Origin: Crystallibacter degradans
Lineage (GTDB): Bacteria > Actinomycetota > Actinomycetes > Actinomycetales > Micrococcaceae
NCBI RefSeq assembly: GCF_012952295.1
Contig: NZ_JABBCH010000008.1
Location: 112,700 to 176,699 of the forward strand
Length of the DNA stretch: 64,000 bases
Direction: 5' to 3'
Shown piece by piece: positions 1 through 64,000 of the stretch; position 1 is the first letter of the stretch, and each line of letters starts with the position of its first letter. Under the pieces are notes generated by a model. That model saw only the letters and a program-made list of their open reading frames with translations, searched no databases and was not told the DNA's origin. A program made the position numbers and the translations under genes.

Positions 1-507
1 ACCACGCAGCTTGGAGCCGCCGAGCACGGCAGTCACAGCGATGAGGGCCAGGACGATGATGGCCAGGTAGCTGGGGTCGCCAAGGCTGACGGCGAAGTCC
101 ACTACAACCGGGGCGAAGGCCACGAGCAACGCGGTGCCGATCGTGCCGGCGACGAAGGAGCCGATGGCTGCTGTCGCCAGCGCCTGGGCCGCACGGCCGG
201 ACTTGGCCATCTTGTGGCCTTCGATCGCGGTGATGACCGTGGACGATTCGCCCGGGGTGTTCAGCAGAATGGAGGTGGTAGAGCCGCCGTACATGCCGCC
301 GTAGTAGATGCCGGCGAACATGATGAACGCACTGGTCGGTTCCAGCGAGTAGGTGACCGGCAGCAGCAGGGCCACGGCCATGGCGGGGCCGATACCCGGC
401 AGCACGCCGACGGCGGTACCCAGCAGCACGCCGATGAAGGCGTACAGCAGGTTGATCGGCGTTGCCGCCGTCGAGAATCCCTGCATCAGCAGGTCGAATG
501 TCTCCAT
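1..507 (-). CDS. tctA: Tripartite tricarboxylate transporter permease TctA (N-terminal part, runs off the left edge)
   Basis: This is the first 169 codons of a TctA large permease; the rest lies outside the window. TctA is the multi-helix membrane subunit that imports citrate-like di- and tricarboxylates together with TctB, taking substrate from the binding protein TctC. Visible family signatures are GVLPGIGP at about residues 34-41 and the glycine-rich stretch [18 protein letters not shown] at about residue 70. The ATG follows immediately on the TAA of tctB, so the two are probably translationally coupled. It is the third gene of a tctC-tctB-tctA operon. The substrate is inferred from the family and from the CitA/CitB-like regulators next door. 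Confidence 0.92.
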
Positions 508-1011
508 TTAGAGCACTCCTTCCAGGAGTCCGGCCGGCAGTTTGATGCCCAGACCGAGGTAGAACCCGTAGAAGGTGCCCAGGGCCATGACCACGGAGAT
601 GATGCCGTCACGGATATAGCGGCGGCTGCCCAGCGCCCAGACACTGCCCCAGAAGAGGAGGGTTCCGGAGATGACCCAGCCGACGGTATCGATCAGGGCA
701 ATGTTGAGCACGAATGCGCCCAGCAGCGGCACGACGGTACGCCAGTCGGTGGGATGCGTCAGGTCCACGTCTTCGCCGCCCTCGGCTTCGCCGTGGCCGC
801 CACGCAGCACGTTGATGGCCAGCAGCACGGCACAGACCAGCAGCAGTGCCCCGACGATGTACGGCAGGGTCTTCGGGCCGACCGGGTCGGCCTGGGAATA
901 CGGGACGTTCAGGGACAGCGCGTCGAGGATGACGATCACGCCGAACGCCCCGAGCAGGGCCGCGAGGCCCAGCTCGGAGCGGCCTTTCAGCCGGGAAACC
1001 AGCTGTTTCAT
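508..1011 (-). CDS. tctB: Tripartite tricarboxylate transporter small permease TctB
   Basis: This 167-residue membrane protein has the length and four-helix pattern of TctB (DUF1468), the small permease subunit that partners TctA. Hydrophobic segments fall at about residues 15-32, 50-68, 95-117 and 125-160. A short charged loop after the second helix (RGGHGEAEGGEDVD) is probably cytoplasmic. The start overlaps the end of tctC by four bases (ATGA) and its stop abuts the ATG of tctA, so all three genes should be co-translated. TctB subunits diverge strongly in sequence; the assignment rests mainly on topology, length and position between tctC and tctA. Confidence 0.88.
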   Translation of the reverse strand: MKQLVSRLKGRSELGLAALLGAFGVIVILDALSLNVPYSQADPVGPKTLPYIVGALLLVCAVLLAINVLRGGHGEAEGGEDVDLTHPTDWRTVVPLLGAFVLNIALIDTVGWVISGTLLFWGSVWALGSRRYIRDGIISVVMALGTFYGFYLGLGIKLPAGLLEGVL

Positions 1012-2021
1012 GCAAGACCCAGTTCGGTCAGGACGTTGGCCACGCGCTCATCCTGTTCCTTCAGGAACGTGGAGAACTCCTCGCCGGTGGCGAAAGCGTC
1101 GGTCCAGCCATTGGTTTCGAGGGCCTGCTGCCACTCGGGGGTGCCGTGCATCTTCTCCAGTGCGCCGATCCACTTCTGCTTGTCTTCTTCGCTGACGCCC
1201 GGAGGGGCAACGATGCCGCGCCAGTTGCTGAACACCAGGTCGATGCCGGATTCCTGCAGGGTGGGGGCGTCGACGCCCTCGAGGCGCTCTTCGCCGCTGG
1301 TAGCCAGGACGCGGATCTCGCCGCTCTTGATCTGGTCGATGTACTCGCCGGCGCCGGAAGCGGCGAAGCCGAGCTTGTTGCCCAGGATGGCCGGCAGCAG
1401 GTCGCCGCCGCCGTCGTAGGACACGAAGTTCACGTCCTTCGGGTCGATGCCGACGGTCTGGGCCAGCTGCATCGGCAGGAGGTGGTCCGGGCCGCCCGGC
1501 GAGGAGCCGCCGCCGACGCTGACCTTGGACGGATCTTCCTTCCAGGCCTTCACCAGGTCGTCGATGGTCTTGTAGGGCGAGTCCTTGGAGACCATGATGG
1601 CGCCCGGCTCCTGGATCAGGCGGGCCAGCGGAGTGGTCTCGGTCAGTTTAGACTCGGAGTCGTTGGTGTAGCTGGCGCCCACCACGCCCAGGCCCATCAG
1701 CATGGCCAGGTCGCCGTTGCCTTCTTCGTTGACGGTACGGGCCAGGCCTACGGTGCCGCCGGCGCCGGCCAGGTTGAAGACCTCGATGTTGGAGGCAATG
1801 TCGGTTTCCTCCATCACCTTCGCGGCAACGCGGGCGGTGGTGTCGTAGCCGCCGCCGGGCGAGTTCGGGACCATGATGCGCAGGTCGGTGACCGGGCCTT
1901 CTGCGGCCGCCGAGGTGCCGCCGGCTTCGCTGCTGCTGGAACCGGTGACACCGCAGCCGGACGCTGCCAGGGCAATGCCTGCCGCCACGGCGGCCAGGCG
2001 GAATGCGTTGAATCGACGCAT
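1008..2021 (-). CDS. tctC: Tricarboxylate-binding lipoprotein TctC (Bug family)
   Basis: This is the extracytoplasmic solute receptor of the TTT transporter, 337 residues. It begins with a lipoprotein signal (basic MRRF, hydrophobic stretch, lipobox AASGC at about residues 19-23) and a Ser/Glu/Ala-rich linker that would tether it outside the membrane. The mature part has the Bug-family pattern: IMVPNSPGGGYDTTAR near the start of the fold, then GAGGTVGL and a GGGSSPGGPDHL segment that contacts the carboxylate in known members. It is the first gene of the tct operon and is divergent from the sensor kinase at 2214, whose family commonly controls carboxylate uptake. Confidence 0.93.
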   Translation of the reverse strand: MRRFNAFRLAAVAAGIALAASGCGVTGSSSSEAGGTSAAAEGPVTDLRIMVPNSPGGGYDTTARVAAKVMEETDIASNIEVFNLAGAGGTVGLARTVNEEGNGDLAMLMGLGVVGASYTNDSESKLTETTPLARLIQEPGAIMVSKDSPYKTIDDLVKAWKEDPSKVSVGGGSSPGGPDHLLPMQLAQTVGIDPKDVNFVSYDGGGDLLPAILGNKLGFAASGAGEYIDQIKSGEIRVLATSGEERLEGVDAPTLQESGIDLVFSNWRGIVAPPGVSEEDKQKWIGALEKMHGTPEWQQALETNGWTDAFATGEEFSTFLKEQDERVANVLTELGLA

Positions 2022-2088
2022 GGGAATCCTCTTCTCATCAGGAGTACGAATAAGACCACGGTATGGGTAGCCGTGATGCCCGTCACGC

Positions 2089-2114
2089 TTGTGTTCTCAA
2101 AGAAAGTTGTGTTC
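2089..2114. promoter_or_regulatory. Direct repeat in the tctC / sensor-kinase divergent region (candidate response-regulator site)
   Basis: The octamer TTGTGTTC occurs at 2089-2096 and again at 2107-2114, 18 bp apart, with a weaker third copy (ATTGTGGTC) directly after. This falls in the roughly 190-bp region between divergent tctC and the kinase gene. Tandem sites in such a region are typical of response-regulator binding in CitB/DctR-type systems, so the regulator encoded at 3830 is the natural candidate. The repeat is seen; its use is inferred. Confidence 0.4.
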
Positions 2115-2213
2115 ATTGTGGTCACGCTCACATGCCCGGAATGGGCGGGATAATGGGTATAGTTCACCCGATCAACCGGGGACATGGACCGGTTCCGAGG
2201 TGGAAGGACTTCA

Positions 2214-3833
2214 GTGCTCAAGCACGCCGGCAGGCTAACAAGACGACGCCGACGCATCACCCTGGCAGGTCAGTATCTGGTCCTGCAGTTGCTGATAGTG
2301 CTGGCAGTGCTCCTCGGCGTCATCGCCATCTCGCTGGCTCAATCCGCGCAGGCTTTTGAACGCGTCGAAGGACGCCGGGCCCTCTCCGCCGCCGAAACCC
2401 TCGCGGCGATGCCTGCCGTGCGCTCACTGCTCCCCGTCGCCGAGCCGCGGCTGGGCTCCGCGCTGCCGGCGGTGGCCGAATCCGTCCGGACTGTCTCCGG
2501 TTCCACTTTCGCCATCCTGGCCAGGCCGGACCGCACCATCATCACCTCGCCCGATCCATCCCAGTTGGGCGAACTCCTGCCGCTGGGCGAGAGCAGCGTC
2601 CTCTCCGGTCGGTCCTGGACCGGAGCGGTCAACATGGACGGCACCACCTCGCTGGTGGCACATGTTCCGGTGATCGACGATGACGGGCAAACGGTGGGAA
2701 TTGCCGCCGTCGGGCGTGAATACCCCTCCACCTGGGAGCGCCTGGGCCAGGCTGTCCCCAACCTGCTCACCTATCTGGGCGTCTCGCTTGCCCTCGGCAC
2801 CGCCGGTTCCCTGCTGCTGGCACGGCGCGTCAAACGCCAGACACTGGGCCTGGAGCCGGAGGAGATCGCCGGGCTGGTGGAGCACCGCGAGGCCATGCTG
2901 CACGGGGTGAAGGAGGGCGTCATCGCGCTGGACCCGCAGCTGCGGATTACGCTGACCAATGACAGCGCGCGCCAGCTGCTAGGCCTGCCGCTGGACTGCG
3001 TTGGCCGCAACCTCGACGAGCTGGACCTGATGCCGCAGCTTCGCGAGGTGCTGACCCGCGATCAGGCGGACGCGGACCGGCTGGTCCTGGTCGGCGAGCG
3101 GGTGGTGGTCTTCAACCGCATGCCGATGCGCTCCCGCGGTAGGGTGATCGGTTCCGTCACCACTCTGCGCGACCGCACCGAACTCTCCTCGCTGGAAAAG
3201 GAACTGGGCGCCACCCGCACCACCACGGACACCCTGCGCGCGCAGACCCACGAGTTCGCCAACCAACTGCACACCATCTCCGGCCTGATCCAGCTCGGCG
3301 AGTATGACGAAGTGGTCAACTTTGTCGACGGCGTCAGCCTCAGCCGCACCCGGCTCTACGATGACGTCACCAGCCGCATCCAGGATCCGGCCGTGGCAGC
3401 CCTCCTGATCGCCAAGGCCAGCCTCGCTGCCGAACGCAATGTTGCGCTGGAACTGGCCGAAGGGTCCGTCCTGGGCCGGGCGGATGATGAACTGTCCCGG
3501 GACCTAACTACCGTCGTCGGCAATTTGGTGGACAACGCCCTCGATGCCGTCACGGGCATTCCCGCCGCAACCGTCCGGATCCGCCTCGAGGACGAGGCCG
3601 ACGAGGTTCTGGTCATGGTGAAGGACTCAGGCTCGGGGGTGGCCGTGCAGTCCTTGGAAGACATCTTCACGCAGGGTTTCACCACCAAAACGTCACAGAA
3701 CGACGGCGGACGCGGCTTCGGTCTCGCGCTCACCCGGTTAGTATGTCTGAGGCGGAACGGCGAAGTGAGCGTCCACAACGACGGCGGCGCCGTGTTCACC
3801 GCCCGCCTCGGAAAGCGGAGCGTACAGTCATGA
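2214..3833 (+). CDS. Sensor histidine kinase, CitA/DcuS family
   Basis: This membrane kinase is likely to sense an external carboxylate and phosphorylate the regulator encoded next. A helix at about residues 19-41 and another near 175-195 flank an extracytoplasmic sensor (Cache/PAS-like) domain. A cytoplasmic PAS domain follows (HGVKEGVIALD). The phospho-acceptor region THEFANQLHTISGL matches the CitA/DcuS H-box. The ATP-binding domain shows NLVDNALDAV, DSGSGV and GRGFGLAL. I chose GTG 2214 because AGGTGGAAGG lies six bases upstream; an in-frame ATG at 2184 would add ten residues but has a poor ribosome site. The stop overlaps the next ATG (ATGA). Confidence 0.92.
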   Translation: MLKHAGRLTRRRRRITLAGQYLVLQLLIVLAVLLGVIAISLAQSAQAFERVEGRRALSAAETLAAMPAVRSLLPVAEPRLGSALPAVAESVRTVSGSTFAILARPDRTIITSPDPSQLGELLPLGESSVLSGRSWTGAVNMDGTTSLVAHVPVIDDDGQTVGIAAVGREYPSTWERLGQAVPNLLTYLGVSLALGTAGSLLLARRVKRQTLGLEPEEIAGLVEHREAMLHGVKEGVIALDPQLRITLTNDSARQLLGLPLDCVGRNLDELDLMPQLREVLTRDQADADRLVLVGERVVVFNRMPMRSRGRVIGSVTTLRDRTELSSLEKELGATRTTTDTLRAQTHEFANQLHTISGLIQLGEYDEVVNFVDGVSLSRTRLYDDVTSRIQDPAVAALLIAKASLAAERNVALELAEGSVLGRADDELSRDLTTVVGNLVDNALDAVTGIPAATVRIRLEDEADEVLVMVKDSGSGVAVQSLEDIFTQGFTTKTSQNDGGRGFGLALTRLVCLRRNGEVSVHNDGGAVFTARLGKRSVQS

Positions 3834-4498
3834 TCAAGGTACTTATTGTCGACGACGACTTCATGGTCGCGAAGGTCCACGCCGGCTTTGTCCGGCAGAC
3901 GCCCGGATTCGCCGTCGTCGGCGTTGCCCACACCGGTGCCCAAGCGCTCGTGGAGGCCAAACGTCTCCAGCCGGATCTGGTCCTGCTGGACATCCACCTG
4001 CCCGACATCAGCGGGCTGGACCTGCTGCAGCAGCTTCGCGAAGAGGTGCCCGAGCTGGACGTGCTGGTGATCAGCGCCGCCCGCGAGGTAGACACCGTGC
4101 GCCGGGCGCTTCGCGGCGGAATTGTGCACTACCTGATGAAGCCGTTCTCCAACGAGGACCTGCGCGAGCGGCTCGAACACTACCAGCAGGCCTACCGCCC
4201 GCTCGCCTCGTCCAAGAGCACCGCCGAGCAGTCGGACGTGAACCGGGTCTTCGGGATGAGCAGATCCGAGCGGCCGCTGCCCAAGGGGTGCAGCGTCGAG
4301 ACCCTGCGTCTGGTCGAGCAGCTGCTCCGGGACACCGGAACCGATCTCTCGGCCAGCGAAGCCGCGGACCGGCTGGGCACGTCCCGGGTCAGCGCCCGGC
4401 GTTACCTCGAGTACCTCAGCGACGACGGGCGCGTGGAGGTCCAACTCCGCTACGGCGGGGTCGGCCGCCCCGAGCGCCGCTACGCCTGGCGCTCCTGA
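3830..4498 (+). CDS. Response regulator, CitB/DctR family
   Basis: This 222-residue regulator pairs with the preceding kinase. The receiver domain (about 1-120) shows the acidic pocket VDDD at residues 8-10, the phospho-acceptor Asp54 in LLDIHLPD, a Ser in VISAA and Lys in YLMKPF. The C-terminal half carries the winged helix-turn-helix typical of CitB-type regulators (ASEAADRLGTSRVSARRYLEYL). The start is the ATG that overlaps the kinase stop codon; a longer reading from 3743 runs inside the kinase gene and is not credible. Its expected targets are the divergent tctCBA operon and possibly its own operon. Confidence 0.93.
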   Translation: MIKVLIVDDDFMVAKVHAGFVRQTPGFAVVGVAHTGAQALVEAKRLQPDLVLLDIHLPDISGLDLLQQLREEVPELDVLVISAAREVDTVRRALRGGIVHYLMKPFSNEDLRERLEHYQQAYRPLASSKSTAEQSDVNRVFGMSRSERPLPKGCSVETLRLVEQLLRDTGTDLSASEAADRLGTSRVSARRYLEYLSDDGRVEVQLRYGGVGRPERRYAWRS

Positions 4499-4515
4499 GG
4501 AGTACGCTTTCGGCC

Positions 4516-4809
4516 ATGACGAGTACCAACACGGTGTTCGGCTGGGCTTTCGGGGACGGTGCCCGTGCCGACGACAAGGATTATTTGGCCAGCCTCCGTC
4601 AGGATTCCCTCGCGAACGCGCGGCAGGAAGCAGCTCGGAAGGGAGTGGACGTTGTCCCGGATTCGGCTGACTTCACGCTGGTCTCGGACAAGGATTCACT
4701 GATCGACCTGGGTGAAGCCGGGCAGAACCGGATTGTCATGCGCTGCACGGTCGACGTGGCGGGCCCGGGTGCCGGACAGCTGCGGGCCGAGGGGCCGATG
4801 AACGGCTGA
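4516..4809 (+). CDS. Conserved small hypothetical protein
   Basis: I do not recognise this 97-residue protein. It is soluble, mildly acidic and has no signal peptide or membrane segment. It opens with MTSTNTVFGWAFGDGARADD. Codon usage is typical of the surrounding genes. The ATG lies 18 bp after the response-regulator stop, so it could be read from the same transcript. Its last 114 bases overlap the 3' end of the convergent membrane-protein gene on the other strand, which is unusually long; one of the two reading frames may end earlier in relatives. Confidence 0.6.
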   Translation: MTSTNTVFGWAFGDGARADDKDYLASLRQDSLANARQEAARKGVDVVPDSADFTLVSDKDSLIDLGEAGQNRIVMRCTVDVAGPGAGQLRAEGPMNG

Positions 4810-5619
4810 GACGCCGGCTGCCGGAGGATCCGGACGCGTATGTCCCAGATAACGGCAGAAGAAGACAGCCGTTCCCCACGCCACCGCGAGGATGGACAGC
4901 CCGACGCTGTTCACTGAACCCGCGCTGGCGGGATAAAGAAGCCAGGTGGCTCCCAGCACCACCGAACTGATCCAGCAGCTAGCGCCAAGCAGGGTGCGGC
5001 CCGGAGCCCAGAAGGTCATGACCAGAACGGCCAGCGAGAGGTACAGGCCGAGCGCGGCCTGCACAGGCCAGTGGGTCAGCCCCCAGGTGATGTCGTCTTC
5101 GATGCCCGGCGTTTGCGAGAGCTCCACCGCCGTTGCCGCATACGCCCACCAGAACGGAACCCCCACCAGGGCGAGCAGGAGCAGCGGGCCGCTGGGATCC
5201 AGCGCCGCTTCCGTGCGCCGGCGCTGAGGCTGGCCGCTGGTATCCTCGGGGCTGCCACCCGAGCTGCCGCTTCTGTCGTGCCGCCCGGCCACGGAACTGA
5301 GCACGGTCATGGGGATGAGGATGGCCGCCACTACCAGCGGTGACGTGTCATGCGTGAAGATCCAGGCCAGCAGCAGTGCCGCCGCGGTGGTCCACAGCTG
5401 GACCAGGGCCGGGGCCGGTTCCTGTGGCCGGGCGGCTATGGCCAGGAAGGCGCCGCTGATGACGAAGGTGAAGAGCACGCCCCAGCTGGCTTCCAGCCCC
5501 ATGACAGCGGCGAAGCCTTCGTTGGCACTGAAGACCGTGAGCAGATCGACGACCCCGAAGAACGCCACCGCCCAGAACAGCACTGCCAACCCCGCCCAGA
5601 TACGGGCACCGGCGACCAT
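4696..5619 (-). CDS. Multi-helix integral membrane protein of unknown function
   Basis: This 307-residue protein has about seven or eight hydrophobic helices (roughly residues 5-28, 38-60, 72-88, 92-110, 142-165, 185-207, 214-232 and 238-255). A hydrophilic loop at about 112-140 (RHDRSGSSGGSPEDTSGQPQ) splits the set. No catalytic or transport motif is evident and I cannot name a family. The C-terminal 50 residues are polar and Arg/Pro-rich, and their coding sequence overlaps the convergent gene ending at 4809. Function is open. Confidence 0.7.
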   Translation of the reverse strand: MVAGARIWAGLAVLFWAVAFFGVVDLLTVFSANEGFAAVMGLEASWGVLFTFVISGAFLAIAARPQEPAPALVQLWTTAAALLLAWIFTHDTSPLVVAAILIPMTVLSSVAGRHDRSGSSGGSPEDTSGQPQRRRTEAALDPSGPLLLLALVGVPFWWAYAATAVELSQTPGIEDDITWGLTHWPVQAALGLYLSLAVLVMTFWAPGRTLLGASCWISSVVLGATWLLYPASAGSVNSVGLSILAVAWGTAVFFCRYLGHTRPDPPAAGVSAVHRPLGPQLSGTRARHVDRAAHDNPVLPGFTQVDQ

Positions 5620-5658
5620 AGACAGAAGTCTATCGCCGCCGGTGCGCCCAGTGGAGGG

Positions 5659-6357
5659 CTACTTGACGTTGGCCTTCAGGCAGGACACCGAGCGCTCCCA
5701 GGCCAGCTTCGCTTCCTCGGGGCGGTAGTTGCCCTGCGGGTTTTCGTCATTATGGAAGGCATGCGGGGCGTTGTAGTAGAAGAACTCGACCTTGGCCCCG
5801 GACTCGCGGCGGATCTGCTCTTCCTGTGCCTGCGCCTTCTCAACCGGGTAGGACGAGTCCTGCTCCCCGTAGTGCCCCTGCACAAAGGCCCGCACTCCGG
5901 TGTAGGAGTCGGGCACAGCCTGTCCCACCCCGTAGAACGGCACGGCCGCGCCGATCCGCTCGCCCTGCTGTGCGGCGAGCGCCAGGACAAATCCGCCGCC
6001 CATGCAGAAGCCGATGGCGCCCACGGTGGAACTGGTCACGGCGTCGCTGGCGAGCAGGTAATCCACCGCGCCGGCAAGCAGGCGTGCGCCCTCTTCCTCC
6101 GGCAGCTGGGACATCATCTTGCCTGCCTCCTTACCATCGTGCGTGATCCAGCCGCCGTAGAGATCCGGGGCCAGCGCGACAAAGCCTTCGGCGGCGAGCC
6201 GGTCCGCCACATCGCGGATGTGGTCCGTCAGGCCCCACCACTCCTGGATGACGATGACGCCCGGCCCCTTGCCGGACGCGGGCAGGGCCAGATAGCCATG
6301 GGCTTCTCCGCCTGCCGATGCAAAGCTGATGTTCTGGTGCGGGGTCTTCTCAGCCAA
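5659..6357 (-). CDS. Dienelactone hydrolase family protein
   Basis: This is an alpha/beta hydrolase of the dienelactone hydrolase type, about 232 residues, acting in the cytoplasm on small ester or lactone substrates. Family marks are VIVIQEWWGL (oxyanion region), the nucleophile Cys in GFCMGGGF, an acidic residue in GHYGEQD and the catalytic His in NAPHAFHND. The start is uncertain: AGGAGG lies four bases before a TTG at 6357, giving a protein that begins just before the conserved fold. An ATG at 6381 and a GTG at 6405 are in frame but lack a ribosome site. Its real substrate is unknown; no chlorocatechol genes are nearby. Confidence 0.88.
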   Translation of the reverse strand: MAEKTPHQNISFASAGGEAHGYLALPASGKGPGVIVIQEWWGLTDHIRDVADRLAAEGFVALAPDLYGGWITHDGKEAGKMMSQLPEEEGARLLAGAVDYLLASDAVTSSTVGAIGFCMGGGFVLALAAQQGERIGAAVPFYGVGQAVPDSYTGVRAFVQGHYGEQDSSYPVEKAQAQEEQIRRESGAKVEFFYYNAPHAFHNDENPQGNYRPEEAKLAWERSVSCLKANVK

Positions 6358-6443
6358 ACTTCCTCCTGATGTCGGATTCATCGAAATGTCGGTTAGTCGA
6401 TCCACGGTCCAGTGTAGGTGCCGCCGGTTTGGGTTCCACGGGC

Positions 6444-8381
6444 TTAGTTTCCGGCAACAGCCTCAAGGAAGTCTTCCACCATGGGCGCTCCGGTGACGGC
6501 CCCGAGATCTCCGTCCTCCACGAAAACCGCCAGCGCCAGGTCGCCCTGCCCGGCAATTACCCACGAGTGCGTCTGCAGCGGGTCCTCGCTGCCGTATTCG
6601 GCCGTGCCGGTCTTGCCGATCACCGGTTCCCCCGGCAGGTCGGCAAGATTGGCCAGATAACCATCGACGACGGCGGAGCGCATCATGCCGGTCAGCTGTT
6701 CCGCTTCCTCTTTGGTGAGTTTCGGGACGTCCGGCAGCTCCGCCTCGGCGTCGTGCCCCTTGACCAGTTGTGGGACGACAACCTCCCCCTTGACCACGGA
6801 CGCCATCATGGTAGTCAGTGCCAGCGGCGAAGTCTGGACACGACTCTGGCCGATCATCGATGCGGCATGGGCCGTCCCCTCTGTGTCCTCGCGGGGAACG
6901 TTGCCCATGAATGCTTCCAGACCAAGGTTGGCGTTCATTCCGATGCCGAGCGCCCCTGCGGCGTCCGCCAACTCATCCTGGGGCAGGTTCTCATACTGGG
7001 AGACGAAGGCTGTGTTGCAGGAATGGGCAATGGCTTCGGTCAGTGTGATCTCGCCCAGGAAGGCCGCCGGGTAGCCGTCGGCATTTTCGAAGGTGCGCCC
7101 GTCGGCGACAAATTTCGCCTCGCACGTCACGGAGGACTCCGGCGTCATGCCCTGGCGCAGCAGCCCCAGGGCCGTGGCGATCTTGAATGTGGAGCCGGGC
7201 GCGTACTGGCCCAGGAAGGCAGTGTTGTAACCGTTGCTGTCCGGGCCGTTGGCCGCGGCGAGGACCTCCCCGGTGGACGGGCGCATGGCCACGATGGAAC
7301 TGGGCGATTCGATGTCAGCCAGCACTTCCTCCGCGGCCCGCTGCATGTCCGGCTCCAGGCTGATCTGGACGTCCTGGCCGTTCTCGGGATCAATGCTGAA
7401 CAGCTCCCGCGGCGGCGCGGCTTCCGCTTCGGCGGCACCTTCGGCGTCGTTCTCTGTGTCTTCAGCGGCTGCGACGGCGGAAATGGTCAGGCCCGGCGTG
7501 CCGGACAGGTCATCGTTATAGGCGGCCTGCAGGCCGGATGCTCCCACCAGCTCCCCCGGGACGATTTTGCCTTCGGACTTTTCGATGTCCTCGGCCGATG
7601 CCTCGCGCACAGTTCCCAGCACTGCCGCTGCGAAGTCGCGCGAGGGCGCCAGCGGCAGTTCGTCTTCGAGGGCAGCCGAACCGTCAATGGATTCCAGCCG
7701 GTTTTGGTCCAAATCCTCGAAGGCGGGCTCGCGCAGCGTGATGGCGTCCACGAAGGCTTCCGGCCCGTAGGCCTCGACCTTCGACTGGTAGTCGCCGGCG
7801 TCGATGTCCACCAGTTTAGCCAACTGCTGCGCGGAGGCCTTGGCTTCGGCCGCGCTCAGCCCGGACTTGTCGATGCCGACCACCCGGACCGGCCGCTCGG
7901 TCACCAAGGGTTCGCCGTCGGCGTCGAGGATGTCGCCACGCTCAGGTTCGGCGGTGGTCTTGGCCAGCCGCTCGCCTTCCGATAGGGACGGTTCCACGAT
8001 GGCCGGTGACCACACGACCTGCCAGCTATCCTCCGCGTGGGCGAGCTCCGCCGTCGTTGTATAGCTCCATTTCTGTTCGGAGTCCGGGATAGTCCATTGG
8101 TAGGACAGCGTGGCGGTAGTGCGATTGTCCTGGACCTCGCCCACTTCGGCCACGGACACCTCCGGCACGAGCGGATCCATGCCTTCCAGAACACCGGCCA
8201 ATTCCGCCTGGACATCCGCTCCGGTGGCGCCGGAGAAGGCGACGCTCTCCACGTTCTTTCCGCTCAGGCCCTCCGCGAGCGCGGCGGCGGTACTCTGCGC
8301 CTCGTCCTTGCTCGGGGCGCAGGCGACCGCCGTGCCGACCAGCAATAATGCCAAAACTGTTCCGAGTGCGCGCCGCAGCAT
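6444..8381 (-). CDS. Penicillin-binding transpeptidase lipoprotein with MecA-type N-terminal domain
   Basis: This 645-residue class B penicillin-binding protein cross-links peptidoglycan outside the membrane. It starts with a lipoprotein signal (lipobox TAVAC, Cys about 21) instead of the usual anchor helix. Next come an NTF2-like MecA_N domain (about 25-135) and a dimerisation segment beginning ERGDILDADG at about 147. The transpeptidase domain has all three motifs: STFK (Ser397, Lys400), SCN (Ser454) and KTG in VIGKTGTAEYG near residue 605. A low-complexity Ala/Glu segment at about 304-325 sits just before the catalytic domain. All catalytic residues are present, so it should be active; low beta-lactam affinity is possible from the MecA-like architecture. 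Confidence 0.93.
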   Translation of the reverse strand: MLRRALGTVLALLLVGTAVACAPSKDEAQSTAAALAEGLSGKNVESVAFSGATGADVQAELAGVLEGMDPLVPEVSVAEVGEVQDNRTTATLSYQWTIPDSEQKWSYTTTAELAHAEDSWQVVWSPAIVEPSLSEGERLAKTTAEPERGDILDADGEPLVTERPVRVVGIDKSGLSAAEAKASAQQLAKLVDIDAGDYQSKVEAYGPEAFVDAITLREPAFEDLDQNRLESIDGSAALEDELPLAPSRDFAAAVLGTVREASAEDIEKSEGKIVPGELVGASGLQAAYNDDLSGTPGLTISAVAAAEDTENDAEGAAEAEAAPPRELFSIDPENGQDVQISLEPDMQRAAEEVLADIESPSSIVAMRPSTGEVLAAANGPDSNGYNTAFLGQYAPGSTFKIATALGLLRQGMTPESSVTCEAKFVADGRTFENADGYPAAFLGEITLTEAIAHSCNTAFVSQYENLPQDELADAAGALGIGMNANLGLEAFMGNVPREDTEGTAHAASMIGQSRVQTSPLALTTMMASVVKGEVVVPQLVKGHDAEAELPDVPKLTKEEAEQLTGMMRSAVVDGYLANLADLPGEPVIGKTGTAEYGSEDPLQTHSWVIAGQGDLALAVFVEDGDLGAVTGAPMVEDFLEAVAGN

Positions 8382-8575
8382 GTTCCCCCTGTTGTCCAGT
8401 GACCTTTAGCGAACTTATAAGCGCGCGGCGGATATGTCGAGTGCAGTGGAAAGTTATGGGGATCCGGTTGGTTATTGGCGCAGGTTGGGGCTTGGTGCTG
8501 ACCTTTGGGCCTGGAGTTACTAAGCTGGCTGAGTAATGCCACCGGATGTGGCCATCCGACCGAAGGGAAGCAGCC

Positions 8576-8809
8576 ATGACTGAACAGAATCTCCCCGACC
8601 CCGACCTCAGCGTCCAGGGCGAAGACCCTGTGATCCCCGACGAGGGCGTGGATGCCGTCCCGCCGGAACTGGTGGAAGGCGGTATCGACACCGAGGAAGA
8701 GGGCACGGTGGATGAAACCGTGTCGGACGAAATGGACAGCTACGACCGGACCGGCGGCGACAAGGGCGCACCCTTGAGTGAATCCGATCCCGGAAATTCC
8801 GGGCAGTAG
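8576..8809 (+). CDS. Small acidic protein of unknown function
   Basis: This 77-residue protein is extremely acidic and rich in Asp, Glu, Pro and Gly, with almost no hydrophobic core, so it is probably largely disordered. It contains the run GGIDTEEEGTVDETVSDEMD and ends ESDPGNSGQ. The ATG at 8576 is preceded by GAAGGGAAG at good spacing; an upstream ATG at 8546 lacks such a site. It lies 23 bp before the cyclodeaminase gene and may be co-transcribed with it. I know of no function for proteins of this type. Confidence 0.72.
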   Translation: MTEQNLPDPDLSVQGEDPVIPDEGVDAVPPELVEGGIDTEEEGTVDETVSDEMDSYDRTGGDKGAPLSESDPGNSGQ

Positions 8810-8832
8810 CCGCGATCAGGAAAGTCCAGCCA

Positions 8833-9468
8833 ATGATCCGTGACGAGAAGATCGGCGGATTCCTCGACCGCCTTGCCTCCGGCGAACCCACGCCGGGAGG
8901 CGGCGCGGCCGGGGCACTGCAGGCTGCGCAAGGAGCGGCTTTGCTGTCCATGGCGGCGAACTTCACCACCGGGCCCGAGTACGCCGAGCATGCTGAACGC
9001 ACCGCCCGTATCCTGGCTGCTGCCCGGGACCTGATACCGACGGCATTGGAACTGGCGGATGCGGACGAACAGTCCTTCCACACGGTGGCCGATGCCTACG
9101 CACTTCCGGACGGAACCGACGAGGAGTCACAGGCCCGGACACGAACAGTGCAGGAATCGCTGGCCCGGGCCGCCGAGCCGCCACGCAAACTGGTCGAGCT
9201 CGCCGGGGAGATCCTTCGCTTGGGGCAGGAGCTGGCCGGCTTTTCCAATCCCAATGTGCTCAGCGACATCGGCGCCGCCGCCGAGGCCGCGCGCGCCGCT
9301 GCTTCCTCCGGCCGCGTGACGCTCGAGATCAACATCGCGGACATCAAAGACCAGCAGGCCTTGGCGGCACTGGAGCCCGCGGTTGCCGAAGCCGGGCGGA
9401 TCATCAACGGTTGCGAGGAACTCTCGGCCCGCATCCGCCGCCTGATCAACGGCCGCGGCGGGCCCTGA
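8833..9468 (+). CDS. Cyclodeaminase/cyclohydrolase family protein (FTCD-C-like)
   Basis: This 211-residue helical protein belongs to the formimidoyltetrahydrofolate cyclodeaminase family, which releases ammonia from formimino-THF to give methenyl-THF. The family signature GEPTPGGGAAGALQAAQGAAL is split here across residues 17-37, followed by LSMAANFTTG, and LAGFSNPNVLSDIGAA appears in the second half. It stands alone and is not fused to a formiminotransferase; no histidine-degradation genes are near. The start ATG follows CAGGAAAGTCCAGCC. Members in actinobacteria are often annotated only to family level, so the folate reaction is inference. Confidence 0.87.
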   Translation: MIRDEKIGGFLDRLASGEPTPGGGAAGALQAAQGAALLSMAANFTTGPEYAEHAERTARILAAARDLIPTALELADADEQSFHTVADAYALPDGTDEESQARTRTVQESLARAAEPPRKLVELAGEILRLGQELAGFSNPNVLSDIGAAAEAARAAASSGRVTLEINIADIKDQQALAALEPAVAEAGRIINGCEELSARIRRLINGRGGP

Positions 9469-9479
9469 CCACTTCCAGC

Positions 9480-10616
9480 CTAAAGGTGCGGGTACTCCGG
9501 CGACCGGCCCTGGAAGGCAAGAATGGCAGGATTGCGGATTTCGCCGTTGCGAATCTCGATGGCGCGGCGGATGACCGGGTCCTCATCCCAACTCGACGGG
9601 CCCGCCATGACGGTGCCGAGGAACGGCAGGACCGCCTGGCTGATCTCCCACGTGGCCGAATTCCACAGATAGGACGGGCTGTGGTCCACGCCGTAGTAGT
9701 TGATGTGGTCCCCGACCTCGAACATCGGCGAGGCGAACGTCGTCGGACGCGCCCAGCTGAACCCCATGCCCTCGTCGCAGGAGACGTCCACGATCAAGCT
9801 CCCCGGCGTGAAGGCGTCCAGGTCCTCGGTCTGCAGGTAGATCAGCGGCGCGTTGGGATCCTGCAGAGTGCAGTTGACCACTATGTCGTTCTCGGCGAGG
9901 AACGGTGCCAGCGGCATCCGGCCCCGCGGCGTGATCACGTGGCTCAGGAACGGCGCATCCTGATCATGGTCGAACTGGACAATATCAACCGAGTGGATCG
10001 GCGAGCCGACGGCGGCAACACTTCGGCTCGTAAGCACCTGAACGCCGTGCACGCCATGGGCGTTGAGTGCCGTGACAGCGCCGCGGGCCGTGGCGCCGAA
10101 TCCAATAACGACGGCGCGCAGCCGGCGCCCGTAGTCGCCGGTCGTCCCGATCAGCTGCAGTGCATGCAGCACTGAGCTGTAGCCGGCCAACTCGTTGTTC
10201 TTATGGAAAACGTGCAGGCCGAACCCGCCGTCGCTGGTCCAGTGGTTCATCGCTTCGTAGGCGATGAGCGTCAGGCGTTTGTCGATGGCAAGCTGCGTGA
10301 CGGCCCGGTCCTGGACACAGTGCGGCCAGCCCCACAGGACCTGGCCATCGCGCAATGCGGCGAGATCTTCGGGCTGGGGCTTCGGCAGCAGGACCACATC
10401 GGATGACTCAATGAGCTCCGGGCGCGAGGTGATGCGGCCTACCAGCGGCTCAAGCTGCGCATCGGAGAGTCCGAACCGCTCGCCGTAGCCGTGCTCCAAG
10501 GTGATCCGGCTCCGGAGCGCAGGGTCAATCTGCTCAAAGTGGCGCGGGTGGATGGGCAGGCGCCGCTCGTCGGGCTTGCGGGTGGTGGACGGAATTCCCA
10601 GGCTCAGCTGGCTCAC
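9480..10616 (-). CDS. AlaDH/PNT-family dehydrogenase (N5-(carboxyethyl)ornithine synthase-like)
   Basis: This 378-residue cytoplasmic protein is related to alanine dehydrogenase and N5-(carboxyethyl)ornithine synthase, NAD(P)H-dependent enzymes that reduce imines or 2-oxo acids. The N-terminal domain has ERRLPIHPRHF, where AlaDH keeps its pyruvate-binding Arg and Lys equivalents. The nucleotide-binding domain has VVIGFGATARGAV in place of the AlaDH GGGVVG-type loop. AYEAMNHW and IVDVSCDEGMGF are further hallmarks of the carboxyethylornithine-synthase branch. The exact substrate cannot be fixed from sequence. It is a monocistronic gene convergent with the cyclodeaminase. Confidence 0.8.
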   Translation of the reverse strand: MSQLSLGIPSTTRKPDERRLPIHPRHFEQIDPALRSRITLEHGYGERFGLSDAQLEPLVGRITSRPELIESSDVVLLPKPQPEDLAALRDGQVLWGWPHCVQDRAVTQLAIDKRLTLIAYEAMNHWTSDGGFGLHVFHKNNELAGYSSVLHALQLIGTTGDYGRRLRAVVIGFGATARGAVTALNAHGVHGVQVLTSRSVAAVGSPIHSVDIVQFDHDQDAPFLSHVITPRGRMPLAPFLAENDIVVNCTLQDPNAPLIYLQTEDLDAFTPGSLIVDVSCDEGMGFSWARPTTFASPMFEVGDHINYYGVDHSPSYLWNSATWEISQAVLPFLGTVMAGPSSWDEDPVIRRAIEIRNGEIRNPAILAFQGRSPEYPHL

Positions 10617-10621
10617 GGGGC

Positions 10622-10756
10622 TCAGTTTTTCTTGGCCTTCGTGAGCTTTTCCATTTCGGAGGCCGCGGCGGCGCCGGCCTTCTTATCGGTGCGCTTCTGC
10701 TTGATCGATTTGCCGGGCTTTTTGGACATGGACTGTCGCGGGGACTTGTCTGCCAT
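10622..10756 (-). CDS. Small lysine-rich basic protein
   Basis: A 44-codon frame encodes a very basic protein (MADKSPRQSMSKKPGKSIKQ, then Lys/Ala-rich to the end). AAGGA lies eight bases before the ATG and the stop is five bases upstream of the dehydrogenase start, so the two are probably co-transcribed. The composition resembles small nucleic-acid-associated proteins seen across Micrococcaceae, but no domain is recognisable. It was found by reading the gap, and its frame has the third-position G/C preference of real genes. Confidence 0.62.
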   Translation of the reverse strand: MADKSPRQSMSKKPGKSIKQKRTDKKAGAAAASEMEKLTKAKKN

Positions 10757-11111
10757 TAGGGGGTTTCCTTAATTGGAGCCGCAATGGCTCCGAGGTTCTG
10801 AGTTTACACGATGCCTAAAATCCGGAGCATGCATCGATTCACTTCGGAGCAGAAAACGCCTGCGATTCGATGACGGTCCTGAACTCCTCCGTAGAGCCCG
10901 ATTTCCTTCGTAATCCACCGTGACCGGCCGTTGCGAAACGGCTACAACAAAGCCCTCGCGGGAGGCTCCAACCGGGCTTGCGTGCCCAATTTGAAGCACT
11001 TCTGAAATATCCCGTGACGGTTCGGAATCAGTATTGAAAGACAGGGATTAAACGGCTGGATCGCGTCATATTCTGGGAGCATCATTCGTGCAATTTGAAA
11101 GGCTTTCAGCC
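10757..11111. other. 355-bp intergenic region without a recognisable gene
   Basis: The only structure I can support is a short inverted repeat next to the basic-protein gene: GGAGCC at 10775-10780 and GGCTCC at 10786-10791 with a five-base loop. No run of T follows it. The rest is lower in G+C than the neighbours and presumably holds the divergent promoters for the gene pair below 10756 and for the secreted protein at 11112. I found no convincing small frame or RNA in it. Confidence 0.5.
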
Positions 11112-11648
11112 ATGAAAAAACTGCATGCGTGGCTCGCGGTCATCATGTTGATCGTTGGACTGGGACTTGTCGCACCCAGCGCAGCCACTGCAGCACCTTA
11201 CTGCGGCATCTATTGGGGATCACTCGCTAAAACGTCTTCGGCCACGACCTACGGGCACCTGGCCAACGTCCGGTCAGGCCAGCACGCCTGCTTCGACCGC
11301 CTAGTGTTCGACATCAAGGGCAAGCGCGCCGGATACGACGTCCGCTACGCCTCTGTCTACACCGAAGGCAAGGGCGACCGTGTTCCGCTCCGGGGGACCG
11401 ACCTGCGCATCATTGTCAAAGCCCCGGCATACGCCAACGGCAAGGCAACCTACCTTCCGCGCAACAAGTCCAACATCGTCAACGTAAAGGACTTCCGGAC
11501 CTTCCGCCAGGTAGCGTGGGCCGGCAGCTTCGAGGGCCAGACGACCATCGGACTCGGCGTCCGGGCACGGTTGCCGTTCCGAACCTTCACTCTCAATGGC
11601 CCGGGCTCGCAGACAAGGCTGGTGATCGATGTCGCCCACCGCTGGTAG
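11112..11648 (+). CDS. Secreted AMIN-like domain protein
   Basis: This 178-residue protein has a clear Sec signal peptide (MKKLHAWLAV start, hydrophobic core, AATAAP cleavage region at about residue 27) and a single exported beta-rich domain. The pattern SGQHACFDRLVFDIKG, VRYASVYTEG and LVIDVAHRW matches the AMIN-like domain found in many actinobacterial exported proteins, thought to contact the cell wall. The ATG at 11112 has GAAAGG nine bases upstream and gives a perfect signal peptide; a GTG at 11088 would add eight residues. There are only two cysteines, at about residues 30 and 58. The specific role is unknown. Confidence 0.8.
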   Translation: MKKLHAWLAVIMLIVGLGLVAPSAATAAPYCGIYWGSLAKTSSATTYGHLANVRSGQHACFDRLVFDIKGKRAGYDVRYASVYTEGKGDRVPLRGTDLRIIVKAPAYANGKATYLPRNKSNIVNVKDFRTFRQVAWAGSFEGQTTIGLGVRARLPFRTFTLNGPGSQTRLVIDVAHRW

Positions 11649-11686
11649 GCACTAAAGAAACTAATCCATCCTGCTATAACGGCGGC

Positions 11687-11739
11687 GGTGTCCCCGCAGG
11701 TGGCTATGCAAGACGCATAATCCACCTGACGGGGACACC
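11687..11739. terminator. Long intergenic hairpin, candidate bidirectional terminator
   Basis: A 17-base left arm (GGTGTCCCCGCAGGTGG, 11687-11703) pairs with the right arm at 11722-11739 with a single bulged base. The loop itself pairs further (TATGC with GCATA). It sits between two convergent genes, where a two-way terminator is expected. No T-tract follows on either side, so termination would rely on the stem alone or on Rho. Confidence 0.6.
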
Positions 11740-11868
11740 GTCGTTCCTGCTGTTATGACCGGATCGCCCGTCACGATTTGGGCTTTTATCCGGTCCGGTC
11801 CGCGCCGTTTGGTGTTCCATTTGCCTGCAGGTCCCCGCGATCTCCAGAAGCCGGCCAGTCCTGCAAGC

Positions 11869-12705
11869 CTAGAAAAGTCCATTCCGTGACCGGGGCCCCA
11901 GAACCAACACCTCCTGGATGGTCGCCAGCATCCTGTCTGCGTCAAACACAACGTCCTCATAGTTGAACCGGAGGGTGGCCGCCCCTTTGGTCAGCGAAAG
12001 ATTTCCGCGCCGATTATCCTTCTTGTACTGTCGGGGTTCACCGTGCTGGCTCCCGTCGAATTCGACAATCAGCCAGCCGTCGATGAGGAAGTCGACCCAG
12101 CCGATCCCATCCAGGTGCACCTGGCACCTCACATCGAATCCGGCCCGGCGGAAAAGGACCCGCCCGATGGTCTCCAGCAAGGAATCAGCTCCAGGCTCAA
12201 TCAGCTCAACGACAGCTCGGGCCTTGCCATTCCGGCGTCCTTGCGTTTGGTCCATCAGGTATCCCAGTTCCAGCCCGTGGTGGAACACCGCTGACTCGGC
12301 AATAACCAGCGCTTCCAGATCCGGCAGACAACGAAGCGCCTGCACCACCGCGTCCTTCAACTCGGCAACCCTCGGACCAGCGCAGCGGTCAGCACCGCGG
12401 AAATAGTGGTTGATATGGATTCCGACGTTGCCTGTCCTGGTAACCACATGAAGCCGGGAGGGACGCCGGAGGAGCCAAAGGCCGTAGTGTTCCGCGGCGC
12501 TGGCGCACGTCAGGATTGCCCGTTCCCGCGCCAGCCAGACGGCGGTTGCGGAGGCCTCCGGCAACGCGAGGACGCCCCTGCTGTGCCGGGCGAGAACCCC
12601 GGATGCGACGGCCCTGTCGATCTCGCGTCGTGCAGCTCCGACCGCCTTTAGCTCGCTCCACCGCACCACTCCGCCTTGATCGGCTACGAACCGCTGGAAG
12701 TCCAT
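11869..12705 (-). CDS. DUF559 domain protein with AbiEi-like N-terminal winged helix
   Basis: This 278-residue protein combines an N-terminal winged-helix of the AbiEi type (VADQGGVVRWSELKAVGAAR at residues 7-26, a second helix RREIDRAVASGVLARHSRGV) with a C-terminal DUF559 domain. The latter resembles Vsr-type endonuclease folds: VDFLIDGWLIVEFDGSQHG carries the acidic residues expected at a nuclease centre. The ATG at 12705 is preceded by a purine-rich GGGGGA; an upstream frame to 12792 has no start signal. Such genes are abundant and solitary in actinobacterial genomes; no partner toxin (AbiEii) is beside it. Activity is unproven. Confidence 0.75.
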   Translation of the reverse strand: MDFQRFVADQGGVVRWSELKAVGAARREIDRAVASGVLARHSRGVLALPEASATAVWLARERAILTCASAAEHYGLWLLRRPSRLHVVTRTGNVGIHINHYFRGADRCAGPRVAELKDAVVQALRCLPDLEALVIAESAVFHHGLELGYLMDQTQGRRNGKARAVVELIEPGADSLLETIGRVLFRRAGFDVRCQVHLDGIGWVDFLIDGWLIVEFDGSQHGEPRQYKKDNRRGNLSLTKGAATLRFNYEDVVFDADRMLATIQEVLVLGPRSRNGLF

Positions 12706-13053
12706 TCCCCCAGCGTTGCTCCCACTTCGCGCCTGTGCACCGGGCCAACTGCGATATGTGGAAAACCGACGGCGCCAATTGGACTTTTTCAACCTTTGCA
12801 GTCCTGCTTCTGGCAGCCCCGAGCTTGATTACCGCCATCCCGGGACGAACCAGCACGCCGCCCCTCAACCAAAAAGTCCAGAGTGTGCCGTTGGATGCCG
12901 AAGCACAGGCCCGGGAGCAGCTGATTCCGGCACAGCCCTGTCCCCATGACACATTTCGGAATATTGGCTCTGCCCGCCGGCGTTGTACGTGCTACCGTTC
13001 AGCGTTCCAGCCGTCAGCCGGCAGCACCACCGACATCTTCTAAGGGGTCCACC
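12706..13053. other. 348-bp divergent intergenic region
   Basis: This lies between the DUF559 gene (minus) and the ABC binding-protein gene (plus). I see no small gene, riboswitch core or strong inverted repeat. The 3' end carries AAGGGG seven bases before the ATG at 13054. Promoters for both genes must be here but I cannot place them with confidence. Confidence 0.4.
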
Positions 13054-13875
13054 ATGATTCGTCGCCGCCTCTCCCTCCTTGGCGCCTCCGCCGCGATCGC
13101 CCTCGCCGTTGTCGGTTGCGGATCTTCCACACCAGCGGAACCCGGTGCAACGTCTGCAGATGCCGGCCCCACCACCCTGCAGGAAATCCAGGATGCCGGC
13201 GTCATCACGGTCGGCACCGAGGGAACCTACAAACCGTTCTCCTTCCACGAGGGCGGCGCCGGGGAGCTTACCGGTTTCGACGTCGAAATCATCACCGCCG
13301 TGGCCGACAAGCTCGGCGTGGAAGCCCAGTTCGAAGAGACCCAGTGGGACGCGATCTTCGCGGGTCTGGAAGCCGGCCGCTTCGATGTGATCGCCAACCA
13401 GGTCTCCATCAATGAGGAACGCCAGGCCAAGTACGACTTCTCCGACCCCTACACCGTGAGCACGGGCGTGCTCGTAACCAAGGCGGACAACTCCGAGATC
13501 ACTTCATTCGAGGACCTCGAGGGCAAGACCACGGCGCAGTCCCTGACCAGCAACTGGTACACGCTCGCCCAGGAGTCCGGCGCAAATGTAGAGGCAGTTG
13601 AAGGCTGGGCCCAGTCCGTGACGCTGCTCGAGCAGGGCCGGGTGGACGCGACCATCAATGACAAGCTGACCTACCTGGATTACCAGAAGACCAGCAACAA
13701 CGAGAACATCAAGATCGCCGCCGAAACCGAGGAAGAGTCCCTGAGCGCGCTGGCGTTCAAGAAGGGCAGTACCGAGCTGGTCGACGCGGTTAACACGGCC
13801 CTCGAGGAACTGCGCGCGGAGGGCAAGCTGGCGGAAATCTCCGAGAAGTACTTCGGCGAGGACGTTACGCAATAA
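13054..13875 (+). CDS. Amino-acid ABC transporter substrate-binding lipoprotein (probably cystine)
   Basis: This 273-residue lipoprotein captures an amino acid outside the cell. It has a lipobox (AVVGC, Cys about 21) and a type II periplasmic-binding fold: GVITVGTEGTYKPFSFHE, LTGFDVEIITAVADKLGV, WDAIFAGLEAGRFDVIANQ. The GTEGTYxPFSFHD-like motif and overall pattern resemble cystine binders such as TcyJ/FliY and TcyA, so cystine is the best guess. It is the first gene of a three-gene operon with the permease 36 bp and the ATPase further downstream. The ATG at 13054 has AAGGGG upstream and yields a correct signal sequence. Confidence 0.9.
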   Translation: MIRRRLSLLGASAAIALAVVGCGSSTPAEPGATSADAGPTTLQEIQDAGVITVGTEGTYKPFSFHEGGAGELTGFDVEIITAVADKLGVEAQFEETQWDAIFAGLEAGRFDVIANQVSINEERQAKYDFSDPYTVSTGVLVTKADNSEITSFEDLEGKTTAQSLTSNWYTLAQESGANVEAVEGWAQSVTLLEQGRVDATINDKLTYLDYQKTSNNENIKIAAETEEESLSALAFKKGSTELVDAVNTALEELRAEGKLAEISEKYFGEDVTQ

Positions 13876-13911
13876 CGACGGCGGCGCAGGCCAAGGCATT
13901 AGCCTAACCGT

Positions 13912-14577
13912 ATGGACATTGATTGGGACCTCGTTGCCAGTTCGTTCTGGCCGCTGGTCCAAGGCGGCATCCGGGGAACCATCCCGCTCTCTCTGGCGTC
14001 CTTCTTCCTGGGCCTGGTCCTCGCGCTGATCGTCGCCCTGATGCGGCTCAGCGGCAACAAGGTCATTTCGGCGATCGCCCGCGGGTACGTGTCCGTTATC
14101 CGTGGCACGCCCCTGCTGGTGCAGCTGTTCGTGATCTTCTACGGCCTGCCTTCCATCGGCGTGGTCATTGATCCGTGGCCCAGCGCCATCATCGCGTTCT
14201 CGCTCAACGTCGGCGGCTATGCGGCGGAAGTGATCCGCGCGGCCATTCTGTCCGTGCCGAAGGGCCAGTGGGAGGCAGGGCACACCATCGGCATGTCGCC
14301 GGTGACCACGCTGCGCCGGATCATCCTGCCGCAGGCCGCGCGGGTGTCCGTGCCGCCGCTGTCCAATACGTTCATCTCGCTGGTCAAGGACACCTCGCTG
14401 GCCTCGCTGATCCTGGTCACCGAGCTATTCCGCCAAGCGCAGGAGATCGCCGCGTTCAGCCAGGAATTCATGGTGCTCTATGTCGAAGCCGCCGTGATCT
14501 ATTGGGTTTTCTGCCTGATCCTCTCCAGCGGGCAGTCGCAATTGGAAAAGAGGCTGGACCGCTATGTCGCCCACTGA
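13912..14577 (+). CDS. Amino-acid ABC transporter permease
   Basis: This 221-residue inner-membrane permease of the HisM/TcyL type forms the translocation channel. Five helices are visible, with the family signature RGTPLLVQLFVIFYGLP at about residues 64-80 and the EAA loop (AILSVPKGQWEAGHTIGMSP) at about 112-131, which docks with the ATPase. A Lys/Asp segment (SLVKDTSLASLI) precedes the last helix. It follows the binding protein and its 3' end overlaps the ATPase gene by 14 bp, showing tight coupling. Confidence 0.93.
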   Translation: MDIDWDLVASSFWPLVQGGIRGTIPLSLASFFLGLVLALIVALMRLSGNKVISAIARGYVSVIRGTPLLVQLFVIFYGLPSIGVVIDPWPSAIIAFSLNVGGYAAEVIRAAILSVPKGQWEAGHTIGMSPVTTLRRIILPQAARVSVPPLSNTFISLVKDTSLASLILVTELFRQAQEIAAFSQEFMVLYVEAAVIYWVFCLILSSGQSQLEKRLDRYVAH

Positions 14578-15364
14578 CCCCCTGGCCCCGCGCGGAACAG
14601 TGCCTGCGCACGAGCCGGTGCTCACCGTGTCCGGCCTGCGCAAGTCCTTCGGCGCGAACCAGGTCCTCAAGTCCATCGATCTGTCCGTCCGGCAAGGCGA
14701 GGTGCTGGCGCTCATCGGGCCCTCCGGTTCCGGCAAGACCACGGTGCTGCGCTGCCTGAACGGTTTGGAAACGCCCGACGGCGGAGTGGTCGCCTTCCGC
14801 GGTATCCGCCCGGTGGATTTCGCCTCGCCGGCATCGAAGAAGCAGCTCGCCTCCCTGCGGGACCAGAGCGCGATGGTCTTCCAGCATTACAACCTCTTTC
14901 CGCATAAGACGGTGCTGGAAAACGTGATCGAGGGCCCCGTCCAGGTGCAGAAGCGTCCCAAGGCCGAGGCCGTCCGCGAGGCGTCGAGCCTGCTGGACCG
15001 GGTGGGACTGGCGGATAAGAGGGACCAGTACCCGCACGAGCTTTCCGGCGGCCAGCAGCAGCGCGTCGGCATTGTGCGCGCGCTGGCCCTGAAGCCCTCG
15101 CTTCTGCTCTTCGACGAGCCGACTTCGGCGCTGGACCCCGAGCTGGTCGGCGACGTGCTCCATGTGATCAAGGAACTGGCCGAGGAGGGCTGGACCATGG
15201 CTCTGGTCACGCACGAACTCGCATTTGCCCGCGAAGTAGCCAGCGAAGTGGTCTTCATGGACGGCGGCGTGGTGGTGGAACGTGGCCACCCCGACCAGGT
15301 GCTACGCGATCCGCAGGAAGAACGCACGCAGCAGTTTGTCCACCGGCTGCTCAATCCGTTCTAG
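14564..15364 (+). CDS. Amino-acid ABC transporter ATP-binding protein
   Basis: This 266-residue ATPase drives the amino-acid importer. It has Walker A GPSGSGKTT (about residues 52-60), the Q-loop VFQHYNLFPH, the signature ELSGGQQQRVGI, Walker B LLLFDEPTSALDPE and the H-loop MALVTHEL. A roughly 18-residue Pro-rich leader (MSPTDPLAPRGTVPAHEP) precedes the first strand. The start overlaps the permease by 14 bp. This completes a full binding-protein, permease, ATPase set; a single permease gene implies a homodimeric channel. Confidence 0.94.
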   Translation: MSPTDPLAPRGTVPAHEPVLTVSGLRKSFGANQVLKSIDLSVRQGEVLALIGPSGSGKTTVLRCLNGLETPDGGVVAFRGIRPVDFASPASKKQLASLRDQSAMVFQHYNLFPHKTVLENVIEGPVQVQKRPKAEAVREASSLLDRVGLADKRDQYPHELSGGQQQRVGIVRALALKPSLLLFDEPTSALDPELVGDVLHVIKELAEEGWTMALVTHELAFAREVASEVVFMDGGVVVERGHPDQVLRDPQEERTQQFVHRLLNPF

Positions 15365-15373
15365 GGCAGCCGG

Positions 15374-16063
15374 TTATACCCCGAGGCCCTCTTTATCCAC
15401 TTTCCGGTGGAAACGCATACCGGCGAGGCCGCCGAGGATTGCCCCGGCAAGAGTAACGGCCGCGATGACCAGCAGCGTAATGAGCGCGGTCGTGGTCATC
15501 TGGTCGGCTCCCATCGGGATGTTCGGGAACGCGTTCATGTTTGCCAGGACATTGGCCTGGCTTCCTGCCACAGCCCCGACCACGGCGATGATGATCGCGA
15601 TGACCACTGCCCAGATCCAGACCGCGATGCCCTGCTTCATGCCGTTGAAGCGAGCCATCCGGCCAGCGACGTAACCTCCGCAGTAATAGGCAATGAAAAG
15701 AATCACAGCCAGCACTATGGCTCCCACGATTCCTGCCGTCGCCGCATCCTGCGCCGCCGCGCCTGCTGCCTCGTCCGGGCTGAGACCGGTATTCGCACCG
15801 ATCGCTGCCCCGATGGCACTGGCCAGGGCGATCAGCAGCACCGCAGCACCGGTCGCCGTCAGCCAACCGAAAAAGGCGGAGCCAATCTTGACGCCGCCGT
15901 ACTTCTCCTTCTCCCGGCCGACCACCGTGCGCCGGTCCTCCGGGCCGTCGACGTAGGCCGCTTCCGCGCCGTCCCCGCGTCCCCGGTCCGCCGATTCACG
16001 GTAGGAGGCCCTGCTGTCCGCCCGGTCGTAGTCCGGCCCGGTCGCTTCGTGTCTTGCATTCAT
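15374..16063 (-). CDS. Four-to-six-helix membrane protein with polar N-terminal region
   Basis: This 229-residue protein starts with about 65 polar, charged residues (many Arg, Asp, Tyr) followed by hydrophobic helices at about 72-98, 108-130, 140-168 and 190-215. The glycine-rich pairs and short loops resemble actinobacterial proteins often called YrzE-like or simply membrane proteins, but I cannot assign a function. The ATG at 16063 has GGAAGGAA seven bases upstream; a longer frame to 16120 lacks a ribosome site. A promoter-like pair lies 65-93 bp upstream. It is convergent with the amino-acid transporter. Confidence 0.75.
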   Translation of the reverse strand: MNARHEATGPDYDRADSRASYRESADRGRGDGAEAAYVDGPEDRRTVVGREKEKYGGVKIGSAFFGWLTATGAAVLLIALASAIGAAIGANTGLSPDEAAGAAAQDAATAGIVGAIVLAVILFIAYYCGGYVAGRMARFNGMKQGIAVWIWAVVIAIIIAVVGAVAGSQANVLANMNAFPNIPMGADQMTTTALITLLVIAAVTLAGAILGGLAGMRFHRKVDKEGLGV

Positions 16064-16127
16064 GATGACGATTCCTTCCACCCGCAACTGCTCCGCGGTG
16101 CCCGAAAATGCACCGCGCACAACGCGA

Positions 16128-16156
16128 ATAGTAAGTAGTCTTATTTGTTAAGTGAA
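16128..16156 (-). promoter_or_regulatory. Candidate sigma-70-type promoter for the membrane-protein gene below
   Basis: Read on the minus strand, TTCACT (16151-16156) and TACTAT (16128-16133) are separated by 17 bases, close to the -35/-10 consensus. They lie about 65 bp upstream of the ATG at 16063, within a locally A+T-rich stretch. Confidence 0.5.
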
Positions 16157-16357
16157 TCACTGCCCATATCACCGCGCAAGGGCGGTGGAAACCCTACAGG
16201 GCGCGGCGGGCTAGCCATCCCCGAAAAAACAGTTAGAATCGTTGTCGATTCCAACTAAGTAATATCTGAGCCGCATTCTGTCATCCTTCGTCTCACTGGC
16301 AGAGTGGGCACACCTGGGTCCGGCCGTTCCCCACAGCCCGGAACCAGGTTCCCGGAG

Positions 16358-16398
16358 AGTCCCGGCATCCTCGGCCCCAACCGAGGGAACCGGGACTC
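16358..16398 (+). other. Strong leader hairpin upstream of the small gene at 16445
   Basis: GAGTCCCGG pairs with CCGGGACTC, and inside it CCTCGG pairs with CCGAGG around a six-base loop. The helix is followed by six A and a second GC-rich hairpin (CCCCGC with GCGGGG). It lies in the 5' leader of the gene starting at 16445. There is no T-tract in the plus direction, so it does not look like a terminator; it may shape the leader or protect the transcript. Confidence 0.45.
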
Positions 16399-16444
16399 AA
16401 AAAAGCCCCGCACCAGCGGGGGGACGAAAGATTGAGTCAGCACT

Positions 16445-16651
16445 ATGACCTCCTTGACACATAAGAAGATCACCGCCTCCTCCGTGGACGAAGCAGACCA
16501 ACTGCTCGACGCTGTTGTGGACGAGCTCCAGCAACTGGCCGGACAGGACGGCATCCACGGCATTCTGGTCACCAAGACCGGGCCGGGTCAGTTCACTGTT
16601 GAGTTGAGCGAAGAGGTGCCGTTCGGCGTGACCGAGGAAGCCATCGCTTAG
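16445..16651 (+). CDS. Small conserved hypothetical protein
   Basis: This 68-residue protein has a plausible compact alpha/beta fold: a helix SSVDEADQLLDAVVDELQQL, then strands around GILVTKTGPGQFTVELS. No known domain is recognised. The ATG at 16445 has no strong Shine-Dalgarno sequence, but the frame matches local codon usage and the gene has a structured leader. Its last 59 bases overlap the convergent benE gene. Confidence 0.6.
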   Translation: MTSLTHKKITASSVDEADQLLDAVVDELQQLAGQDGIHGILVTKTGPGQFTVELSEEVPFGVTEEAIA

Positions 16652-17846
16652 TCCGCTCCAACAGGAGATGGACCACCAGCCCGGCCAACAGCGCCCAGAA
16701 GGCTGCACCGATACCGGCAAAGCCAACGCCCGAGGCGGCAATCACGAAGGTGACCAGCGCAGCCTCCCGTCCGCCGCCGTCGGAAATCATTGCGGAAACC
16801 GAGGAACCGAGCACGCCCAGCAAGGCCAGGGCGGCGATCGTTTCCATGATTCCGTCCGGACCGAGCACCACCAGCGCCGCCACCCCCGTGCTGAGCAGGC
16901 CGAACACCAGATAGGTGACGCCTGCGATCCGGGCTGCCCGCCAGCGCCGGGACGGGTCGGGATGCACGTCGTCATTCGCGGCCAGGGCGCCCGAGATCGC
17001 GGCCAGGTTCACGGAATGCCCGCCGAACGGCGCCACGAGCAAGGTCAGCGCGCCGGTCAGTAGCATCGAAAACCGCCACGGCACGCGGTAGCCGAAACTG
17101 CGCATGACCACCACGCCGGGCACGTTCTGCGAAGCCATCGTGACAATGAACAGCGGCACGGCCAGAGCGGCAGCGGGAAATAGCTCCAGGGACGGCGCCA
17201 CCAGGCTCACCTGGGGCAGCAGATCCTCCCAGCGCAGATCCCGCATTCCCGGGCTGGCGGCAATGACCGCGAAACCCACCAGCACGACGGCGGGTGTGGC
17301 CCACTTGCTCCACCAGCGCATGCCCAGCACCCAAGCCAGCACGAGCGGCAGGAGCAGTCCCGGGTTTGCCCCGGCGAGCCCCACCGCATCGAGGCAGATA
17401 GACAGGATGATTCCCGCCAGCATGCCCGAGGCCACGCCCGGTGGAATCAGCTCGACCAACCTGCCCAGCGGGCGGATGACCCCGGCGAGAACCACCAGGA
17501 CTCCCACCATCGCAAAGGCCGTGACCGCAGTCGGCCACCCGCCGGGAAGGACCCCGGTCGAGGCCAGCAGCGCCGCTCCCGGCGTTGACCAGGCCAGGGT
17601 CAGCGGCATCCGGTAGCGCTGGGCCAGGATAAGCATCCCGATTCCCTGCAAAACGCACAGTGCCAACAGGCCGGAAGCCGCTTGGGCCGGTGTAGCGCCG
17701 ACACCGCGCAGCCCGGTCAGCACCACGGCAAAGGAACTGGTAAAACCGACGACGGCGGTGACGATTCCGGCGGACAGTGTTGCATCGTGCACGGGCGCCG
17801 GTGCTGCCTGCGCTGCAACTTCGGGTTCATCTTGTTTGCTGGCCAC
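16593..17846 (-). CDS. benE: Benzoate/H+ symporter, BenE family
   Basis: This 417-residue membrane protein has the 11-12 helices and sequence pattern of BenE, a proton-coupled importer of benzoate and similar aromatic acids. Family segments include AGIVTAVVGFTSSFAVVL at about residue 26, LAWSTPGAALLAS near 83 and FGGHSVNLAAISGAL near 264, with the NLAA motif typical of this fold. It is not clustered with benzoate-degradation genes. A possible link is the P450 cluster at 45-47 kb, which should act on methoxylated benzoates, but that is inference. Confidence 0.9.
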   Translation of the reverse strand: MASKQDEPEVAAQAAPAPVHDATLSAGIVTAVVGFTSSFAVVLTGLRGVGATPAQAASGLLALCVLQGIGMLILAQRYRMPLTLAWSTPGAALLASTGVLPGGWPTAVTAFAMVGVLVVLAGVIRPLGRLVELIPPGVASGMLAGIILSICLDAVGLAGANPGLLLPLVLAWVLGMRWWSKWATPAVVLVGFAVIAASPGMRDLRWEDLLPQVSLVAPSLELFPAAALAVPLFIVTMASQNVPGVVVMRSFGYRVPWRFSMLLTGALTLLVAPFGGHSVNLAAISGALAANDDVHPDPSRRWRAARIAGVTYLVFGLLSTGVAALVVLGPDGIMETIAALALLGVLGSSVSAMISDGGGREAALVTFVIAASGVGFAGIGAAFWALLAGLVVHLLLERTKRWLPRSRRTAPLRSTQQ

Positions 17847-18000
17847 AGGCAGAGGCTAGCACTTACGCTCGGAACGAAACCGGTCAGCAAACTTAGGTTC
17901 CCATTGTGGCGCTGTACGCCCTTGTGTAGCGTGAAGAGCGGTGGCCACTGGCTCGTCCGCGACGGCGGACTTTCTGCACTCAAGCCGAAGGAGCACAAGC

Positions 18001-18522
18001 ATGGAAACGGTAGAACAGACTATTGACGTCGGCGTCCCGGTCAGCACGGCCTACAACCAGTGGACGCAGTTCGAGTCCTTTCCGAACTTCATGTCCGGGG
18101 TTGAGTCCGTGACCCAGCTGACCGACACCACAAACCACTGGATCACCAAGATCGGGGGCGTGGAACGCGAGTTCGACACGGAGATTGTGGAGCAGCATCC
18201 GGACCAGCGCATCGCGTGGCGAAGCCTCGACGGCAAGTCCCATGCGGGAGCTGTAACCTTTGAGCGGCTCGGCCCCGACAGCACCAAGGTCGCGGTCCGC
18301 TTCGAATGGGATCCAGAGACCTTTACCGAAAAGGCCGGTGCCAAGCTCGGGATCGACAGCGCCCAGGTGAAGTCGGATCTGAAGAAATTCAAGGAGTTCG
18401 TCGAAAACAGAGGAGCCGAGACAGGTGCCTGGCGCGGCGACGTCGATGACATCGCCGCAGGCAGCGCCGGCCAGGCTGCCGCAAACATGGACGACGACCT
18501 GCCGCCGGGCCGCCCGGTCTAA
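18001..18522 (+). CDS. SRPBCC (cyclase/dehydrase, START-like) family protein
   Basis: This 173-residue soluble protein has the SRPBCC hydrophobic-pocket fold: VEQTIDVGVPVSTAYNQWTQ at residues 3-22, FESFPNFMSGVESVTQL, a middle strand pair and RIAWRSLDGKSHAGAVTFE. The C-terminal 40 residues are polar, ending DDLPPGRPV, and probably disordered. AAGGAG lies eight bases before ATG 18001; a longer frame to 17941 is unsupported. Members bind lipids or polyketides, and many are stress-associated; no ligand can be inferred here. Confidence 0.87.
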   Translation: METVEQTIDVGVPVSTAYNQWTQFESFPNFMSGVESVTQLTDTTNHWITKIGGVEREFDTEIVEQHPDQRIAWRSLDGKSHAGAVTFERLGPDSTKVAVRFEWDPETFTEKAGAKLGIDSAQVKSDLKKFKEFVENRGAETGAWRGDVDDIAAGSAGQAAANMDDDLPPGRPV

Positions 18523-18552
18523 ACCGCCCGCTGAAACTCGGGCACTGCGGCA

Positions 18553-18606
18553 CTCAGGCAGTTGCCAGCTTCTTCAGGGTGAATTTACAAAATGGAGTCG
18601 TAGCGT
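18553..18606 (+). promoter_or_regulatory. Upstream element and -10 of small RNA copy A
   Basis: This is one of three gap-free related promoters. CAGG-like tetramers start at 18555, 18566 and 18575 (spacing 11 and 9), then 21 bases separate the last GGG from the -10-like TAGCGT at 18601-18606. The same geometry recurs at 19424-19477 and 42623-42676. This copy is the most diverged. Confidence 0.5.
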
Positions 18607-18610
18607 TTTA

Positions 18611-18698
18611 AGTACCTCATCAAAGGTGCGAGTGAACAAGACACCGGCTGGTCCTAGAGCCTCCCCCAACCTCCTGGACCAGCCGGTGTCATTCGTTT
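18611..18698 (+). ncRNA. Candidate small RNA, C-rich-loop family, copy A
   Basis: About 88 nt with no coding potential. The 5' part has ACCT pairing with AGGT around CATCAA, then GCGAGTGA, also found in copies B and C. A perfect 15-bp stem follows (18640-18654 with 18676-18690). Its loop contains CTCCCCCAACCTCC, an anti-Shine-Dalgarno-like sequence, and it is followed by ATTCGTTT, so the stem doubles as a terminator. The stem sequence differs from copies B and C while pairing is kept, which argues for a structured RNA. It lies between convergent genes, so it is not a leader of a plus-strand gene. Confidence 0.7.
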
Positions 18699-18753
18699 AA
18701 GACCGCCGGTGACAACTCTGGCGAATTCTTGGGATCCGGACGCCTCAGCTTCT

Positions 18754-19437
18754 TCAGCTCGCGGGGTACGGCATTTTCTTCAGGCTCGAGGCCAGATGCA
18801 CCGCATTGCGGGCGGACGTCGCCGTCGTCGTTGCTGTTACCTCCGGCGTTTCGGGCAGGTCCTGGAAGTTGGTGCCGTGCATGGCCTCCCCGACCCAGTA
18901 CGTGGATCCCTGAGCCGGGATACTGAAGCCGACATCGCCCAGGCCCTGGTAGAGCTCGGCGGTGACATGGTGGGCGCCATCCTCATTTCCGACGACGGCG
19001 ACCAGCGCCACCTTGTCGTACATGCTTGGCCGGCCCTGGCCATCCGTCTCGGACAGCTCCGCATCCAGCCGCTCCAGAACCATCTGCGCAATACTTGCCG
19101 GATGTCCCAGCCAGATCGGCGTGGCGAGCACCAGAATGTCCGAGGCGAGAATCTGCTCCCGGATCCGGGGCCATTCGTCGCCGTCGCCCATGTCGGTGTG
19201 GACGCCGGGCTTGATGGTGTGGTCCACCACCCGGATCAGATCGCACTCGACGCCTTTGGAACTCAGTTGCTGGATGACTTGGCGGGCCAGCAACTCGCTG
19301 CTCGAAGGCTTGGGCGACGGCGTCAGGGTGCAGACCAGGGCAAGGGCTTTGAGCTTCACATCATCCATGGGGCCATTCTGCCGACGATCCCGGCGGGCTG
19401 CCACCCTAAGCGGCACATTCGTATTCAGGTTATTCAC
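18754..19437 (-). CDS. Flavodoxin-like NAD(P)H-dependent oxidoreductase
   Basis: This 227-residue cytoplasmic flavoprotein belongs to the NAD(P)H-dependent FMN reductase/flavodoxin family. The FMN phosphate loop is CTLTPSPKPSSSELLARQ at about residues 38-55, followed by LVLATPIWLGHPASIAQM, which contacts the isoalloxazine ring, and VALVAVVGNEDGAHHV in the third flavin loop. I place the start at GTG 19437, five bases after GGAGG; an ATG at 19461 and an internal ATG at 19368 are alternatives. The 5' end of this gene overlaps the upstream control element of small RNA copy B on the other strand. Confidence 0.86.
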   Translation of the reverse strand: MNNLNTNVPLRVAARRDRRQNGPMDDVKLKALALVCTLTPSPKPSSSELLARQVIQQLSSKGVECDLIRVVDHTIKPGVHTDMGDGDEWPRIREQILASDILVLATPIWLGHPASIAQMVLERLDAELSETDGQGRPSMYDKVALVAVVGNEDGAHHVTAELYQGLGDVGFSIPAQGSTYWVGEAMHGTNFQDLPETPEVTATTTATSARNAVHLASSLKKMPYPAS

Positions 19438-19477
19438 AGGTTCCTCCGGGCTTGTATCCATGTACAGGCCCTACTGT
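19424..19477 (+). promoter_or_regulatory. Upstream element and -10 of small RNA copy B
   Basis: CAGG tetramers at 19426 and 19437 and CCGG at 19446 repeat the 11/9 spacing of the other two copies; 21 bases after the GGG comes TACTGT (19472-19477). The block ACAGGTT-N-CTCCGGG is shared almost exactly with copy C. On the opposite strand the same CCTCC is the ribosome-binding site of the flavodoxin gene. Confidence 0.6.
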
Positions 19478-19481
19478 TGGA

Positions 19482-19565
19482 AACACCTCATAGGTGCGAG
19501 TGATTACGGCACCGGCGGTCGGAGTTTCCCCCAACCTCCCGACTCGCCGGTGCCTTCTCTTTTGT
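19482..19565 (+). ncRNA. Candidate small RNA, C-rich-loop family, copy B
   Basis: About 84 nt. A 5-bp hairpin (CACCT 19484-19488, AGGTG 19492-19496) is followed by GCGAGTGA. Then comes a long stem, 19508-19522 with 19539-19554, enclosing a loop with TTTCCCCCAACCTCC, and a TTCTCTTTTT tract typical of an intrinsic terminator. It ends about 68 bp before pheA. It might therefore be a terminated leader of pheA, but copies A and C have no plus-strand gene behind them, so an independent RNA is more likely. Confidence 0.75.
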
Positions 19566-19632
19566 CACGTTCGTTAAGCGCCGGAGCAGACTCGGATGCA
19601 TTGAGCGAAGGCGGCGATGCGATAATTCAGCC

Positions 19633-20481
19633 ATGACTGATGCAATCGCCTACCAAGGTGAACCGGGCTCCAACTCCCATATAGCGTGCACCGAAGTGCG
19701 CCCCGACTGGGAGGCAGTGCCGTGCGCCAGCTTCGAGGACGCCTTCGCCCAAGTCACCAGTGGCCAGGCAAAGCTCGCCATGATTCCCATCGACAATTCG
19801 ATCGCCGGGCGCGTTGCCGACATCCATGCCATGCTGCCCAACACCACGCTGCAGATTATCGAGGAACATTTCCTGCGCATTAGGTTCAGCCTGCTGGGGA
19901 TCCCGGGCACCAGCATTGGCGAGGCCAAGGAAGTCCACAGCCACATTCATGCACTGGGGCAGTGCCGGAAGCTGATCCGCGAGCTCGGCCTCAAACCGGT
20001 CATCGCCGGCGACACTGCCGGGTCCGCCCGTGAGGTCAGCGAGTGGAAGGATCCGTCCAAGGTTTCCCTCGCACCGCCGATGGCCGCCGAGCTCTATGGA
20101 CTCGATGTCCTCGCGCGCGATGCAGAAGACGATCCCACGAACACCACCCGATTCGTGGTGCTGGCGGACAAGCAGCCGATTCCCAGCCGCGAAGAGCTTG
20201 CGGGCCGGGCCGTGACGAGCTTCGTCTTCCGCGTCCGGAACGTTCCGTCAGCCCTCTACAAGGCGCTGGGCGGCTTCGCCACCAACGGCATTAACATGAC
20301 CCGGCTGGAAAGCTACATGGTCGGCGGCGAGTTTGCGGCCACCATGTTCATGGTGGATGTGGAGGGCCATCCCGAAGACACGGCGATGATCCATGCCTTC
20401 GAGGAACTGGACTTCTTCACCACCGAGATCCGTATCCTCGGGGTCTATCCTGCGCATCCCTTCCGGCTCAAAACCGCTTAG
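19633..20481 (+). CDS. pheA: Prephenate dehydratase
   Basis: This 282-residue monofunctional enzyme converts prephenate to phenylpyruvate in phenylalanine synthesis. The catalytic domain (about 1-180) has AYQGEPGSNSH at the start, IPIDNSIAGRVADIH and the essential NTTRF motif near residue 168. A C-terminal ACT domain follows (VPSALYKALGGFATNGINMT). Where the classical regulatory motif ESRP is expected, this protein reads LESYM, as in the subgroup common in alphaproteobacteria and some actinobacteria. It stands alone, 68 bp downstream of the terminator of small RNA copy B, and may have its own promoter in that gap. Confidence 0.95.
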   Translation: MTDAIAYQGEPGSNSHIACTEVRPDWEAVPCASFEDAFAQVTSGQAKLAMIPIDNSIAGRVADIHAMLPNTTLQIIEEHFLRIRFSLLGIPGTSIGEAKEVHSHIHALGQCRKLIRELGLKPVIAGDTAGSAREVSEWKDPSKVSLAPPMAAELYGLDVLARDAEDDPTNTTRFVVLADKQPIPSREELAGRAVTSFVFRVRNVPSALYKALGGFATNGINMTRLESYMVGGEFAATMFMVDVEGHPEDTAMIHAFEELDFFTTEIRILGVYPAHPFRLKTA

Positions 20482-20518
20482 GAACCGTCCGGGTCGGGGC
20501 TGGCAATCGCCGAACAGG

Positions 20519-21595
20519 TCAGCCGTTCCCGGGATTGAGCACTTCGTCAAGGTTGAACTTCACCGGTTCTTCCAGCTGCGCGTAAGTGCAGGACCGCGGA
20601 TCCCGGTCCGGACGCCACCGGACGAACTGCGTAGTGTGCCGGAACCGTTCGCCCTCCATGTGGTCATACTTCACCTCGACCACGCGCTCCGGGCGCAGCG
20701 GCGTGAAGGACAAGTCCTTGCCCCCGCTCCACCGGCTGCCTTCGGAATTGCGCGGGGTCCGGGTGCCCTCCTCCTGCTTCGCCCATGCCCATGGATGGTC
20801 ATCGAAGGTCGTGACCAGCGGCTGCAGTTCCTCGAACAGCTCTTGGCGCCGCTGCATCGAAAACGAACCGGCCACGCCCACGTTGGCGAGCTCGCCGTCG
20901 TCGGTATAAAGGCCCAGCAGCAGGGAGCCGATCCGGTCCGGTCCGCTTTTGTGAACCCGGTATCCGGCGAGCACGCAGTCCACGGTGCGCTCGTGCTTGA
21001 TCTTGAACATTGCCCGCTTGTTCGGCTGGTACAGGCCGTCCAGCGGTTTCGCGATCACGCCGTCGAGCCCGGCGCCTTCAAACTCACGGAACCAGCGCGT
21101 GGCCACACCGTGGTCTGCCGTGGCATTCGTCAGGTGGATCGGCGGCTGCGCGTCGGCGAGCGCCTTTTCCAAGCGGGCACGGCGCTCGGCAAAGGGCTCG
21201 CCGGTCAGGTCCTCGTCGCCCAGGGCCAGCAGGTCGAAGGCGACGAACTTGGCCGGCGTCTGATCGGCAAGAAGCTTCACCCGGCTGGCGGCGGGATGGA
21301 TCCGCTGCTGGAGGGCCTCGAAGTCCAGCCGGTCCCCCGAAGCTGAGACCAGGACGATTTCGCCGTCGACCACGCACCGTTCGGGCAGGTTCTCTTTGAC
21401 AGCTTCGATGATCTCGGGAAAGTAGCGGTTCATCGGCTTTTCGTTGCGGCTGCCGATTTCGACGTCGTCCCCGTCGCGGAAGATGATCGATCTGAACCCG
21501 TCCCACTTGGGTTCGAAGCTCATGTCGCCGTCGGGAATCTCGCTGAGGGGCTTCGCCAGCATCGGGGCGACCGGGGGCATCACCGGAAGTTTCAT
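20519..21595 (-). CDS. ligC: ATP-dependent DNA ligase, LigC type
   Basis: This 358-residue stand-alone ligase seals nicks with ATP. The nucleotidyltransferase core shows motif I EPKWDGFR with the adenylated Lys30, motif III AFDLLALGD, motif IV LDGVIAKPLDG and motif V AMFKIKHERTVD. An OB-fold domain follows with VEVKYDHMEGERFRH near the end. It lacks the polymerase and nuclease domains of LigD, fitting the LigC branch that acts in a backup excision repair or end-joining route in actinobacteria. It is probably co-transcribed with the upstream reductase-like gene, nine bases away. Confidence 0.93.
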   Translation of the reverse strand: MKLPVMPPVAPMLAKPLSEIPDGDMSFEPKWDGFRSIIFRDGDDVEIGSRNEKPMNRYFPEIIEAVKENLPERCVVDGEIVLVSASGDRLDFEALQQRIHPAASRVKLLADQTPAKFVAFDLLALGDEDLTGEPFAERRARLEKALADAQPPIHLTNATADHGVATRWFREFEGAGLDGVIAKPLDGLYQPNKRAMFKIKHERTVDCVLAGYRVHKSGPDRIGSLLLGLYTDDGELANVGVAGSFSMQRRQELFEELQPLVTTFDDHPWAWAKQEEGTRTPRNSEGSRWSGGKDLSFTPLRPERVVEVKYDHMEGERFRHTTQFVRWRPDRDPRSCTYAQLEEPVKFNLDEVLNPGNG

Positions 21596-21604
21596 GTACC
21601 TCTC

Positions 21605-22168
21605 CTAGCGGACGGTATAGCGGACAGCGACACCGCCGGGCTTCAGGACCTCGGCGCTGTGCAGGACAAACTTTTCTCCGGCGGCCGACGGCGGATATAC
21701 CGGCAGCCCTTCGCCGAGCACGGTGGGCAGCATGTGCAGGTACAACTCATCCACCAGCTCCTTGCGGAACAGCAGCCGTGTCAGCGTCAGCGAGCCCCAG
21801 ACAATAACGTCGCCGCTCTCGGTGTCTTTGAGTTCGTGGATCCGGGCGGGAATGTTGTCGCCGATAACCTGCGCCTCGCCGTCGCCCCAGGGCGCCCGGT
21901 CCAAGGTTCTGGACACCACGTGCTTGGGCAGCCGGTTGATCGGCTCCGCAATGGGCTCCTGCTGCGGATCGGCGCCCGGCCAGTAAGCGGCGAACATCGA
22001 GTAGGTTACCCGGCCGAGCAGAATGGCCGAACAGCCCTCAAGCAGGCGGGTGTTGGCATCCATTATGGAAGTCCAGCCGCGGATCTGGTCCATAAACCGC
22101 AGGCCGCCGTCAGGCTCGGCCGCGTAGCCGTCCATCGTGGTGAACTGCTGGATAATGAGCGTGCCCAT
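21605..22168 (-). CDS. Dihydrofolate reductase family protein (RibD C-terminal-like)
   Basis: This 187-residue protein has the RibD C-terminal/DHFR-like fold that binds NADPH: IQQFTTMDGYAAEPDGGL at the start, SAILLGRVTYSMFAAYWPGA, and GDVIVWGSLTLTRLL, then LYLHMLPTVLGEGLPVYP. These are hallmarks of the large family of uncharacterised YyaP/YqjY-like reductases. It is not a classical folate enzyme. AGGAAGGA lies five bases before the ATG. It precedes ligC on the same strand by nine bases. Confidence 0.9.
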   Translation of the reverse strand: MGTLIIQQFTTMDGYAAEPDGGLRFMDQIRGWTSIMDANTRLLEGCSAILLGRVTYSMFAAYWPGADPQQEPIAEPINRLPKHVVSRTLDRAPWGDGEAQVIGDNIPARIHELKDTESGDVIVWGSLTLTRLLFRKELVDELYLHMLPTVLGEGLPVYPPSAAGEKFVLHSAEVLKPGGVAVRYTVR

Positions 22169-22389
22169 GATGGTCCTTCCTGCGCAGCCAGGCCACCGGC
22201 GTCCGCTGGCCGAATTGAGCGTCCCTCCATCACGTTAGTGTCCGCAGTCCGATTTGGACAGGGCCTTATAGCCAGGCCTTCTTCCCGCCCGGCCCTTCGC
22301 ACCGGGGGAAGGAGCGGGCTGCCGGCGGCGCGTGCTAAGAAAGTAAGGACAGTTCCGGACGGGACAGCCCCAATCGACAGGACTCAACA

Positions 22390-23376
22390 GTGCAATCTCG
22401 CCGCATCGGCACCCAGGAAGTTGCCAGCATCGGTCTGGGCTGCATGAATCTCAGCCACGCCTACGGGACTCCGCCGCCGCGGGAAGCTGCTGCAGAATTG
22501 CTCCGGCATGCTCTGGACAGCGGAGTGGTTCACTTTGATACAGCGGCGCTGTACGGGGCCACGGCCAACGAGACGCTGGTCGGCGAGGTACTCGGTTCGC
22601 GGCGCGATGAGTTCTTCCTGGCCAGCAAATGCGGCATGACCAGTGTTGACGGCAAACGTGTGATCGACGGCCGTCCGGAAACGCTCAAAGCCACCTGCGA
22701 GGACGCGTTGCGCCGGCTCCGTACGGGCCACATCGACCTCTATTACTTGCACCGCTGGGACCAGGACATTCCGATTGAAGACAGTGTCGGTGCCCTGGCC
22801 GAACTGGTCCAGGAAGGCAAGATCGGCGGAATCGGCCTGTCCGAGGTTTCGGCGGCAACGCTGCGGCGGGCACATGCCGTCCATCCGATTGCCGCGCTCC
22901 AGACCGAGTACTCTCTCTGGAGCCGCAATCCCGAGCTCGGCACGCTGGCCGCGTGCGCGGAGCTCGGCACGGCCTTCGTCGCGTTCAGCCCGCTGGGCCG
23001 CGGCTTCCTTACCGGCAAGATCCGCGACGTCGCAGCGCTGCCGGAAACGGACATCCGACGCGCGATGCCGCGCTTCTCCGCCGCGAACTACCCGCGGAAC
23101 CTTGAGCTCCTGGATCAGTTCGCGGGACTGGCCGGGGAAGCCGGCTGCACTCCCGCCCAGCTGGCCATCGCGTGGCTGCTGCACCAGGGCGAGCACGTCA
23201 TCGCGCTGCCGGGAACCACCGGCGTTCCCCACCTGGACGAGGATCTGGCGGGCGACGCCGTCGTCGTTAATGAGGAGGTGCTCAAGCGCGCGGACGCGCT
23301 GATTAACGAGCAGACCGTCCACGGCCCGCGCTACAGCCCCGCTATGCAGGCCGACGTCGATACCGAAGAATTCTAG
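22390..23376 (+). CDS. Aldo/keto reductase
   Basis: This 328-residue NADPH-dependent reductase acts on aldehydes or ketones. The catalytic tetrad residues of the (beta/alpha)8 fold are visible: Asp and Tyr in FDTAALYGATANE, Lys in FLASKCGM and His in YYLHRWDQD. The cofactor region reads ALPGTTGVPHLDED. The start is a GTG at 22390 with AGGA ten bases upstream. It is a single gene, convergent with the PIG-L gene that ends 15 bases away. The substrate cannot be told; it is closest in style to YajO/IolS-type AKRs. Confidence 0.92.
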   Translation: MQSRRIGTQEVASIGLGCMNLSHAYGTPPPREAAAELLRHALDSGVVHFDTAALYGATANETLVGEVLGSRRDEFFLASKCGMTSVDGKRVIDGRPETLKATCEDALRRLRTGHIDLYYLHRWDQDIPIEDSVGALAELVQEGKIGGIGLSEVSAATLRRAHAVHPIAALQTEYSLWSRNPELGTLAACAELGTAFVAFSPLGRGFLTGKIRDVAALPETDIRRAMPRFSAANYPRNLELLDQFAGLAGEAGCTPAQLAIAWLLHQGEHVIALPGTTGVPHLDEDLAGDAVVVNEEVLKRADALINEQTVHGPRYSPAMQADVDTEEF

Positions 23377-23391
23377 ACCGCGAAGGCCGGG

Positions 23392-24111
23392 CTAGAACCG
23401 GTACAGCTCGAACCCGACCCGCCGGGCTGCGGCGTCGGGACCACCGGTGGTCAGCTCGATCTGGCGCCGGGCCTGGGCTTCAACGGGCTCCGGGCTCAGC
23501 GCTTCCAGATAACGCCGGTGTTCGCTCAGGGACCGGACTGCCCGTTCAATGCTGTCCTCGTCGACGTCGAGCCAGTGCGTGGGGTGCATGGAACACACGC
23601 CCACCCAGCGCACGCCGGCGTGCGGCGGCAGATCTTCTGCGCTGAGCTCGGGGAAGATCCACTCGTTGGCCGCGTCCGCTACCGCGTCCATGACAGCTGT
23701 TCCCAGGTTGCGGTGGTCGGGAGAATTCCAGCTGCCCGGGCCCCAGGTTTGGCCGAAGTTCAGGGTGATGATGCCGTCCGGCCGGTGCCGGCGGATGGCG
23801 CGGGCGATATCCATCCGCAGACCTAGCGTGTTCTCGATCCTGCCGTCCGCGTAGTCCAGGAACTCCAGGTCCTCGACGCCGACGTGCCCGCACGCCCGGC
23901 GCTGTTCCTCGGCACGGAGCACCGTCGCCTCCTGGGGATCAAGCCCCGCAATGCCTGCTTCACCTCGCGTCGCCAACACGTAGCCGATGCTCTTGCCCGC
24001 CATTGTCCACTGGGCGACGGCCGCCGCGGCCCCGTACTCCGGATCATCCGGGTGGGCCATCACCACCAGCGCCCGCTGCCAATCACTCGGCATTTCCGAC
24101 GACGTTTCCAT
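23392..24111 (-). CDS. PIG-L family deacetylase
   Basis: This 239-residue zinc-dependent N-deacetylase belongs to the LmbE/MshB/Mca family, which acts on N-acetylglucosaminyl compounds or mycothiol conjugates. The metal and catalytic motif AHPDDPEYG is at about residues 19-27, and a later His comes from SPDHRNLG. GGGGGAGG lies six bases before ATG 24111; a frame extending to 24195 has no ribosome site. The missing MshB/Mca signature residues leave the exact substrate open; a sugar-amide or thiol-conjugate role is inferred from the family. Confidence 0.9.
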   Translation of the reverse strand: METSSEMPSDWQRALVVMAHPDDPEYGAAAAVAQWTMAGKSIGYVLATRGEAGIAGLDPQEATVLRAEEQRRACGHVGVEDLEFLDYADGRIENTLGLRMDIARAIRRHRPDGIITLNFGQTWGPGSWNSPDHRNLGTAVMDAVADAANEWIFPELSAEDLPPHAGVRWVGVCSMHPTHWLDVDEDSIERAVRSLSEHRRYLEALSPEPVEAQARRQIELTTGGPDAAARRVGFELYRF

Positions 24112-24367
24112 AGCTGCCTCCCCCGTACACGGGCCGCTGCATTGGCCCGATGACTGTTGTTTCACCCAGCGTAGCCGCGACGGCAAGGCCGGCACCTTGA
24201 TAACGGCGCAATCTCGCGTCTACGTCCGGAATCTCTTTCCCATTACGGTCATTGTCGTCGGGAAGCCGCGTCCCTACCATGGAAGAACCTCAGTACCCGT
24301 CCCTGCGGGACACCACGAACCACAGCTTTCCCTTCATCCGCGCACGTCTCACGCCCAAGGATCTGCC

Positions 24368-24616
24368 GTGAAAAATCTGCCCCGCCGACTGGCCATGCGT
24401 ACCCTGGCCGCCCTTGACCTGCACTGTGCCCGCTGCGACTCGGTTGGAGAACACCGCCTGGACAAGCACCTGGGCAGAGCCGGAACCCAAGTCTCCCCAA
24501 TCGTCCGGGCGCGGCAGTACGTGCTGGTTTGCGCCGCCTGCGGCGTAGCCCAGGAGCTGACGGAACAGCAGAAAAGATCAGTCCTGCACTACACAGCCCA
24601 CCCCGCGACGGCCTGA
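24368..24616 (+). CDS. Small protein with two CxxC pairs (zinc-ribbon-like)
   Basis: This 82-residue protein has two cysteine pairs, CARC at about residue 20 and CAAC at about residue 54, spaced as in a zinc ribbon, within an otherwise basic and helical sequence. GTG 24368 is preceded by AAGGA at six bases. It contains no further domain I recognise. The frame is embedded in a longer open frame, and only this part has typical codon usage. It might bind RNA or protein. Confidence 0.58.
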   Translation: MKNLPRRLAMRTLAALDLHCARCDSVGEHRLDKHLGRAGTQVSPIVRARQYVLVCAACGVAQELTEQQKRSVLHYTAHPATA

Positions 24617-24680
24617 CCGCGCGTTACGTCCTATTGCCTTGGCTTGACCCGCGGCCCGTCAAGCTCTTAGCGTGATAGTT

Positions 24681-24762
24681 GAATCATGAGCGCCAACATC
24701 AAGCCCTGGCTTGTTGGCCGGCAACCCTCTCGTGCGTAGCGGGGTGCTCCAGGTGATGATTC
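24681..24762 (+). promoter_or_regulatory. SAM-IV riboswitch
   Basis: The closing stem is a perfect GAATCAT (24681-24687) with ATGATTC (24756-24762). Inside it, GAGCGCCAAC, GGCTTGTTGGCCGGCAACC and GCGGGGTGCTCCAGGTGATG match the conserved core of the actinobacterial SAM-IV class, which binds S-adenosylmethionine. It lies about 100 bases upstream of the flavin reductase-like gene at 24861, on the same strand, with an expression platform between. SAM binding is expected to turn the gene off. Motif match is by eye. Confidence 0.88.
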
Positions 24763-24860
24763 GGCCTTACCGGAAGGACACCGGTTCGGCAAGTACCGCG
24801 TATCCGCCCCACGCGATGAGCCGGGCCAACGGATCCGCCTGATGGCAAAGGACAACCGCG

Positions 24861-25367
24861 ATGCCCCTGACTGACGACCTGCAGCCCGACACCCTCCGCA
24901 GCGCCTTCGGCCGCTTCCCCTCCGGCATCGCTGCCTTGTGCGCCCTGGTCGACGGCGAGCCGCAGGGAATCGTGGCTTCTTCCTTCACCGTCGGCGTTTC
25001 CATGGACCCGCCGCTGGTGATGTTCGCGGTGCAGAACACCTCCCGCACCTGGCCGGTAGTCCGCCAGGCCGACCGGATCGGCGTGTCCATCCTCGGCGCC
25101 GGGCATGACGGCGTCTGCCGCCAGATAGCCTCGAAGACCGGGGACCGCTTCGCCGGCCTGCCCCTGCACTCCACGGACGAAGGCGCCCTCTTCCTCGAGG
25201 AAGCCGCGCTGTGGCTGGACTGCTCCGTGGAGCAGGAAGTCCCCGCCGGCGACCACCATGTGGTGCTGCTGCGCGTCCACGGCCTGACCACGCACGACGG
25301 CGCCCACGAACCGCTGGTCTTCCACGGATCCACCTTCCGCCGGCTCGAACAACCCGCCTACATCTGA
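24861..25367 (+). CDS. Flavin reductase-like (FMN-binding split-barrel) protein under SAM control
   Basis: This 168-residue protein has the flavin reductase-like split barrel that binds FMN: RSAFGRFPSGIAALCAL at about residues 13-29, GIVASSFTVGVSMDPPLVMF and CSVEQEVPAGDHHVVLLRV. Such enzymes supply reduced flavin to a two-component monooxygenase. Because a SAM-IV riboswitch precedes it, a role in sulfur acquisition, for example with an alkanesulfonate or thioether monooxygenase encoded elsewhere, is likely; that is inference. AAAGGA lies eight bases before the ATG. No monooxygenase partner is in the window. Confidence 0.9.
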   Translation: MPLTDDLQPDTLRSAFGRFPSGIAALCALVDGEPQGIVASSFTVGVSMDPPLVMFAVQNTSRTWPVVRQADRIGVSILGAGHDGVCRQIASKTGDRFAGLPLHSTDEGALFLEEAALWLDCSVEQEVPAGDHHVVLLRVHGLTTHDGAHEPLVFHGSTFRRLEQPAYI

Positions 25368-25455
25368 GGAACTGTTCCCAACCAACGACGGCGGACGCTT
25401 GGCTTCCAAGGACCGGCGGCGGATCGCGCCAAGCAGCAATCGTGCCAGGCTGGGC

Positions 25456-26382
25456 CTAGGCGGCGCCGGCGGCTGACGGTTCGTCCAGGTTCCCGTCCAG
25501 CAGGCTCAGGAGCTTGAGAACCGCCGGATTGGTATTGTTCTCGTTCCACGCCACCTCAAGGTCTACGCGGTTCAGCGCTTGCGTACCGCGGGAGCCTTCG
25601 ATCTCACGGAACCGCACCCGCGGCGGCGAAAACGCCCGCGTCGACGCCGGAACCAGCGTCACGCCCAGGCCTGCTTCCACGAAGGCCAACAGGGCCGGAA
25701 CCTGGCTGGCGTACTGGGTGATCCGGGGCTCCGCACCGGCACTGGCAAACAGCCGCAGCACCAAGTCGTGGAAGTAGCGGGCCTCGCTGGTCGAGTACAT
25801 CATCAAAGGCTCACCGCTCAGGGCCTGCAGCGGCAGGGACTCCGCCTCCTCCAGCAACGGGCTCTCCTCGGGCAAGGCGATCACCAGGCGGTCCTGCATC
25901 ACCGGCCGTGAGACGATGCCGGGTCGGGCAACAATTGGCCGAAGCAAGCCGATATCCACCGTGCCTTTGACCAGTCCGTCCATCTGGTCCGTGGATACCA
26001 ATTCGCGCAGCAGCAGGGAAACGCCTGGCTGATCCTCGGCAGAGCGTCTGAGAAGTCTGGGCAGCGCGCTCTGGCCGGCTATGGCGGTGTAGCCAATAGT
26101 GACGGCGCCGGCGTCACCTGTTGCCACTCGCTGGACGTCCAGCTGGGTTTTGATTGACAAGTCAAGGATCAGCCGGGCACTGGGCAACAGGGTCCGGCCC
26201 GCGGCGGTCAGCTCGACTCGGCGGCTGGTGCGGTCGAAGAGCTGCGCGTGCAACTCCTTTTCCAACAGCTGGATCTGCCGGCTCAGGGGCGGCTGCGTCA
26301 TGTTGAGCCGTTCGGCTGCAGCACCAAAGTGCAGCTCCTCGGCTACTGCAATAAAGGACTCCAACTGGATCAGCGTAAACAT
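25456..26382 (-). CDS. LysR-family transcriptional regulator of the sugar-acid genes
   Basis: This 308-residue regulator has an N-terminal winged helix (LESFIAVAEELHFGAAAERL and QPPLSRQIQLLEKEL) and a C-terminal periplasmic-binding-like effector domain. It is divergent from kdgD with 123 bp between, the standard arrangement for LysR control of the neighbouring operon. A shared 55-bp operator module starts at its own ATG and recurs at 36481, so it probably also governs the transporter and dehydrogenase there. The effector is likely a sugar acid or its dehydrated product. Confidence 0.93.
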   Translation of the reverse strand: MFTLIQLESFIAVAEELHFGAAAERLNMTQPPLSRQIQLLEKELHAQLFDRTSRRVELTAAGRTLLPSARLILDLSIKTQLDVQRVATGDAGAVTIGYTAIAGQSALPRLLRRSAEDQPGVSLLLRELVSTDQMDGLVKGTVDIGLLRPIVARPGIVSRPVMQDRLVIALPEESPLLEEAESLPLQALSGEPLMMYSTSEARYFHDLVLRLFASAGAEPRITQYASQVPALLAFVEAGLGVTLVPASTRAFSPPRVRFREIEGSRGTQALNRVDLEVAWNENNTNPAVLKLLSLLDGNLDEPSAAGAA

Positions 26383-26435
26383 CAATGCGCTCCTTGTATT
26401 GTTCTGTGCCTATTTTAGCTTGGACGCGCATCGAT
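26381..26435. promoter_or_regulatory. Operator/promoter module, copy 1 (LysR / kdgD)
   Basis: Left half ATCAATGCGC (26381-26390) and right half GCGCATCGAT (26426-26435) are inverted copies (9 of 10). TTGGAC, a -35-like hexamer, is at 26420-26425, with TTATCG 18 bases further on as a possible -10 for kdgD. The whole 55-bp block aligns without gaps to 36481-36535. The left half overlaps the LysR start codon, so autoregulation is plausible. Confidence 0.65.
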
Positions 26436-26505
26436 GACGGCACTTATCGTCAGAGTAGTGCAGGCGACAACGAAGCGCCGGTCCTTTAGCTACCAAGGAG
26501 ATTAA

Positions 26506-27417
26506 ATGATGCTTGACGGTGTGCTGTTCTTTCCTATTACCCCATTCGCCAGCGACGATTCCGTGGATCACGGCGCCCTCAAAGAACATCTGGAGCATGG
26601 GCTGAAATTCGGGCCGGGCGGTATCTTCATCGGCTGCGGGACCGGCGAATTCCATGCCCTTTCCTTGGCCGAACTCTCCGATGTGGTGACCACCGCTGTT
26701 GCGACGACGGCGGGCCGGGTACCGGTGTATGCGGGAGCCGGCGGCGCGCTGGCCCTCGCCAAGGAGCAGGTCCAACTGGCGGAATCGGCTGGAGCCGACG
26801 GCATCCTGCTCTTCCCCCCTTACCTTGTTAACAGCCCGCAAGAGGGTCTGGTGGCATACGTCAGGGCCATCGCCGGGGCCACATCGCTGCCGGTCATCGT
26901 CTACCACCGCGCCAATGCCCGATTCACGGAAGCCTCCGCTGTTGAGATTTCCCGCATCATCAACGTTGCGGGCCTGAAGGACGGCGCCGGAGACATCGAC
27001 CTGATGGCGCGCATTGTCCGCGCCGTCAAGGATGAGCTGGCGGGAACAGGCAAGGACTTCCAGTTCTTCAACGGCCTGCCCACAGCCGAGGCCTCCCAGC
27101 AGGCTTACCGCGCCATCGGCGTAACGCTGTATTCATCCGCCACTTTCGCATTTGCGCCGGAACTCTCGGTCGCCTTCTACCAAGCGCTCGAAGACGGCGA
27201 CGAAGAGCGTCTTGCCCAGCTGGGCCGGGAGTTCTTCCACCCGCTCGTGCGGCTGCGCGATTCGGTGCCGGGCTACGCCGTCGCCCTGGTCAAGGCCGGT
27301 GCGGCACTTGGTGGGATCCGAAGCGGCCATGTTCGGCCGCCGCTGACCGACGCCCTGGAACAGGACCGCGAAGAGCTCAAGCGTCTCCTGGCCGCCGGCC
27401 GGGCCCTTCTGGGCTAA
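26506..27417 (+). CDS. kdgD: 5-dehydro-4-deoxyglucarate dehydratase
   Basis: This 303-residue DapA-superfamily enzyme dehydrates and decarboxylates 5-dehydro-4-deoxyglucarate to 2-oxoglutarate semialdehyde, a step of glucarate/galactarate breakdown. It has FFPITPF at the start, the signature CGTGEFHALS at about residues 44-53, Tyr133 in VIVYHRAN and the Schiff-base Lys158 in GLKDGAGD. The length and the GEFHALS motif separate it from DapA and NanA. AAGGAG stands five bases before the first of two ATGs. gudD follows after 12 bp, supporting a shared glucarate pathway. Its transcript starts in the operator module at 26381-26435. Confidence 0.94.
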   Translation: MMLDGVLFFPITPFASDDSVDHGALKEHLEHGLKFGPGGIFIGCGTGEFHALSLAELSDVVTTAVATTAGRVPVYAGAGGALALAKEQVQLAESAGADGILLFPPYLVNSPQEGLVAYVRAIAGATSLPVIVYHRANARFTEASAVEISRIINVAGLKDGAGDIDLMARIVRAVKDELAGTGKDFQFFNGLPTAEASQQAYRAIGVTLYSSATFAFAPELSVAFYQALEDGDEERLAQLGREFFHPLVRLRDSVPGYAVALVKAGAALGGIRSGHVRPPLTDALEQDREELKRLLAAGRALLG

Positions 27418-27429
27418 AGGACGTTCCCC

Positions 27430-28746
27430 GTGAGCGAATCGATATTGGACCAAGCCACTTCCGTGCTGGCAAACCTCGGCCAGGCCGCTATTACCGGGGT
27501 AACCGTCACCCCCGTTGCCTTCAAGGACCCGCCCCTGCTCAACACGGTGGGCGTACACGAACCATATGCCCTGCGGGCGATCGTCGAGGTCCACACGGAC
27601 GCCGGCGTCAGCGGACTAGGCGAAACCTACGGCGACGAGGCGCACTTGGCGCGGCTCCACGCGGCTGCCCGGTCCCTGCCGGGCACGGACATCTTCAACA
27701 TCAATCAAATGCGGGCGAAGGTTGCCGCAGCGCTGGCCTCGGACACCAGCCAAGGCGGCCACGGGATGAGCGGGATGGTCACCGGGTCCAGCACCACGGA
27801 TCGCGTGCTCTCCCCCTTCGACGTCGCGGCCTTGGATATCCAGGGCAAACTGCTGGGCCGTCCCGTCAGTGACCTGCTCGGCGGCGCTGTCCGGGAGGCC
27901 GTCGATTTCAGCGGATACCTCTTCTACAAGTGGGCCGGGCATCCGGGCGTTGAGGCGGATTCCTGGGGTGAAGCGCTGGACCCGCAGGGCATCGTCGAGC
28001 AGGCCCGCCGGCTGGTCCGGGACTACGGATTCACCGCCCTCAAGCTCAAAGGCGGCGTGTTCGAACCCGATCAGGAAATTGCCGCCATCAAGGCACTGCG
28101 TGCGGAATTCCCCGGCCTGCCGCTGCGGCTGGATCCGAATGCGGCCTGGACAGTTGAGACGTCCATCCGCGTGGGCCGCGAGCTCGACGGCGTCCTGGAG
28201 TACCTCGAGGATCCCACACCGGGCCTCGAGGGCATGGCCCAGGTCCGCCGCGAGGTAGCCATGCCGTTGGCCACCAATATGTGTGTGGTCAGCTTCGCCG
28301 ACGTTGCGCCGGCAGTAGCCGCCGGAGCTGTGGACGTCATCCTCTCGGACCACCACTTCTGGGGCGGATTGCGCCGCTCGCAGGCCTTGGCGGGGATCAC
28401 GGACACCTTCGGTATGGGGTTGTCCATGCATTCGAACTCGCATCTGGGCATCAGTCTTGCGGCCATGGTCCAGCTGGCCGCCGCTACCCCGAATCTGGAC
28501 TACGCCTGCGATACGCACTGGCCTTGGAAGGATCCGGAGGAAGATGTCATTCTTCCCGGTTCGCTGGAGTTCAAGGACGGAGCCGTCGCGGTTCCCACGC
28601 TGCCGGGACTGGGCGTGGAACTGAACCGGGACCGACTGGAGAAACTGCACCGGCAGTACCTCGACTCCGGGCTGCGCAGCCGCGACGACACCGGTTACAT
28701 GCAGCGGATCCATCCGGCCTACGAGCTCAAGTGCCCGCGATGGTAA
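27430..28746 (+). CDS. gudD: Glucarate dehydratase (enolase superfamily)
   Basis: This 438-residue enzyme removes water from D-glucarate to give 5-dehydro-4-deoxyglucarate, the substrate of the preceding kdgD product. Enolase-superfamily features are the base motif ALKLKGGVFEPDQE, metal ligands in RLDPNAAW, YLEDPTPG and LATNMCV, and the catalytic His region ILSDHHFWGG followed by MHSNSHLGI. The N-terminal cap (ITGVTVTPVAFKDPPLLN) is typical of glucarate dehydratase. The start is GTG 27430, with AAAGGACG upstream. Product and substrate are assigned from sequence pattern plus the kdgD neighbour. Confidence 0.93.
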   Translation: MSESILDQATSVLANLGQAAITGVTVTPVAFKDPPLLNTVGVHEPYALRAIVEVHTDAGVSGLGETYGDEAHLARLHAAARSLPGTDIFNINQMRAKVAAALASDTSQGGHGMSGMVTGSSTTDRVLSPFDVAALDIQGKLLGRPVSDLLGGAVREAVDFSGYLFYKWAGHPGVEADSWGEALDPQGIVEQARRLVRDYGFTALKLKGGVFEPDQEIAAIKALRAEFPGLPLRLDPNAAWTVETSIRVGRELDGVLEYLEDPTPGLEGMAQVRREVAMPLATNMCVVSFADVAPAVAAGAVDVILSDHHFWGGLRRSQALAGITDTFGMGLSMHSNSHLGISLAAMVQLAAATPNLDYACDTHWPWKDPEEDVILPGSLEFKDGAVAVPTLPGLGVELNRDRLEKLHRQYLDSGLRSRDDTGYMQRIHPAYELKCPRW

Positions 28747-28766
28747 CGATCCAGGAAGGCACCGCA

Positions 28767-29759
28767 ATGGAGCGGCCGCTGAACATAGTGGTCACTGACC
28801 CGATCATCAGCCGCTTCGAAACGCAGCTAAAGCACGACGGCGGTGCGCACCATTGGCAGATGGCCGCGGCTTGGGATGCAGCGCGGCAATGCAAAGCCAT
28901 CGCCGACGCGGATGTGGTGGTCTGTTCGGCTCTTTCCGCGGAGCAGGCAACCGGAGCCTCCCGGCTGCAACTGGTCCACGTTACCGGGGCAGGTTTCGAC
29001 AAGATTTCCCTCGACTCGCTGGCCCCATCGGTGGCCGTGGCCAACACCTTCCATCATGCCCGCCCCATTGCCGAACACGTCCTGATGATCACGCTGATGC
29101 TCTCGCGCCGCGTCCTGACGGCGGACCGCGAGCTTCGCGCCGGGAACTGGCAGACCATCGCCACCAGCACCGACGTGCCGTTCCATCCGACGCTGGAGTC
29201 CATGGTGCTGGGCTTGGTGGGACTGGGCTCAATCGGCACCGAAGTAGCCCGCCTCGCGGAGGCGATGGGCATGACGGTACAGGCAGTCCGCAACAATCCG
29301 GCCGCAGCACTGCCGGAAGGCCTGCATCCGGCGTGGGTGGGCGGTCATGACGAGCTGCCCAAGCTGCTGGAGACTTCCGACGTGGTAGTCGTGACCGTCC
29401 CTTTGGACGCTGCCACGTATGGGCTGATCGGCGGCGCCGAAATCGCCCGGATGAAGCGCTCGGCCTTCCTGATCAACGTGGCCCGTGGACCGGTAGTGGA
29501 CCAGGCTGCGCTGTACGACGCTCTGGCGGGCAACCGCATCGCGGGAGCCGGGATCGACGTCTGGTGGGGAGCACCCGTGAAGGGCAACATTCCGCCGTCG
29601 GACTTTGCGTTCGAGACGCTGCCGAACGTCGTCGTAACGCCGCACTACTCCGGCCACGCGCGCGTGACCTTCGAGCGCCGCGCCGCCGACATTGCGGCAA
29701 ACATCGCCAATCTCGCCGCGGGACGGCCGCTGTTCAACATAGTGCGCGCCGCCGAATAG
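28767..29759 (+). CDS. D-2-hydroxyacid dehydrogenase, first copy
   Basis: This 330-residue NAD(P)-dependent dehydrogenase of the D-isomer family interconverts 2-hydroxy and 2-oxo acids. The Rossmann motif is GLVGLGSIGTEVARLAEAMG at about residues 150-169, the substrate Arg lies in INVARGPVVD and the catalytic His in VVVTPHYSGHA. The segment HHARPIAEHVLMITLMLSR is the usual helix before the cofactor domain. AGGAAGG precedes the ATG at eight bases. It is the third gene of the kdgD operon (20 bp after gudD). It may reduce a side product or take an alternative hydroxyacid into the pathway. Confidence 0.9.
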   Translation: MERPLNIVVTDPIISRFETQLKHDGGAHHWQMAAAWDAARQCKAIADADVVVCSALSAEQATGASRLQLVHVTGAGFDKISLDSLAPSVAVANTFHHARPIAEHVLMITLMLSRRVLTADRELRAGNWQTIATSTDVPFHPTLESMVLGLVGLGSIGTEVARLAEAMGMTVQAVRNNPAAALPEGLHPAWVGGHDELPKLLETSDVVVVTVPLDAATYGLIGGAEIARMKRSAFLINVARGPVVDQAALYDALAGNRIAGAGIDVWWGAPVKGNIPPSDFAFETLPNVVVTPHYSGHARVTFERRAADIAANIANLAAGRPLFNIVRAAE

Positions 29760-29773
29760 AACGACGACCGCGA

Positions 29774-29821
29774 GGCAGAGGCCTGGTCCCGGTAATTGCT
29801 TGCCGGGGCCAGGCCTCTGCC
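29774..29821. terminator. Bidirectional terminator hairpin between converging operons
   Basis: GGCAGAGGCCTGG (29774-29786) pairs perfectly with CCAGGCCTCTGCC (29809-29821); the stem continues with CCCGG/CCGGG around a short loop. It lies 15 bases after the dehydrogenase stop and 8 bases after the convergent TSUP gene stop, as expected for a two-way terminator. Confidence 0.75.
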
Positions 29822-29828
29822 TTGGCTA

Positions 29829-30548
29829 TCAGCCCAGCAGCAGCCGCCCCACCAGCAGGACCGCGCCGAACCCGGATGCTGCGAGTGCGATGAGCCGCAG
29901 CCGGCGGCGGTCCAGGAAACGATTGGTGTAGCGGGAGACGAGGTATCCGGCGAGGGCGGCTGGCACCATCCACGCTGTCAGGACGATGACTTCGGACGTC
30001 ACTTGGCCGGCGGCTACAAGTGCGACCAGTGAGACTGCTGACCCGATCATGAAGAAGGCGCTCATGGTGCCACGCAGCCGGGCGCCTTGCTGTCCCTGCC
30101 AGATAAGGGCCATGGGAGCGCCGCCGATCGACGTCGAGGTTCCCATGATGCCAGAGGCTGCCCCCGCGGCGATTAGGTTCACCCGGCCCGGAAAGGGTGC
30201 CCAGCCGAAGAAGGCCAGCGCGACTCCCGTTAGGACGGCTGCGGCGACCAGCCAGGCCAGCCCTTCGGCGGGGAGGACCACAACCAGCCAGGCTCCCATC
30301 AGGCTGCCCGGAATCCTGCCCACCAACGCCCAGCCGGCGCCCTTAAGATCAAGATGGGCCCGTTCCCGTGCAGTGACTATGGTGGTCAGCAGAAGGGCCA
30401 GGATGATAATGGTTGCAGGCAATAACGCAGGGTTTACCAGTGCAATGATTGGGGCGGCGAGCATGCCCATGCCGAAGCCGATCGAGGACTGCAGACCGGC
30501 TGCAGCAAAGATGGCTACGGCTATGAGGACGTACTCCGGCCAGGTCAC
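29829..30548 (-). CDS. TSUP (TauE/SafE) family membrane permease
   Basis: This 239-residue membrane protein has eight helices in two repeats typical of the TSUP family, which moves sulfite, sulfonates or small organic acids. Family marks are AAGLQSSIGFGMGMLAAPII near residue 15 and ASGIMGTSTSIGGAPMALIW near 122. GTG 30548 overlaps the TGA of the ABC ATPase gene (GTGA), so it is translationally coupled to the peptide-type transporter; a longer start at 30617 would lie inside that gene. A permease of this kind at the end of an opp/dpp operon is unusual. Substrate is likely an organic acid by context. Confidence 0.88.
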   Translation of the reverse strand: MTWPEYVLIAVAIFAAAGLQSSIGFGMGMLAAPIIALVNPALLPATIIILALLLTTIVTARERAHLDLKGAGWALVGRIPGSLMGAWLVVVLPAEGLAWLVAAAVLTGVALAFFGWAPFPGRVNLIAAGAASGIMGTSTSIGGAPMALIWQGQQGARLRGTMSAFFMIGSAVSLVALVAAGQVTSEVIVLTAWMVPAALAGYLVSRYTNRFLDRRRLRLIALAASGFGAVLLVGRLLLG

Positions 30549-31603
30549 TGAGCTGGCGCGGGGTCCGGGGCCGGGTCCGGGTTGCGGACCTTGATCGTCT
30601 CCAGCGGGAAGTGGCATTCGGCGGCGTGTGACGCGTCTTCGGGGGCGGGGACGGTCGGAGGCAGCTGCTCGGCGCAGATGTCCTGGGCTTTCCAGCAGCG
30701 GGTCCGGAAGCGGCAGCCTGAGGGCGGGTCCAGCGGCGAGGGTATTTCGCCCTGCAGGATGATCCGGTTGCGCTCCGCGCCAGTGACATCCAGCTTGGGG
30801 GAAGCAGACATCAGCGCGGCCGTGTACGGGTGGCGGGGACGGTCAAAGACTTCCTCCGTGACACCGGTCTCGATGATCCGGCCCAAATACATCACGGCCA
30901 CCCGGTCCGCGACGTGGCGGACCACGGACAGATCGTGCGAGATGAACACATAGGCCACCCCGAGCCGCTGCTGCAGGTCGTTGAGCAGGTTCAGCACCTG
31001 GGCCTGGACGGAGAGGTCCAGGGCCGAGACCGGTTCGTCAAGGATGATGACGTCGGGGTTCAGGGCCAGCGCGCGGGCGATGCCGATGCGCTGGCGCTGG
31101 CCGCCGGAGAATTCCTGCGGAGACTTCTTCGCGTCCGAGGGCCGCAGCCCCACCATATGCAGCAGTTCGCGGACCCGGGCATCACGTTCACGCGACGTCC
31201 GGTAGAGGTCCTTGTGTGCCCGCCACGGCTCGGAGATGATCTCTCCGGCGTTCATGCGGGCGTTCAGGGACGCGAACGGGTCCTGGAAGACCATCTGCAC
31301 CCGCCGACGCCAGGCCAGCAGCTCCTTGCCGCGCATCCCGAAAGGGTCCTGTCCGTCGAAGCGCACGGTCCCGGAGTCCGGCCGCTCCAGCATCATCAGG
31401 GTCCGGGCCAGCGTGGACTTTCCGCAGCCGGACTCGCCCACCAGCCCCAGCGTTTCGCCGCGCTCTACCGAGAGGCTGATGCCATCCAGGGCACGCAGCC
31501 GGCTGTTGCCCGAGGGACCTTTGGGGACGTGGAAGGTCTTGGTGACGCCCTCGACTTCGAGCAGGGTGCCGGTCCCCTGCGGCCGGGTCAGTGTTTCAGT
31601 CAT
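30545..31603 (-). CDS. Oligopeptide/dipeptide-type ABC transporter ATP-binding protein (OppF-like)
   Basis: This 352-residue ATPase is one of a pair energising the transporter. It has Walker A GESGCGKST, signature EFSGGQRQRIGIARAL, Walker B VIILDEPVSALD and the H-loop VFISHDLSV. The C-terminal tail contains the four-Cys segment around CRFRTRCWKAQDIC with a later Cys, typical of OppD/OppF [4Fe-4S] sites. A long Pro/Asp tail (PDPAPDPAPAQ) ends the protein. The start overlaps the OppD-like stop by eight bases and its stop overlaps the TSUP start. Confidence 0.93.
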   Translation of the reverse strand: MTETLTRPQGTGTLLEVEGVTKTFHVPKGPSGNSRLRALDGISLSVERGETLGLVGESGCGKSTLARTLMMLERPDSGTVRFDGQDPFGMRGKELLAWRRRVQMVFQDPFASLNARMNAGEIISEPWRAHKDLYRTSRERDARVRELLHMVGLRPSDAKKSPQEFSGGQRQRIGIARALALNPDVIILDEPVSALDLSVQAQVLNLLNDLQQRLGVAYVFISHDLSVVRHVADRVAVMYLGRIIETGVTEEVFDRPRHPYTAALMSASPKLDVTGAERNRIILQGEIPSPLDPPSGCRFRTRCWKAQDICAEQLPPTVPAPEDASHAAECHFPLETIKVRNPDPAPDPAPAQ

Positions 31604-32681
31604 TGTCCAGCTCCTCGCTGAAGTGGCAGGCTGCCGCCCGCACGGTGACAGGCAGTGCCGTGGCTGTGGCAGGCCGGGTGGAATGGCTGCCCGCGCTCCC
31701 GCCGTCGTCGTTGATTGGTAGCAGTTCCGGGCGCTGGGCCCGGCAGATCTCCTGCACCATCGGGCAGCGCGACTGGTATACGCAGCCGGGCGGGATGTTG
31801 TGCAGTTCGGGCGGGCTGCCGGGAATGGAGTTCAGCTCACCGCCACGTTCGGCGTTGACCGGCACTGACTCCAGCAGGCCCTTGGTGTAGGGGTGGCGGG
31901 GGTTGGAGAAGACATCGGCCACGCGCCCGGTCTCCACCACATTCCCCGCATACATGATCGCCACGGTATCCGCTTCTTCGGCGACAACGGCCAAGTCGTG
32001 GGTGATGAGCACTACCGCCATGTCGCTTTCCTCGCGGAGACTGCGCAACAGGGCCATGATCTGGGCCTGGACCGTGACGTCCAGGGCCGTGGTCGGCTCG
32101 TCCGCGATGAGCAGCCGCGGATTCAACGCCACAGCCATCGCGATCAGGATCCGCTGGCGCATGCCGCCGGAGAACTGGTGCGGGTACGCGCTAACCCGGG
32201 ACTCCGGCTCCGGGATGCCCACGCGTTTCATCAGCTCAATGGCCTTTGCCCTGGCCTGCTTCGCGGAGAGTTTATGGTGGATCCGGAAGGCCTCGCCCAG
32301 TTGCGTGCCCACCGGATAAACCGGGTTGAGGGCGGTCAACGCGTCCTGGAACACGATGCCCAGCTCCGGCCCGGCGAACTTCCGCCGCTGCCGCGGACTC
32401 AACGCGGCCAGATCCGTCCCGTTCAGGACAATCTCGCCGCCGGTCACGTCCGCGATCGGATCCAGCAGCCCGGCAACGGCCTTGGCCGTCATGGACTTGC
32501 CGCAGCCGGACTCGCCCAGCAGCGCCAAGGTCTCCCCCGCTCGGGCTTCGAAACCCACATTGTCCACGGCCCGCACCGTGCCGCGGCTGGTGCGCAGGTC
32601 CACGGTCAGTCCCTCGACTTTCAGCACCGTGGTGCCGGTCTGCCCGGCCGCAGCCGGCGAGGCCTGGGTGAGAGCGCTCAT
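31596..32681 (-). CDS. Oligopeptide/dipeptide-type ABC transporter ATP-binding protein (OppD-like)
   Basis: This 361-residue ATPase pairs with the OppF-like subunit. Walker A is GESGCGKSM, signature QFSGGMRQRILIAMAV, Walker B LLIADEPTTALD, and the H-loop VLITHDLAV; the usual C-terminal cluster CVYQSRCPMVQEIC is present. I start it at ATG 32681, where TAATG shows one-base overlap with the permease stop; a frame extending to 32852 runs through the permease gene. It sits fourth of six genes (binding protein, two permeases, two ATPases, TSUP). Confidence 0.93.
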   Translation of the reverse strand: MSALTQASPAAAGQTGTTVLKVEGLTVDLRTSRGTVRAVDNVGFEARAGETLALLGESGCGKSMTAKAVAGLLDPIADVTGGEIVLNGTDLAALSPRQRRKFAGPELGIVFQDALTALNPVYPVGTQLGEAFRIHHKLSAKQARAKAIELMKRVGIPEPESRVSAYPHQFSGGMRQRILIAMAVALNPRLLIADEPTTALDVTVQAQIMALLRSLREESDMAVVLITHDLAVVAEEADTVAIMYAGNVVETGRVADVFSNPRHPYTKGLLESVPVNAERGGELNSIPGSPPELHNIPPGCVYQSRCPMVQEICRAQRPELLPINDDGGSAGSHSTRPATATALPVTVRAAACHFSEELDND

Positions 32682-33721
32682 TACTTCGACTCCTCGGTCT
32701 TGACAGGAATGCGGGCGATCAGGCGTTTGCGCGGCAGCGCCAAACGCCAGCGCTGTGCCGGATCGGTGGCGATCCGCAGCCAGGCCGCCAGCACGTTCGC
32801 GGCGATGGTAGTGATTACGATGGCCAGGCCGGGGAAGATGGAAAGCCACCAAGCGGTCTGCAGATACTGCCTGCCCTGGGCCACCATCAGCCCCCAGCTC
32901 ACGTCAGGCGGCTGGATGCCGATACCCAGGAAGCTCAGGGAAGACTCGGCCAGCATGACGTAGCAGAACTCCAGCGTGGCCAGCGTCAGCAGGGTCGGCA
33001 GTACCACCGGGATGACATGCCGGCCGATGATGGCGTTGGGCCTGGCACCGAAAGTACGCGCCGCGTCCACGAAGGTCCGGCTTTGCAGCTCGGCCGACTC
33101 GGCGCGGGCGGTACGCAGATAAATCGGAATGCGGGTGATCGCCAGAATCAGCACAATGTTGGCGACGCTGGGGTTGAAAACATAGAGAACAACGACGGCG
33201 AGCAGCAGCGAGGGGAAGCTCATGATCACATCGGCGATGCGCATGGACACGGTTTCACGCCAGCCGCGGTGATAGCCGGCCCACACTCCCCAAAGGGAAC
33301 CGATGATCAACGCTATGGCGACGGCGGGCAGCGCCACGGAGATAGTGGTCCGGGTGGCCACGACCAGGCGGCCGAGAACACTGCGTCCGAGCGAGTCGCT
33401 GCCGAGGAAGTACTCCCAGCCGTTGGCCAGGGTGAACGGTGCCTTGTTCGCGAACATGAGGTTCTGTTTGGTAGCCAGGTCTCCCATCAGCATGGGGCCG
33501 AAGATCGCCACCAGACCGACGAAGACCAGCACGACGGCGGCGACGGTGGCGAACTTGTCCCGTAGCAGCAGCCGGAAGAGGCTGAGCTTCTTGTCCGAAC
33601 TGCCGGCTTTGGCGCCCTTGGGGTCGCTGCCGGACGGCGGAGAATCCGGGAGGGTGGTGTCAGGTTGTGCGGCGTCAGCGTGCGGCGGCTGCTGGCCGGA
33701 GGCGGTGATGGGCGTGGTCAT
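32681..33721 (-). CDS. ABC transporter permease (DppC/OppC-like)
   Basis: This 346-residue membrane subunit has an N-terminal hydrophilic leader of about 50 residues, a first helix at about 58-80 and five more helices at the C-terminal half. The EAA loop (DAARTFGARPNAIIGRHVIP) at about residue 225 docks the ATPases. An AGGAxxYxDS-like extracytoplasmic region (WEYFLGSDSLGRSVLGRL) is typical of DppC/OppC. Its ATG is nine bases downstream of the DppB-like stop. The substrate is not visible in the permease; context suggests a sugar acid or peptide. Confidence 0.93.
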   Translation of the reverse strand: MTTPITASGQQPPHADAAQPDTTLPDSPPSGSDPKGAKAGSSDKKLSLFRLLLRDKFATVAAVVLVFVGLVAIFGPMLMGDLATKQNLMFANKAPFTLANGWEYFLGSDSLGRSVLGRLVVATRTTISVALPAVAIALIIGSLWGVWAGYHRGWRETVSMRIADVIMSFPSLLLAVVVLYVFNPSVANIVLILAITRIPIYLRTARAESAELQSRTFVDAARTFGARPNAIIGRHVIPVVLPTLLTLATLEFCYVMLAESSLSFLGIGIQPPDVSWGLMVAQGRQYLQTAWWLSIFPGLAIVITTIAANVLAAWLRIATDPAQRWRLALPRKRLIARIPVKTEESK

Positions 33722-33730
33722 GGGTTCCTC

Positions 33731-34660
33731 CTACGCCTTCACAGTGGCCGGGCGGACGCGTGCATCCAGCAGCGCGTAGCCCAGGTCAATGAGGATGTTC
33801 AGGACAAAGATTGCAATGGCGGTCAACAGGACCGCTGCCTGCAGGACCGCGAAGTCGCGCTGCAGGATGGAGTCGATCATGAGCTTGCCGATGCCTGGCC
33901 AACCAAAGATGGTTTCCACCACTACCGCGCCGTTGACCAGGCCCACGGTCAGATCGCCCGCCACGGTCAGCGCCGGGGCGGCGGCGTTGCGCAGTGCATG
34001 GTGGGTGACCACCCGCACGTCGCCGGCGCCCTTGCTGCGGGCCAGCTTGATATACGGTTCGGACAACGCGGACACCATGGCGCCCCGGACAATCTGGACC
34101 AACACACCAAACGGCCGCAACAGCAACGTCGCGATGGGCAACACCCAGGCCGACGCACCGCCGACACCGGAGGTCGGCAACCAACCCAGCGTGATGGCAA
34201 AAATCCAGATGCCGACAATGGCGAGCCAGAAGTCCGGGATGGAGGCCGCGGCCATGGAGACGAAACTGGAGATACGGTCGGCGATGCCGTTGGGCTTCAA
34301 CGCTGCCCAACAACCGACGATCACGGCCAGGACGATGGCCAGCACCATGGTAGTGGCGGCCAACTGCAGGGTGGCCGGGAAAGCCCGCAGCGCCATGGCG
34401 GCCGCGGACTCCCCCGTCCTGAGGGACTCACCGAAGTCCAACCTGAGGACCCCGCCGAAGTAATCGGCCATCTGTGTCAGCAGCGGTTGGTCCAGACCGT
34501 GGCGGGCGGTAAAGTCCGCCCGCATCTGATCTGTGGCGTTCAACGGCAAGTACAGGTTTGCCGGATTACCGGTCAGTCGGGCAAGCGCGAACACTCCCAC
34601 GATCACAGCCACCAACGGCAACGCGCTGGAGAGGATTCGCTTTCTCAGGTAGACCAGCAT
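33731..34660 (-). CDS. ABC transporter permease (DppB/OppB-like)
   Basis: This 309-residue permease has six helices, the first at residues 8-28 (LSSALPLVAVIVGVFALARL), the family's long extracytoplasmic loop with YFGGVLRLDFGESL, and the EAA loop (KLARSKGAGDVRVVTHHALR) at about residue 200. It follows the binding-protein gene by 31 bases and precedes the DppC-like subunit by nine. Together with the ATPases it makes a complete importer. Confidence 0.93.
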   Translation of the reverse strand: MLVYLRKRILSSALPLVAVIVGVFALARLTGNPANLYLPLNATDQMRADFTARHGLDQPLLTQMADYFGGVLRLDFGESLRTGESAAAMALRAFPATLQLAATTMVLAIVLAVIVGCWAALKPNGIADRISSFVSMAAASIPDFWLAIVGIWIFAITLGWLPTSGVGGASAWVLPIATLLLRPFGVLVQIVRGAMVSALSEPYIKLARSKGAGDVRVVTHHALRNAAAPALTVAGDLTVGLVNGAVVVETIFGWPGIGKLMIDSILQRDFAVLQAAVLLTAIAIFVLNILIDLGYALLDARVRPATVKA

Positions 34661-34691
34661 GGTTTCGTTCCTCGTTTCCCTGCTGTCGTTT

Positions 34692-36266
34692 TCAGCTCGC
34701 CGGTGTCATCTCGGTCAGGCGCAACTCGTCGCCCGAGGATGAGTTCGGCGTGTAGTTGATGGCTGCGGACTTGCCCAGGATGCCTGTCTGATGGGCGATG
34801 GTCGCGAACTGCACAACGTTCTCATTCTGGTAAGTGAAGATATCTTCGTAGGCCTGCTGCCGGTCAGCGCCGGAAGTCTTGCCTGCTTCAAGCAGCCGCT
34901 GGTCGAACTCATCCGTTCCGAAGGAGCTTTGGGCACCGTCGCTGAGCATGTACTGCTCAACGGTGAAGGCGGCGTCACCGGCCTGGTTGCCGTGCTGGAT
35001 CAGCAGCGCGATCGGACCCTGGTCCTCAACGAATGGCCGGATCTGGTACTGCAGGTGCTGCGACGTTTCGGTCATCTTCAGCTCAACGTTCAGGCCTGCC
35101 TGGGCCAGCTGTTCCTGCAACACCTGGGACAGCTCGGTGACCTTGGGGAACTGCGCGTTGCGGGCTACCAGGGTGATCTTGGTATCGACCGGCACGCCGT
35201 CAGCCTTGGCTTCAGCGACAAGCGCCTTAGCCTTCTCAAGATCGAAAGGCCAGGCCTCCAACGATGCGTTGTGTCCCACGACTCCTTCAGGGATCAGCTG
35301 AGCTGCAACCTTGTCCTTGTTCTGGTACAGGCTGGCGACGATGCCTTCCTTGTCGATGGCGTAGTTGATGGCCTGACGGACACGGATATCATCGAGCGGT
35401 GCCGTATCGCCACTGAGCCGCAGACCGATCGTCTCGTTATTCGGGTAGTTCACGCCGAGATCTCCGGCGCCGTCATCCGGTCCCAAGCCCATGGCAATGT
35501 CGGCTTCGCCGCTCGTTACCATGGCCGCGCGGACAGTGCCCTCGCCACGCCACTGGTACTCCGCCTTGGGGAAGGCGGGCGCCTCGCCCCAGTAACCGTC
35601 CCAGGTGCTCAGCGTGATCTTTTGGCCAGCATCCCACTGCTCGATCTTGTAGGGACCGGTGCCGATCGGTTCCCGGACTTTCTCGGTGTCGCTGGTGGAA
35701 GTCGGCACTACTTCGAGGAAGGACAACCGCAGCGGAAGAATGGGGTCCGGTTCCGGCGTCGTGACGGTCAGTGTTGTAGCGTCTACTGCCTCGACCTCCA
35801 GATCGGTGTCCCCGAAGACGTACCCTTCGACGTTGCAGCCGAGGTCGGAGTTAACAGCGCGGTCAATCGTGTACGCGGCCGCTTCCGCATTGAAGTCGGT
35901 CCCGTCCTGGAACTTCACATCATCGCGAAGCTTCAGGGTCCATTCGGTGTCCGAGGTCGCTTCCCACTCGGTTGCCAGCAGCGGCTCGAGTTCGCCGGTA
36001 GTCGGATTGCGCTCGATAAGGGGCTGGGTGACGTTGGACCGAACAACCACACCGGTCGAGGTCAGGTTTGCTTCGCAAGCCTCCAAAGTGGGCGGCTCTT
36101 GCTGCAGGACCACGCGGAGGGTGTCCGACGCGGCGCCGGCGGTAGCACCGGCGGTGTCCTCTGAGTTGGCTACGGAGCAGCCGCTCAGAAGCAAAGCGGA
36201 CCCGGCAACGACGACGGGTATCTGCAGCCTGAGCTGCCGTTTGGCGGATGGTGAAGAAGACATCAT
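34692..36266 (-). CDS. ABC transporter substrate-binding lipoprotein, family 5
   Basis: This 524-residue lipoprotein is a cluster C (SBP_bac_5) binding protein. Lipobox LLLSGC has Cys about 30, then an Ala/Thr linker. The fold begins DTLRVVLQQEPPTLEAC and has IGTGPYKIEQWDAGQKIT, VRQAINYAIDKEGIVASLY and a C-terminal LTEMTPAS. Despite the dipeptide/oligopeptide name, members bind peptides, sugars, nickel and organic molecules. Placement in the glucarate cluster suggests a sugar-acid or plant-derived ligand. It is the first gene of the six-gene operon; AAGGA is five bases before the first of two ATGs. Confidence 0.9.
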   Translation of the reverse strand: MMSSSPSAKRQLRLQIPVVVAGSALLLSGCSVANSEDTAGATAGAASDTLRVVLQQEPPTLEACEANLTSTGVVVRSNVTQPLIERNPTTGELEPLLATEWEATSDTEWTLKLRDDVKFQDGTDFNAEAAAYTIDRAVNSDLGCNVEGYVFGDTDLEVEAVDATTLTVTTPEPDPILPLRLSFLEVVPTSTSDTEKVREPIGTGPYKIEQWDAGQKITLSTWDGYWGEAPAFPKAEYQWRGEGTVRAAMVTSGEADIAMGLGPDDGAGDLGVNYPNNETIGLRLSGDTAPLDDIRVRQAINYAIDKEGIVASLYQNKDKVAAQLIPEGVVGHNASLEAWPFDLEKAKALVAEAKADGVPVDTKITLVARNAQFPKVTELSQVLQEQLAQAGLNVELKMTETSQHLQYQIRPFVEDQGPIALLIQHGNQAGDAAFTVEQYMLSDGAQSSFGTDEFDQRLLEAGKTSGADRQQAYEDIFTYQNENVVQFATIAHQTGILGKSAAINYTPNSSSGDELRLTEMTPAS

Positions 36267-36480
36267 TGGATTCCTTCGGGTCTAAGCACTGCACTCGGTT
36301 CGTTGTCTACGTATGAAGCTCACGTCTGTGCTGGTGATCATCAGCTTGTGGCCCCGAACGCCACCCGTCAAGAAGCACTTTTTCTGTGAACGGCCGCCAA
36401 AACGGCACCCGGCCTTGACATTGCCTGTGATCCAGCCCACTGTTCCGCATGATTCCGGGGATTTTTGCGTCAGTGTCCCT

Positions 36481-36535
36481 ATCAATGCGCCCAGCGTATT
36501 GATTCATGCAATTTCCGAGTTGGACGCGCATCGAT
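36481..36535. promoter_or_regulatory. Operator/promoter module, copy 2 (transporter / dehydrogenase)
   Basis: This is the second copy of the module at 26381-26435: ATCAATGCGC at 36481-36490, TTGGAC at 36520-36525 and GCGCATCGAT at 36526-36535, with identical 45-base spacing between half-sites. TTACTG lies 18 bases after TTGGAC, so a transcript would start within a few bases of the ATG at 36558, giving a leaderless message. It sits in the divergent region between the ABC operon and the second dehydrogenase gene. Confidence 0.65.
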
Positions 36536-36557
36536 TCGCATCATTACTGTCCAACTC

Positions 36558-37508
36558 ATGACGACAACCAAAGCAGTGCTGCAGGTAGGTCCATTGATGC
36601 CCGCCGTTCAGGATTCGATCACCACCGAGTACGGGGCCGTACGCCTGCCGGACAACGCAGATGAGCGTGCTACGTTCCTCGCAGCCAGAGGCGCTGAATT
36701 CGGCGTCGCCGTGACATCGGGTCGATTCGGTGTAGGCACTGAACTCATGCAACATCTGCCGAACCTGCGCGCCGTGGTGAACTTCGGCGTTGGCTATGAC
36801 ACCACCGATGTGGCCCAGGCTGCCGAGCGCGGGATCGCTGTCAGCAACACCCCGGACGTTCTCAATGACTGTGTCGCCGATACCGCCCTCGCACTTTACC
36901 TGGATGTCCTCCGCAGGATCAGCACCGCGGACCGATATGTCCGTCGAGGCGATTGGCTAAGCAAGGGCAACTTCCCGCTGGCAACCAAAGCCAGCGGGAA
37001 GCGCGTCGGCATTGTCGGCCTCGGCCGCATCGGCAAAGTCATCGCGCGCCGGCTGGAAGGCTTCGATTGCCTCATCTCGTACCACAACCGCCGTCCCGTC
37101 GACGGCGTCCCATACGAATACCGGGACTCGCTCATTGATCTCGCCCGGGACTCCGATGTCCTCATCGTGGCGGCCGCGGGCGGGCCCGACTCCGCCGGAC
37201 TGATCAACGCAGACGTTATCGATGCCCTGGGCCGCGATGGATACCTGATCAACATCGCCCGCGGTAGCGTGGTCGACGAGACCGCCCTCGTCGCCGCATT
37301 GGCCAAGGGAAAACTGGCCGGCGCCGGACTCGATGTCTTCGCCGAAGAGCCCAAGGTCCCCGTGGAGCTACTGGGGCTGGATAACGTCGTCGTCCTCCCG
37401 CATTTGGGCAGCGGCACCCATGAAACCCGCGCCGACATGGCACAACTGACCCTGGCTAACCTCAAGCGATTCCTGGACGACGGCACCTTGGAAACTCCCG
37501 TCCAATAA
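36558..37508 (+). CDS. D-2-hydroxyacid dehydrogenase, second copy
   Basis: This 316-residue enzyme belongs to the D-isomer-specific 2-hydroxyacid dehydrogenase family (GhrB/glyoxylate-hydroxypyruvate reductase-like). The cofactor motif is VGIVGLGRIGKVIARRL, the substrate Arg lies in INIARGSVVDETAL and the catalytic His in VVVLPHLGSGTHETR. It differs clearly from the copy at 28767. No Shine-Dalgarno precedes ATG 36558 and the predicted promoter ends close to it, so it is probably leaderless. It shares the LysR-type operator module with kdgD and is followed after 32 bp by a universal stress protein gene. Confidence 0.92.
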   Translation: MTTTKAVLQVGPLMPAVQDSITTEYGAVRLPDNADERATFLAARGAEFGVAVTSGRFGVGTELMQHLPNLRAVVNFGVGYDTTDVAQAAERGIAVSNTPDVLNDCVADTALALYLDVLRRISTADRYVRRGDWLSKGNFPLATKASGKRVGIVGLGRIGKVIARRLEGFDCLISYHNRRPVDGVPYEYRDSLIDLARDSDVLIVAAAGGPDSAGLINADVIDALGRDGYLINIARGSVVDETALVAALAKGKLAGAGLDVFAEEPKVPVELLGLDNVVVLPHLGSGTHETRADMAQLTLANLKRFLDDGTLETPVQ

Positions 37509-37540
37509 CCTCCCGCATCCACCAGCAAACAGGAGTAGAC

Positions 37541-37936
37541 ATGAGTGTTGCCGTTGGCTTCGTTCCCACCGACGAAGGACGCATTGCGCTGCAGAGTGCA
37601 ATTGATGAGGCTGCCCTCCGCGGCACCAATCTGAGGATCCTCGGCCCCGCTCAAGCGGAGAATACGCCGGCCGCCCAGGCAGAACTGGCGGTAGCCCTGA
37701 AGCGAGCCGCGGACCTTGGCGTACAGGCAGCGGTCCGGGACATGGAGGGCGACGACGATCCGGGCGACCTCATCGTTGACGTCTCCTTTGAAGACGACGT
37801 CGATCTGGTCGTTATCGGTGTCCGCCGCCGTTCCCGGGTGGGCAAGCTGATTCTTGGCAGCACAGCCCAGCGGATCATTCTCGAAGCCGGGTGCCCCGTC
37901 CACGCGGTCAAACCCCCAGTCGGCCCGCGCGGCTGA
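37541..37936 (+). CDS. Universal stress protein
   Basis: This 131-residue protein has the single UspA alpha/beta fold. The ATP-binding motif G-2x-G-9x-G(S/T) appears in IGVRRRSRVGKLILGST near residues 94-110, followed by ILEAGCPVHAV. AGGAG precedes the ATG at seven bases. It follows the second dehydrogenase after 32 bp and is probably in the same transcript. USPs in catabolic operons are frequent in actinobacteria and likely sense energy or nucleotide state; no direct role in the pathway can be read. Confidence 0.92.
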   Translation: MSVAVGFVPTDEGRIALQSAIDEAALRGTNLRILGPAQAENTPAAQAELAVALKRAADLGVQAAVRDMEGDDDPGDLIVDVSFEDDVDLVVIGVRRRSRVGKLILGSTAQRIILEAGCPVHAVKPPVGPRG

Positions 37937-38065
37937 CGGAGCCTCTGCCGGACCCGCCGACAGCTTCCGCCCCTCCTAGTCTGTCTGCATATGAAGACGA
38001 CTGCGCCAGACCAACCCTTTCCGCTAAAGTATCGTCAACGGTCATCTTCACGGGAAGGAGCCCGC

Positions 38066-38884
38066 ATGAGCGCACCTTCGGCGGCACCAGTTCGGGCGAG
38101 TACGACGCCCCTCAGCGGCATTCGTGAAGTGAAGTCTGCGGCACGAACTGTGGAAGTTCTTGAGTTCCTTGCTGCACGGCGCAACCAGCCAGTGACCATC
38201 CGGGAACTCTGCGAGCAGCTGTCCGCGCCGCGCAGCAGCATCTATGCACTCCTGCGCACTCTCACTGACCTGGGATGGGTCCGTACGGATCCGACCCGAT
38301 CGATGTACAGCATCGGTATCAGGGCACTCCTCGCCGGCACCACCTATCTGGATACGGATCCGCTGTTGCGAATCGTGCAGCCGCACCTCGAGGAGCTCGG
38401 CAAACGCCTGGGCGAGACGGTGCACTACGGCAGGCTGGATGGCTCCGACATGGTCTATCTCGCCACGCAGGAATCCCCCGCTTACGAACGAAAATCCAAC
38501 CGCGTCGGCCGCCGGCTTCCGGCTTATGCAACATCGCTTGGCAAAGCGGTGCTGGCAAACATTGGCCCCGATCTGGAAGCCCACTTGCCGGAGAAGTTGC
38601 TGCCCTTGACTCCGCACACCATCACCTCGCGTCGAAGGCTCAAGACAGATCTGGAGGCCAGCAGGAAGCGGGGCTACGCCATCGACCACGAAGAGAACAC
38701 CCTGGGCTTACGCTGCTTCGGGGTCGGTCTGAACCTGGATGACGGTGGCGGCGACGCCTTAAGCTGTTCGGTACCCTTAGAGCGTCTGACCCCGCCCCGG
38801 CAGCAAGAAATCGTGGCCGAGCTCATTGCGACTGCAACAATCATGCGAAAAATCGTCCGCAGTCTCGACGGCCTGCTCCGCTAA
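38066..38884 (+). CDS. IclR-family transcriptional regulator
   Basis: This 272-residue regulator has the IclR winged helix (REVKSAARTVEVLEFLAARR, RELCEQLSAPRSSIYALLRTL) and the C-terminal effector domain with LGLRCFGVGLNL and the hydrophobic RLPAYATSLGKAVLAN. GGAAGGAG precedes ATG 38066 at five bases; an earlier ATG at 37991 lacks one. It lies between the sugar-acid island and the aldehyde dehydrogenase gene, and a perfect palindrome at 38969 stands in front of that gene. It may therefore control the dehydrogenase, the island, or both. Confidence 0.92.
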   Translation: MSAPSAAPVRASTTPLSGIREVKSAARTVEVLEFLAARRNQPVTIRELCEQLSAPRSSIYALLRTLTDLGWVRTDPTRSMYSIGIRALLAGTTYLDTDPLLRIVQPHLEELGKRLGETVHYGRLDGSDMVYLATQESPAYERKSNRVGRRLPAYATSLGKAVLANIGPDLEAHLPEKLLPLTPHTITSRRRLKTDLEASRKRGYAIDHEENTLGLRCFGVGLNLDDGGGDALSCSVPLERLTPPRQQEIVAELIATATIMRKIVRSLDGLLR

Positions 38885-38968
38885 CTCGACAGCCCGCCCG
38901 GCCCCGACGGGACGCGACACCGTGACCGGTTTCACAAAATCGGCCTTTCGCGACATGATTACAGCATG

Positions 38969-38992
38969 GCCGGAAATAATGTAATTTCCGGC
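38969..38992. promoter_or_regulatory. Perfect palindromic operator before the aldehyde dehydrogenase gene
   Basis: GCCGGAAAT and ATTTCCGGC, each nine bases, are perfectly inverted around the six-base spacer AATGTA. It is 30 bases upstream of the GTG at 39022 and in a locally A+T-rich patch. The IclR regulator just upstream is the obvious candidate to bind it. Confidence 0.6.
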
Positions 38993-39021
38993 GTGCCGTT
39001 GATCAGATAGGAGCCCTGGCC

Positions 39022-40428
39022 GTGACAGCTACGACCAACACCGCCTCATCCACGAAGACCGCTTACCGGGTGCTGAATCCGGCCACTGGTGAGGTGGTTG
39101 AAGAATTCCCGACTGCCACCGACGCGGATATCCAGGACGCACTCGCGGCAGCCCAGGAAGCCTTCCAGTCCTGGAAGGACGTGCCGATCACCGAGCGCGC
39201 CAAAGTGGTAGCCCGCATCGCGGAGCTGTTCACCGAGCGCGCCGACGAGCTGGCCGCCATCATTACCGAAGAAATGGGCAAGCCCATCGGCGAGTCCAAG
39301 GACGAAGCCGAGTTCTGCACGGACATTTTCAACTACTTCGCCACTGAGGGCCCGAGCCTCGTGGCGGACCAGGAGATCAAGGCCATCGGCGGTGGCCGCG
39401 CCATGATCCAGAAGCTCCCCGTCGGACCGCTGCTCGGCATCATGCCGTGGAACTACCCGTACTACCAGGTGGCCCGCTTCGCCGCGCCGAACTTGATGCT
39501 CGGCAACACCATCGTCCTCAAGCACGCGGAGAACTGCCCCAAGTCCGCCTTGGCCATCCAGAAGATCATGGACGACGCCGGCCTGCCGAAGGGCGCCTAC
39601 GTTAACGTCTTCGCCACGCATGACCAGGTTGCGGAGATCATTGCCGACCCGCGCATCCAGGGCGTCTCCCTGACCGGTTCGGAGCGGGCCGGTGCTGCCA
39701 TCGGCGAGATCGCCGGCCGCAACCTCAAGAAGGCCGTCCTCGAACTCGGCGGCTCGGACCCGTACGTGGTCCTGGACTCGGCCGACATCAAGGCGGCCGC
39801 GGGTCAGGCGTGGGATACCCGGATGGAAAACACCGGCCAGGCCTGCAACTCGAACAAGCGCATGATTGTCATGGAGGACATCTATGACGACTTCGTCGCC
39901 GAACTGACCGAGCGCGCCAAGAACATGAAGCCCGGCAACCCGGCCGAGGGCGCCGAGAATACCTTCGGCCCGCTTTCGTCGCGCGTCGCAGCGGAAGGCC
40001 TCGCTGAACAGTTGAAGGATGCGGTGAACAAGGGCGCTAAGGTCCACGCCGGCGGCGAGCTGGTGGACGGCCCGGGCTCTTACCTTGCTCCCACAGTGCT
40101 GACCGGTGTGACCAAGGAAATGCGCGCCTACAAGGAAGAGCTCTTCGGCCCGGTCGCCGTGGTCTACAAGGTCTCCAGCGACGAGGAGGCCATTGCCCTG
40201 GCCAACGACACCGACTACGGCCTCGGCGGTACCGTCTTCTCCACCGATGAGGAACGCGCCCGCAGGATAGCCCAGCGCCTGGAGGTCGGCATGGCCAACG
40301 TCAACGGCGTCGGCGAGGGTGCGGACATTCCGTTCGGCGGCGTCAAGCGCTCCGGCTTCGGCCGCGAACTCGGCCCGCTCGGCATGGATGAATTCGTCAA
40401 CAAGCGCCTCTTCTACATCGCCGACTGA
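39022..40428 (+). CDS. NAD(P)-dependent aldehyde dehydrogenase (succinate/oxoglutarate semialdehyde type)
   Basis: This 468-residue enzyme oxidises an aldehyde to its acid. It shows the ALDH sequence [18 protein letters not shown], the cofactor loop [12 protein letters not shown], catalytic Glu in [11 protein letters not shown] and catalytic Cys in [11 protein letters not shown]. It resembles actinobacterial GabD1-type succinate-semialdehyde dehydrogenases. KdgD releases 2-oxoglutarate semialdehyde, and no other dehydrogenase for it is in the island, so this gene may complete the glucarate route to 2-oxoglutarate; that is inference. GTG 39022 follows AGGAG by nine bases. Confidence 0.9.
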
Positions 40429-40449
40429 CACCGTCAACGGGCAAATAGA

Positions 40450-40505
40450 GTACGACGCCGGCACAAGGGTGGGCCGAAAAACTCACCCAAGTGCCGGCGT
40501 CGTAC
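40450..40505. terminator. Terminator hairpin after the aldehyde dehydrogenase gene
   Basis: GTACGACGCCGGCAC (40450-40464) pairs perfectly with GTGCCGGCGTCGTAC (40491-40505). Inside, GGGTG pairs with CACCC. It lies 21 bases after the stop. No T-tract follows, but the 15-bp stem is strong. The GACGCC/GGCGTC ends recur in other hairpins of this window. Confidence 0.75.
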
Positions 40506-40552
40506 GTTGCTGCTGCCGGCCTTTTCTGCGTCCGATAAACTGAGTGACCATC

Positions 40553-40939
40553 ATGAGCATCCCCACAAGCAGTCCGAAGTCAGTACGCATCGACGCCTGG
40601 CTGTGGGCCATCCGCGCCTACAAAACGCGCTCCGCCGCTACGGCTGCTTGCCGGGCTGGGCATGTGCGCCTGAACGGGAATCCAGCCAAGGCCTCCCAGG
40701 CCGTGGTGCCCGGCGATACCCTCCGGGTGCGCCAGCCGGGCTACGAACGCATTCTCGAAGTCCGGCAGCTGATCGCCAAGCGCGTCGGGGCCGAAGCCGC
40801 CTCGCACTGCTACACCGACCACACGCCGGAGCGGCCGCCCACGCCGTCGCTCCGCATCCCGCAGCGCGACCGCGGCACCGGCCGGCCTACCAAGAAGGAC
40901 CGCCGCGAACTGGAGCGGCTCCGCGGCCACCGCGGCTGA
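40553..40939 (+). CDS. S4 domain RNA-binding protein (HslR-like)
   Basis: This 128-residue basic protein has an N-terminal S4 domain, VRIDAWLWAIRAYKTRSAAT at about residues 10-29 and AGHVRLNGNPAKASQAVVPG, which binds structured RNA. A basic C-terminal tail follows (RPTKKDRRELERLRGHRG). This is the pattern of the heat-shock-related ribosome-rescue factor HslR/Hsp15, which acts on stalled 50S subunits. No ribosome-binding site precedes either GTG 40544 or ATG 40553; GATAAACT just upstream could be a -10 giving a leaderless mRNA. Confidence 0.87.
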   Translation: MSIPTSSPKSVRIDAWLWAIRAYKTRSAATAACRAGHVRLNGNPAKASQAVVPGDTLRVRQPGYERILEVRQLIAKRVGAEAASHCYTDHTPERPPTPSLRIPQRDRGTGRPTKKDRRELERLRGHRG

Positions 40940-41006
40940 GCAATGTGACGATTCTCCGCGACCCGCTGCCACCCGGCGCGTTCCACCTCAGCCACTGCCA
41001 CCCAGC

Positions 41007-42059
41007 TCAAACGGTCTTGCGCCGCAGGAAGTCCACACTCCGGGACAGGACGAGCTGTGCGGCCCTGCTGTCCAGCTTGAACTGGTATTCGTGGCCGAGT
41101 GCCGGCTCGTACCCGGCCGGGAAAAACAACGTCTCGATGTCGGCTCCTTGGTCGCTGAGCGCTTCGGCAAGCGCGAGGGAATGCGGCAGCAGTGGATCCG
41201 CGTTGCCGGCGGTCACAAACGCGGGCGGGAAGTCCGCTCCGACACGGCCGGTGATGGACGCGAGATCCACCTGCGGCATGGCCAGGTAGTTCCTGGAACC
41301 GGTGTAGGCCCACATCACCGTCCGCAGGAAGCCGTTGCCCATGCCGCCCTTGGCGCTTTTGATGGACAGATCGAACCCGCCGCAATGCAGCAGCACCGCA
41401 CGAAGTTCCGACAGACGGATGGGGGCGGGGATGCCCAGCTTCGCAGCGTAGTCGGCATCGGTGATCAGCAGCGCAAGTTGGGCGGCAATCTGGGCACCGG
41501 CGGAATCGCCGGCCAGCACCAGCCGTTCCGCGTCCACCCGCAGCCGTTCTGCATGCTGCTGCAGATAGGTCAGGGCGGCAGCTGCTTGGCGGACGGGTTC
41601 GGGGTATTTCTGCGCCTGGGCCAGAGAATAGCCGACGCCAACAGTAGTAAAACCGTAAGAAGCAAGGATCCGCAGGTAGTTGGCCACGTCCTCCTTACTC
41701 CCGGAAACCCAAGCCCCGCCATGAAGCCAGACGATGGTCGGCAGCCCCCGGGCTGTGTCGGCACGATCCGGATAGTAGACGTCCAGGTAGGCGCTGTCGC
41801 TGCTGTCCAGATACTGCTCATGGAGGACCTCCGAAATGCCCTCCGGCACGTGCCTGGCCATCTCGCGCGAGACCCGGCGCCAGTTCCGGTCGAACATAGT
41901 CCGGATCAGCAGTACGGCCGGCTTCGGACTAACCAGGCTCCAGGAAAACAGCGACACCACCAGTGCGCCAAGCACACCGGCGACGACGGCGAGAACCCGT
42001 AAACCTGACGGCAGCCGCCGGGCTACGGCCGCCTGGAGGGAGAGTTCATCCGCACTCAT
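41007..42059 (-). CDS. Alpha/beta hydrolase (hormone-sensitive lipase-like), membrane anchored
   Basis: This 350-residue esterase has an N-terminal membrane segment (LRVLAVVAGVLGALVVSLFSW at about 20-40) that probably anchors the catalytic domain outside the membrane. The domain shows HGGAW (oxyanion hole), the nucleophile in GDSAG, Asp in GNADPLLP and a His in GHEYQFK. These mark the hormone-sensitive-lipase/carboxylesterase family. The substrate is unknown; acyl or aryl esters are likely. It is a single gene between divergent and convergent neighbours. Confidence 0.88.
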   Translation of the reverse strand: MSADELSLQAAVARRLPSGLRVLAVVAGVLGALVVSLFSWSLVSPKPAVLLIRTMFDRNWRRVSREMARHVPEGISEVLHEQYLDSSDSAYLDVYYPDRADTARGLPTIVWLHGGAWVSGSKEDVANYLRILASYGFTTVGVGYSLAQAQKYPEPVRQAAAALTYLQQHAERLRVDAERLVLAGDSAGAQIAAQLALLITDADYAAKLGIPAPIRLSELRAVLLHCGGFDLSIKSAKGGMGNGFLRTVMWAYTGSRNYLAMPQVDLASITGRVGADFPPAFVTAGNADPLLPHSLALAEALSDQGADIETLFFPAGYEPALGHEYQFKLDSRAAQLVLSRSVDFLRRKTV

Positions 42060-42121
42060 GCTTCATTATGAACGAGGCCGGGGCCGCCGGATAGCTCTTA
42101 TAACGTCCCTGTAATGCGGCC

Positions 42122-42589
42122 CTACTCCACCACAAAAAGATTCAGCCGGACGGCATCCGGGTGCCGCTCTCCTGTCCCGACAATGATCTTTGACCCAAGC
42201 CACGCCCAACGTTCGCCAGCCGAGCTCAGCCGCGGACTGCAGCGGAAATAAATCCGCTCCGGCGGCACCGACTCGCCCCGGACCAGCGAGGCAATGTCTT
42301 CCGCCGAACCCGAGCGCAAACCGAAGTTCGAGACGTAGATGCGGTCGCCGTCGTTGGTCTCGATGGCGTATTGCGCCTGCAGCTCGGTGACCGTCTCGGA
42401 CTTGAGGATCTGGAAGTCGGCGCCGGCCGGAAGCACTTTGCCGCTCAAGGCCGGGCCCTGCACCGTACCGCCGATGATAGGGATGATCCGCCGGTGCCCC
42501 TCGGCAGTTTCGCCGACTTCGACCGGCTGCCCGACGGCGACGTCGATAGTGGCCAGGAAGGACAGGTTGGGTGTCTGGGGAGTGGTCAT
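42122..42589 (-). CDS. DUF3237 family protein
   Basis: This 155-residue protein matches DUF3237, a beta-rich lipocalin-like fold: LATIDVAVGQPVEVG, HRRIIPIIGGTVQG, AQYAIETNDGDRIYVSN and YFRCSPRLSSAG. Related proteins occur near aromatic-acid and ester-degradation genes, but the function is unknown. I prefer ATG 42589 because the fold begins right after it; a TTG start at 42634 adds 15 residues and reaches toward the small RNA element. Neither start has a good ribosome-binding site. Confidence 0.82.
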   Translation of the reverse strand: MTTPQTPNLSFLATIDVAVGQPVEVGETAEGHRRIIPIIGGTVQGPALSGKVLPAGADFQILKSETVTELQAQYAIETNDGDRIYVSNFGLRSGSAEDIASLVRGESVPPERIYFRCSPRLSSAGERWAWLGSKIIVGTGERHPDAVRLNLFVVE

Positions 42590-42622
42590 GGAAAGAGACG
42601 ATACCAAGGCCGCAAAGGGATA

Positions 42623-42676
42623 CTCAGGCAACACACAGGTTGCTCCGGGTCAATAAACAAGTTGGAGCTTTAGTGT
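42623..42676 (+). promoter_or_regulatory. Upstream element and -10 of small RNA copy C
   Basis: CAGG at 42625 and 42636 and CCGG at 42645 repeat the 11/9 spacing; ACAGGTT-N-CTCCGGG matches copy B; 21 bases later comes TAGTGT (42671-42676). Confidence 0.6.
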
Positions 42677-42680
42677 GAAA

Positions 42681-42764
42681 ACACCTCATAAAGGTGCGAG
42701 TGATGCGGCGTCGGCCGGTCGGAGTTTTCCCCCAACCTCCAGCCCGGCCGGCGCCTTTCTCTTT
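42681..42764 (+). ncRNA. Candidate small RNA, C-rich-loop family, copy C
   Basis: About 84 nt. CACCT (42682-42686) pairs with AGGTG (42692-42696), then GCGAGTGA. The terminator stem GGCGTCGGCCGG (42707-42718) pairs with CCGGCCGGCGCC ending near 42754 (one G-T pair), with a loop holding TTTTCCCCCAACCTCC, then TTTCTCTTT. No plus-strand gene follows; the next gene is convergent. The three copies share promoter, first hairpin, GCGAGTGA and loop, but differ in stem sequence with pairing conserved. Confidence 0.75.
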
Positions 42765-42800
42765 GCCGCACGATTTAGCGGGGACGTTCGCTGCTTGGAC

Positions 42801-43175
42801 TCAGGCCTCCTTCGCGTATTCGGCCGCGCTCAGGAATTCGTAGCCGACAAACGGCTCGTTGCCCTCAACCCAGGCATCATGGCCCGGAGGGATGGCGTAG
42901 GAGTCACCGGCCTTCACCGTGGCACGCGTTCCATCGGTCAGCTCGACAGTCAGGGACCCGCCGGTGCACAAACCCACATGGCTGATCTGGCAGGAATCGG
43001 TCTTGACCACGGGTTTGATGCACTCGGACCAACGCCATCCTGATTCGAATCGGAACCGCGCCATGGTGTAGTCGCTGACCGTGACCACATCTACTTGTGT
43101 CTTATCGGGACGGCGTTTCTCATCCGGATCGTCAAAGGACCGTGAGGCAAGCTGGGATACAGCGTTTGCAGACAT
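42801..43175 (-). CDS. Cupin-domain protein
   Basis: This 124-residue protein is a single cupin beta-barrel with QISHVGLCTGGSLTVELTDG (motif 1 region) and KAGDSYAIPPGHDAWVEG (motif 2 region). The metal-binding His set is incomplete in the first motif, so it may be a binding rather than catalytic cupin. It resembles cupins placed beside P450 or dehydrogenase genes. AGGAG is six bases before ATG 43175; a frame extending to 43301 is probably not used. Function is open. Confidence 0.83.
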   Translation of the reverse strand: MSANAVSQLASRSFDDPDEKRRPDKTQVDVVTVSDYTMARFRFESGWRWSECIKPVVKTDSCQISHVGLCTGGSLTVELTDGTRATVKAGDSYAIPPGHDAWVEGNEPFVGYEFLSAAEYAKEA

Positions 43176-43367
43176 TTTCTGCTCCTGCGGAATATACGAG
43201 CCGTACGACGATGCCTCCGGGCAACCCGGCTCAAGCCACTCCGGAAGCGGTCTGCCCTCACCGCCTTTGATGGATGTCTCGACGGAAGGGGATCTTGGCA
43301 CAAATTCGCACCTCCCACCTTCCTCCGATCGGCTCAGCTTGTCGAGAGCCCCGGGTGAGTCCCTTGA

Positions 43368-44321
43368 TTACGGAAGCGCGCGTCCCCGGGCAGCCACCCA
43401 CAACGAATACCACTCGTCCCGCGTCATGGATGCGGCTATCTGTTCGGCTTCCGCGCAAGCCTGGATCCGCTTCGGGTTGCTGGTACCGACCACCGGCCGG
43501 ATACGGGCCGGATGCCGCGTCAGCCAGCCCAGCACCACAGCCTCCGGTGAACACTCCTTTTCCTCCGCGATTTCGGTGACCAAGGCCGCGGTTGCCGCGT
43601 CCGGGCCGGTTTCCGCCGTCCCGGCCGCCCCGCTGTAGCGGCCTTGCGCCAGCGCGCCCCAGGCTTGCAGTTCGACGTTGTTCGCTTGGCAGTACTCAAG
43701 GGTGCCGTGCGGAAATCCGATCTCGGCGGCCTCGGTGTGGTTGACCAGCACGCCGGATTCGAGCCATCCGCTGCGGTGCAGGCTCATCTCCAGCTGGTTC
43801 GCCGCAATCGGGTCCGGCAGGGAGGACTGGAGCCAGCGCATCTGGTCTGCGGACATATTTGAAACGCCCAGCCGCAGCACCTTACCGCCGTCCCTAAGCT
43901 GCTGGAAAGCGGAGGCGATTTCCTCCGGGTGTGCGAGCGGGTCCGGACGGTGGATCAACAGCACATCGATCCGGTCCGTGCCCAGCCGCTCCAGACTCTC
44001 CTCAACCCGGGCAATGATCGTTTCACGGGAGGAATCGTACTGCCCGATGCGGCCGGTGGCCGGAAGCCGGATACCGCATTTGGTCTGCAGTTGGATCCTA
44101 TCGCGCAGCTCCGGTCTGTCCATGAGGACGCGCCCGAATGCTTCTTCCGCCTTGCCGTGCGCGTAGATGTCGGCATGGTCAAAGATTGTGATGCCCGCTT
44201 CCAACGCCGCATCAACGGCCGTGTTGGCCGCCGCTATATCGCCGGCTTCAAGCGGTCCGGAACCCCAGCCGCCACCCAAACCCATGCAGCCGAAAATCAG
44301 GCGGGAACCGGCGTCGTTCAT
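43368..44321 (-). CDS. Aldo/keto reductase (YdhF-like)
   Basis: This 317-residue NADPH-dependent AKR has FDHADIYAHGKAEEAFGRVL (catalytic Asp and Tyr), a Lys in LQTKCGIRLP and His in LLIHRPDPL, and the cofactor loop in RPVVGTSNPKRIQAC. The pattern, especially HADIYAHGKAEEAFG, is that of the E. coli YdhF group. The gene is distinct from the reductase at 22390. AAGGATTTCC precedes the ATG. The substrate is not known. Confidence 0.92.
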   Translation of the reverse strand: MNDAGSRLIFGCMGLGGGWGSGPLEAGDIAAANTAVDAALEAGITIFDHADIYAHGKAEEAFGRVLMDRPELRDRIQLQTKCGIRLPATGRIGQYDSSRETIIARVEESLERLGTDRIDVLLIHRPDPLAHPEEIASAFQQLRDGGKVLRLGVSNMSADQMRWLQSSLPDPIAANQLEMSLHRSGWLESGVLVNHTEAAEIGFPHGTLEYCQANNVELQAWGALAQGRYSGAAGTAETGPDAATAALVTEIAEEKECSPEAVVLGWLTRHPARIRPVVGTSNPKRIQACAEAEQIAASMTRDEWYSLWVAARGRALP

Positions 44322-44476
44322 TGGAAATCCTTCTCTCGGTGAGGCGATACAGCGTACGACGGCGGGCTACCGCGATACCCCGTGCCGGCACCGCCCCTAG
44401 CGGGGTGCGCAGCAAACCGGCAATAGTAGAAGCGGAACCGCTGCTGCGCAGTCTCCCACCTACAAAGGAGAGAACA

Positions 44477-44704
44477 ATGGAAATTGCCAAAGACGACGCC
44501 GGCGATATGGTCATCGGCGACGTAAGCAGACTCGGCGGCCGGGCACTGACTGTCGGGATAACCGGCATCTCCGGCGACGAAGTGCTCAGCATCGGCTGGG
44601 TAGAGACCGGTGACAGCCTCAGGCTCAATCTCGAAGATGCTGTCACCCTGCGCGATGAGATCGACCGGATCATCAAGGATCGGCACGCCCACGAGGACCT
44701 TTAG
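44477..44704 (+). CDS. Small hypothetical protein
   Basis: This 75-residue acidic protein reads MEIAKDDAGDMVIGDVSRLG at the start and forms a predicted small alpha/beta fold. It has no recognised domain. AAAGGAG stands at ideal distance before ATG 44477 and the frame has the codon bias of its neighbours. Its stop overlaps by four bases the end of the small gene on the other strand. Confidence 0.65.
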   Translation: MEIAKDDAGDMVIGDVSRLGGRALTVGITGISGDEVLSIGWVETGDSLRLNLEDAVTLRDEIDRIIKDRHAHEDL

Positions 44705-44892
44705 CCTTGGACTGCGGGCGGCGCCACGATCACCCGGTGCTGCCCCTCGCACAGGTACACCGCCAGAGTCCCCTCGGGGACCGGGCCTTCCGCAGGCCAC
44801 TGGCTCTCGTCGAGCCCGCGCAGTCCCGCGCCGCAGAAAGGACAGCCCTGCTGCCCATTGCCCGGAACACTTTCCCGCTGTTCGTCTGCCAC
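44701..44892 (-). CDS. Small zinc-ribbon-like protein (CPFCG)
   Basis: This 63-residue protein has CPFCGAG near residue 17 and a single later Cys in VYLCEGQH, a partial zinc-ribbon arrangement, in a mostly hydrophilic chain. GGAGG lies nine bases before GTG 44892. It is 85 bases downstream of the ferredoxin gene on the same strand and may be the last gene of the P450 operon. Its role there is unknown. Confidence 0.55.
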   Translation of the reverse strand: MADEQRESVPGNGQQGCPFCGAGLRGLDESQWPAEGPVPEGTLAVYLCEGQHRVIVAPPAVQG

Positions 44893-44977
44893 AGTTACGT
44901 CCCTCCGAGTGCCGCCGAACCGTTTCTTCAACCTACGTCGATTTCCCTCCCAGCGGAACCTCTGCCCGACCCTGAGC

Positions 44978-45292
44978 TCAGAGCTGGGTTTCGGGAAGGC
45001 GGACGGTAATGTCCTCCGAAACCTGCAGCTGGCAGGAAAGCCGGCTGTTGGCGCAGCGTTCAGAGGCGGTGCAGTCCAGCATCTCGTCTTCCACGTCGCT
45101 GACGGCGGCCAGCCCTTCCGGATCTTCGGTTTCGACGTAGACATGGCAGGTGGCGCACATGGCGCTGCCGCCGCATTCAGCGACGATGCCCGGCACTCCG
45201 TTGGAAACCGCAGTGCGCATCACGCTGATGCCCGGTTCCGCATCCAGTACTGTTTCCAGTCCATCGGGCAGGATGTAGGTAATCTTCGGCAT
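44978..45292 (-). CDS. [2Fe-2S] ferredoxin (putidaredoxin-like)
   Basis: This 104-residue electron carrier has the four cluster ligands Cys40, Cys46 and Cys49 in CGGSAMCATCHVYVE and Cys87 in RLSCQL, the adrenodoxin/putidaredoxin spacing. It is encoded 24 bases after the P450 gene and should deliver electrons to it. Such partners are standard for CYP199A enzymes. The matching FAD-dependent ferredoxin reductase is not in the window and must be encoded elsewhere. Confidence 0.93.
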   Translation of the reverse strand: MPKITYILPDGLETVLDAEPGISVMRTAVSNGVPGIVAECGGSAMCATCHVYVETEDPEGLAAVSDVEDEMLDCTASERCANSRLSCQLQVSEDITVRLPETQL

Positions 45293-45316
45293 GGTATTCC
45301 TCCTTGTTATAAGTTT

Positions 45317-46525
45317 TCAGGCCGCCGTCAGGCGCAGCGGCAGGCTGTCCAGCCCGCGCAGGGTGTTATTCAGCTGCTGGACGGGTTCGCCGGCGGGCTC
45401 GAGCTTTTCAACGTGGCGTACGAGGGCCGTAAGGAAGCACTCGCCTTCCAAGCGGGCCAGCATCTGGCCCAGGCAGGCGTGGACGCCGAATCCGAAGCCC
45501 ACGTGACCGGCAGCCTTGCGGCTGATGTCGAAGCGTGCCGGGTTCTCCCATTGGCGCGGATCGCGGTTTGCCGCGGCGAGGAACATCAGAACCTTGGATC
45601 CCTCCGGAATCCTGATGCCGGAGAGCTCGGCATCCTTGTTGGTGGTGCGGAAGAAGGTCTGGACCGGCGACGAGTAGCGCACGGTTTCCTCAAAGGCCGC
45701 ACGTGCGAGGGACGGGTCCTCGCGCAGGTAGCCGAACTGCTCCGGGTTTTCGGCCAGGCACTGCAGGGCGTTGCCGATCCCGTGCACCGTGGTGTCGACG
45801 CCGGCGGAGAGGAAGGAGCGCAGCAGCTTGGCCTGGTCCTCTTCGTTGTAGCCGGCTTCGGCCGCCGCCGCGTGGATTTTCGCTCCGAGCCCGTCCGGCG
45901 CGGGCGCACCCGGCTGGCACTGTTCCATGATCCAGGCCTGCGCCTTGGCGCCGCGCTCCATGGCGCGCTCGAAGTGGCTGTTCCGGGGACCGAAGGTATT
46001 GAAGACCATCGTGCCGTAGGGCAGCAGGTTCTCGCGGCCGTCCTTCGGCAGCCCGATGAAGTCCGGAAAAACCTCCAAAGGGTAGGCCTCGGCAAGGTCA
46101 GCAACGCCATCAACAGTGCCTTTTCCCGCGGCCACTCGCTCCACCAGTTCGTCGGCGCGCTCCTGGAACCCCTCCTTGAGCCCGCGCAGCACCTTCGGCG
46201 TCATGATGTGGGAGACCACATGTCGGGCCTTGGTGTGGTGGGGTGGATCGGCCTCAAGCAGCAGGCTCGGCGGACGCCACGGCTTCTCCTTGGCGAAGTC
46301 CGAGATACCTACACCTCGGGACGAAACGTACGTCTCATGGTCGGCCAGGACCTGGGAGACTTCCGTATGCCGGGCGACGCCATACAGCTGGTAGCGCTCC
46401 AGCCAGAACACCGGTCCAGCCTCGCGCATCTGCTCATGGGCCTCGTAGGGATCGTTCAGGAACTCGTCGCTAAACGGGTCCAGCTCCAGGACCGGTACTT
46501 CCTGCGCTGTGGATTGGATAGTCAA
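45317..46525 (-). CDS. Cytochrome P450, CYP199A-like (para-substituted benzoate oxidation)
   Basis: This 402-residue soluble P450 has the oxygen-activating helix AGVDTT (241-246), the ExxR pair Glu280-Arg283 and the heme-thiolate loop FGFGVHACLG with Cys351. The N-terminal pattern LDPFSDEFLNDPYEAHEQMR and the substrate-recognition stretch SRGVGISDFAKEKPWRPPS match CYP199A2/A4, which O-demethylate 4-methoxybenzoate and vanillate-type acids; the Arg and Ser of PWRPPS correspond to the residues that bind the substrate carboxylate there. The gene lies nine bases behind an orphan binding-protein gene and before its ferredoxin. Substrate class is inferred from that similarity. Confidence 0.9.
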   Translation of the reverse strand: MTIQSTAQEVPVLELDPFSDEFLNDPYEAHEQMREAGPVFWLERYQLYGVARHTEVSQVLADHETYVSSRGVGISDFAKEKPWRPPSLLLEADPPHHTKARHVVSHIMTPKVLRGLKEGFQERADELVERVAAGKGTVDGVADLAEAYPLEVFPDFIGLPKDGRENLLPYGTMVFNTFGPRNSHFERAMERGAKAQAWIMEQCQPGAPAPDGLGAKIHAAAAEAGYNEEDQAKLLRSFLSAGVDTTVHGIGNALQCLAENPEQFGYLREDPSLARAAFEETVRYSSPVQTFFRTTNKDAELSGIRIPEGSKVLMFLAAANRDPRQWENPARFDISRKAAGHVGFGFGVHACLGQMLARLEGECFLTALVRHVEKLEPAGEPVQQLNNTLRGLDSLPLRLTAA

Positions 46526-46534
46526 GGTTCTCCC

Positions 46535-47497
46535 CTACTCCGCGACGAGGGACGCGATGTCCAGTTCGCTGTCGATGATCTTGTACTCAAACATCAGGTC
46601 CGCTGTTTTCTGCAGCTGCTGGGTGTCCAATTCGCCCTGGAACCGGGGCATCTCGATGGCTTCGACGACGTCGGCCGTCACCTTGGTGAACGTCGGCACC
46701 AGCTCGACCAGCCGCTCGCGGTTGCCCTGCAGCTCCTCGGCAGAGGCGGAGATGGACTCCTGGAACGCAGCGATTGCCTCGGGATTCTCCTGCGCAAACT
46801 TTTCGGTGGTGATCCAGCCGCCCACCGGCATGTCCGCAACAGGACCGGTGAACAGATCACCGATCTTCACCAAGCCTGCTGCCGTAGCGCTGGCCTGGAA
46901 CGGTTCCACCTGCCAGATGGCGTCCACGGCGCCACGTTCGAGGGCGGCCTGCATGTCCGGATAGGGCATCTCCACGAGCTTCACATTGGAGGTCTGCATG
47001 CCGGCATCCTCGAGCAGCGAGTTGATGGCAACGGTGCCGATATTCTGCAGGTTATTAACTGCGAAGGTCTTCCCATTCAGATCCGCCACCGTTTCAATAC
47101 CTGAATCCTTCGCGACGAAGATGCCGTGGTCGGCTTTGCCTACGTCGTTACCCGCGACAAGCCGGATAGGCAGGCCCTGTTCGACCGCCAGCAGTGCCGA
47201 AGTGTAATTCGTATACATCAGATCCACACTGCCGGAGACCAGGGCCGGAATGGCAGCCGCCCCACCCTGCGTGGGAACGAGTTCCACATCGAGGCCGTTG
47301 TCGGCGAAGATCCCGGATTCATCCGCGTTGACCGCCGTGGACGTATGCACGAGCGGGAAATAACCCAACTGAAGTTCCTCGGCAGCCCCGTCTCCCGAGC
47401 CGGCGGAAGCACCGCCGCCGCACGCGCTCAAGGCGAGCGCCGCCGTCGTCAATACGGCGCCTACAGTTGCCATTTTGATGCTTCTCCGTTGAACCAT
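46535..47497 (-). CDS. NitT/TauT-type ABC substrate-binding lipoprotein (orphan, no transporter partner)
   Basis: This 320-residue lipoprotein resembles SsuA/TauA/ThiY binders: lipobox ALSAC (Cys about 25), QLGYFPLVHTSTAVNAD, then GGAAAIPALVSGSVDLMYTN, VAGNDVGKADHGIFV and IWQVEPFQASATAAG. This family delivers aromatic or sulfonated acids and pyrimidines to a permease/ATPase pair. Neither permease nor ATPase is here; the gene is instead followed directly by the P450. GGGAG precedes ATG 47497; a GTG at 47515 adds six residues. It may serve a transporter encoded elsewhere. Confidence 0.88.
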   Translation of the reverse strand: MVQRRSIKMATVGAVLTTAALALSACGGGASAGSGDGAAEELQLGYFPLVHTSTAVNADESGIFADNGLDVELVPTQGGAAAIPALVSGSVDLMYTNYTSALLAVEQGLPIRLVAGNDVGKADHGIFVAKDSGIETVADLNGKTFAVNNLQNIGTVAINSLLEDAGMQTSNVKLVEMPYPDMQAALERGAVDAIWQVEPFQASATAAGLVKIGDLFTGPVADMPVGGWITTEKFAQENPEAIAAFQESISASAEELQGNRERLVELVPTFTKVTADVVEAIEMPRFQGELDTQQLQKTADLMFEYKIIDSELDIASLVAE

Positions 47498-47612
47498 CGC
47501 ACTCCCTCTCGTCACTGGGCAATGTCAGCCCGCGTTCCCCAAGCCCGGTTCACTACGTTGCGACCGGCAGTACAGGAACTATGACCCATGACACAATAGC
47601 CGGAACAGTCCG

Positions 47613-47626
47613 CTTTCATTTGAAAG
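47613..47626. promoter_or_regulatory. Short palindrome in the P450-operon / IclR divergent region
   Basis: CTTTCA (47613-47618) and TGAAAG (47621-47626) are perfectly inverted around TT, ten bases before the IclR start. It could be an IclR autoregulatory site; its second half also supplies the AAAGG of the gene's ribosome-binding site, so a coincidence cannot be excluded. Confidence 0.35.
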
Positions 47627-47635
47627 GAAAAACTC

Positions 47636-48508
47636 GTGGCCAGATCATCTGGCGGCCGCTCGGCGTTGAGCCGCGTCATGCAGGTCTTTACAGCGTTCGA
47701 CGTCGATGCGGTCTTCCTGAACATCTCGCAGCTGTCGGTGCGCAGCGGCTTGCCGCTGGCCACAACACACCGGATCGTTGCCGAGATGGAGGACTTCGGC
47801 CTGCTGGAGCGGCAGCCCGACAAGACATACCGGTTGGGGGTGCGGCTCTGGGAAATCGCTTGCCGGACCCCGGGCGCGCTCGGCCTGCGCGAAATTGCGA
47901 TGCCGCACCTTCAGTCCGTCCAGTCCAGGGTCCGGCAGCACACCCAGTTGGGCATCTTGGAGGGTCAGGAGGTGCTGTTCCTCGAACGCCTCTCCGCGCG
48001 AGATGCGGTAGTCAACGTGACGCTGGTGGGCGGGCGGCTCCCGCTGCACGCCTCCAGCAGCGGCCTCGTCCTGCTGGCGCATGCCGATGACGAGTTCCAA
48101 CATGACGTGTTCTCCGGCGAGCTGTTCCGCTACACCGAGCAGACAGTCCAGTCTCCGGATGCCCTGCGCCGGCTCCTGCAGAAGATCCGCCGCGACGGCT
48201 TTGCCATCGGCAACGGCTTCATCCACCCGGATGCTCGTGGCATTGCCGTACCGGTGCGCGGGGTTAACGACACGATTGTGGCAGGCCTCAGCGTGGTGGT
48301 GCCGAACGACGACGCGCCGACGTTACCCCTGGTGCGTCTGCTCCAGGGGGCTTCAGCCGCCATCACCCAAGATCTGCTGGCGGCATACACTCCCCCGAAT
48401 GATCCGCAGTCAGCCCCGGGCGGGCGCTTCCGCCAACTCGTCAGTTCTTCGGCAGATTCCATGGAGTACCTGCCGACAGCACCGCGACCAACACGCGCCG
48501 GCAGGTAA
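47636..48508 (+). CDS. IclR-family transcriptional regulator (divergent from the P450 operon)
   Basis: This 290-residue regulator has the IclR winged helix (SRVMQVFTAFDVDAVFLNIS, LATTHRIVAEMEDFGLLERQ) and effector domain with LREIAMPHLQSVQSRVRQ and GFAIGNGFIHPDARGIAVPV. AAAGGA lies eight bases before GTG 47636. It is divergent from the binding protein-P450-ferredoxin operon, the standard position for its regulator; an aromatic acid is the expected effector. A roughly 40-residue polar tail (PRPTRAGR end) is disordered. Confidence 0.92.
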   Translation: MARSSGGRSALSRVMQVFTAFDVDAVFLNISQLSVRSGLPLATTHRIVAEMEDFGLLERQPDKTYRLGVRLWEIACRTPGALGLREIAMPHLQSVQSRVRQHTQLGILEGQEVLFLERLSARDAVVNVTLVGGRLPLHASSSGLVLLAHADDEFQHDVFSGELFRYTEQTVQSPDALRRLLQKIRRDGFAIGNGFIHPDARGIAVPVRGVNDTIVAGLSVVVPNDDAPTLPLVRLLQGASAAITQDLLAAYTPPNDPQSAPGGRFRQLVSSSADSMEYLPTAPRPTRAGR

Positions 48509-48561
48509 GTCCGCTCGGATCCGTCCGGCGGCAGGCCAGATGCCTGGCCCAATTCAGAGGA

Positions 48562-48593
48562 CGACGTCGGCACTTTGGTAAGTGCCGACGTCG
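48562..48593. terminator. Perfect 14-bp hairpin terminator
   Basis: CGACGTCGGCACTT (48562-48575) pairs perfectly with AAGTGCCGACGTCG (48580-48593) around a TGGT tetraloop. It lies between the IclR stop at 48508 and the convergent DoxX stop at 48627, as expected for a two-way terminator. No T-tract follows. Confidence 0.7.
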
Positions 48594-48626
48594 AACTTCG
48601 TATCTGGTTGGGTAGGGATTTCGTTG

Positions 48627-49070
48627 TCAGGCGAGGACCGCCACTTTCGATTCCTTTCGGCCGAAGAGGTAACGGTCCACGGAGTACGGGCCGGGGCCGA
48701 TCAGTGCAATGGCAAGGGCTGCCGTGCCCAGAATCAGCACCTGGGAAAAGCCTCCCTGCTCCACGTAGAAACCGGAGGGCAGGTGCGCGAAGATGAGAGC
48801 TCCGGCCATGTCGGCCATAAACAACAGGGCGATCGGCCGGGTCAGTACGCCCAGGATGAGGGCCATGCCGCCGAGGAGTTCCAGGTAGGAGATGAACGGA
48901 CCGAACAGTTCGGGCAGCGGCACGCCCAACTGGGTGAAGTAGCCCGTGACGCCGGCTACGGTATTCTGGCTGACTTTCTGCCACCCGTAGGCGACAAAGA
49001 TCAGTCCGGCGATGACGCGCAAGGCAGTAATTCCAATATGCTGCAGCTGTATGCGGGTGGAATCGGACAT
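48627..49070 (-). CDS. DoxX family membrane protein
   Basis: This 147-residue protein has four helices and the DoxX pattern ALRVIAGLIFVAYGWQKVSQ at about residues 15-34, LGVPLPELFGPFISYLELLGG and ALLFMADMAGALIFAHL. DoxX-like proteins take part in respiratory or redox-stress membrane functions, but the activity is poorly known. GAAGGAGAACCCG precedes ATG 49070. It is monocistronic. Confidence 0.9.
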   Translation of the reverse strand: MSDSTRIQLQHIGITALRVIAGLIFVAYGWQKVSQNTVAGVTGYFTQLGVPLPELFGPFISYLELLGGMALILGVLTRPIALLFMADMAGALIFAHLPSGFYVEQGGFSQVLILGTAALAIALIGPGPYSVDRYLFGRKESKVAVLA

Positions 49071-49224
49071 CGGGTTCTCCTTCGGACGGGACGCTCCTTG
49101 GACTGCGATTAGTTGACATGTCCAGCATCTATCCGTGCTCTTGAAAAATCCTTGGGTCCCGGAAAAAATGCTTGCGGCGGCTACATGGTCAGCCGAGTAG
49201 CCAACAGGCCCGCTAGGCTGGAAA

Positions 49225-49812
49225 GTGTCCCGAAACCCTGTCCTCATCCACCGGATCGCACGCGTCACCACCGAGATTTTCGCGCCCGCTGTCCTGGTGA
49301 CACTGGTGCTGGTGACCTCCCCGTTCACCCTGCCGGAGGTGACCGCAGCGCAGGCTGCCGTGGCCGCATTCTTTGTCACGCTCTTGCCCTTCAGCGTTGT
49401 GGTCCTGCTGGCCCGGCGGGGCAAACTCAGCGACATCCACATCGGGACGCGGACGCAGCGCGCTCCCATCCTGGCGGGCACCGCCGTCTCGATCGGAGTT
49501 GGCCTCTGGCTGCTCACGCTGATGCAGGCACCGCCGGCGCTGCACTCGCTGGTCTACGCCGTGCTGCTGGGTTTGGTGGCTTCCCTGCTCATAAATCTGG
49601 TCTGGAAAGTGTCCGTACATGCCGCGGTGGCTGGGATCCTCGGAGCGATGCTGGCCTCGGCTACCCTGCCGCTGGGACTCCTTTGGGCAGCCCTTCCCCT
49701 GGCAGTCGGGTGGTCCCGGGTCCAGTTGCTGGCCCACACCTGGCCGCAGGTGGTTGTGGGCTGGCTGCTTGGTCTGGGCATCTTCGCCGTGTACATCGTT
49801 TTCCTGCGGTGA
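49225..49812 (+). CDS. PAP2-like membrane protein
   Basis: This 195-residue membrane protein has five or six helices and a segment KVSVHAAVAGILGAMLAS with the His of the PAP2 phosphatase core, but the usual KxxxxxxRP and SRxxxxxHxxxD motifs are incomplete. It resembles actinobacterial phosphatase PAP2-family proteins that have lost some catalytic residues. Start GTG 49225 follows a GGAAA sequence. It could be an inactive or divergent lipid-phosphate enzyme. Confidence 0.68.
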   Translation: MSRNPVLIHRIARVTTEIFAPAVLVTLVLVTSPFTLPEVTAAQAAVAAFFVTLLPFSVVVLLARRGKLSDIHIGTRTQRAPILAGTAVSIGVGLWLLTLMQAPPALHSLVYAVLLGLVASLLINLVWKVSVHAAVAGILGAMLASATLPLGLLWAALPLAVGWSRVQLLAHTWPQVVVGWLLGLGIFAVYIVFLR

Positions 49813-49879
49813 CCGTGCCGGTACCGTACGGTGGAACGGTGATTCACGATGAGTTTCCGGCCGGGAGCAGGGCAGCCTG

Positions 49880-50581
49880 ATGGTGAGGACGATGGACAAC
49901 GGCAGCACCGGTGAACAGGCGCAGTTCCGCTCCGGTGTCGCCTCGATAGCGCTGGGGCTTTTTGTCAACCAGGGTTATGAGGCCACCAGCGTCGATGAGA
50001 TTGCGCAGGCTGCGGGTATCTCGCGGAGCAAGTTCTTCCGGCAATTCCGCTCCAAGGAAGATGTCATTTTCGCCGACCACGAGACCTTGCTGGAGCAGGC
50101 GGAAGTGCTGCTGACACAGGAACACCGGGACCCATGGGAAGCAGTCTGCCGGGTCGCCGCGATGGTTTTCGAGCATTTCGCGAAACAGGTCGAAACGTCC
50201 CGGCAGCGCTATCAGGTGGTCAACGCCGTACCCGCCTTGCGGGACCGCGAGCTCGTCACGGTCTTCCGCTATGAACGTCTGTTCGGCCAGTACCTTCGCG
50301 ACGCCGTCCCGGGACTGCCGCCGCTGGATGCCGTGCGCTTTGCGGCAACAGTCATCAGCACGCACAACTTCCTGCTCCGTGACCTGCTGCGCAATGAACG
50401 GGAACTCGACGTCGAGGAACTGCAGGCAGCACTCGATGACGTGCGGCGTCTGTACGGTGTGCTCGCGCCCTCGGACTCAAGCCCGCCGGCCGAGGAGGAA
50501 GTGGTCGTGGCCGTGTTCCCCAAGTCCCTCCCGCCGGCTGAACTTGCACGCAGGCTCCAGCAGAAACTGCGGGAAAGCTAG
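49880..50581 (+). CDS. TetR-family transcriptional regulator of the acyl-CoA operon
   Basis: This 233-residue regulator has the N-terminal TetR helix-turn-helix (ASIALGLFVNQGYEATSVDE, IAQAAGISRSKFFRQFRSK) and an alpha-helical ligand domain. The acyl-CoA operon follows on the same strand after 55 bp, and a perfect 12-bp inverted repeat lies in that gap, so it is very likely its repressor, with acyl-CoA as effector. The ATG at 49880 is ambiguous; a second ATG at 49892 is possible. The C-terminal tail is acidic and proline-rich. Confidence 0.9.
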   Translation: MVRTMDNGSTGEQAQFRSGVASIALGLFVNQGYEATSVDEIAQAAGISRSKFFRQFRSKEDVIFADHETLLEQAEVLLTQEHRDPWEAVCRVAAMVFEHFAKQVETSRQRYQVVNAVPALRDRELVTVFRYERLFGQYLRDAVPGLPPLDAVRFAATVISTHNFLLRDLLRNERELDVEELQAALDDVRRLYGVLAPSDSSPPAEEEVVVAVFPKSLPPAELARRLQQKLRES

Positions 50582-50583
50582 TT

Positions 50584-50622
50584 CTGAAACTCAGTTTCCC
50601 TTGACCCGGTACTGAGTTTCAG
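50584..50622. promoter_or_regulatory. TetR operator overlapping the acyl-CoA operon promoter
   Basis: CTGAAACTCAGT (50584-50595) and ACTGAGTTTCAG (50611-50622) are perfect inverted repeats separated by 15 bases. Each half is itself nearly palindromic (CTGA-N3-TCAG), so two TetR dimers could bind. The spacer carries the -35-like TTGACC. Confidence 0.75.
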
Positions 50623-50630
50623 CGCATACT
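50601..50630 (+). promoter_or_regulatory. Promoter of the acyl-CoA operon (leaderless)
   Basis: TTGACC (50601-50606) and CATACT (50625-50630) are 18 bases apart. A start about seven bases downstream would coincide with the GTG at 50637, which has no ribosome-binding site, so the message is probably leaderless. The -35 lies between the two operator halves. Confidence 0.55.
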
Positions 50631-50636
50631 TCTACG

Positions 50637-52679
50637 GTGACTATCCCCGAGACAGTTCCCGACGTCGTTATCTCCTACCTTGAGCGCAACGGTTTCCGGT
50701 TTGCCTTGCTCACCTTGTCCGGCCCCGGCGGCCGGCCGGCCACACTCGGTCCGGCCTCGTTGGAGCAGCTGGACGGAGTCCTCGACGCGGTGCAGACCTC
50801 CGACGTCGACGCAGTGGCCGTGACCGGGACAGGCACCGTATTCTGTGCCGGCGCCGACCTGGACAACATGTTGGAGGCCGAAACTCCTGCGCAGTCGGAA
50901 GGCATCGCCCGGCAGGGCCTGCACGTTTTCGGCAAGCTGGCAGCGATGCCGGTACCGACCTTCGCCTTCCTCAACGGTGCGGCCCTGGGCGGTGGCCTCG
51001 AGCTGGCCCTCCACGCGGATCACAGGATCGCAGCCTCCTCGGTACGCGCCATCGGCTTTCCTGAAGTCCGGCTCGGGTTGATTCCCGGCTGGGCGGGGAT
51101 TCCGCTGTCCGTGGCGTTGCTGGGACCCGAGGCTACGGCCAAGCTGGTAGTGCGCGATTCGCTGGCCGGATGCAATCTCGCTGCACAGGAGGCGGAAGCC
51201 GCAGGCCTGGTCGACGCAGTAGTACCTGGGCCCGAGTTCCTGCCCGCCGCGCTCGACGTGGCCGCGGCCATCCTCGCAGGCGAAGGGACCGCCGGCCGGC
51301 CCCACCCGAGCCAAGCCGGTTGGGCGGACACGCTGAAAGTTGTCCGGAGCGAGCTGGACAGCCGGCTCCACGGCGCGGCGCCTGCGCCCTACCGTGCGTT
51401 GGAGCTCATCGACCGGACAGTTCAAGACGCATCATCCCCCGAGGCCGAGGTCCGCGCATTCGGCGAGCTCGTCCTCTCCCCCGAGGCCCGCGCCAGCATC
51501 TACGCCTTCCGCCTCACCCAGTCCCTGGCCAGGAACCCTGCGGGGCGGCCAGCCGTCGATTCCCGCCCGGTAACATCCGTCGGAGTCATCGGCGCCGGCC
51601 TGATGGCCAGCCAGCTGGCGCTGGTCTTCGCCCGGCAACTGCGTGTTCCGGTGCTGATGACGGACCTTTCGGCGGATCGGCTGGCCAAAGCTCTGGACTG
51701 GATCGACGCCCAGCTGGCCAAGCAGGTGCAGCGCGGCACACTGACCGAGGACTCGGCCGCCCAAATCCGCGGGCTGGTCAGCGTCACCACGGACAAGCAG
51801 GATTTTGCGCTGTGCGACGCGGTGATCGAGGCCGTCTTCGAAGATCTCGCAATGAAGCAAAACGTCTTTGCCGAGCTGGAGCCCATCCTGCGGCCGGACG
51901 CCCTGCTGCTGACCAACACTTCAGCGCTGTCCATCGAAGCCATGGGCAACGGGCTGGCGCATCCGGAGCGCCTGCTGGGTTTCCACTTCTTCAACCCGGT
52001 GGCGGTCCTCCCGCTGCTGGAGCTGGTGCGGACGCCGCAGACGGACCAGAAGAGCCTGGCCACGGCCTTCGAGCTCGCCGCCCGGCTGCGCAAGACGGCG
52101 GTTCTGGTCGCCGATGCTCCCGGGTTTGTGGTCAACCGCCTGCTGACCAGGCTGTTCAGCGAGGTGCTGGCGCTGATTGACGACGGCGGTGATCCGGCCG
52201 CCGTCGACCGGGTCCTGGATCCGCTGGGGCTGCCGATGCGGCCCCTGGCGCTGCTGCGCTTTATCGGTCCAGTGGTGCAGCAGCACGTCTGCGAAACCCT
52301 GCACAGCGCGTTTCCGGACCGGTTCCGGATCAGCGCCACCCTGCGCATGATTGTCGATGCCGGTCTGCCTGGCTACCTGGACGACGACGGCGAAGTCCCG
52401 CCCGAGGTCCGTGCTCTCCTGCCCGCGCCACGCGGCGTGGATCCAGCCGAGGTGCGGAGCCGGATCATCGCGGCGCTGGCCGACGAGGTGGACCACATGC
52501 TCGCAGAGGGCGTGGTGGCCGGGCCTGAGCAAATCGACCTGTGCATGATCCTCGGCGCCAACTACCCCTTCCACACCGGCGGACTGACTCCGCTGCTGGG
52601 CCGGCTTGCCGGTACCGGCCATCACCCGAGGCCCGCCAGCGCGGGCAGCCCGAGAACAAAGGACAGCATCAGTGCCTGA
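50637..52679 (+). CDS. Fused enoyl-CoA hydratase / 3-hydroxyacyl-CoA dehydrogenase (FadB-like)
   Basis: This 680-residue bifunctional enzyme performs the second and third steps of beta-oxidation. The hydratase domain (about 1-210) shows FCAGADLDNM, LNGAALGGGLELAL and the Glu region IGFPEVRLGLIPGWAG. The dehydrogenase domain begins SVGVIGAGLMASQLALVFA near 310 and has HFFNPVAVLPLLELV and APGFVVNRLL. It differs from housekeeping FadB in length and in lacking thiolase next door. GTG 50637 is the predicted transcription start. Its stop lies eight bases inside the next gene. Confidence 0.93.
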   Translation: MTIPETVPDVVISYLERNGFRFALLTLSGPGGRPATLGPASLEQLDGVLDAVQTSDVDAVAVTGTGTVFCAGADLDNMLEAETPAQSEGIARQGLHVFGKLAAMPVPTFAFLNGAALGGGLELALHADHRIAASSVRAIGFPEVRLGLIPGWAGIPLSVALLGPEATAKLVVRDSLAGCNLAAQEAEAAGLVDAVVPGPEFLPAALDVAAAILAGEGTAGRPHPSQAGWADTLKVVRSELDSRLHGAAPAPYRALELIDRTVQDASSPEAEVRAFGELVLSPEARASIYAFRLTQSLARNPAGRPAVDSRPVTSVGVIGAGLMASQLALVFARQLRVPVLMTDLSADRLAKALDWIDAQLAKQVQRGTLTEDSAAQIRGLVSVTTDKQDFALCDAVIEAVFEDLAMKQNVFAELEPILRPDALLLTNTSALSIEAMGNGLAHPERLLGFHFFNPVAVLPLLELVRTPQTDQKSLATAFELAARLRKTAVLVADAPGFVVNRLLTRLFSEVLALIDDGGDPAAVDRVLDPLGLPMRPLALLRFIGPVVQQHVCETLHSAFPDRFRISATLRMIVDAGLPGYLDDDGEVPPEVRALLPAPRGVDPAEVRSRIIAALADEVDHMLAEGVVAGPEQIDLCMILGANYPFHTGGLTPLLGRLAGTGHHPRPASAGSPRTKDSISA

Positions 52680-53853
52680 CTACGACGTTTCCGCTCCGCT
52701 CGACACCGATTACTACGGCGTCTTCCGCGACATACCCGCAGCGGACAGGGCTGTCTGGGGGCGCGCCCGGGCATTCACCGACGAAGCGGTGCCGCAGATG
52801 AACGATTACTGGGACCGCGCGGAATACCCCCTCCATCTGGTCAAGCGCATGGGCGACCTGGATCTGCTCTCCGATGGTCTCGCCGTCCCGGGGCAGGAGC
52901 CGATGTCGCCCTTGGCCGCCGGTCTGGTGAACATGGAGGTCTCCCGCGGCGACGGCTCGCTGGGCACTGTGATTGCGGTGCAGGGCGGGCTGGCCATGCG
53001 CTCCATCGCGTACTTCGGCTCCCAGGAACAGAAGGAGCGCTGGCTCGGGCCGCTCGCCAGGGGTGAAGAGTTCGGCGCGTTTGCCCTGACGGAACCGGAC
53101 CACGGCTCGGACTCCGTCTCGCTGGAGACCACAGCCGTGCGCGACGGCGATGAGTTTGTGCTGAACGGCGAGAAGAAATGGATCGGTAACGGTTCGGTCG
53201 GCGGTATCACCGTCGTCTGGGCGCGGGACGAGGAGGGCAATGTCCGCGGTTTCCTGGTCAGGCAGGACACTACGGGTTATGAAGCCGAGACGATTACCGG
53301 CAAAGCGTCCCTGCGGGCCATTTACCAGGCCCGCATCCGGCTGGAAAATGTCCGCATTCCGGTGGCCGACGTACTGCCCGGCACCCGCACCTTCAAGGAT
53401 GCTTCAACCGTGCTCGTCGCTACCCGGCTGGGCGTGGCATGGTCCGCGCTCGGCCACGCCACCGCGGTCTACGAGGCCGCACTGAACTACGCCAAGCAGC
53501 GGACGCAGTTCGGCAAGCCGCTGGCCAAATTCCAGCTTGTCCAGGAACGGCTCAGCCACATGCTCGCCGAGCTGACCAGCATGCAGCTGCACTGCGTCCA
53601 CATGGCCTCCTTGGACGCGGCCGGTGCCTTGCGGCCCACTCAGGCCTCGATGGCGAAATACCACAACACCCGCAAGGCACGCGAGCTGGCTTCCATCGCC
53701 CGCGACATGCTTGGAGGCAACGGCATCTTGCTGGAGAATCATGTGGTCCGCCACCTGCTCGACATCGAATCCATCCATACCTACGAGGGCACCGAGAGCG
53801 TGCAGGCACTGCTGATCGGCCGCGAGGTCACCGGCCACAGCGCCTTCGCCTAA
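52672..53853 (+). CDS. Acyl-CoA dehydrogenase
   Basis: This 393-residue flavoenzyme makes the first double bond in acyl-CoA oxidation. The substrate and FAD regions read GAFALTEPDHGSDSVSLE-like around residue 140, KKWIGNGSVGGITVVWARDE, and TQFGKPLAKFQLVQERLSHM; the C-terminal base Glu lies in HTYEGTESVQALLIGREVTG. The pattern HSxEFGAFALTEPDHGSD with IGNGS places it near glutaryl-CoA-type dehydrogenases. GTG 52672 overlaps the FadB stop by eight bases and has AAAGGA upstream. Confidence 0.93.
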   Translation: MPDYDVSAPLDTDYYGVFRDIPAADRAVWGRARAFTDEAVPQMNDYWDRAEYPLHLVKRMGDLDLLSDGLAVPGQEPMSPLAAGLVNMEVSRGDGSLGTVIAVQGGLAMRSIAYFGSQEQKERWLGPLARGEEFGAFALTEPDHGSDSVSLETTAVRDGDEFVLNGEKKWIGNGSVGGITVVWARDEEGNVRGFLVRQDTTGYEAETITGKASLRAIYQARIRLENVRIPVADVLPGTRTFKDASTVLVATRLGVAWSALGHATAVYEAALNYAKQRTQFGKPLAKFQLVQERLSHMLAELTSMQLHCVHMASLDAAGALRPTQASMAKYHNTRKARELASIARDMLGGNGILLENHVVRHLLDIESIHTYEGTESVQALLIGREVTGHSAFA

Positions 53854-53878
53854 ACCCCGCCAAACCAGGAGCATGACA

Positions 53879-55549
53879 GTGACGTCAGTAATTCCCGCCG
53901 GCATCCAGCCTGCCAACGACACTCCCCTGAGCCCGTTGCGTTTCCTGCAGCGATCCGCCGAGGTGTTCGGCCGCAAGACCGCCATCATCCACGGTGACCG
54001 CAGCTACAGCTACCAGGATTTCGCCAACGAAGCCCAGCGGCTGGCCAAGGCCATCAGGAACCGGATCGAGCCGGGCGACCGGGTGGCGTTCCTTTGCCCG
54101 AATGTCCCTGAACTGCTGATCGCCCACTTCGCTGTGCCGCTGGCCGGCGGCGTGCTGGTGGCGCTCAATACCCGTCTTTCGCCGCGGGAAATCCATTACA
54201 TTTTGGAACATTCGGAGTCCAAACTCCTGTTCGTGGACTCCGAGTTCCTGGGGTCGCTTGCAGGGCTGCAGGCGCAACTGCCCGAACTCGACGAAGTCGT
54301 GGAAGTCTGCGACAGCACCGTCGCACCAGCCCAACCCCTGGCTGCGACCAGCAATGCCGGTACCATCGCGACAACCAGCTACGAACAGTTCCTGTCCTCG
54401 GCACCGGAGGCGCCGGATCTGCCGTGGGGCGTGGCTGATGAACGCACGCCGATCACGCTGAACTACACGTCGGGAACCACGGGACGGCCCAAAGGCGTGC
54501 TCTACTCGCACCGCGGCGCCTACCTCAATGCACTCGGCGAGACCTTCCACAACGGTTTCACCGGCGATACCCGCTACCTGTGGACGCTGCCGATGTTCCA
54601 TTGCAATGGCTGGTGCACCCCGTGGGCCGTTACCGCCGCTGCCGGAACGCATGTGTGCCTGCGCGGCGTTCGCGCCGATGCCGTCTGGGACGCCGTCGAC
54701 AACCAGGGCATCACCCACCTTTGCGGAGCGCCGACTGTCTGCAACATCATCGCGGAAGCCGAACAGGCACACCCGTTGGAGTCGCCGCTGCGGCTCACGA
54801 CGGCGGGAGCACCGCCATCGCCAACCATCATCGGCAAGCTTGAAGCCCTTGGAATCACGGTTGTCCATGTGTACGGATTGACCGAGGTATACGGGCCGAA
54901 CACCATCTGCGAGCACCAGCCGGAGTGGGACTCGCTCCCGGCCGCGGAACGGGCCGAGAAGATCTCACGCCAGGGCGTGGGCATGCTGCAGGCGGACAGT
55001 GCCCGGGTGGTGGATCCGGACATGAACGACGTGCCCGCGGACGGGACCAGCATCGGCGAGATCGTCCTGCGCGGCAACAATGTCATGCTCGGGTATTACA
55101 AGGATGAGGAAGCCACCGCGGAGGCGTTCCACGGCGGCTGGTTCCATACCGGCGACCTGGGCGTCATGCACCCGGACGGCTACATCCAGCTCAAGGACCG
55201 GGCCAAGGACATCATCATCTCCGGCGGCGAAAACATCTCGACGATCGAAGTCGAGCAAGCCATTGTCTCCCACCCCGAGGTACTGGATGCCGCCGTCGTC
55301 GGTGTTCCGCACGAAAAGTGGGGCGAGCGGCCGATGGCCTTCGTGATCCGCAGCAGCACCGCCACCGTCAACGATGCGCGCCTGCGCGATCACCTGCGGG
55401 AACGGCTGGCCGGCTTCAAGCTGCCCGACCGGATCCTGTTCACCGACGAGCTGCCGCGGACTTCCACCGGCAAGGTGATGAAAGCGGACCTCCGCGCCTC
55501 CGCCCTTCAGGCGGCAGCAGCCCAGGACGCTCAAGAGCCTGTGTCATGA
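53879..55549 (+). CDS. Acyl-CoA synthetase (AMP-forming)
   Basis: This 556-residue enzyme activates a fatty or aromatic carboxylic acid as its CoA thioester, feeding the two preceding enzymes. AMP-binding motifs are [27 protein letters not shown] and [15 protein letters not shown], with the hinge [16 protein letters not shown] and catalytic Lys in [15 protein letters not shown] is seven bases before GTG 53879 but only one before ATG 53873, so the GTG is preferred. The presence of a ligase, dehydrogenase and FadB in one TetR-controlled operon suggests import and oxidation of a specific acid. Confidence 0.93.
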
Positions 55550-55650
55550 GCTGACCCGCACGGAGGTGACCAGCCGGTAACAGTGCCCTGACTGTCCGAG
55601 GGCGGCGATAGGCTGGGTAAAACCTTTCAGCACAACCTTCAGGGGTCAGC

Positions 55651-55983
55651 ATGTCCAATCCGTACCAGCCGTCGAATCTGCCCGGGCCGCAGCATCCCGT
55701 GCCGGTCTACCAGCAGGTCTACGTCCAGCCGCCCCAGCCGAAGGGCGCCAGCGTCACGGCCATGGTGCTGGGACTGGTTTCCCTGTTCCTCGGGTTCACC
55801 TTCGTGGTGCCCATTGTCGGATTCATCTTCGGTCTGGTTGGCCTGAGCAAGGAACCCGCGGGCAGGGGAATGGCGATCGCCGGACTGGTACTCAACGGCC
55901 TCATGCTGCTGGGCTGGCTGCTGCTGTTCATCTTTGTCTTCGGTATTTTCGGCGCGGTAGCCACATCCGGCACCATGACCTGA
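55651..55983 (+). CDS. DUF4190 membrane protein
   Basis: This 110-residue protein has a Pro/Gln/Tyr-rich cytoplasmic N-terminus (residues 1-32) and two helices in ASVTAMVLGLVSLFLGFTFV and GMAIAGLVLNGLMLLGWLLL, the DUF4190 arrangement. AGGGG precedes the ATG. Such proteins are often linked to cell-envelope or secretion functions, without known activity. It is the first of three small genes in a row. Confidence 0.82.
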   Translation: MSNPYQPSNLPGPQHPVPVYQQVYVQPPQPKGASVTAMVLGLVSLFLGFTFVVPIVGFIFGLVGLSKEPAGRGMAIAGLVLNGLMLLGWLLLFIFVFGIFGAVATSGTMT

Positions 55984-56077
55984 CTTCCTAGTGCGCTCGC
56001 CCATACCGGACCTAAAATAGTGGCGTGACCTGTCGGCGTCCTTGCAGGCGGACACTGCCAGCCATAGGAGAAACACC

Positions 56078-56266
56078 ATGGGTATAGGTAACAGGATCAA
56101 GCGGGCCGCCGAGCGGTTGGGCGGCAAGGGCAGGATGGGTACCGGGCATACTCCCGGCAGCACCCGGGGCAGAACGCGCGGTACTTATGGATCGGCCGGA
56201 GCAGCCGGCACGGAACACGGTGGCATGGGCGGGAAAATCATGGGCGCCCTGAGGAGAAAGCACTGA
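56078..56266 (+). CDS. Small glycine/arginine-rich protein
   Basis: This 62-residue basic protein, MGIGNRIKRAAERLGGKGRM, then Gly/Thr/Arg-rich, has no fold I recognise. AGGAG precedes ATG 56078 by seven bases. Its stop TGA overlaps a CTG that may start the next gene. Basic Gly/Arg-rich composition suggests nucleic-acid binding, as inference only. Confidence 0.62.
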   Translation: MGIGNRIKRAAERLGGKGRMGTGHTPGSTRGRTRGTYGSAGAAGTEHGGMGGKIMGALRRKH

Positions 56267-56442
56267 GCGAACAGATCCACGGGATTCTTGACCGGGCGCA
56301 GGAAGAAATGCTCTGGGTTGGCCCCGACCACCCCTCGTACCGGCTGCTGTCGGAGCTGACCCACGCTGTCCGGGATGCCTGGCAGGAAGGCTTCGAACAC
56401 GCCCGCCACGGCGCCGCCGAAGACAACCCGTACCGCTATTGA
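56263..56442 (+). CDS. Small protein with a probable CTG start coupled to the preceding stop
   Basis: A 59-residue frame, SEQIHGILDRAQEEMLWVGP onward and ending EDNPYRY, runs from a CTG (56263) whose bases overlap the TGA of the previous gene (CTGA), with GAGGAG seven bases upstream. It has no ATG/GTG/TTG at its start, so the frame is easily missed. Amphipathic helices and consistent codon usage support it. An internal ATG would lose 14 residues. Unknown function. Confidence 0.48.
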   Translation: MSEQIHGILDRAQEEMLWVGPDHPSYRLLSELTHAVRDAWQEGFEHARHGAAEDNPYRY

Positions 56443-56444
56443 TT

Positions 56445-56517
56445 ACGACGGCGGTGCCTCCTTCTCCCCGCCCCGGCACCTTGCCGGGGTGGGACGGAAG
56501 GCAGGCACCGCCGTCGT
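56445..56517. terminator. Composite terminator hairpin between converging genes
   Basis: The outer arms ACGACGGCGGTGCC (56445-56458) and GGCACCGCCGTCGT (56504-56517) pair perfectly over 14 bases. Inside, CCCCGGCA pairs with TGCCGGGG around CCT. It lies between the small gene ending at 56442 and the APC permease stop at 56554, consistent with a two-way terminator. Confidence 0.72.
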
Positions 56518-56553
56518 TGTCCTAGTGTCAGGACTGTCTCTTGAGTGCCTGAT

Positions 56554-57987
56554 TCATCGGCGCGAGCGGACCCGCTCCAGCACGTGCTCCTCGGCCAGCG
56601 GCCCGGCCTTGATGCCGGCGGGCACGCGGAAGAAGTACACCAGCCCGATGACCCACCACAGACCGAAGAGGATCCACGGCTCGATGCCCAGCTGCGCCGG
56701 CATTCCCGGCATGTACAGACTGAACAGGGCCACGCCCAGCACAGCCGCGGCGATGCCGATCCCGATGCCGCCCTTGCCCTTGCCGCCGATCCGCAGCGGC
56801 CGGTCCATCTCCGGTTCGCGGCGGCGCAGGATGAGGAAGGAAATCGCCACCAGGGTGTAGGCCAGGACGATGCTCGGGGCACCGGAATCGACCAGCCAGC
56901 CGAGCATTTCCACGCCGAAGAACGGCGCGAGGAAGCTCAGCCCGCCGATGAACAGCAGGGCGTTGTGCGGGGTGCCGTACTTGGGGTGCAGCTTGCCGAA
57001 CCAGGCCGGCAGCATGCCGGAGCGCGCCAGGGAGAACATCAGTCGGGACGCGCCCAGCAGCAGCGAGTTCCACGAAGTGAGGATGCCCGCAATACCGCCG
57101 GCGATCAGCACCTTGGCCATGATGTCCGAACCGAACATCGCGCCCACGGCATCCGCCGTCGCAATGTCCGTCCCCGCCAGCTCGCCGGCTGGCATGGCCG
57201 AAGACGTCGTGAGCACCACCATCACGTACCAAATGGTGGCAAGAATGACCGAGACCACCACGAGCCTACCGATCTGGCGGGCCGGAATGTTCACTTCCTC
57301 GGCGGACTGCGGAATCACATCGAACCCGATAAACAGGAACGGCACCACCACCAGCACGGCGAAGAAACCGGTCATGCCACCGTTGAAGAAGGGCTCCATG
57401 TTGGACACCTCGCCGCCGGTGAAGGCACCGGCGATCATGACCAGTCCGATGGCCAGCAGGAACAGCACAACGAAGTTCTGCACGAGGCCGGCTTCCTTCA
57501 CGCCGCGGATGTTGATCCAAGTAATAACGACGGCGGCAACGGCCCCCACCAGCGCCCACGTCAGGTGGACGTCGAAACCGGCAATGTTCCAGAGCTTGAT
57601 CTGGCTGAGGTTGGGAAAGATGTATTGGACGGTCCGCGGGAGCGCCACCGCTTCGAAGGCCACGATGGTTACGTAGCCGCCGATGATGGCCCAGGAGCCG
57701 ATGAAGGACGGACGCGGGCCCATCGCCCGCATGATGTAGTTGTGCTCGCCGCCGGCCTTGGGCATCGCCGCACACAGCTCGGCATAAGTCAGTCCGACCA
57801 CTGCCATGATGATGCCGCCCGCAAGCATGGCCGTCACCGAGCCCATGGTTCCGGCGGACTCCAGCCAGCCGCCCGTCAGGACCACCCAGCCGAAGCCGAT
57901 CATGGCCCCGAAGCCGAGGGCGAGGACGTCGAAGCGGCCCAGTACTTTCTTCAATGAGGGTTCGGTTTCGAGTTGTGATACTGCCAC
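56554..57987 (-). CDS. APC-family amino acid/polyamine permease
   Basis: This 477-residue transporter has twelve helices and APC signatures: ALGFGAMIGFGWVVLTGGWL at about residue 24, AMPKAGGEHNYIMRAMGP near 85, and FLFIGFDVIPQSAEEVNIPA near 225. It imports an amino acid or polyamine in exchange for or with protons. The C-terminal tail is basic (EHVLERVRSRR). No adjacent enzyme shows which substrate. The gene has its own upstream region of about 235 bp. Confidence 0.92.
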   Translation of the reverse strand: MAVSQLETEPSLKKVLGRFDVLALGFGAMIGFGWVVLTGGWLESAGTMGSVTAMLAGGIIMAVVGLTYAELCAAMPKAGGEHNYIMRAMGPRPSFIGSWAIIGGYVTIVAFEAVALPRTVQYIFPNLSQIKLWNIAGFDVHLTWALVGAVAAVVITWINIRGVKEAGLVQNFVVLFLLAIGLVMIAGAFTGGEVSNMEPFFNGGMTGFFAVLVVVPFLFIGFDVIPQSAEEVNIPARQIGRLVVVSVILATIWYVMVVLTTSSAMPAGELAGTDIATADAVGAMFGSDIMAKVLIAGGIAGILTSWNSLLLGASRLMFSLARSGMLPAWFGKLHPKYGTPHNALLFIGGLSFLAPFFGVEMLGWLVDSGAPSIVLAYTLVAISFLILRRREPEMDRPLRIGGKGKGGIGIGIAAAVLGVALFSLYMPGMPAQLGIEPWILFGLWWVIGLVYFFRVPAGIKAGPLAEEHVLERVRSRR

Positions 57988-58149
57988 GCCGACGCCCCTT
58001 TCTCGTTCATATGCCGTTCAGACATGGGAAATTGCCGGCGACGCGAGGATGGCACCGATCACGGCAAATGTAACTGCACGACATTACTACGATATTTCGG
58101 CCTGAATCGGCCATGTTGCGGGGGCATCACCGGCAGGCGCTGGACAGCG

Positions 58150-58185
58150 CTGAGGGCGGCAGCACCATCATGCTGCCGCCCTCAG
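58150..58185 (-). terminator. Perfect 15-bp terminator hairpin after the DUF1918 gene
   Basis: CTGAGGGCGGCAGCA (58150-58164) pairs perfectly with TGCTGCCGCCCTCAG (58171-58185) around a six-base loop. Read on the minus strand it lies about 37 bases after the DUF1918 stop. The stem is strong, though without a following T-tract. Confidence 0.7.
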
Positions 58186-58222
58186 ATCAGCTCTCGGCCG
58201 GTGAACGGGCTGCGGTCCGCGG

Positions 58223-58408
58223 CTACGGGTTGTGCTGGACTACGAAATCCCCACCGGGGAAGACCACCGACTCGTGGCCGTCGTCGAACCGCACAAAGTA
58301 CGGCGGAGCCCCGTCATCTCCCCTGACTTCGACGATTTCCCCGTGCCGGTCGGACGATTCAACGGTCCTGCCGCGGACAATGATCCTGTTGCCTGGCGAT
58401 GCCTTCAT
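58223..58408 (-). CDS. DUF1918 domain protein
   Basis: This 61-residue protein matches DUF1918: GNRIIVRGRTVESSDRHGEI at residues 6-25 and YFVRFDDGHESVVFPG near the end, a small SH3-like beta barrel common in actinobacteria. It may bind nucleic acid or a small molecule. It lies 56 bases downstream of the OsmC-family gene and could share the SAM-controlled transcript. Confidence 0.88.
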   Translation of the reverse strand: MKASPGNRIIVRGRTVESSDRHGEIVEVRGDDGAPPYFVRFDDGHESVVFPGGDFVVQHNP

Positions 58409-58464
58409 CGTGTATTACCTCCTGGCCCTAGCGTACGATCGACCGCGCAGAAGGGGAATAGCCG

Positions 58465-59004
58465 CTACTTGGTGAAGACCTCCACGCTGACCGGCGTCGG
58501 GTTGGCGAAAAGGTCCAGCACCGGGCAGTGGGCGTCCACTGAGCGGCGCAGTTCCTCGTAGCGTTCCTGCGATTCCGGGCCGCTGATGTTCACGCTCAAG
58601 CGCACGGAGCTGAATCCGGGGCGCACGTTACCGTCCGCCCCGAACAGGCCCTGCACATCCAGATCGCCCTCGGCATCGACGCTGATCTCATCGAACCGGA
58701 TGCCCAGTTGGTGTGCATACAGCCGGTACACCACCACCTGGCAGGAGGCCAGGGCGCCCAAGGCATACTCCACCGGGCTGGCGGCGGTGTCCTCACCGGC
58801 CAGTCCCGCCGGTTCGTCAACGGAGAACTCGTGCTTGCCGGCGGTGACACGGGTGGCCACCGGGCCGGTTCCCTCGCCTGCGACCTTGAAGGTCAGCTTG
58901 GCGTTCGCGGTGTCTTCGGCAATCTTGCCGGACCAGAAGGCGCCGGCCTCGTTGAGGCGGGTGGCACGGTCTTCGGCCAGATCACGGAGAGCCGTTTCAG
59001 TCAT
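58465..59004 (-). CDS. OsmC-family protein behind a SAM-IV riboswitch
   Basis: This 179-residue protein has the OsmC/Ohr fold with the two redox cysteines in ALASCQVVVYRL and DAHCPVLDLF, a pair that can reduce organic peroxides or sulfur species. The usual start of the fold, KLTFKVAGEG, is at about residue 36. It is preceded on its strand by a SAM-IV riboswitch (59076-59157). OsmC-type proteins under a SAM switch link thiol chemistry to methionine status; a role in handling low-molecular thiols or persulfides is inference. Confidence 0.9.
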   Translation of the reverse strand: MTETALRDLAEDRATRLNEAGAFWSGKIAEDTANAKLTFKVAGEGTGPVATRVTAGKHEFSVDEPAGLAGEDTAASPVEYALGALASCQVVVYRLYAHQLGIRFDEISVDAEGDLDVQGLFGADGNVRPGFSSVRLSVNISGPESQERYEELRRSVDAHCPVLDLFANPTPVSVEVFTK

Positions 59005-59075
59005 GGTGGAATCCTTCCTGTCGGCGCATGCCGGAGCAGGGCGCCATACTTACGCCTCCCGTTTGGGCAGGCGTC

Positions 59076-59157
59076 GAATCTTCACCTGGGGCACCCCGCT
59101 ACAGCTACGAGGGTTGCCGTCCAACCGGCCAGGGCCGAGGGTTGGAACTCTTGATTC
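59076..59157 (-). promoter_or_regulatory. SAM-IV riboswitch (minus strand)
   Basis: On the minus strand the closing stem pairs GAATC (59153-59157) with GATTC (59076-59080). Inside, AGAGTTCCAAC, GGCCGGTTGGACGGCAACC and GCGGGGTGCCCCAGGTGAAG match the SAM-IV core; it aligns closely with the copy at 24681. It lies 72 bases upstream of the OsmC-family gene. SAM binding is expected to repress that gene. Motif match is by eye. Confidence 0.86.
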
Positions 59158-59229
59158 TGCGTCCGATTCTGCCCGCCGCACCCCGGAGCACTCAACCGCT
59201 TCGTAACACGAGGACTCACGCCATGAAGA

Positions 59230-59281
59230 ACGACGCCCGCACTCAGGTTCTGTAAAAGCGGAACCTCAGTGCCGGCGTCGT
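59230..59281 (-). terminator. Terminator hairpin after the glutamate synthase-family gene
   Basis: The arms at 59230-59250 and 59261-59281 pair at 19 of 21 positions (ends ACGACGCC and GGCGTCGT) around a ten-base loop. It lies about 25 bases after the stop of the gene ending at 59306 on the minus strand, and upstream of the SAM-IV riboswitch, insulating the two units. Confidence 0.68.
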
Positions 59282-59305
59282 ACGCGGTTTTTGTGTCCTT
59301 ATTTC

Positions 59306-61027
59306 CTAGCGGCCCAGCTCGCCCTCGGGGCGGCCCACCTGGCCTTCAGGCTGGTGCTTATCGCCGGGAATCCGGGCCCGGTCATACTCGGGGCTGCCTG
59401 GTACGGGCTCCACCTTGTGCTCGTCCTCGGTGGCCTTCTTGGGCGGTTCGCGGAAGTAGTCCGCGTTCGCCAGGTTCCAGTCTTCGCGCCAGCCTCGGGG
59501 AGGATCCTTGAGCAGTTCGCCCGGCTCCATCCAGTTGTAGATGCTCTCGTAGGAACGCGTGGTCAGATGGTCCACGCGGCGCCGAAGCATCCGCGGGGAG
59601 ACCTCGTCCGGGGATTTGCAGCCCATCGACGCCATGATCTGTACGCTCTCGTCCACAGTGAGCTTCTGGTAGTTGAAGACGCGCTGGCCCTTGTCCTCCA
59701 CGTTGAGCGCGCGCACCAACCGCGGGTTCTGCGTGGCGACGCCGACGGGACATTCGTTGGTGTGGCATTTCTGCGCCTGGATGCAGCCGGTGGCCATCAT
59801 CATGGTCCGCGCACTCATGGTGAAGTCCGCGCCTTCGATCAGGCGCTTGACGATGTCCGAGCCGGACGCGACCTTGCCCGCGGCGGCAATGCGGATCCGG
59901 TCGCGCAGCCCCACGCCGACCAGGGCGTTATGCACCAGCATCAGGCCCTCGGTCAGCGGCGTGCCCACGTTGTCCTGGTACTCCAAGGGCGCAGCGCCGG
60001 TACCGCCTTCGGAGCCGTCAATCACAATGAAATCCGGGGTTACCTTTTCCTCGAGCATGGCCTTGCAGATGGCGAGCACGTCCACCCGGGAGCCGACGCA
60101 CAGCTTGAAGCCGATGGGCTTTCCATCGGAGAGTTCGCGCAGCTGCTTGACGAAGCGGATCAGTTCCCGCGGCGTGCCGAAGGCGCTGTGGCTGGCCGGA
60201 GATATGCAGTCAACGCCCATCTCCACACCGCGTGCTTCGGCAATCTCCGGCGTGACTTTGGAACCCGGCAGGACCCCGCCCAGACCCGGCTTGGCCCCTT
60301 GGGAAAGCTTGATGCTGATGCCCTTGACCTCGGGCCGCGCCGCCTTTGGAACGAAGGCCTCGGGGCTGAAGTGGCCGTCTTTGTCCCGCGCGCCGAAGTA
60401 GCCGGAACCTATTTCCCAGATCAGGTCGGCACCGTATTCGAGGTGGTACTTGGTCAGGCCGCCTTCACCGGTTTCCTGCACGAACCCGCCGAGCGCCGCG
60501 CCCTTGTTCATGGCGAGCACAGCATTCTTCGACAGCGATCCGAAGCTCATGGACGAGACGTTGAACAGCGAAATGTCGTAAGGCTGCCGGCAGTCGGGCC
60601 CGCCGAGCGGCACCCGCGGATGCTGCTTGGGCGTGGCCACCGGAGCGGTGGAATGGATCAGGTACTCGTAGCCGATCTGGTTCACTTCGCGTTCCGTGCC
60701 GAAGGCCTTATGGCTGTTCTCGCCCTTGGCCCTCGCATACACCAGCGACCGCACGTCGCGGTTGAACGGCTTCCCGTCCACGTTCCGCTCGACAAAGTAC
60801 TGCTGGATTTCGGGCCGGATGGATTCCAGCACGTAGCGCATATGCCCCAGAATGGGATAGTTCCGCAGGATCGAGTGCCGGGTCTGGACCACATCCCAGA
60901 TCCCGATCACCAAGAGCGCAACAACGACGGCGGCCAGCACCCACCAGCCAACGGAACCGAACGAGGCGGCAACGATGGTGATAAAACCCAGCACCGCCAG
61001 AACAACAAAAACCAAAAAGCGTGCCAT
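59306..61027 (-). CDS. FMN-binding glutamate synthase family protein, membrane anchored
   Basis: This 573-residue protein has two N-terminal helices (about residues 4-24 and 29-46), then a catalytic domain like the synthase half of glutamate synthase: FNVSSMSFGSLSKNAVLAMN, ISIKLSQGAKPGLGGVLPG, FIVIDGSEGGTGAAPLEY and the iron-sulfur Cys set in GCIQAQKCHTNECPVGVATQ. It lacks the amidotransferase domain, so it is not a normal glutamate synthase; members use FMN for an unknown oxidoreduction at the membrane. The Lys/Glu/Pro-rich C-terminal tail is disordered. Confidence 0.92.
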   Translation of the reverse strand: MARFLVFVVLAVLGFITIVAASFGSVGWWVLAAVVVALLVIGIWDVVQTRHSILRNYPILGHMRYVLESIRPEIQQYFVERNVDGKPFNRDVRSLVYARAKGENSHKAFGTEREVNQIGYEYLIHSTAPVATPKQHPRVPLGGPDCRQPYDISLFNVSSMSFGSLSKNAVLAMNKGAALGGFVQETGEGGLTKYHLEYGADLIWEIGSGYFGARDKDGHFSPEAFVPKAARPEVKGISIKLSQGAKPGLGGVLPGSKVTPEIAEARGVEMGVDCISPASHSAFGTPRELIRFVKQLRELSDGKPIGFKLCVGSRVDVLAICKAMLEEKVTPDFIVIDGSEGGTGAAPLEYQDNVGTPLTEGLMLVHNALVGVGLRDRIRIAAAGKVASGSDIVKRLIEGADFTMSARTMMMATGCIQAQKCHTNECPVGVATQNPRLVRALNVEDKGQRVFNYQKLTVDESVQIMASMGCKSPDEVSPRMLRRRVDHLTTRSYESIYNWMEPGELLKDPPRGWREDWNLANADYFREPPKKATEDEHKVEPVPGSPEYDRARIPGDKHQPEGQVGRPEGELGR

Positions 61028-61114
61028 GGCTCGAGTCTACGACCGGATGCCGGAGGAACCGGACGGATCAAGGAGATTCATCCGGTTCCTGAACACGCTG
61101 AGAGGAGTCTGAGG

Positions 61115-61420
61115 TCAGGCGCAGCAGTCGGCCGGCTGCCGCCCAGCTGGAGCCGGTGCAACTGCGGAGGTCGCCGGTGCGCCACGTCCCAACCTGGGCA
61201 GCAAACTGCGGAACCAGGCCAGCGCCCGATTGTCACTCGGTTTGGCTGGAACTGCTTGCTGGGTTCGCACCACGGCCTTGGCCCGGTTCGCCCGCGACCG
61301 CAACGCCGTTCCGCGGCCTTGGTACTGCGAGCGCTGGCGGGTCCGCTCTGCCTGCGCCATCAGCTGCTGCAGTTCGATGTTGTGGATCTTCAGCCAGTAT
61401 TCCGGAGGTTGAAGGCTCAT
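61115..61420 (-). CDS. Small basic hypothetical protein
   Basis: This 101-residue basic protein begins MSLQPPEYWLKIHNIELQQL, a helix, and continues Arg/Gln/Ala-rich with a proline-rich end. No domain is recognised. AGGA is seven bases before ATG 61420; a GTG at 61441 adds seven residues. It is oriented the same way as the glutamate synthase-family gene but 88 bases upstream of it. The reading-frame composition is acceptable; I rate it as probable. Confidence 0.55.
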   Translation of the reverse strand: MSLQPPEYWLKIHNIELQQLMAQAERTRQRSQYQGRGTALRSRANRAKAVVRTQQAVPAKPSDNRALAWFRSLLPRLGRGAPATSAVAPAPAGRQPADCCA

Positions 61421-61543
61421 GGCTGGTCCTGCTTTCTTCACGAATTCCGATAGGTCTTAGCGTCAACGCCGTGCACACCGGATTCCATGGCCGGGAAAAC
61501 TGCCAGTTTCCGTCGAATTCCTGCCATCGCTCCCCTGCCGCCG

Positions 61544-62641
61544 CTAGATAACGACGTCGAACTCCGCCGCCGCTGACAGTTGGCCGTTCACCTGCACTTG
61601 AAGCAGGTGGCGGCCGGCGTAGTGCACCCGGGTGGTCATCGGCCGGAGGGCATGGGCCTTCCTGAACCGGCGGGTCTCGCCCGGTTCCAATTCCGCGACG
61701 GCGAGCTTGAAGACCTTCGGGGCCAGCGACCCGTTGGCCTTCACGTAGTGGACCACGTAGTCGACGGCCAAACGCGCGGGGTGCAGCGAGTCGTTGGTGA
61801 CCGCCACCGTAAACGTGACTTCGCCCGGCAACTGCACCTCGGTCCGGTCCAGCTCCGGTACGGACATGCTCACCGCTCCCGGAGTGAAGCCCAGCAAAGC
61901 AAGCGCGCCGGGGTGCGCCTTCTTAACCAGCGTCCGCAGCCCATGCCGCACCACCCACGGCGTTCCGTCGCGTGCGTCCTCCTGCCACTTCCCCGCGAGG
62001 GCGACTACGGTTACCGGGTCATGGCGGGCGATGTCGTTGAGGTGGTTGGCCACGGACCGGCGGACCAGTTGGCTTGAGTCGGTGTGCAGGGCGTCGAGCA
62101 GCGGCAGCGTTGCTTCCGGCCGGGCGATGATTTCCGGCACGCGGACCGCCCAAGGCAGGTACGGCCGCGGTCCCTCGCTTGCGAGCCGGCGGACCTGTTC
62201 GTCTCTGTGGAGAGTCCAGTCCTGCATCTGCGCCAGTGCCCGGTCAAGGTCCTGCAGGAGCAGGCGACGGATCGCGAACTCCCCTGTGAGCCGGGGAGTC
62301 AGCTCGAAGAGCAAGGCCAAGGCATCGTCGAAGGCACGCGTGGTCCCGTCCTGCAACGCGAGCGTAACCGCTGCCTCCGAGACCGGCCAGATCATCCAGC
62401 CGGTGAAGGACTCATCATTCAGCGCAGTCCGGATGATGTCGGCTGCCTGACCGTAGCCGACGCCGAGATCGGACAGCAGCGCTGCTGCCAGCAAGTCGCA
62501 GCGTGCCCGGAGCGAGAGCGGCTCCAGCTTCGCTTCGGCAGCGCCGAGCGCCATCCAGCCCGAACGGGGTGAGCCTTGGCCGAGCGTTGTCCTCAGTCCT
62601 TCCACGGCCTCCGGGCCCAGCAGGTCGTTCATTGCACCCAT
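61544..62641 (-). CDS. DNA alkylation repair family protein (AlkD-like HEAT repeats)
   Basis: This 365-residue protein has the ALK (HEAT-like) repeat pattern of AlkC/AlkD glycosylases, which remove 3- and 7-alkylpurines: RRLASEGPRPYLPWAVRVPE and SSQLVRRSVANHLNDIARHD near residues 140-210, and PWVVRHGLRTLVKKAHPGAL. A beta-rich C-terminal segment (about 280-365, ending SAAAEFDVVI) is an Ig-like extension found in one AlkC subgroup. GGGAGGA is five bases before ATG 62641. The AT-rich region upstream marks a boundary. Confidence 0.85.
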   Translation of the reverse strand: MGAMNDLLGPEAVEGLRTTLGQGSPRSGWMALGAAEAKLEPLSLRARCDLLAAALLSDLGVGYGQAADIIRTALNDESFTGWMIWPVSEAAVTLALQDGTTRAFDDALALLFELTPRLTGEFAIRRLLLQDLDRALAQMQDWTLHRDEQVRRLASEGPRPYLPWAVRVPEIIARPEATLPLLDALHTDSSQLVRRSVANHLNDIARHDPVTVVALAGKWQEDARDGTPWVVRHGLRTLVKKAHPGALALLGFTPGAVSMSVPELDRTEVQLPGEVTFTVAVTNDSLHPARLAVDYVVHYVKANGSLAPKVFKLAVAELEPGETRRFRKAHALRPMTTRVHYAGRHLLQVQVNGQLSAAAEFDVVI

Positions 62642-63079
62642 GCGGTCCTCCCGGTATCCGATCAGCTCTTGCCAACATCCCCTCTTCGGCATCTTATGGT
62701 GCGCAAGACCGAACGATGCTCCTCGTCGCACGATAAGACAATCCGTTTTTTCTCGGCCGCTTTCTATTCACCATTCAAGTGTTGCCATTATCACCAATTC
62801 TTTTTTGCTTTATTGGGCCTTTTGGCTATCATTGTTATAGAGGCTTGAGGATAAAAATAAAGAAACGTCAAAGGGCACTAGATGCCGACTGGTTGATTTA
62901 TCCGAAACAAATTCACATTCAAGGGAATAGTGAATAGCAAGAACGTGGGGAGAACCTGTTCCGGACGCCGTTCGAAGCCTCGCTACTGGCTCGGGTGTCG
63001 GCAAGCAAATTGGCTCCGACATACCAAAGTCCCATGGGCCGATGCGTCAGGAACTGAATCACTGAGAGGAGCTTGCTTG
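62642..63079. other. 438-bp intergenic region containing an A+T-rich island
   Basis: From about 62740 to 62960 the sequence is strikingly rich in A and T, with runs such as TTTTTT and AAAAATAAAG, unlike anything else in the window. No credible gene lies in it. The part after about 62990 returns to normal composition and leads to GAGAGGAG before ATG 63080. It may be a promoter region, a remnant of foreign DNA, or a binding site for a nucleoid protein that recognises A+T-rich DNA. Confidence 0.5.
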
Positions 63080-63391
63080 ATGTACGGAAAGGAAATGTCT
63101 TTGTCTTACAACGAACGAATGCAGCTGGAGGAGTTGGAAAGGCAGATCGATTCGGAAGATCCGGCATTTGCCCAAAAGCTTCGGGCCGGGATGCCGGAGC
63201 AGCCGGCGCTAGTCCCGAGCTGGCCCGGACTGTTCGTGCTGTTGACCGGAGTGCTGGTACTCCTGTTCGGCGTCGCCACACAATTGCCCCTCATCGGGAT
63301 TATTGGCTTCCTGCTACTGGTTATCGGTGGTTATAAGCAGGTTCGCGAGCCGCTCTCTCACGAGGATTCGGGCAGTCAGTCCAGTAATTAA
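63080..63391 (+). CDS. DUF3040 family membrane protein
   Basis: This 103-residue protein has the DUF3040 plan: a conserved N-terminal acidic helix (LSYNERMQLEELERQIDSED, residues 7-26), then two helices (VPSWPGLFVLLTGVLVLLFG, LPLIGIIGFLLLVIGGYK). DUF3040 proteins are actinobacterial and of unknown function. GAGGAG stands eight to nine bases before ATG 63080. An internal ATG at 63095 is also possible. It is followed by the small gene at 63433. Confidence 0.88.
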   Translation: MYGKEMSLSYNERMQLEELERQIDSEDPAFAQKLRAGMPEQPALVPSWPGLFVLLTGVLVLLFGVATQLPLIGIIGFLLLVIGGYKQVREPLSHEDSGSQSSN

Positions 63392-63432
63392 ACCCATGCC
63401 AACTATCAGCAGTGAAAGGAGGTAGAAAGCGC

Positions 63433-63747
63433 GTGTTGGACACGATCAATTTCACTATGGCAGCCGAATACCGCCAGGGGGATGAGCAGGCCTTCCGCGA
63501 CGTTATTGACTGGATATTAGCTAACGGTGTGGGAGGGGCGTCCTTCGAAGCTGCTGAGGTAACCGGCAGCGTTGCCTACCTGCAGGGATCCATCGTCGGC
63601 GACCGCCGGTTGGTCGCAGAAGCCGGACTTGCCGAGTATCTCGCCGACGTTCTCGCCCGCAAGGAAGGCATCCATTTGAATATCAGCATCCACCTTGCCT
63701 CGCCTAGCAGGCAACTGCCGGCTGAGCGCGCGGCGGTTGCCGCATGA
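63433..63747 (+). CDS. Small hypothetical protein
   Basis: This 104-residue protein has a helical N-terminal half (EYRQGDEQAFRDVIDWILAN) and mixed C-terminal half, without a recognisable domain. AGGAGG is about ten bases before GTG 63433; a GTG at 63412 would start seven codons earlier but inside the ribosome-binding region. It follows the DUF3040 gene after 41 bases and may be co-transcribed. Confidence 0.62.
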   Translation: MLDTINFTMAAEYRQGDEQAFRDVIDWILANGVGGASFEAAEVTGSVAYLQGSIVGDRRLVAEAGLAEYLADVLARKEGIHLNISIHLASPSRQLPAERAAVAA

Positions 63748-63778
63748 CGGTCCGGCACGCGTAACGAAGAACCCAGAA

Positions 63779-63805
63779 CCGCGGCAGCACCGAGGCCTGC
63801 CGCGG
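63779..63805 (+). terminator. Hairpin after the small gene ending at 63747
   Basis: CCGCGGCAG (63779-63787) pairs perfectly with CTGCCGCGG (63797-63805) around a nine-base loop, 31 bases after the stop. There is no T-tract. Confidence 0.5.
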
Positions 63806-63926
63806 GGCCGTTCAATTCAGCCCGCTGGACAGCAGCAGCCTGATTGCGTTCCATTCGGTACCGGCGGCAAACCGGCTCATCGGAATCGAGGGTGTAACTA
63901 GCGTTGGCGCGTCGGTCCCCGGATAA

Positions 63927-63985
63927 AAGTCGAGGCCTTTCGATGATGGAAGTTCCTACACTGTCCATCCGAAAGACCTCGACTT
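63927..63985. repeat. Inverted repeat at the right edge, possible insertion-sequence end
   Basis: AAGTCGAGGCCTTTCG (63927-63942) and CGAAAGACCTCGACTT (63970-63985) are inverted with one mismatch, 27 bases apart. The sequence before it resembles no gene. It directly precedes a possible start TTGCCTAACGCTACCTT (LPNAT), which resembles the first residues of ISL3-family transposases. The window ends before this can be tested. Confidence 0.35.
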
Positions 63986-64000
63986 GCCTAACGCTACCTT
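63984..64000 (+). CDS. Possible start of an ISL3-type transposase (cut off by the edge)
   Basis: Only five codons are visible from a TTG at 63984 (reading L-P-N-A-T). This resembles from memory the N-terminus MPNATF of some actinobacterial ISL3-family transposases. Five codons are far too few to establish a gene; it is listed only because the inverted repeat beside it makes an insertion-sequence end plausible. Confidence 0.15.

Follow-up and report, generated by a model that had tools for sequence, protein, structure and literature searches.

Three related elements in the window

The window, that is, the whole 64,000-nucleotide stretch of DNA analysed here, carries three related elements on the + strand, copies A, B and C. 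They occupy the places given for them beforehand in an earlier note (18611-18698, 19482-19565 and 42681-42764; Table 1), and each combines the parts described there: a small (C/T)ACCTC-AGGTG hairpin, the linker GCGAGTGA, and a long hairpin with a CCCCCAACCTCC loop. The stem of copy A is a perfect 15-bp inverted repeat, and that of copy C contains one G-T pair within its outer ten, both as previously reported. All three copies fold better than dinucleotide shuffles (z of -7.0, -4.7 and -3.3 for A, B and C, with 0, 0 and 1 of 200 shuffles equally good).

Two details modify this picture. The linker, described in the earlier note as single-stranded, is not purely so: base pairing is possible between its GAG and CTC in the 3' tail, and 68% of cells belong to that helix. 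In addition, the loop of copy C is closed by GGAG-CTCC pairing, as is that of copy B in the centroid fold though not in the best fold; because of this pairing, part of CCTCC is not free in those folds.

Table 1. Features of copies A, B and C, in window coordinates
Feature	Position	Strand	Details and basis
Copy A predicted PhoP-type box	18550..18593	+	four 11-bp CAG units; PWM 20.4, window rank 3; in PWM training set
Copy A -10-like box TAGCGT	18601..18606	+	sequence; family rule TANNNT 12-14 nt before core
Copy A 5' hairpin TACCT...AGGTG, constant module	18613..18628	+	fold, family alignment
Copy A linker GCGAGTGA, conserved	18628..18635	+	sequence
Copy A terminator hairpin	18640..18690	+	arms 18640-18654 / 18676-18690; C-rich loop 18660-18674; sequence, fold
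Copy A 3' tail ATTCGTTTAA	18691..18700	+	sequence
Copy B predicted PhoP-type box	19421..19464	+	PWM 24.1, window rank 1; in PWM training set
Copy B -10-like box TACTGT	19472..19477	+	sequence
Copy B 5' hairpin CACCTCATAGGTG	19484..19496	+	fold, sequence
Copy B linker GCGAGTGA	19496..19503	+	sequence
Copy B terminator hairpin	19508..19554	+	loop region TTTCCCCCAACCTCC at 19525-19539; fold, sequence
Copy B 3' tail TTCTCTTTTG	19555..19564	+	sequence
Copy C predicted PhoP-type box	42620..42663	+	PWM 23.7; in PWM training set
Copy C -10-like box TAGTGT	42671..42676	+	sequence
Copy C 5' hairpin CACCTCATAAAGGTG	42682..42696	+	fold, sequence
Copy C linker GCGAGTGA	42696..42703	+	sequence
Copy C terminator hairpin	42707..42755	+	loop region TTTTCCCCCAACCTCC at 42725-42740; fold, sequence
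Copy C 3' tail TTTCTCTTTG	42756..42765	+	sequence

Size, spread and structure of the family

The family is larger than the three copies first proposed: a model of promoter and 5' hairpin places A, B and C among nine copies in their own genome. A pattern search of that genome returned six copies, versus none for a reversed control. A first covariance model, the kind of search suggested in the earlier note, gave eight strong own-genome copies, one weaker match at C48, where the RNA has a longer form, and some echoes of these hairpins in antisense. With the promoter and hairpin model, 139 of 149 Micrococcaceae genomes, in 31 of 32 genera, carry one to nine copies, and the 17 matching genomes in an order-wide scan of 248 all lie within this family of bacteria. 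By their titles, the 80 loci listed come from Micrococcaceae genera, except one Shewanella match and one Acidobacteria-labelled MAG. The Shewanella match (L104), which may lie in a coding region, is accompanied by neither a -10-like box nor an array nor a C-loop hairpin and is read as chance. A phage origin was rejected, the 5' motif being absent in one scan of viral contigs. A core copy adjoins proC in conserved synteny, and 33 copies are proC-linked.

In total, 175 distinct copies were collected; six without full flanks were left out, leaving 169 for analysis, or 168 where the Shewanella match is also omitted. The stems are paired in 92% of cells, and 13 of 25 pairs show two-sided changes; none of 500 shuffles reaches any of five measures (the alignment was fitted to the model, with shuffles and slides as controls). 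The stems covary as well in 17 aligned core copies (from 28 of core type, drawn from the proC-linked set), in which CCCCCA is invariant. Covariation, a mark of conserved structured RNA on whose absence the earlier note would have abandoned the family, is present. Conservation is highest in the 5' module: three of its five hairpin pairs never vary, and GCGAGTGA is invariant in a 37-sequence alignment of copies partly found by that motif. Since most copies came from a search with the exact 5' motif, and a 5' expression served to choose every one of them, conservation of this module is partly due to selection.

The terminator hairpins are more varied. Of 169 copies, 122 have a C-rich loop and one has a G-rich loop; for the wider inner regions the counts are 134 versus 14. 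The family's loops carry CCCCCAACC, CCCCCUCAC or CACCUCCUU, in one hairpin and sometimes two; the last of these, the 16S anti-Shine-Dalgarno tail, is carried by four copies. Motifs of the 16S tail are matched by nine of 169 copies, four of these with CACCTCCTT. The C-rich loop is common, not universal: CCCC/CCTCC is absent inside the terminator region in 35 of 169 copies (one being the chance Shewanella match), several of which have plain terminators. A T-rich tail, by the expression used, follows in only 123 of 168. Several points go beyond the earlier note: the shared 5' module followed by terminators that vary, the proC core copy, the higher copy number, the family-wide spread and the regulator box discussed below.

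Predicted promoters and the PhoP-type array

Directly upstream of the core, a TANNNT box lies at 12-14 nt in 168 of 168 copies, and at exactly 13 nt in 144, over a background of 0.45% per position. Four CAG units at an exact 11-bp period precede this predicted -10 box. They resemble the TCACAGC-N4 repeat of Mycobacterium tuberculosis PhoP, which is described as binding TCACAGC-N4-TCACAGC with strict 4-bp spacing, and sites of three or four units with higher affinity (PMC4832192).

The same array stands upstream of phoP itself. Within 300 nt or less of the gene it is present at p<0.01 in 29 of 30 loci when three or four units are required, and in 27 of 30 with two (the 30 being the best from 41 genomes). 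An xAnnnT hexamer follows the array by exactly 7 nt in 27 of 29 phoP loci, one locus with a weak array having been left out, and in 0-8 of 29 at each of 29 other offsets tried. This spacing equals that at the sRNA copies. The copies' own genome has 16 OmpR-type-domain loci; of the best 11, only phoP comes close to the sRNA median with four units (17.7 vs 18.0; next 11.6). Its product has M. tuberculosis PhoP as best solved relative, at 280 bits, ahead of PrrA at 185. PhoP is likewise the best solved relative of another regulator, L218 (241 bits), which nevertheless lacks a strong box.

The PWM was built from 166 distinct sRNA upstream arrays; because of this training on sRNA promoters, independent evidence comes only from the scans of phoP, pstS and the other regulators. 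Co-occurrence of phoP and the RNA gives no support, since phoP is found in all 41 genomes searched, including some without the RNA. Like PhoP-activated sRNAs such as Mcr7, the copies have a direct repeat of PhoP type ahead of the predicted promoter. Taken in aggregate, the upstream sequences suggest that the sRNAs are probably under PhoP-type control.

Likely function and alternatives

In the Rfam check proposed earlier, no family fitted the window and 15 loci at the gathering score, or 1.2 kb of the window and five loci at a permissive E-value. The permissive matches were mainly microRNA models far under their cut-offs, plus Scr3920 and MEG3_2. Among the papers listed in one open-licence PMC library, no description of the family was found; there may be overlap with four sRNAs reported from Arthrobacter oxidans KQ11 (PMC6696678).

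The closest parallels are 6C RNA, the alpha-r14/cuckoo RNAs and Mcr7. 6C RNA (RF01066; B11 in mycobacteria) is likewise an actinobacterial sRNA, and in Mycobacterium abscessus B11 either loop is reported to suffice for repression of a reporter with a G tract in its 5' UTR (PMC10470900). In contrast to 6C, the present family has an added 5' module and PhoP-type box, and the 1.2 kb of window and five loci gave no 6C match even at the permissive E-value. As the earlier note had pointed out, 6C has two C-loop hairpins. The window copies have one; core copies such as L053 and L074 have two C runs in hairpins. A search of 19 relatives, 13 of them Micrococcaceae, did not find 6C in those 13, although this is a weak test because the Corynebacterium glutamicum control also fell below cut-off. 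The alpha-r14/cuckoo RNAs of Alphaproteobacteria, of which CcsR is a member, occur in several copies. Their loops have an identical anti-Shine-Dalgarno motif on differing stems, and one of them, NfeR1, is linked to the NtrBC two-component system (PMC10746234). As described there, cuckoo RNAs have three hairpins each with CCUCCUCCC, whereas the present family has one, sometimes two, with other motifs and a conserved 5' hairpin ahead, and belongs to another phylum; motif, layout and Micrococcaceae rather than alphaproteobacterial distribution set it apart. Mcr7, compared by description only, is a PhoP-activated sRNA of ~350 nt; its description (PMC4038636) predicts that it occurs only in the M. 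tuberculosis complex and that it covers the tatC ribosome site.

The copies could be terminators or attenuators of neighbouring genes: copy A lies 89 nt after a + strand gene, copy B ends 68 nt before pheA, and in 86 of 140 copies the preceding gene is on the same strand (28 or 29 of the 169, without callable genes on both sides, were left out). However, the upstream gene is on the other strand in 54 of 140 and the downstream gene in 99, both neighbours in 41, and every one of the 168 has its own -10-like box at fixed spacing. Copies B and C have no directly upstream + strand gene to terminate, which speaks, for them, against the earlier note's caveat of a 3' terminator on a longer message. 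The terminator reading is very unlikely, and the copies are very probably independent sRNA genes, as that note favoured. The 99 opposite-strand downstream genes likewise speak against a cis-acting leader or riboswitch. Short protein-coding genes or mobile REP-like repeats have a negligible chance of explaining the copies. Several occur per genome, and a GTG follows an AAGGTG stretch at the distance expected of a ribosome site, but relative to this GTG the C run occurs in each of the three frames (46, 40 and 36 of 122), a stop occurs within 12 codons in 33 of 168 frames, and a leader peptide was rejected as no frame is conserved; REP elements are opposed by the full upstream arrays and the syntenic core copy. 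Against the sRNA reading, three of 140 copies carry a flag for lying within a predicted reading frame.

The identity of the box and the working part of the RNA also admit other readings. The reverse complement of CCTGTGAAaatCCTGTGAA, the best site of the C. glutamicum phosphate regulator PhoR (PMC3353115), resembles the units, which would make them pst-type Pho boxes and the RNAs part of a phosphate starvation response. At p<0.01, however, the PWM passes only 1 of 30 pstS upstream regions with two or three units and 2 of 30 with four, and several visibly carry GTTCACC-type repeats instead; this improbable reading was dropped. Somewhat less remote, though still unlikely, is that the constant 5' module (the ACCTC hairpin and GCGAGTGATGA) is the working part, as a protein-binding or seed element, with the C-loop hairpin mainly a drifting terminator. 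Its conservation fits, allowing for how copies were selected, as does its retention in the 35 copies without a C loop. A drifting terminator would not be expected to show so strong a C bias over G, an invariant CCCCCA amid changing stems, or copies of the 16S tail, and two exact complements of the module occur outside the copies in their own genome.

The reading preferred here, with moderate confidence, is that A-C belong to a Micrococcaceae family of likely sRNA genes with a phoP-type box at their predicted promoters and mostly C-rich loops that would pair with ribosome binding sites to repress translation. A PhoP-type response regulator would activate transcription; the RNA would start near the ACCTC hairpin, which probably protects its 5' end, and terminate at the C-loop hairpin. 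The exposed loop would then act as an anti-Shine-Dalgarno on G-rich ribosome sites, and several copies with differing terminators would add dosage or divide targets. Repression of mRNAs through loop pairing is favoured to a similar, moderate degree. In the copies' own genome, near-perfect complements of the 13-nt loop occur at four non-copy sites (one mismatch), no site being clearly placed at the start of a gene, and the reversed control gave three; a seed search with TCACTCGCACC gave nine matches, seven being the copies themselves. More tentatively, and at somewhat less than even probability, the family may form a Micrococcaceae PhoP riboregulon: a proC-side core sRNA and lineage-specific expansions (up to nine copies) would fire together from phoP-type promoters and mimic the 16S anti-Shine-Dalgarno tail as decoys, a new actinobacterial family replacing 6C with an invariant 5' module and exchangeable C-loop terminators.

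If correct, the preferred reading would provide a trans-acting sRNA family for the large and ecologically common Micrococcaceae (Arthrobacter, Glutamicibacter, Nesterenkonia, Micrococcus, Kocuria and relatives), tied to a defined two-component regulator in mostly harmless bacteria that allow study of PhoP function. The sibling RNAs, which keep one promoter and 5' module while their terminator stems diverge around C-rich loops, would serve as a natural experiment on the way in which the loop sequence determines targets.

Copies in the window and in its genome

The earlier note had placed three small-RNA-like elements, copies A, B and C, on the plus strand of the window. Their placement and stated common features are confirmed on the sequence, and the claimed folding also stands, with all three beating nearly all shuffles in fold stability. 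As claimed, only B precedes a same-strand gene. The window further contains two SAM-IV riboswitches.

Coordinates of the small RNA copies and riboswitches
Feature	Location	Strand	Neighbours or annotation
Copy A	window, 18611-18698	+	polyketide-cyclase-like gene / FMN-reductase-like gene
Copy B	window, 19482-19565	+	FMN-reductase-like gene / pheA
Copy C	window, 42681-42764	+	DUF3237 gene / gene with weak cupin match below cut-off
SAM-IV riboswitch	window, 24682-24801	+	Rfam, 86 bits
SAM-IV riboswitch	window, 59041-59156	-	Rfam, 84 bits
sRNA copy	G000:C35:38820-38909		69-kb contig
sRNA copy	G000:C56:4813-4903		8-kb contig
sRNA copy with AAGGTGCGAGTGATGA segment tandemly repeated	locus L147, near 2203	-	

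The exact pattern yields six copies in the organism's own genome (4.96 Mb, 124 contigs), and the reversed control yields none. R1, a covariance model built from these six, recovers eight copies with strong scores and, less strongly, a longer form of the RNA (C48), along with antisense echoes. The G000:C35 and G000:C56 copies are nearly identical, as are their flanks; this pair may reflect recent duplication or assembly redundancy.

A family found across Micrococcaceae

The 5' expression collected 175 distinct copies from the loci fetched to that point, 169 of them with full flanks; one of the 169, in Shewanella, is a chance match. The copies share a block of approximately ACCTC-N3-5-AAGGTGCGAGTGAT, whose conservation is in part a product of selection because copies were partly found through it, followed by a variable terminator hairpin. 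A simple gene-calling script assigned genes to both flanks of 140 copies; among these, an opposite-strand gene lies upstream of 54, downstream of 99 and on both sides of 41, and three are flagged within a predicted frame.

A covariance-model search over relatives, as the earlier note had proposed, finds R1 alone positive in 101 of 149 family genomes. R2, a model of the promoter and 5' hairpin from 37 sequences, is positive in 139 of the 149 and in 31 of 32 genera, at one to nine copies per genome; E-values of both models are rough. The ten family genomes without an R2 match comprise seven of genus g6, the full sample of that genus, and three of genus g3; the absence may be a natural loss. phoP is present in both g6 genomes searched for it. 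Across the order, R2 matches 17 of 248 genomes, each belonging to the same family as the window; no genome from any other family matches, nor do two listed ones from this family. The exact 5' motif occurs in eight of 297 genomes of the order, again all of this family, which has 24 genomes listed. A scan of named records returns at least 117 stretches, and the 80 listed carry titles of genera that we take to be Micrococcaceae members, except for the Shewanella record and a contig labelled as an Acidobacteria MAG. The latter (L062) has two copies, one of them proC-linked, and is probably a mis-binned Micrococcaceae contig.

One recurrent setting is beside proC: for 33 of the 169 copies, some of them tandem duplicates, this gene sits upstream in divergent orientation, no more than 600 nt away. 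C48 is the own-genome example. A Ppx/GppA gene follows further downstream in four of the five proC neighbourhoods read, preceded in two by an isomerase-like gene (named from reading alone), and the fifth, L117, has a different gene. Pfam confirms proC and Ppx in L120 only. These core copies carry an extra hairpin ahead of the C-loop hairpin, with a C run there too in L053 and L074. An alignment of 17 core copies shows no variation in CCCCCA; two-sided changes occur in nine of 16 predicted pairs, all in the outer stem.

Conserved pairing and C-rich loops

The earlier claim that the stems differ in sequence while keeping their pairing is borne out across the family: in 43 distinct C-loop-type rows, in an alignment fitted to the model, 92% of cells are paired and 13 of 25 pairs show two-sided changes. 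None of 500 shuffles attains any of five stem measures, and slid controls pair 33-50%. CCCC, CCTCC or CTCC falls in predicted hairpin loops of 122 of 169 copies, the G-rich mirror in one; over the wider inner region the balance is 134 C-rich versus 14 G-rich. No CCCC or CCTCC occurs within the terminator region of 35 of the 169 (the Shewanella match included). By the expression used, 123 of 168 copies have a T-rich tail. Nine copies match 16S-tail motifs, four through CACCTCCTT, which is identical to part of the 16S 3' tail.

A paralogous CCTTCTC subtype (L030, L038, L105, L158) has the 5' hairpin CCTTCTCAAGG in the printed members and a CACCTCCTT loop resembling the 16S tail. In L030, L038 and L158, a further copy of the ordinary C-loop type, or one related to it, lies close by.

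The Rfam check returned no family that fits the copies. The predicted working principle resembles that of 6C/B11 and of the alpha-r14/cuckoo RNAs, in the latter of which loops keep the anti-Shine-Dalgarno motif while stems differ; the predicted PhoP control resembles that of Mcr7. By the features tested, the family belongs to none of these three. 6C was not found in 13 genomes of the family among 19 relatives, a weak test, as the C. glutamicum control itself fell below the cut-off. Literature searches, which covered one open-licence library, turned up no description of the family.

A CAG array and its candidate regulator

All 168 copies have a predicted -10 box, TANNNT, 12-14 nt ahead of the core, 144 of them at 13 (background 0.45% per position). 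Upstream DNA aligned on this box has CAG peaks at -46, -35, -24 and -13: four units at an exact 11-bp period, with a pooled unit of approximately (T/C)TC(A/C)CAG(G/C)N4. With a matrix (PWM) from these arrays, the three best places in the window, shifted overlaps aside, are promoters A, B and C, themselves in the training set (20.4-24.1; next unrelated 12.3). Because the PWM was trained on sRNA promoters, the independent tests are the phoP, pstS and other-regulator scans.

The published binding site of M. tuberculosis PhoP is TCACAGC-N4-TCACAGC, in which the 4-bp spacing is strict, and the protein has higher affinity for three- and four-unit sites (PMC4832192). The C. glutamicum PhoR target CCTGTGAAaatCCTGTGAA (PMC3353115) is the same kind of motif as the sRNA array unit, on the other strand. 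A phosphate-regulon reading is disfavoured by the PWM scan, which places the array in one or two of 30 pstS upstream regions. Of these regions (L184-L213), several contain GTTCACC-type repeats, a Pho box unlike the sRNA/phoP array.

Among the 11 best of 16 own-genome OmpR-type-domain loci, one regulator scores 17.7 for four units, near the sRNA median of 18.0 (5th percentile 8.3); the next best of the ten others reaches 11.6. Among solved structures, PhoP is the best relative of this regulator (280 bits). PhoP is likewise the best relative of a second regulator, L218 (241 bits), and the scan finds no strong array upstream of it. Orthologues of the first regulator occur in 41 of 41 family genomes at 73-100% identity. 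In the best 30 loci of these genomes, the array lies upstream of phoP at p<0.01 in 29 with three or four units and in 27 with two. An xAnnnT hexamer follows it by exactly 7 nt in 27 of 29, as compared to 0 to 8 at 29 other offsets tried, and this spacing is that of the sRNA promoters. In most printed loci (L230-L259) the phoP start, ATG or GTG, is about 6-7 nt past this -10-like hexamer, so the phoP mRNA is probably leaderless.

Of the residues that PMC4832192 names as PhoP contacts, the alignment shows Glu215, Ser216, Tyr217 and Tyr220 kept in the regulator, Val213 replaced by Ile and Asn212 by Ser (our numbering). The same helix occurs in 21 of 30 phoP loci, with the other nine unmatched by the search expression. 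Asn212 contacts its base via water, and the base in question is A or C in the sRNA array unit, which may account for that looseness. The simplest reading is that PhoP is predicted to control both itself and the sRNA family.
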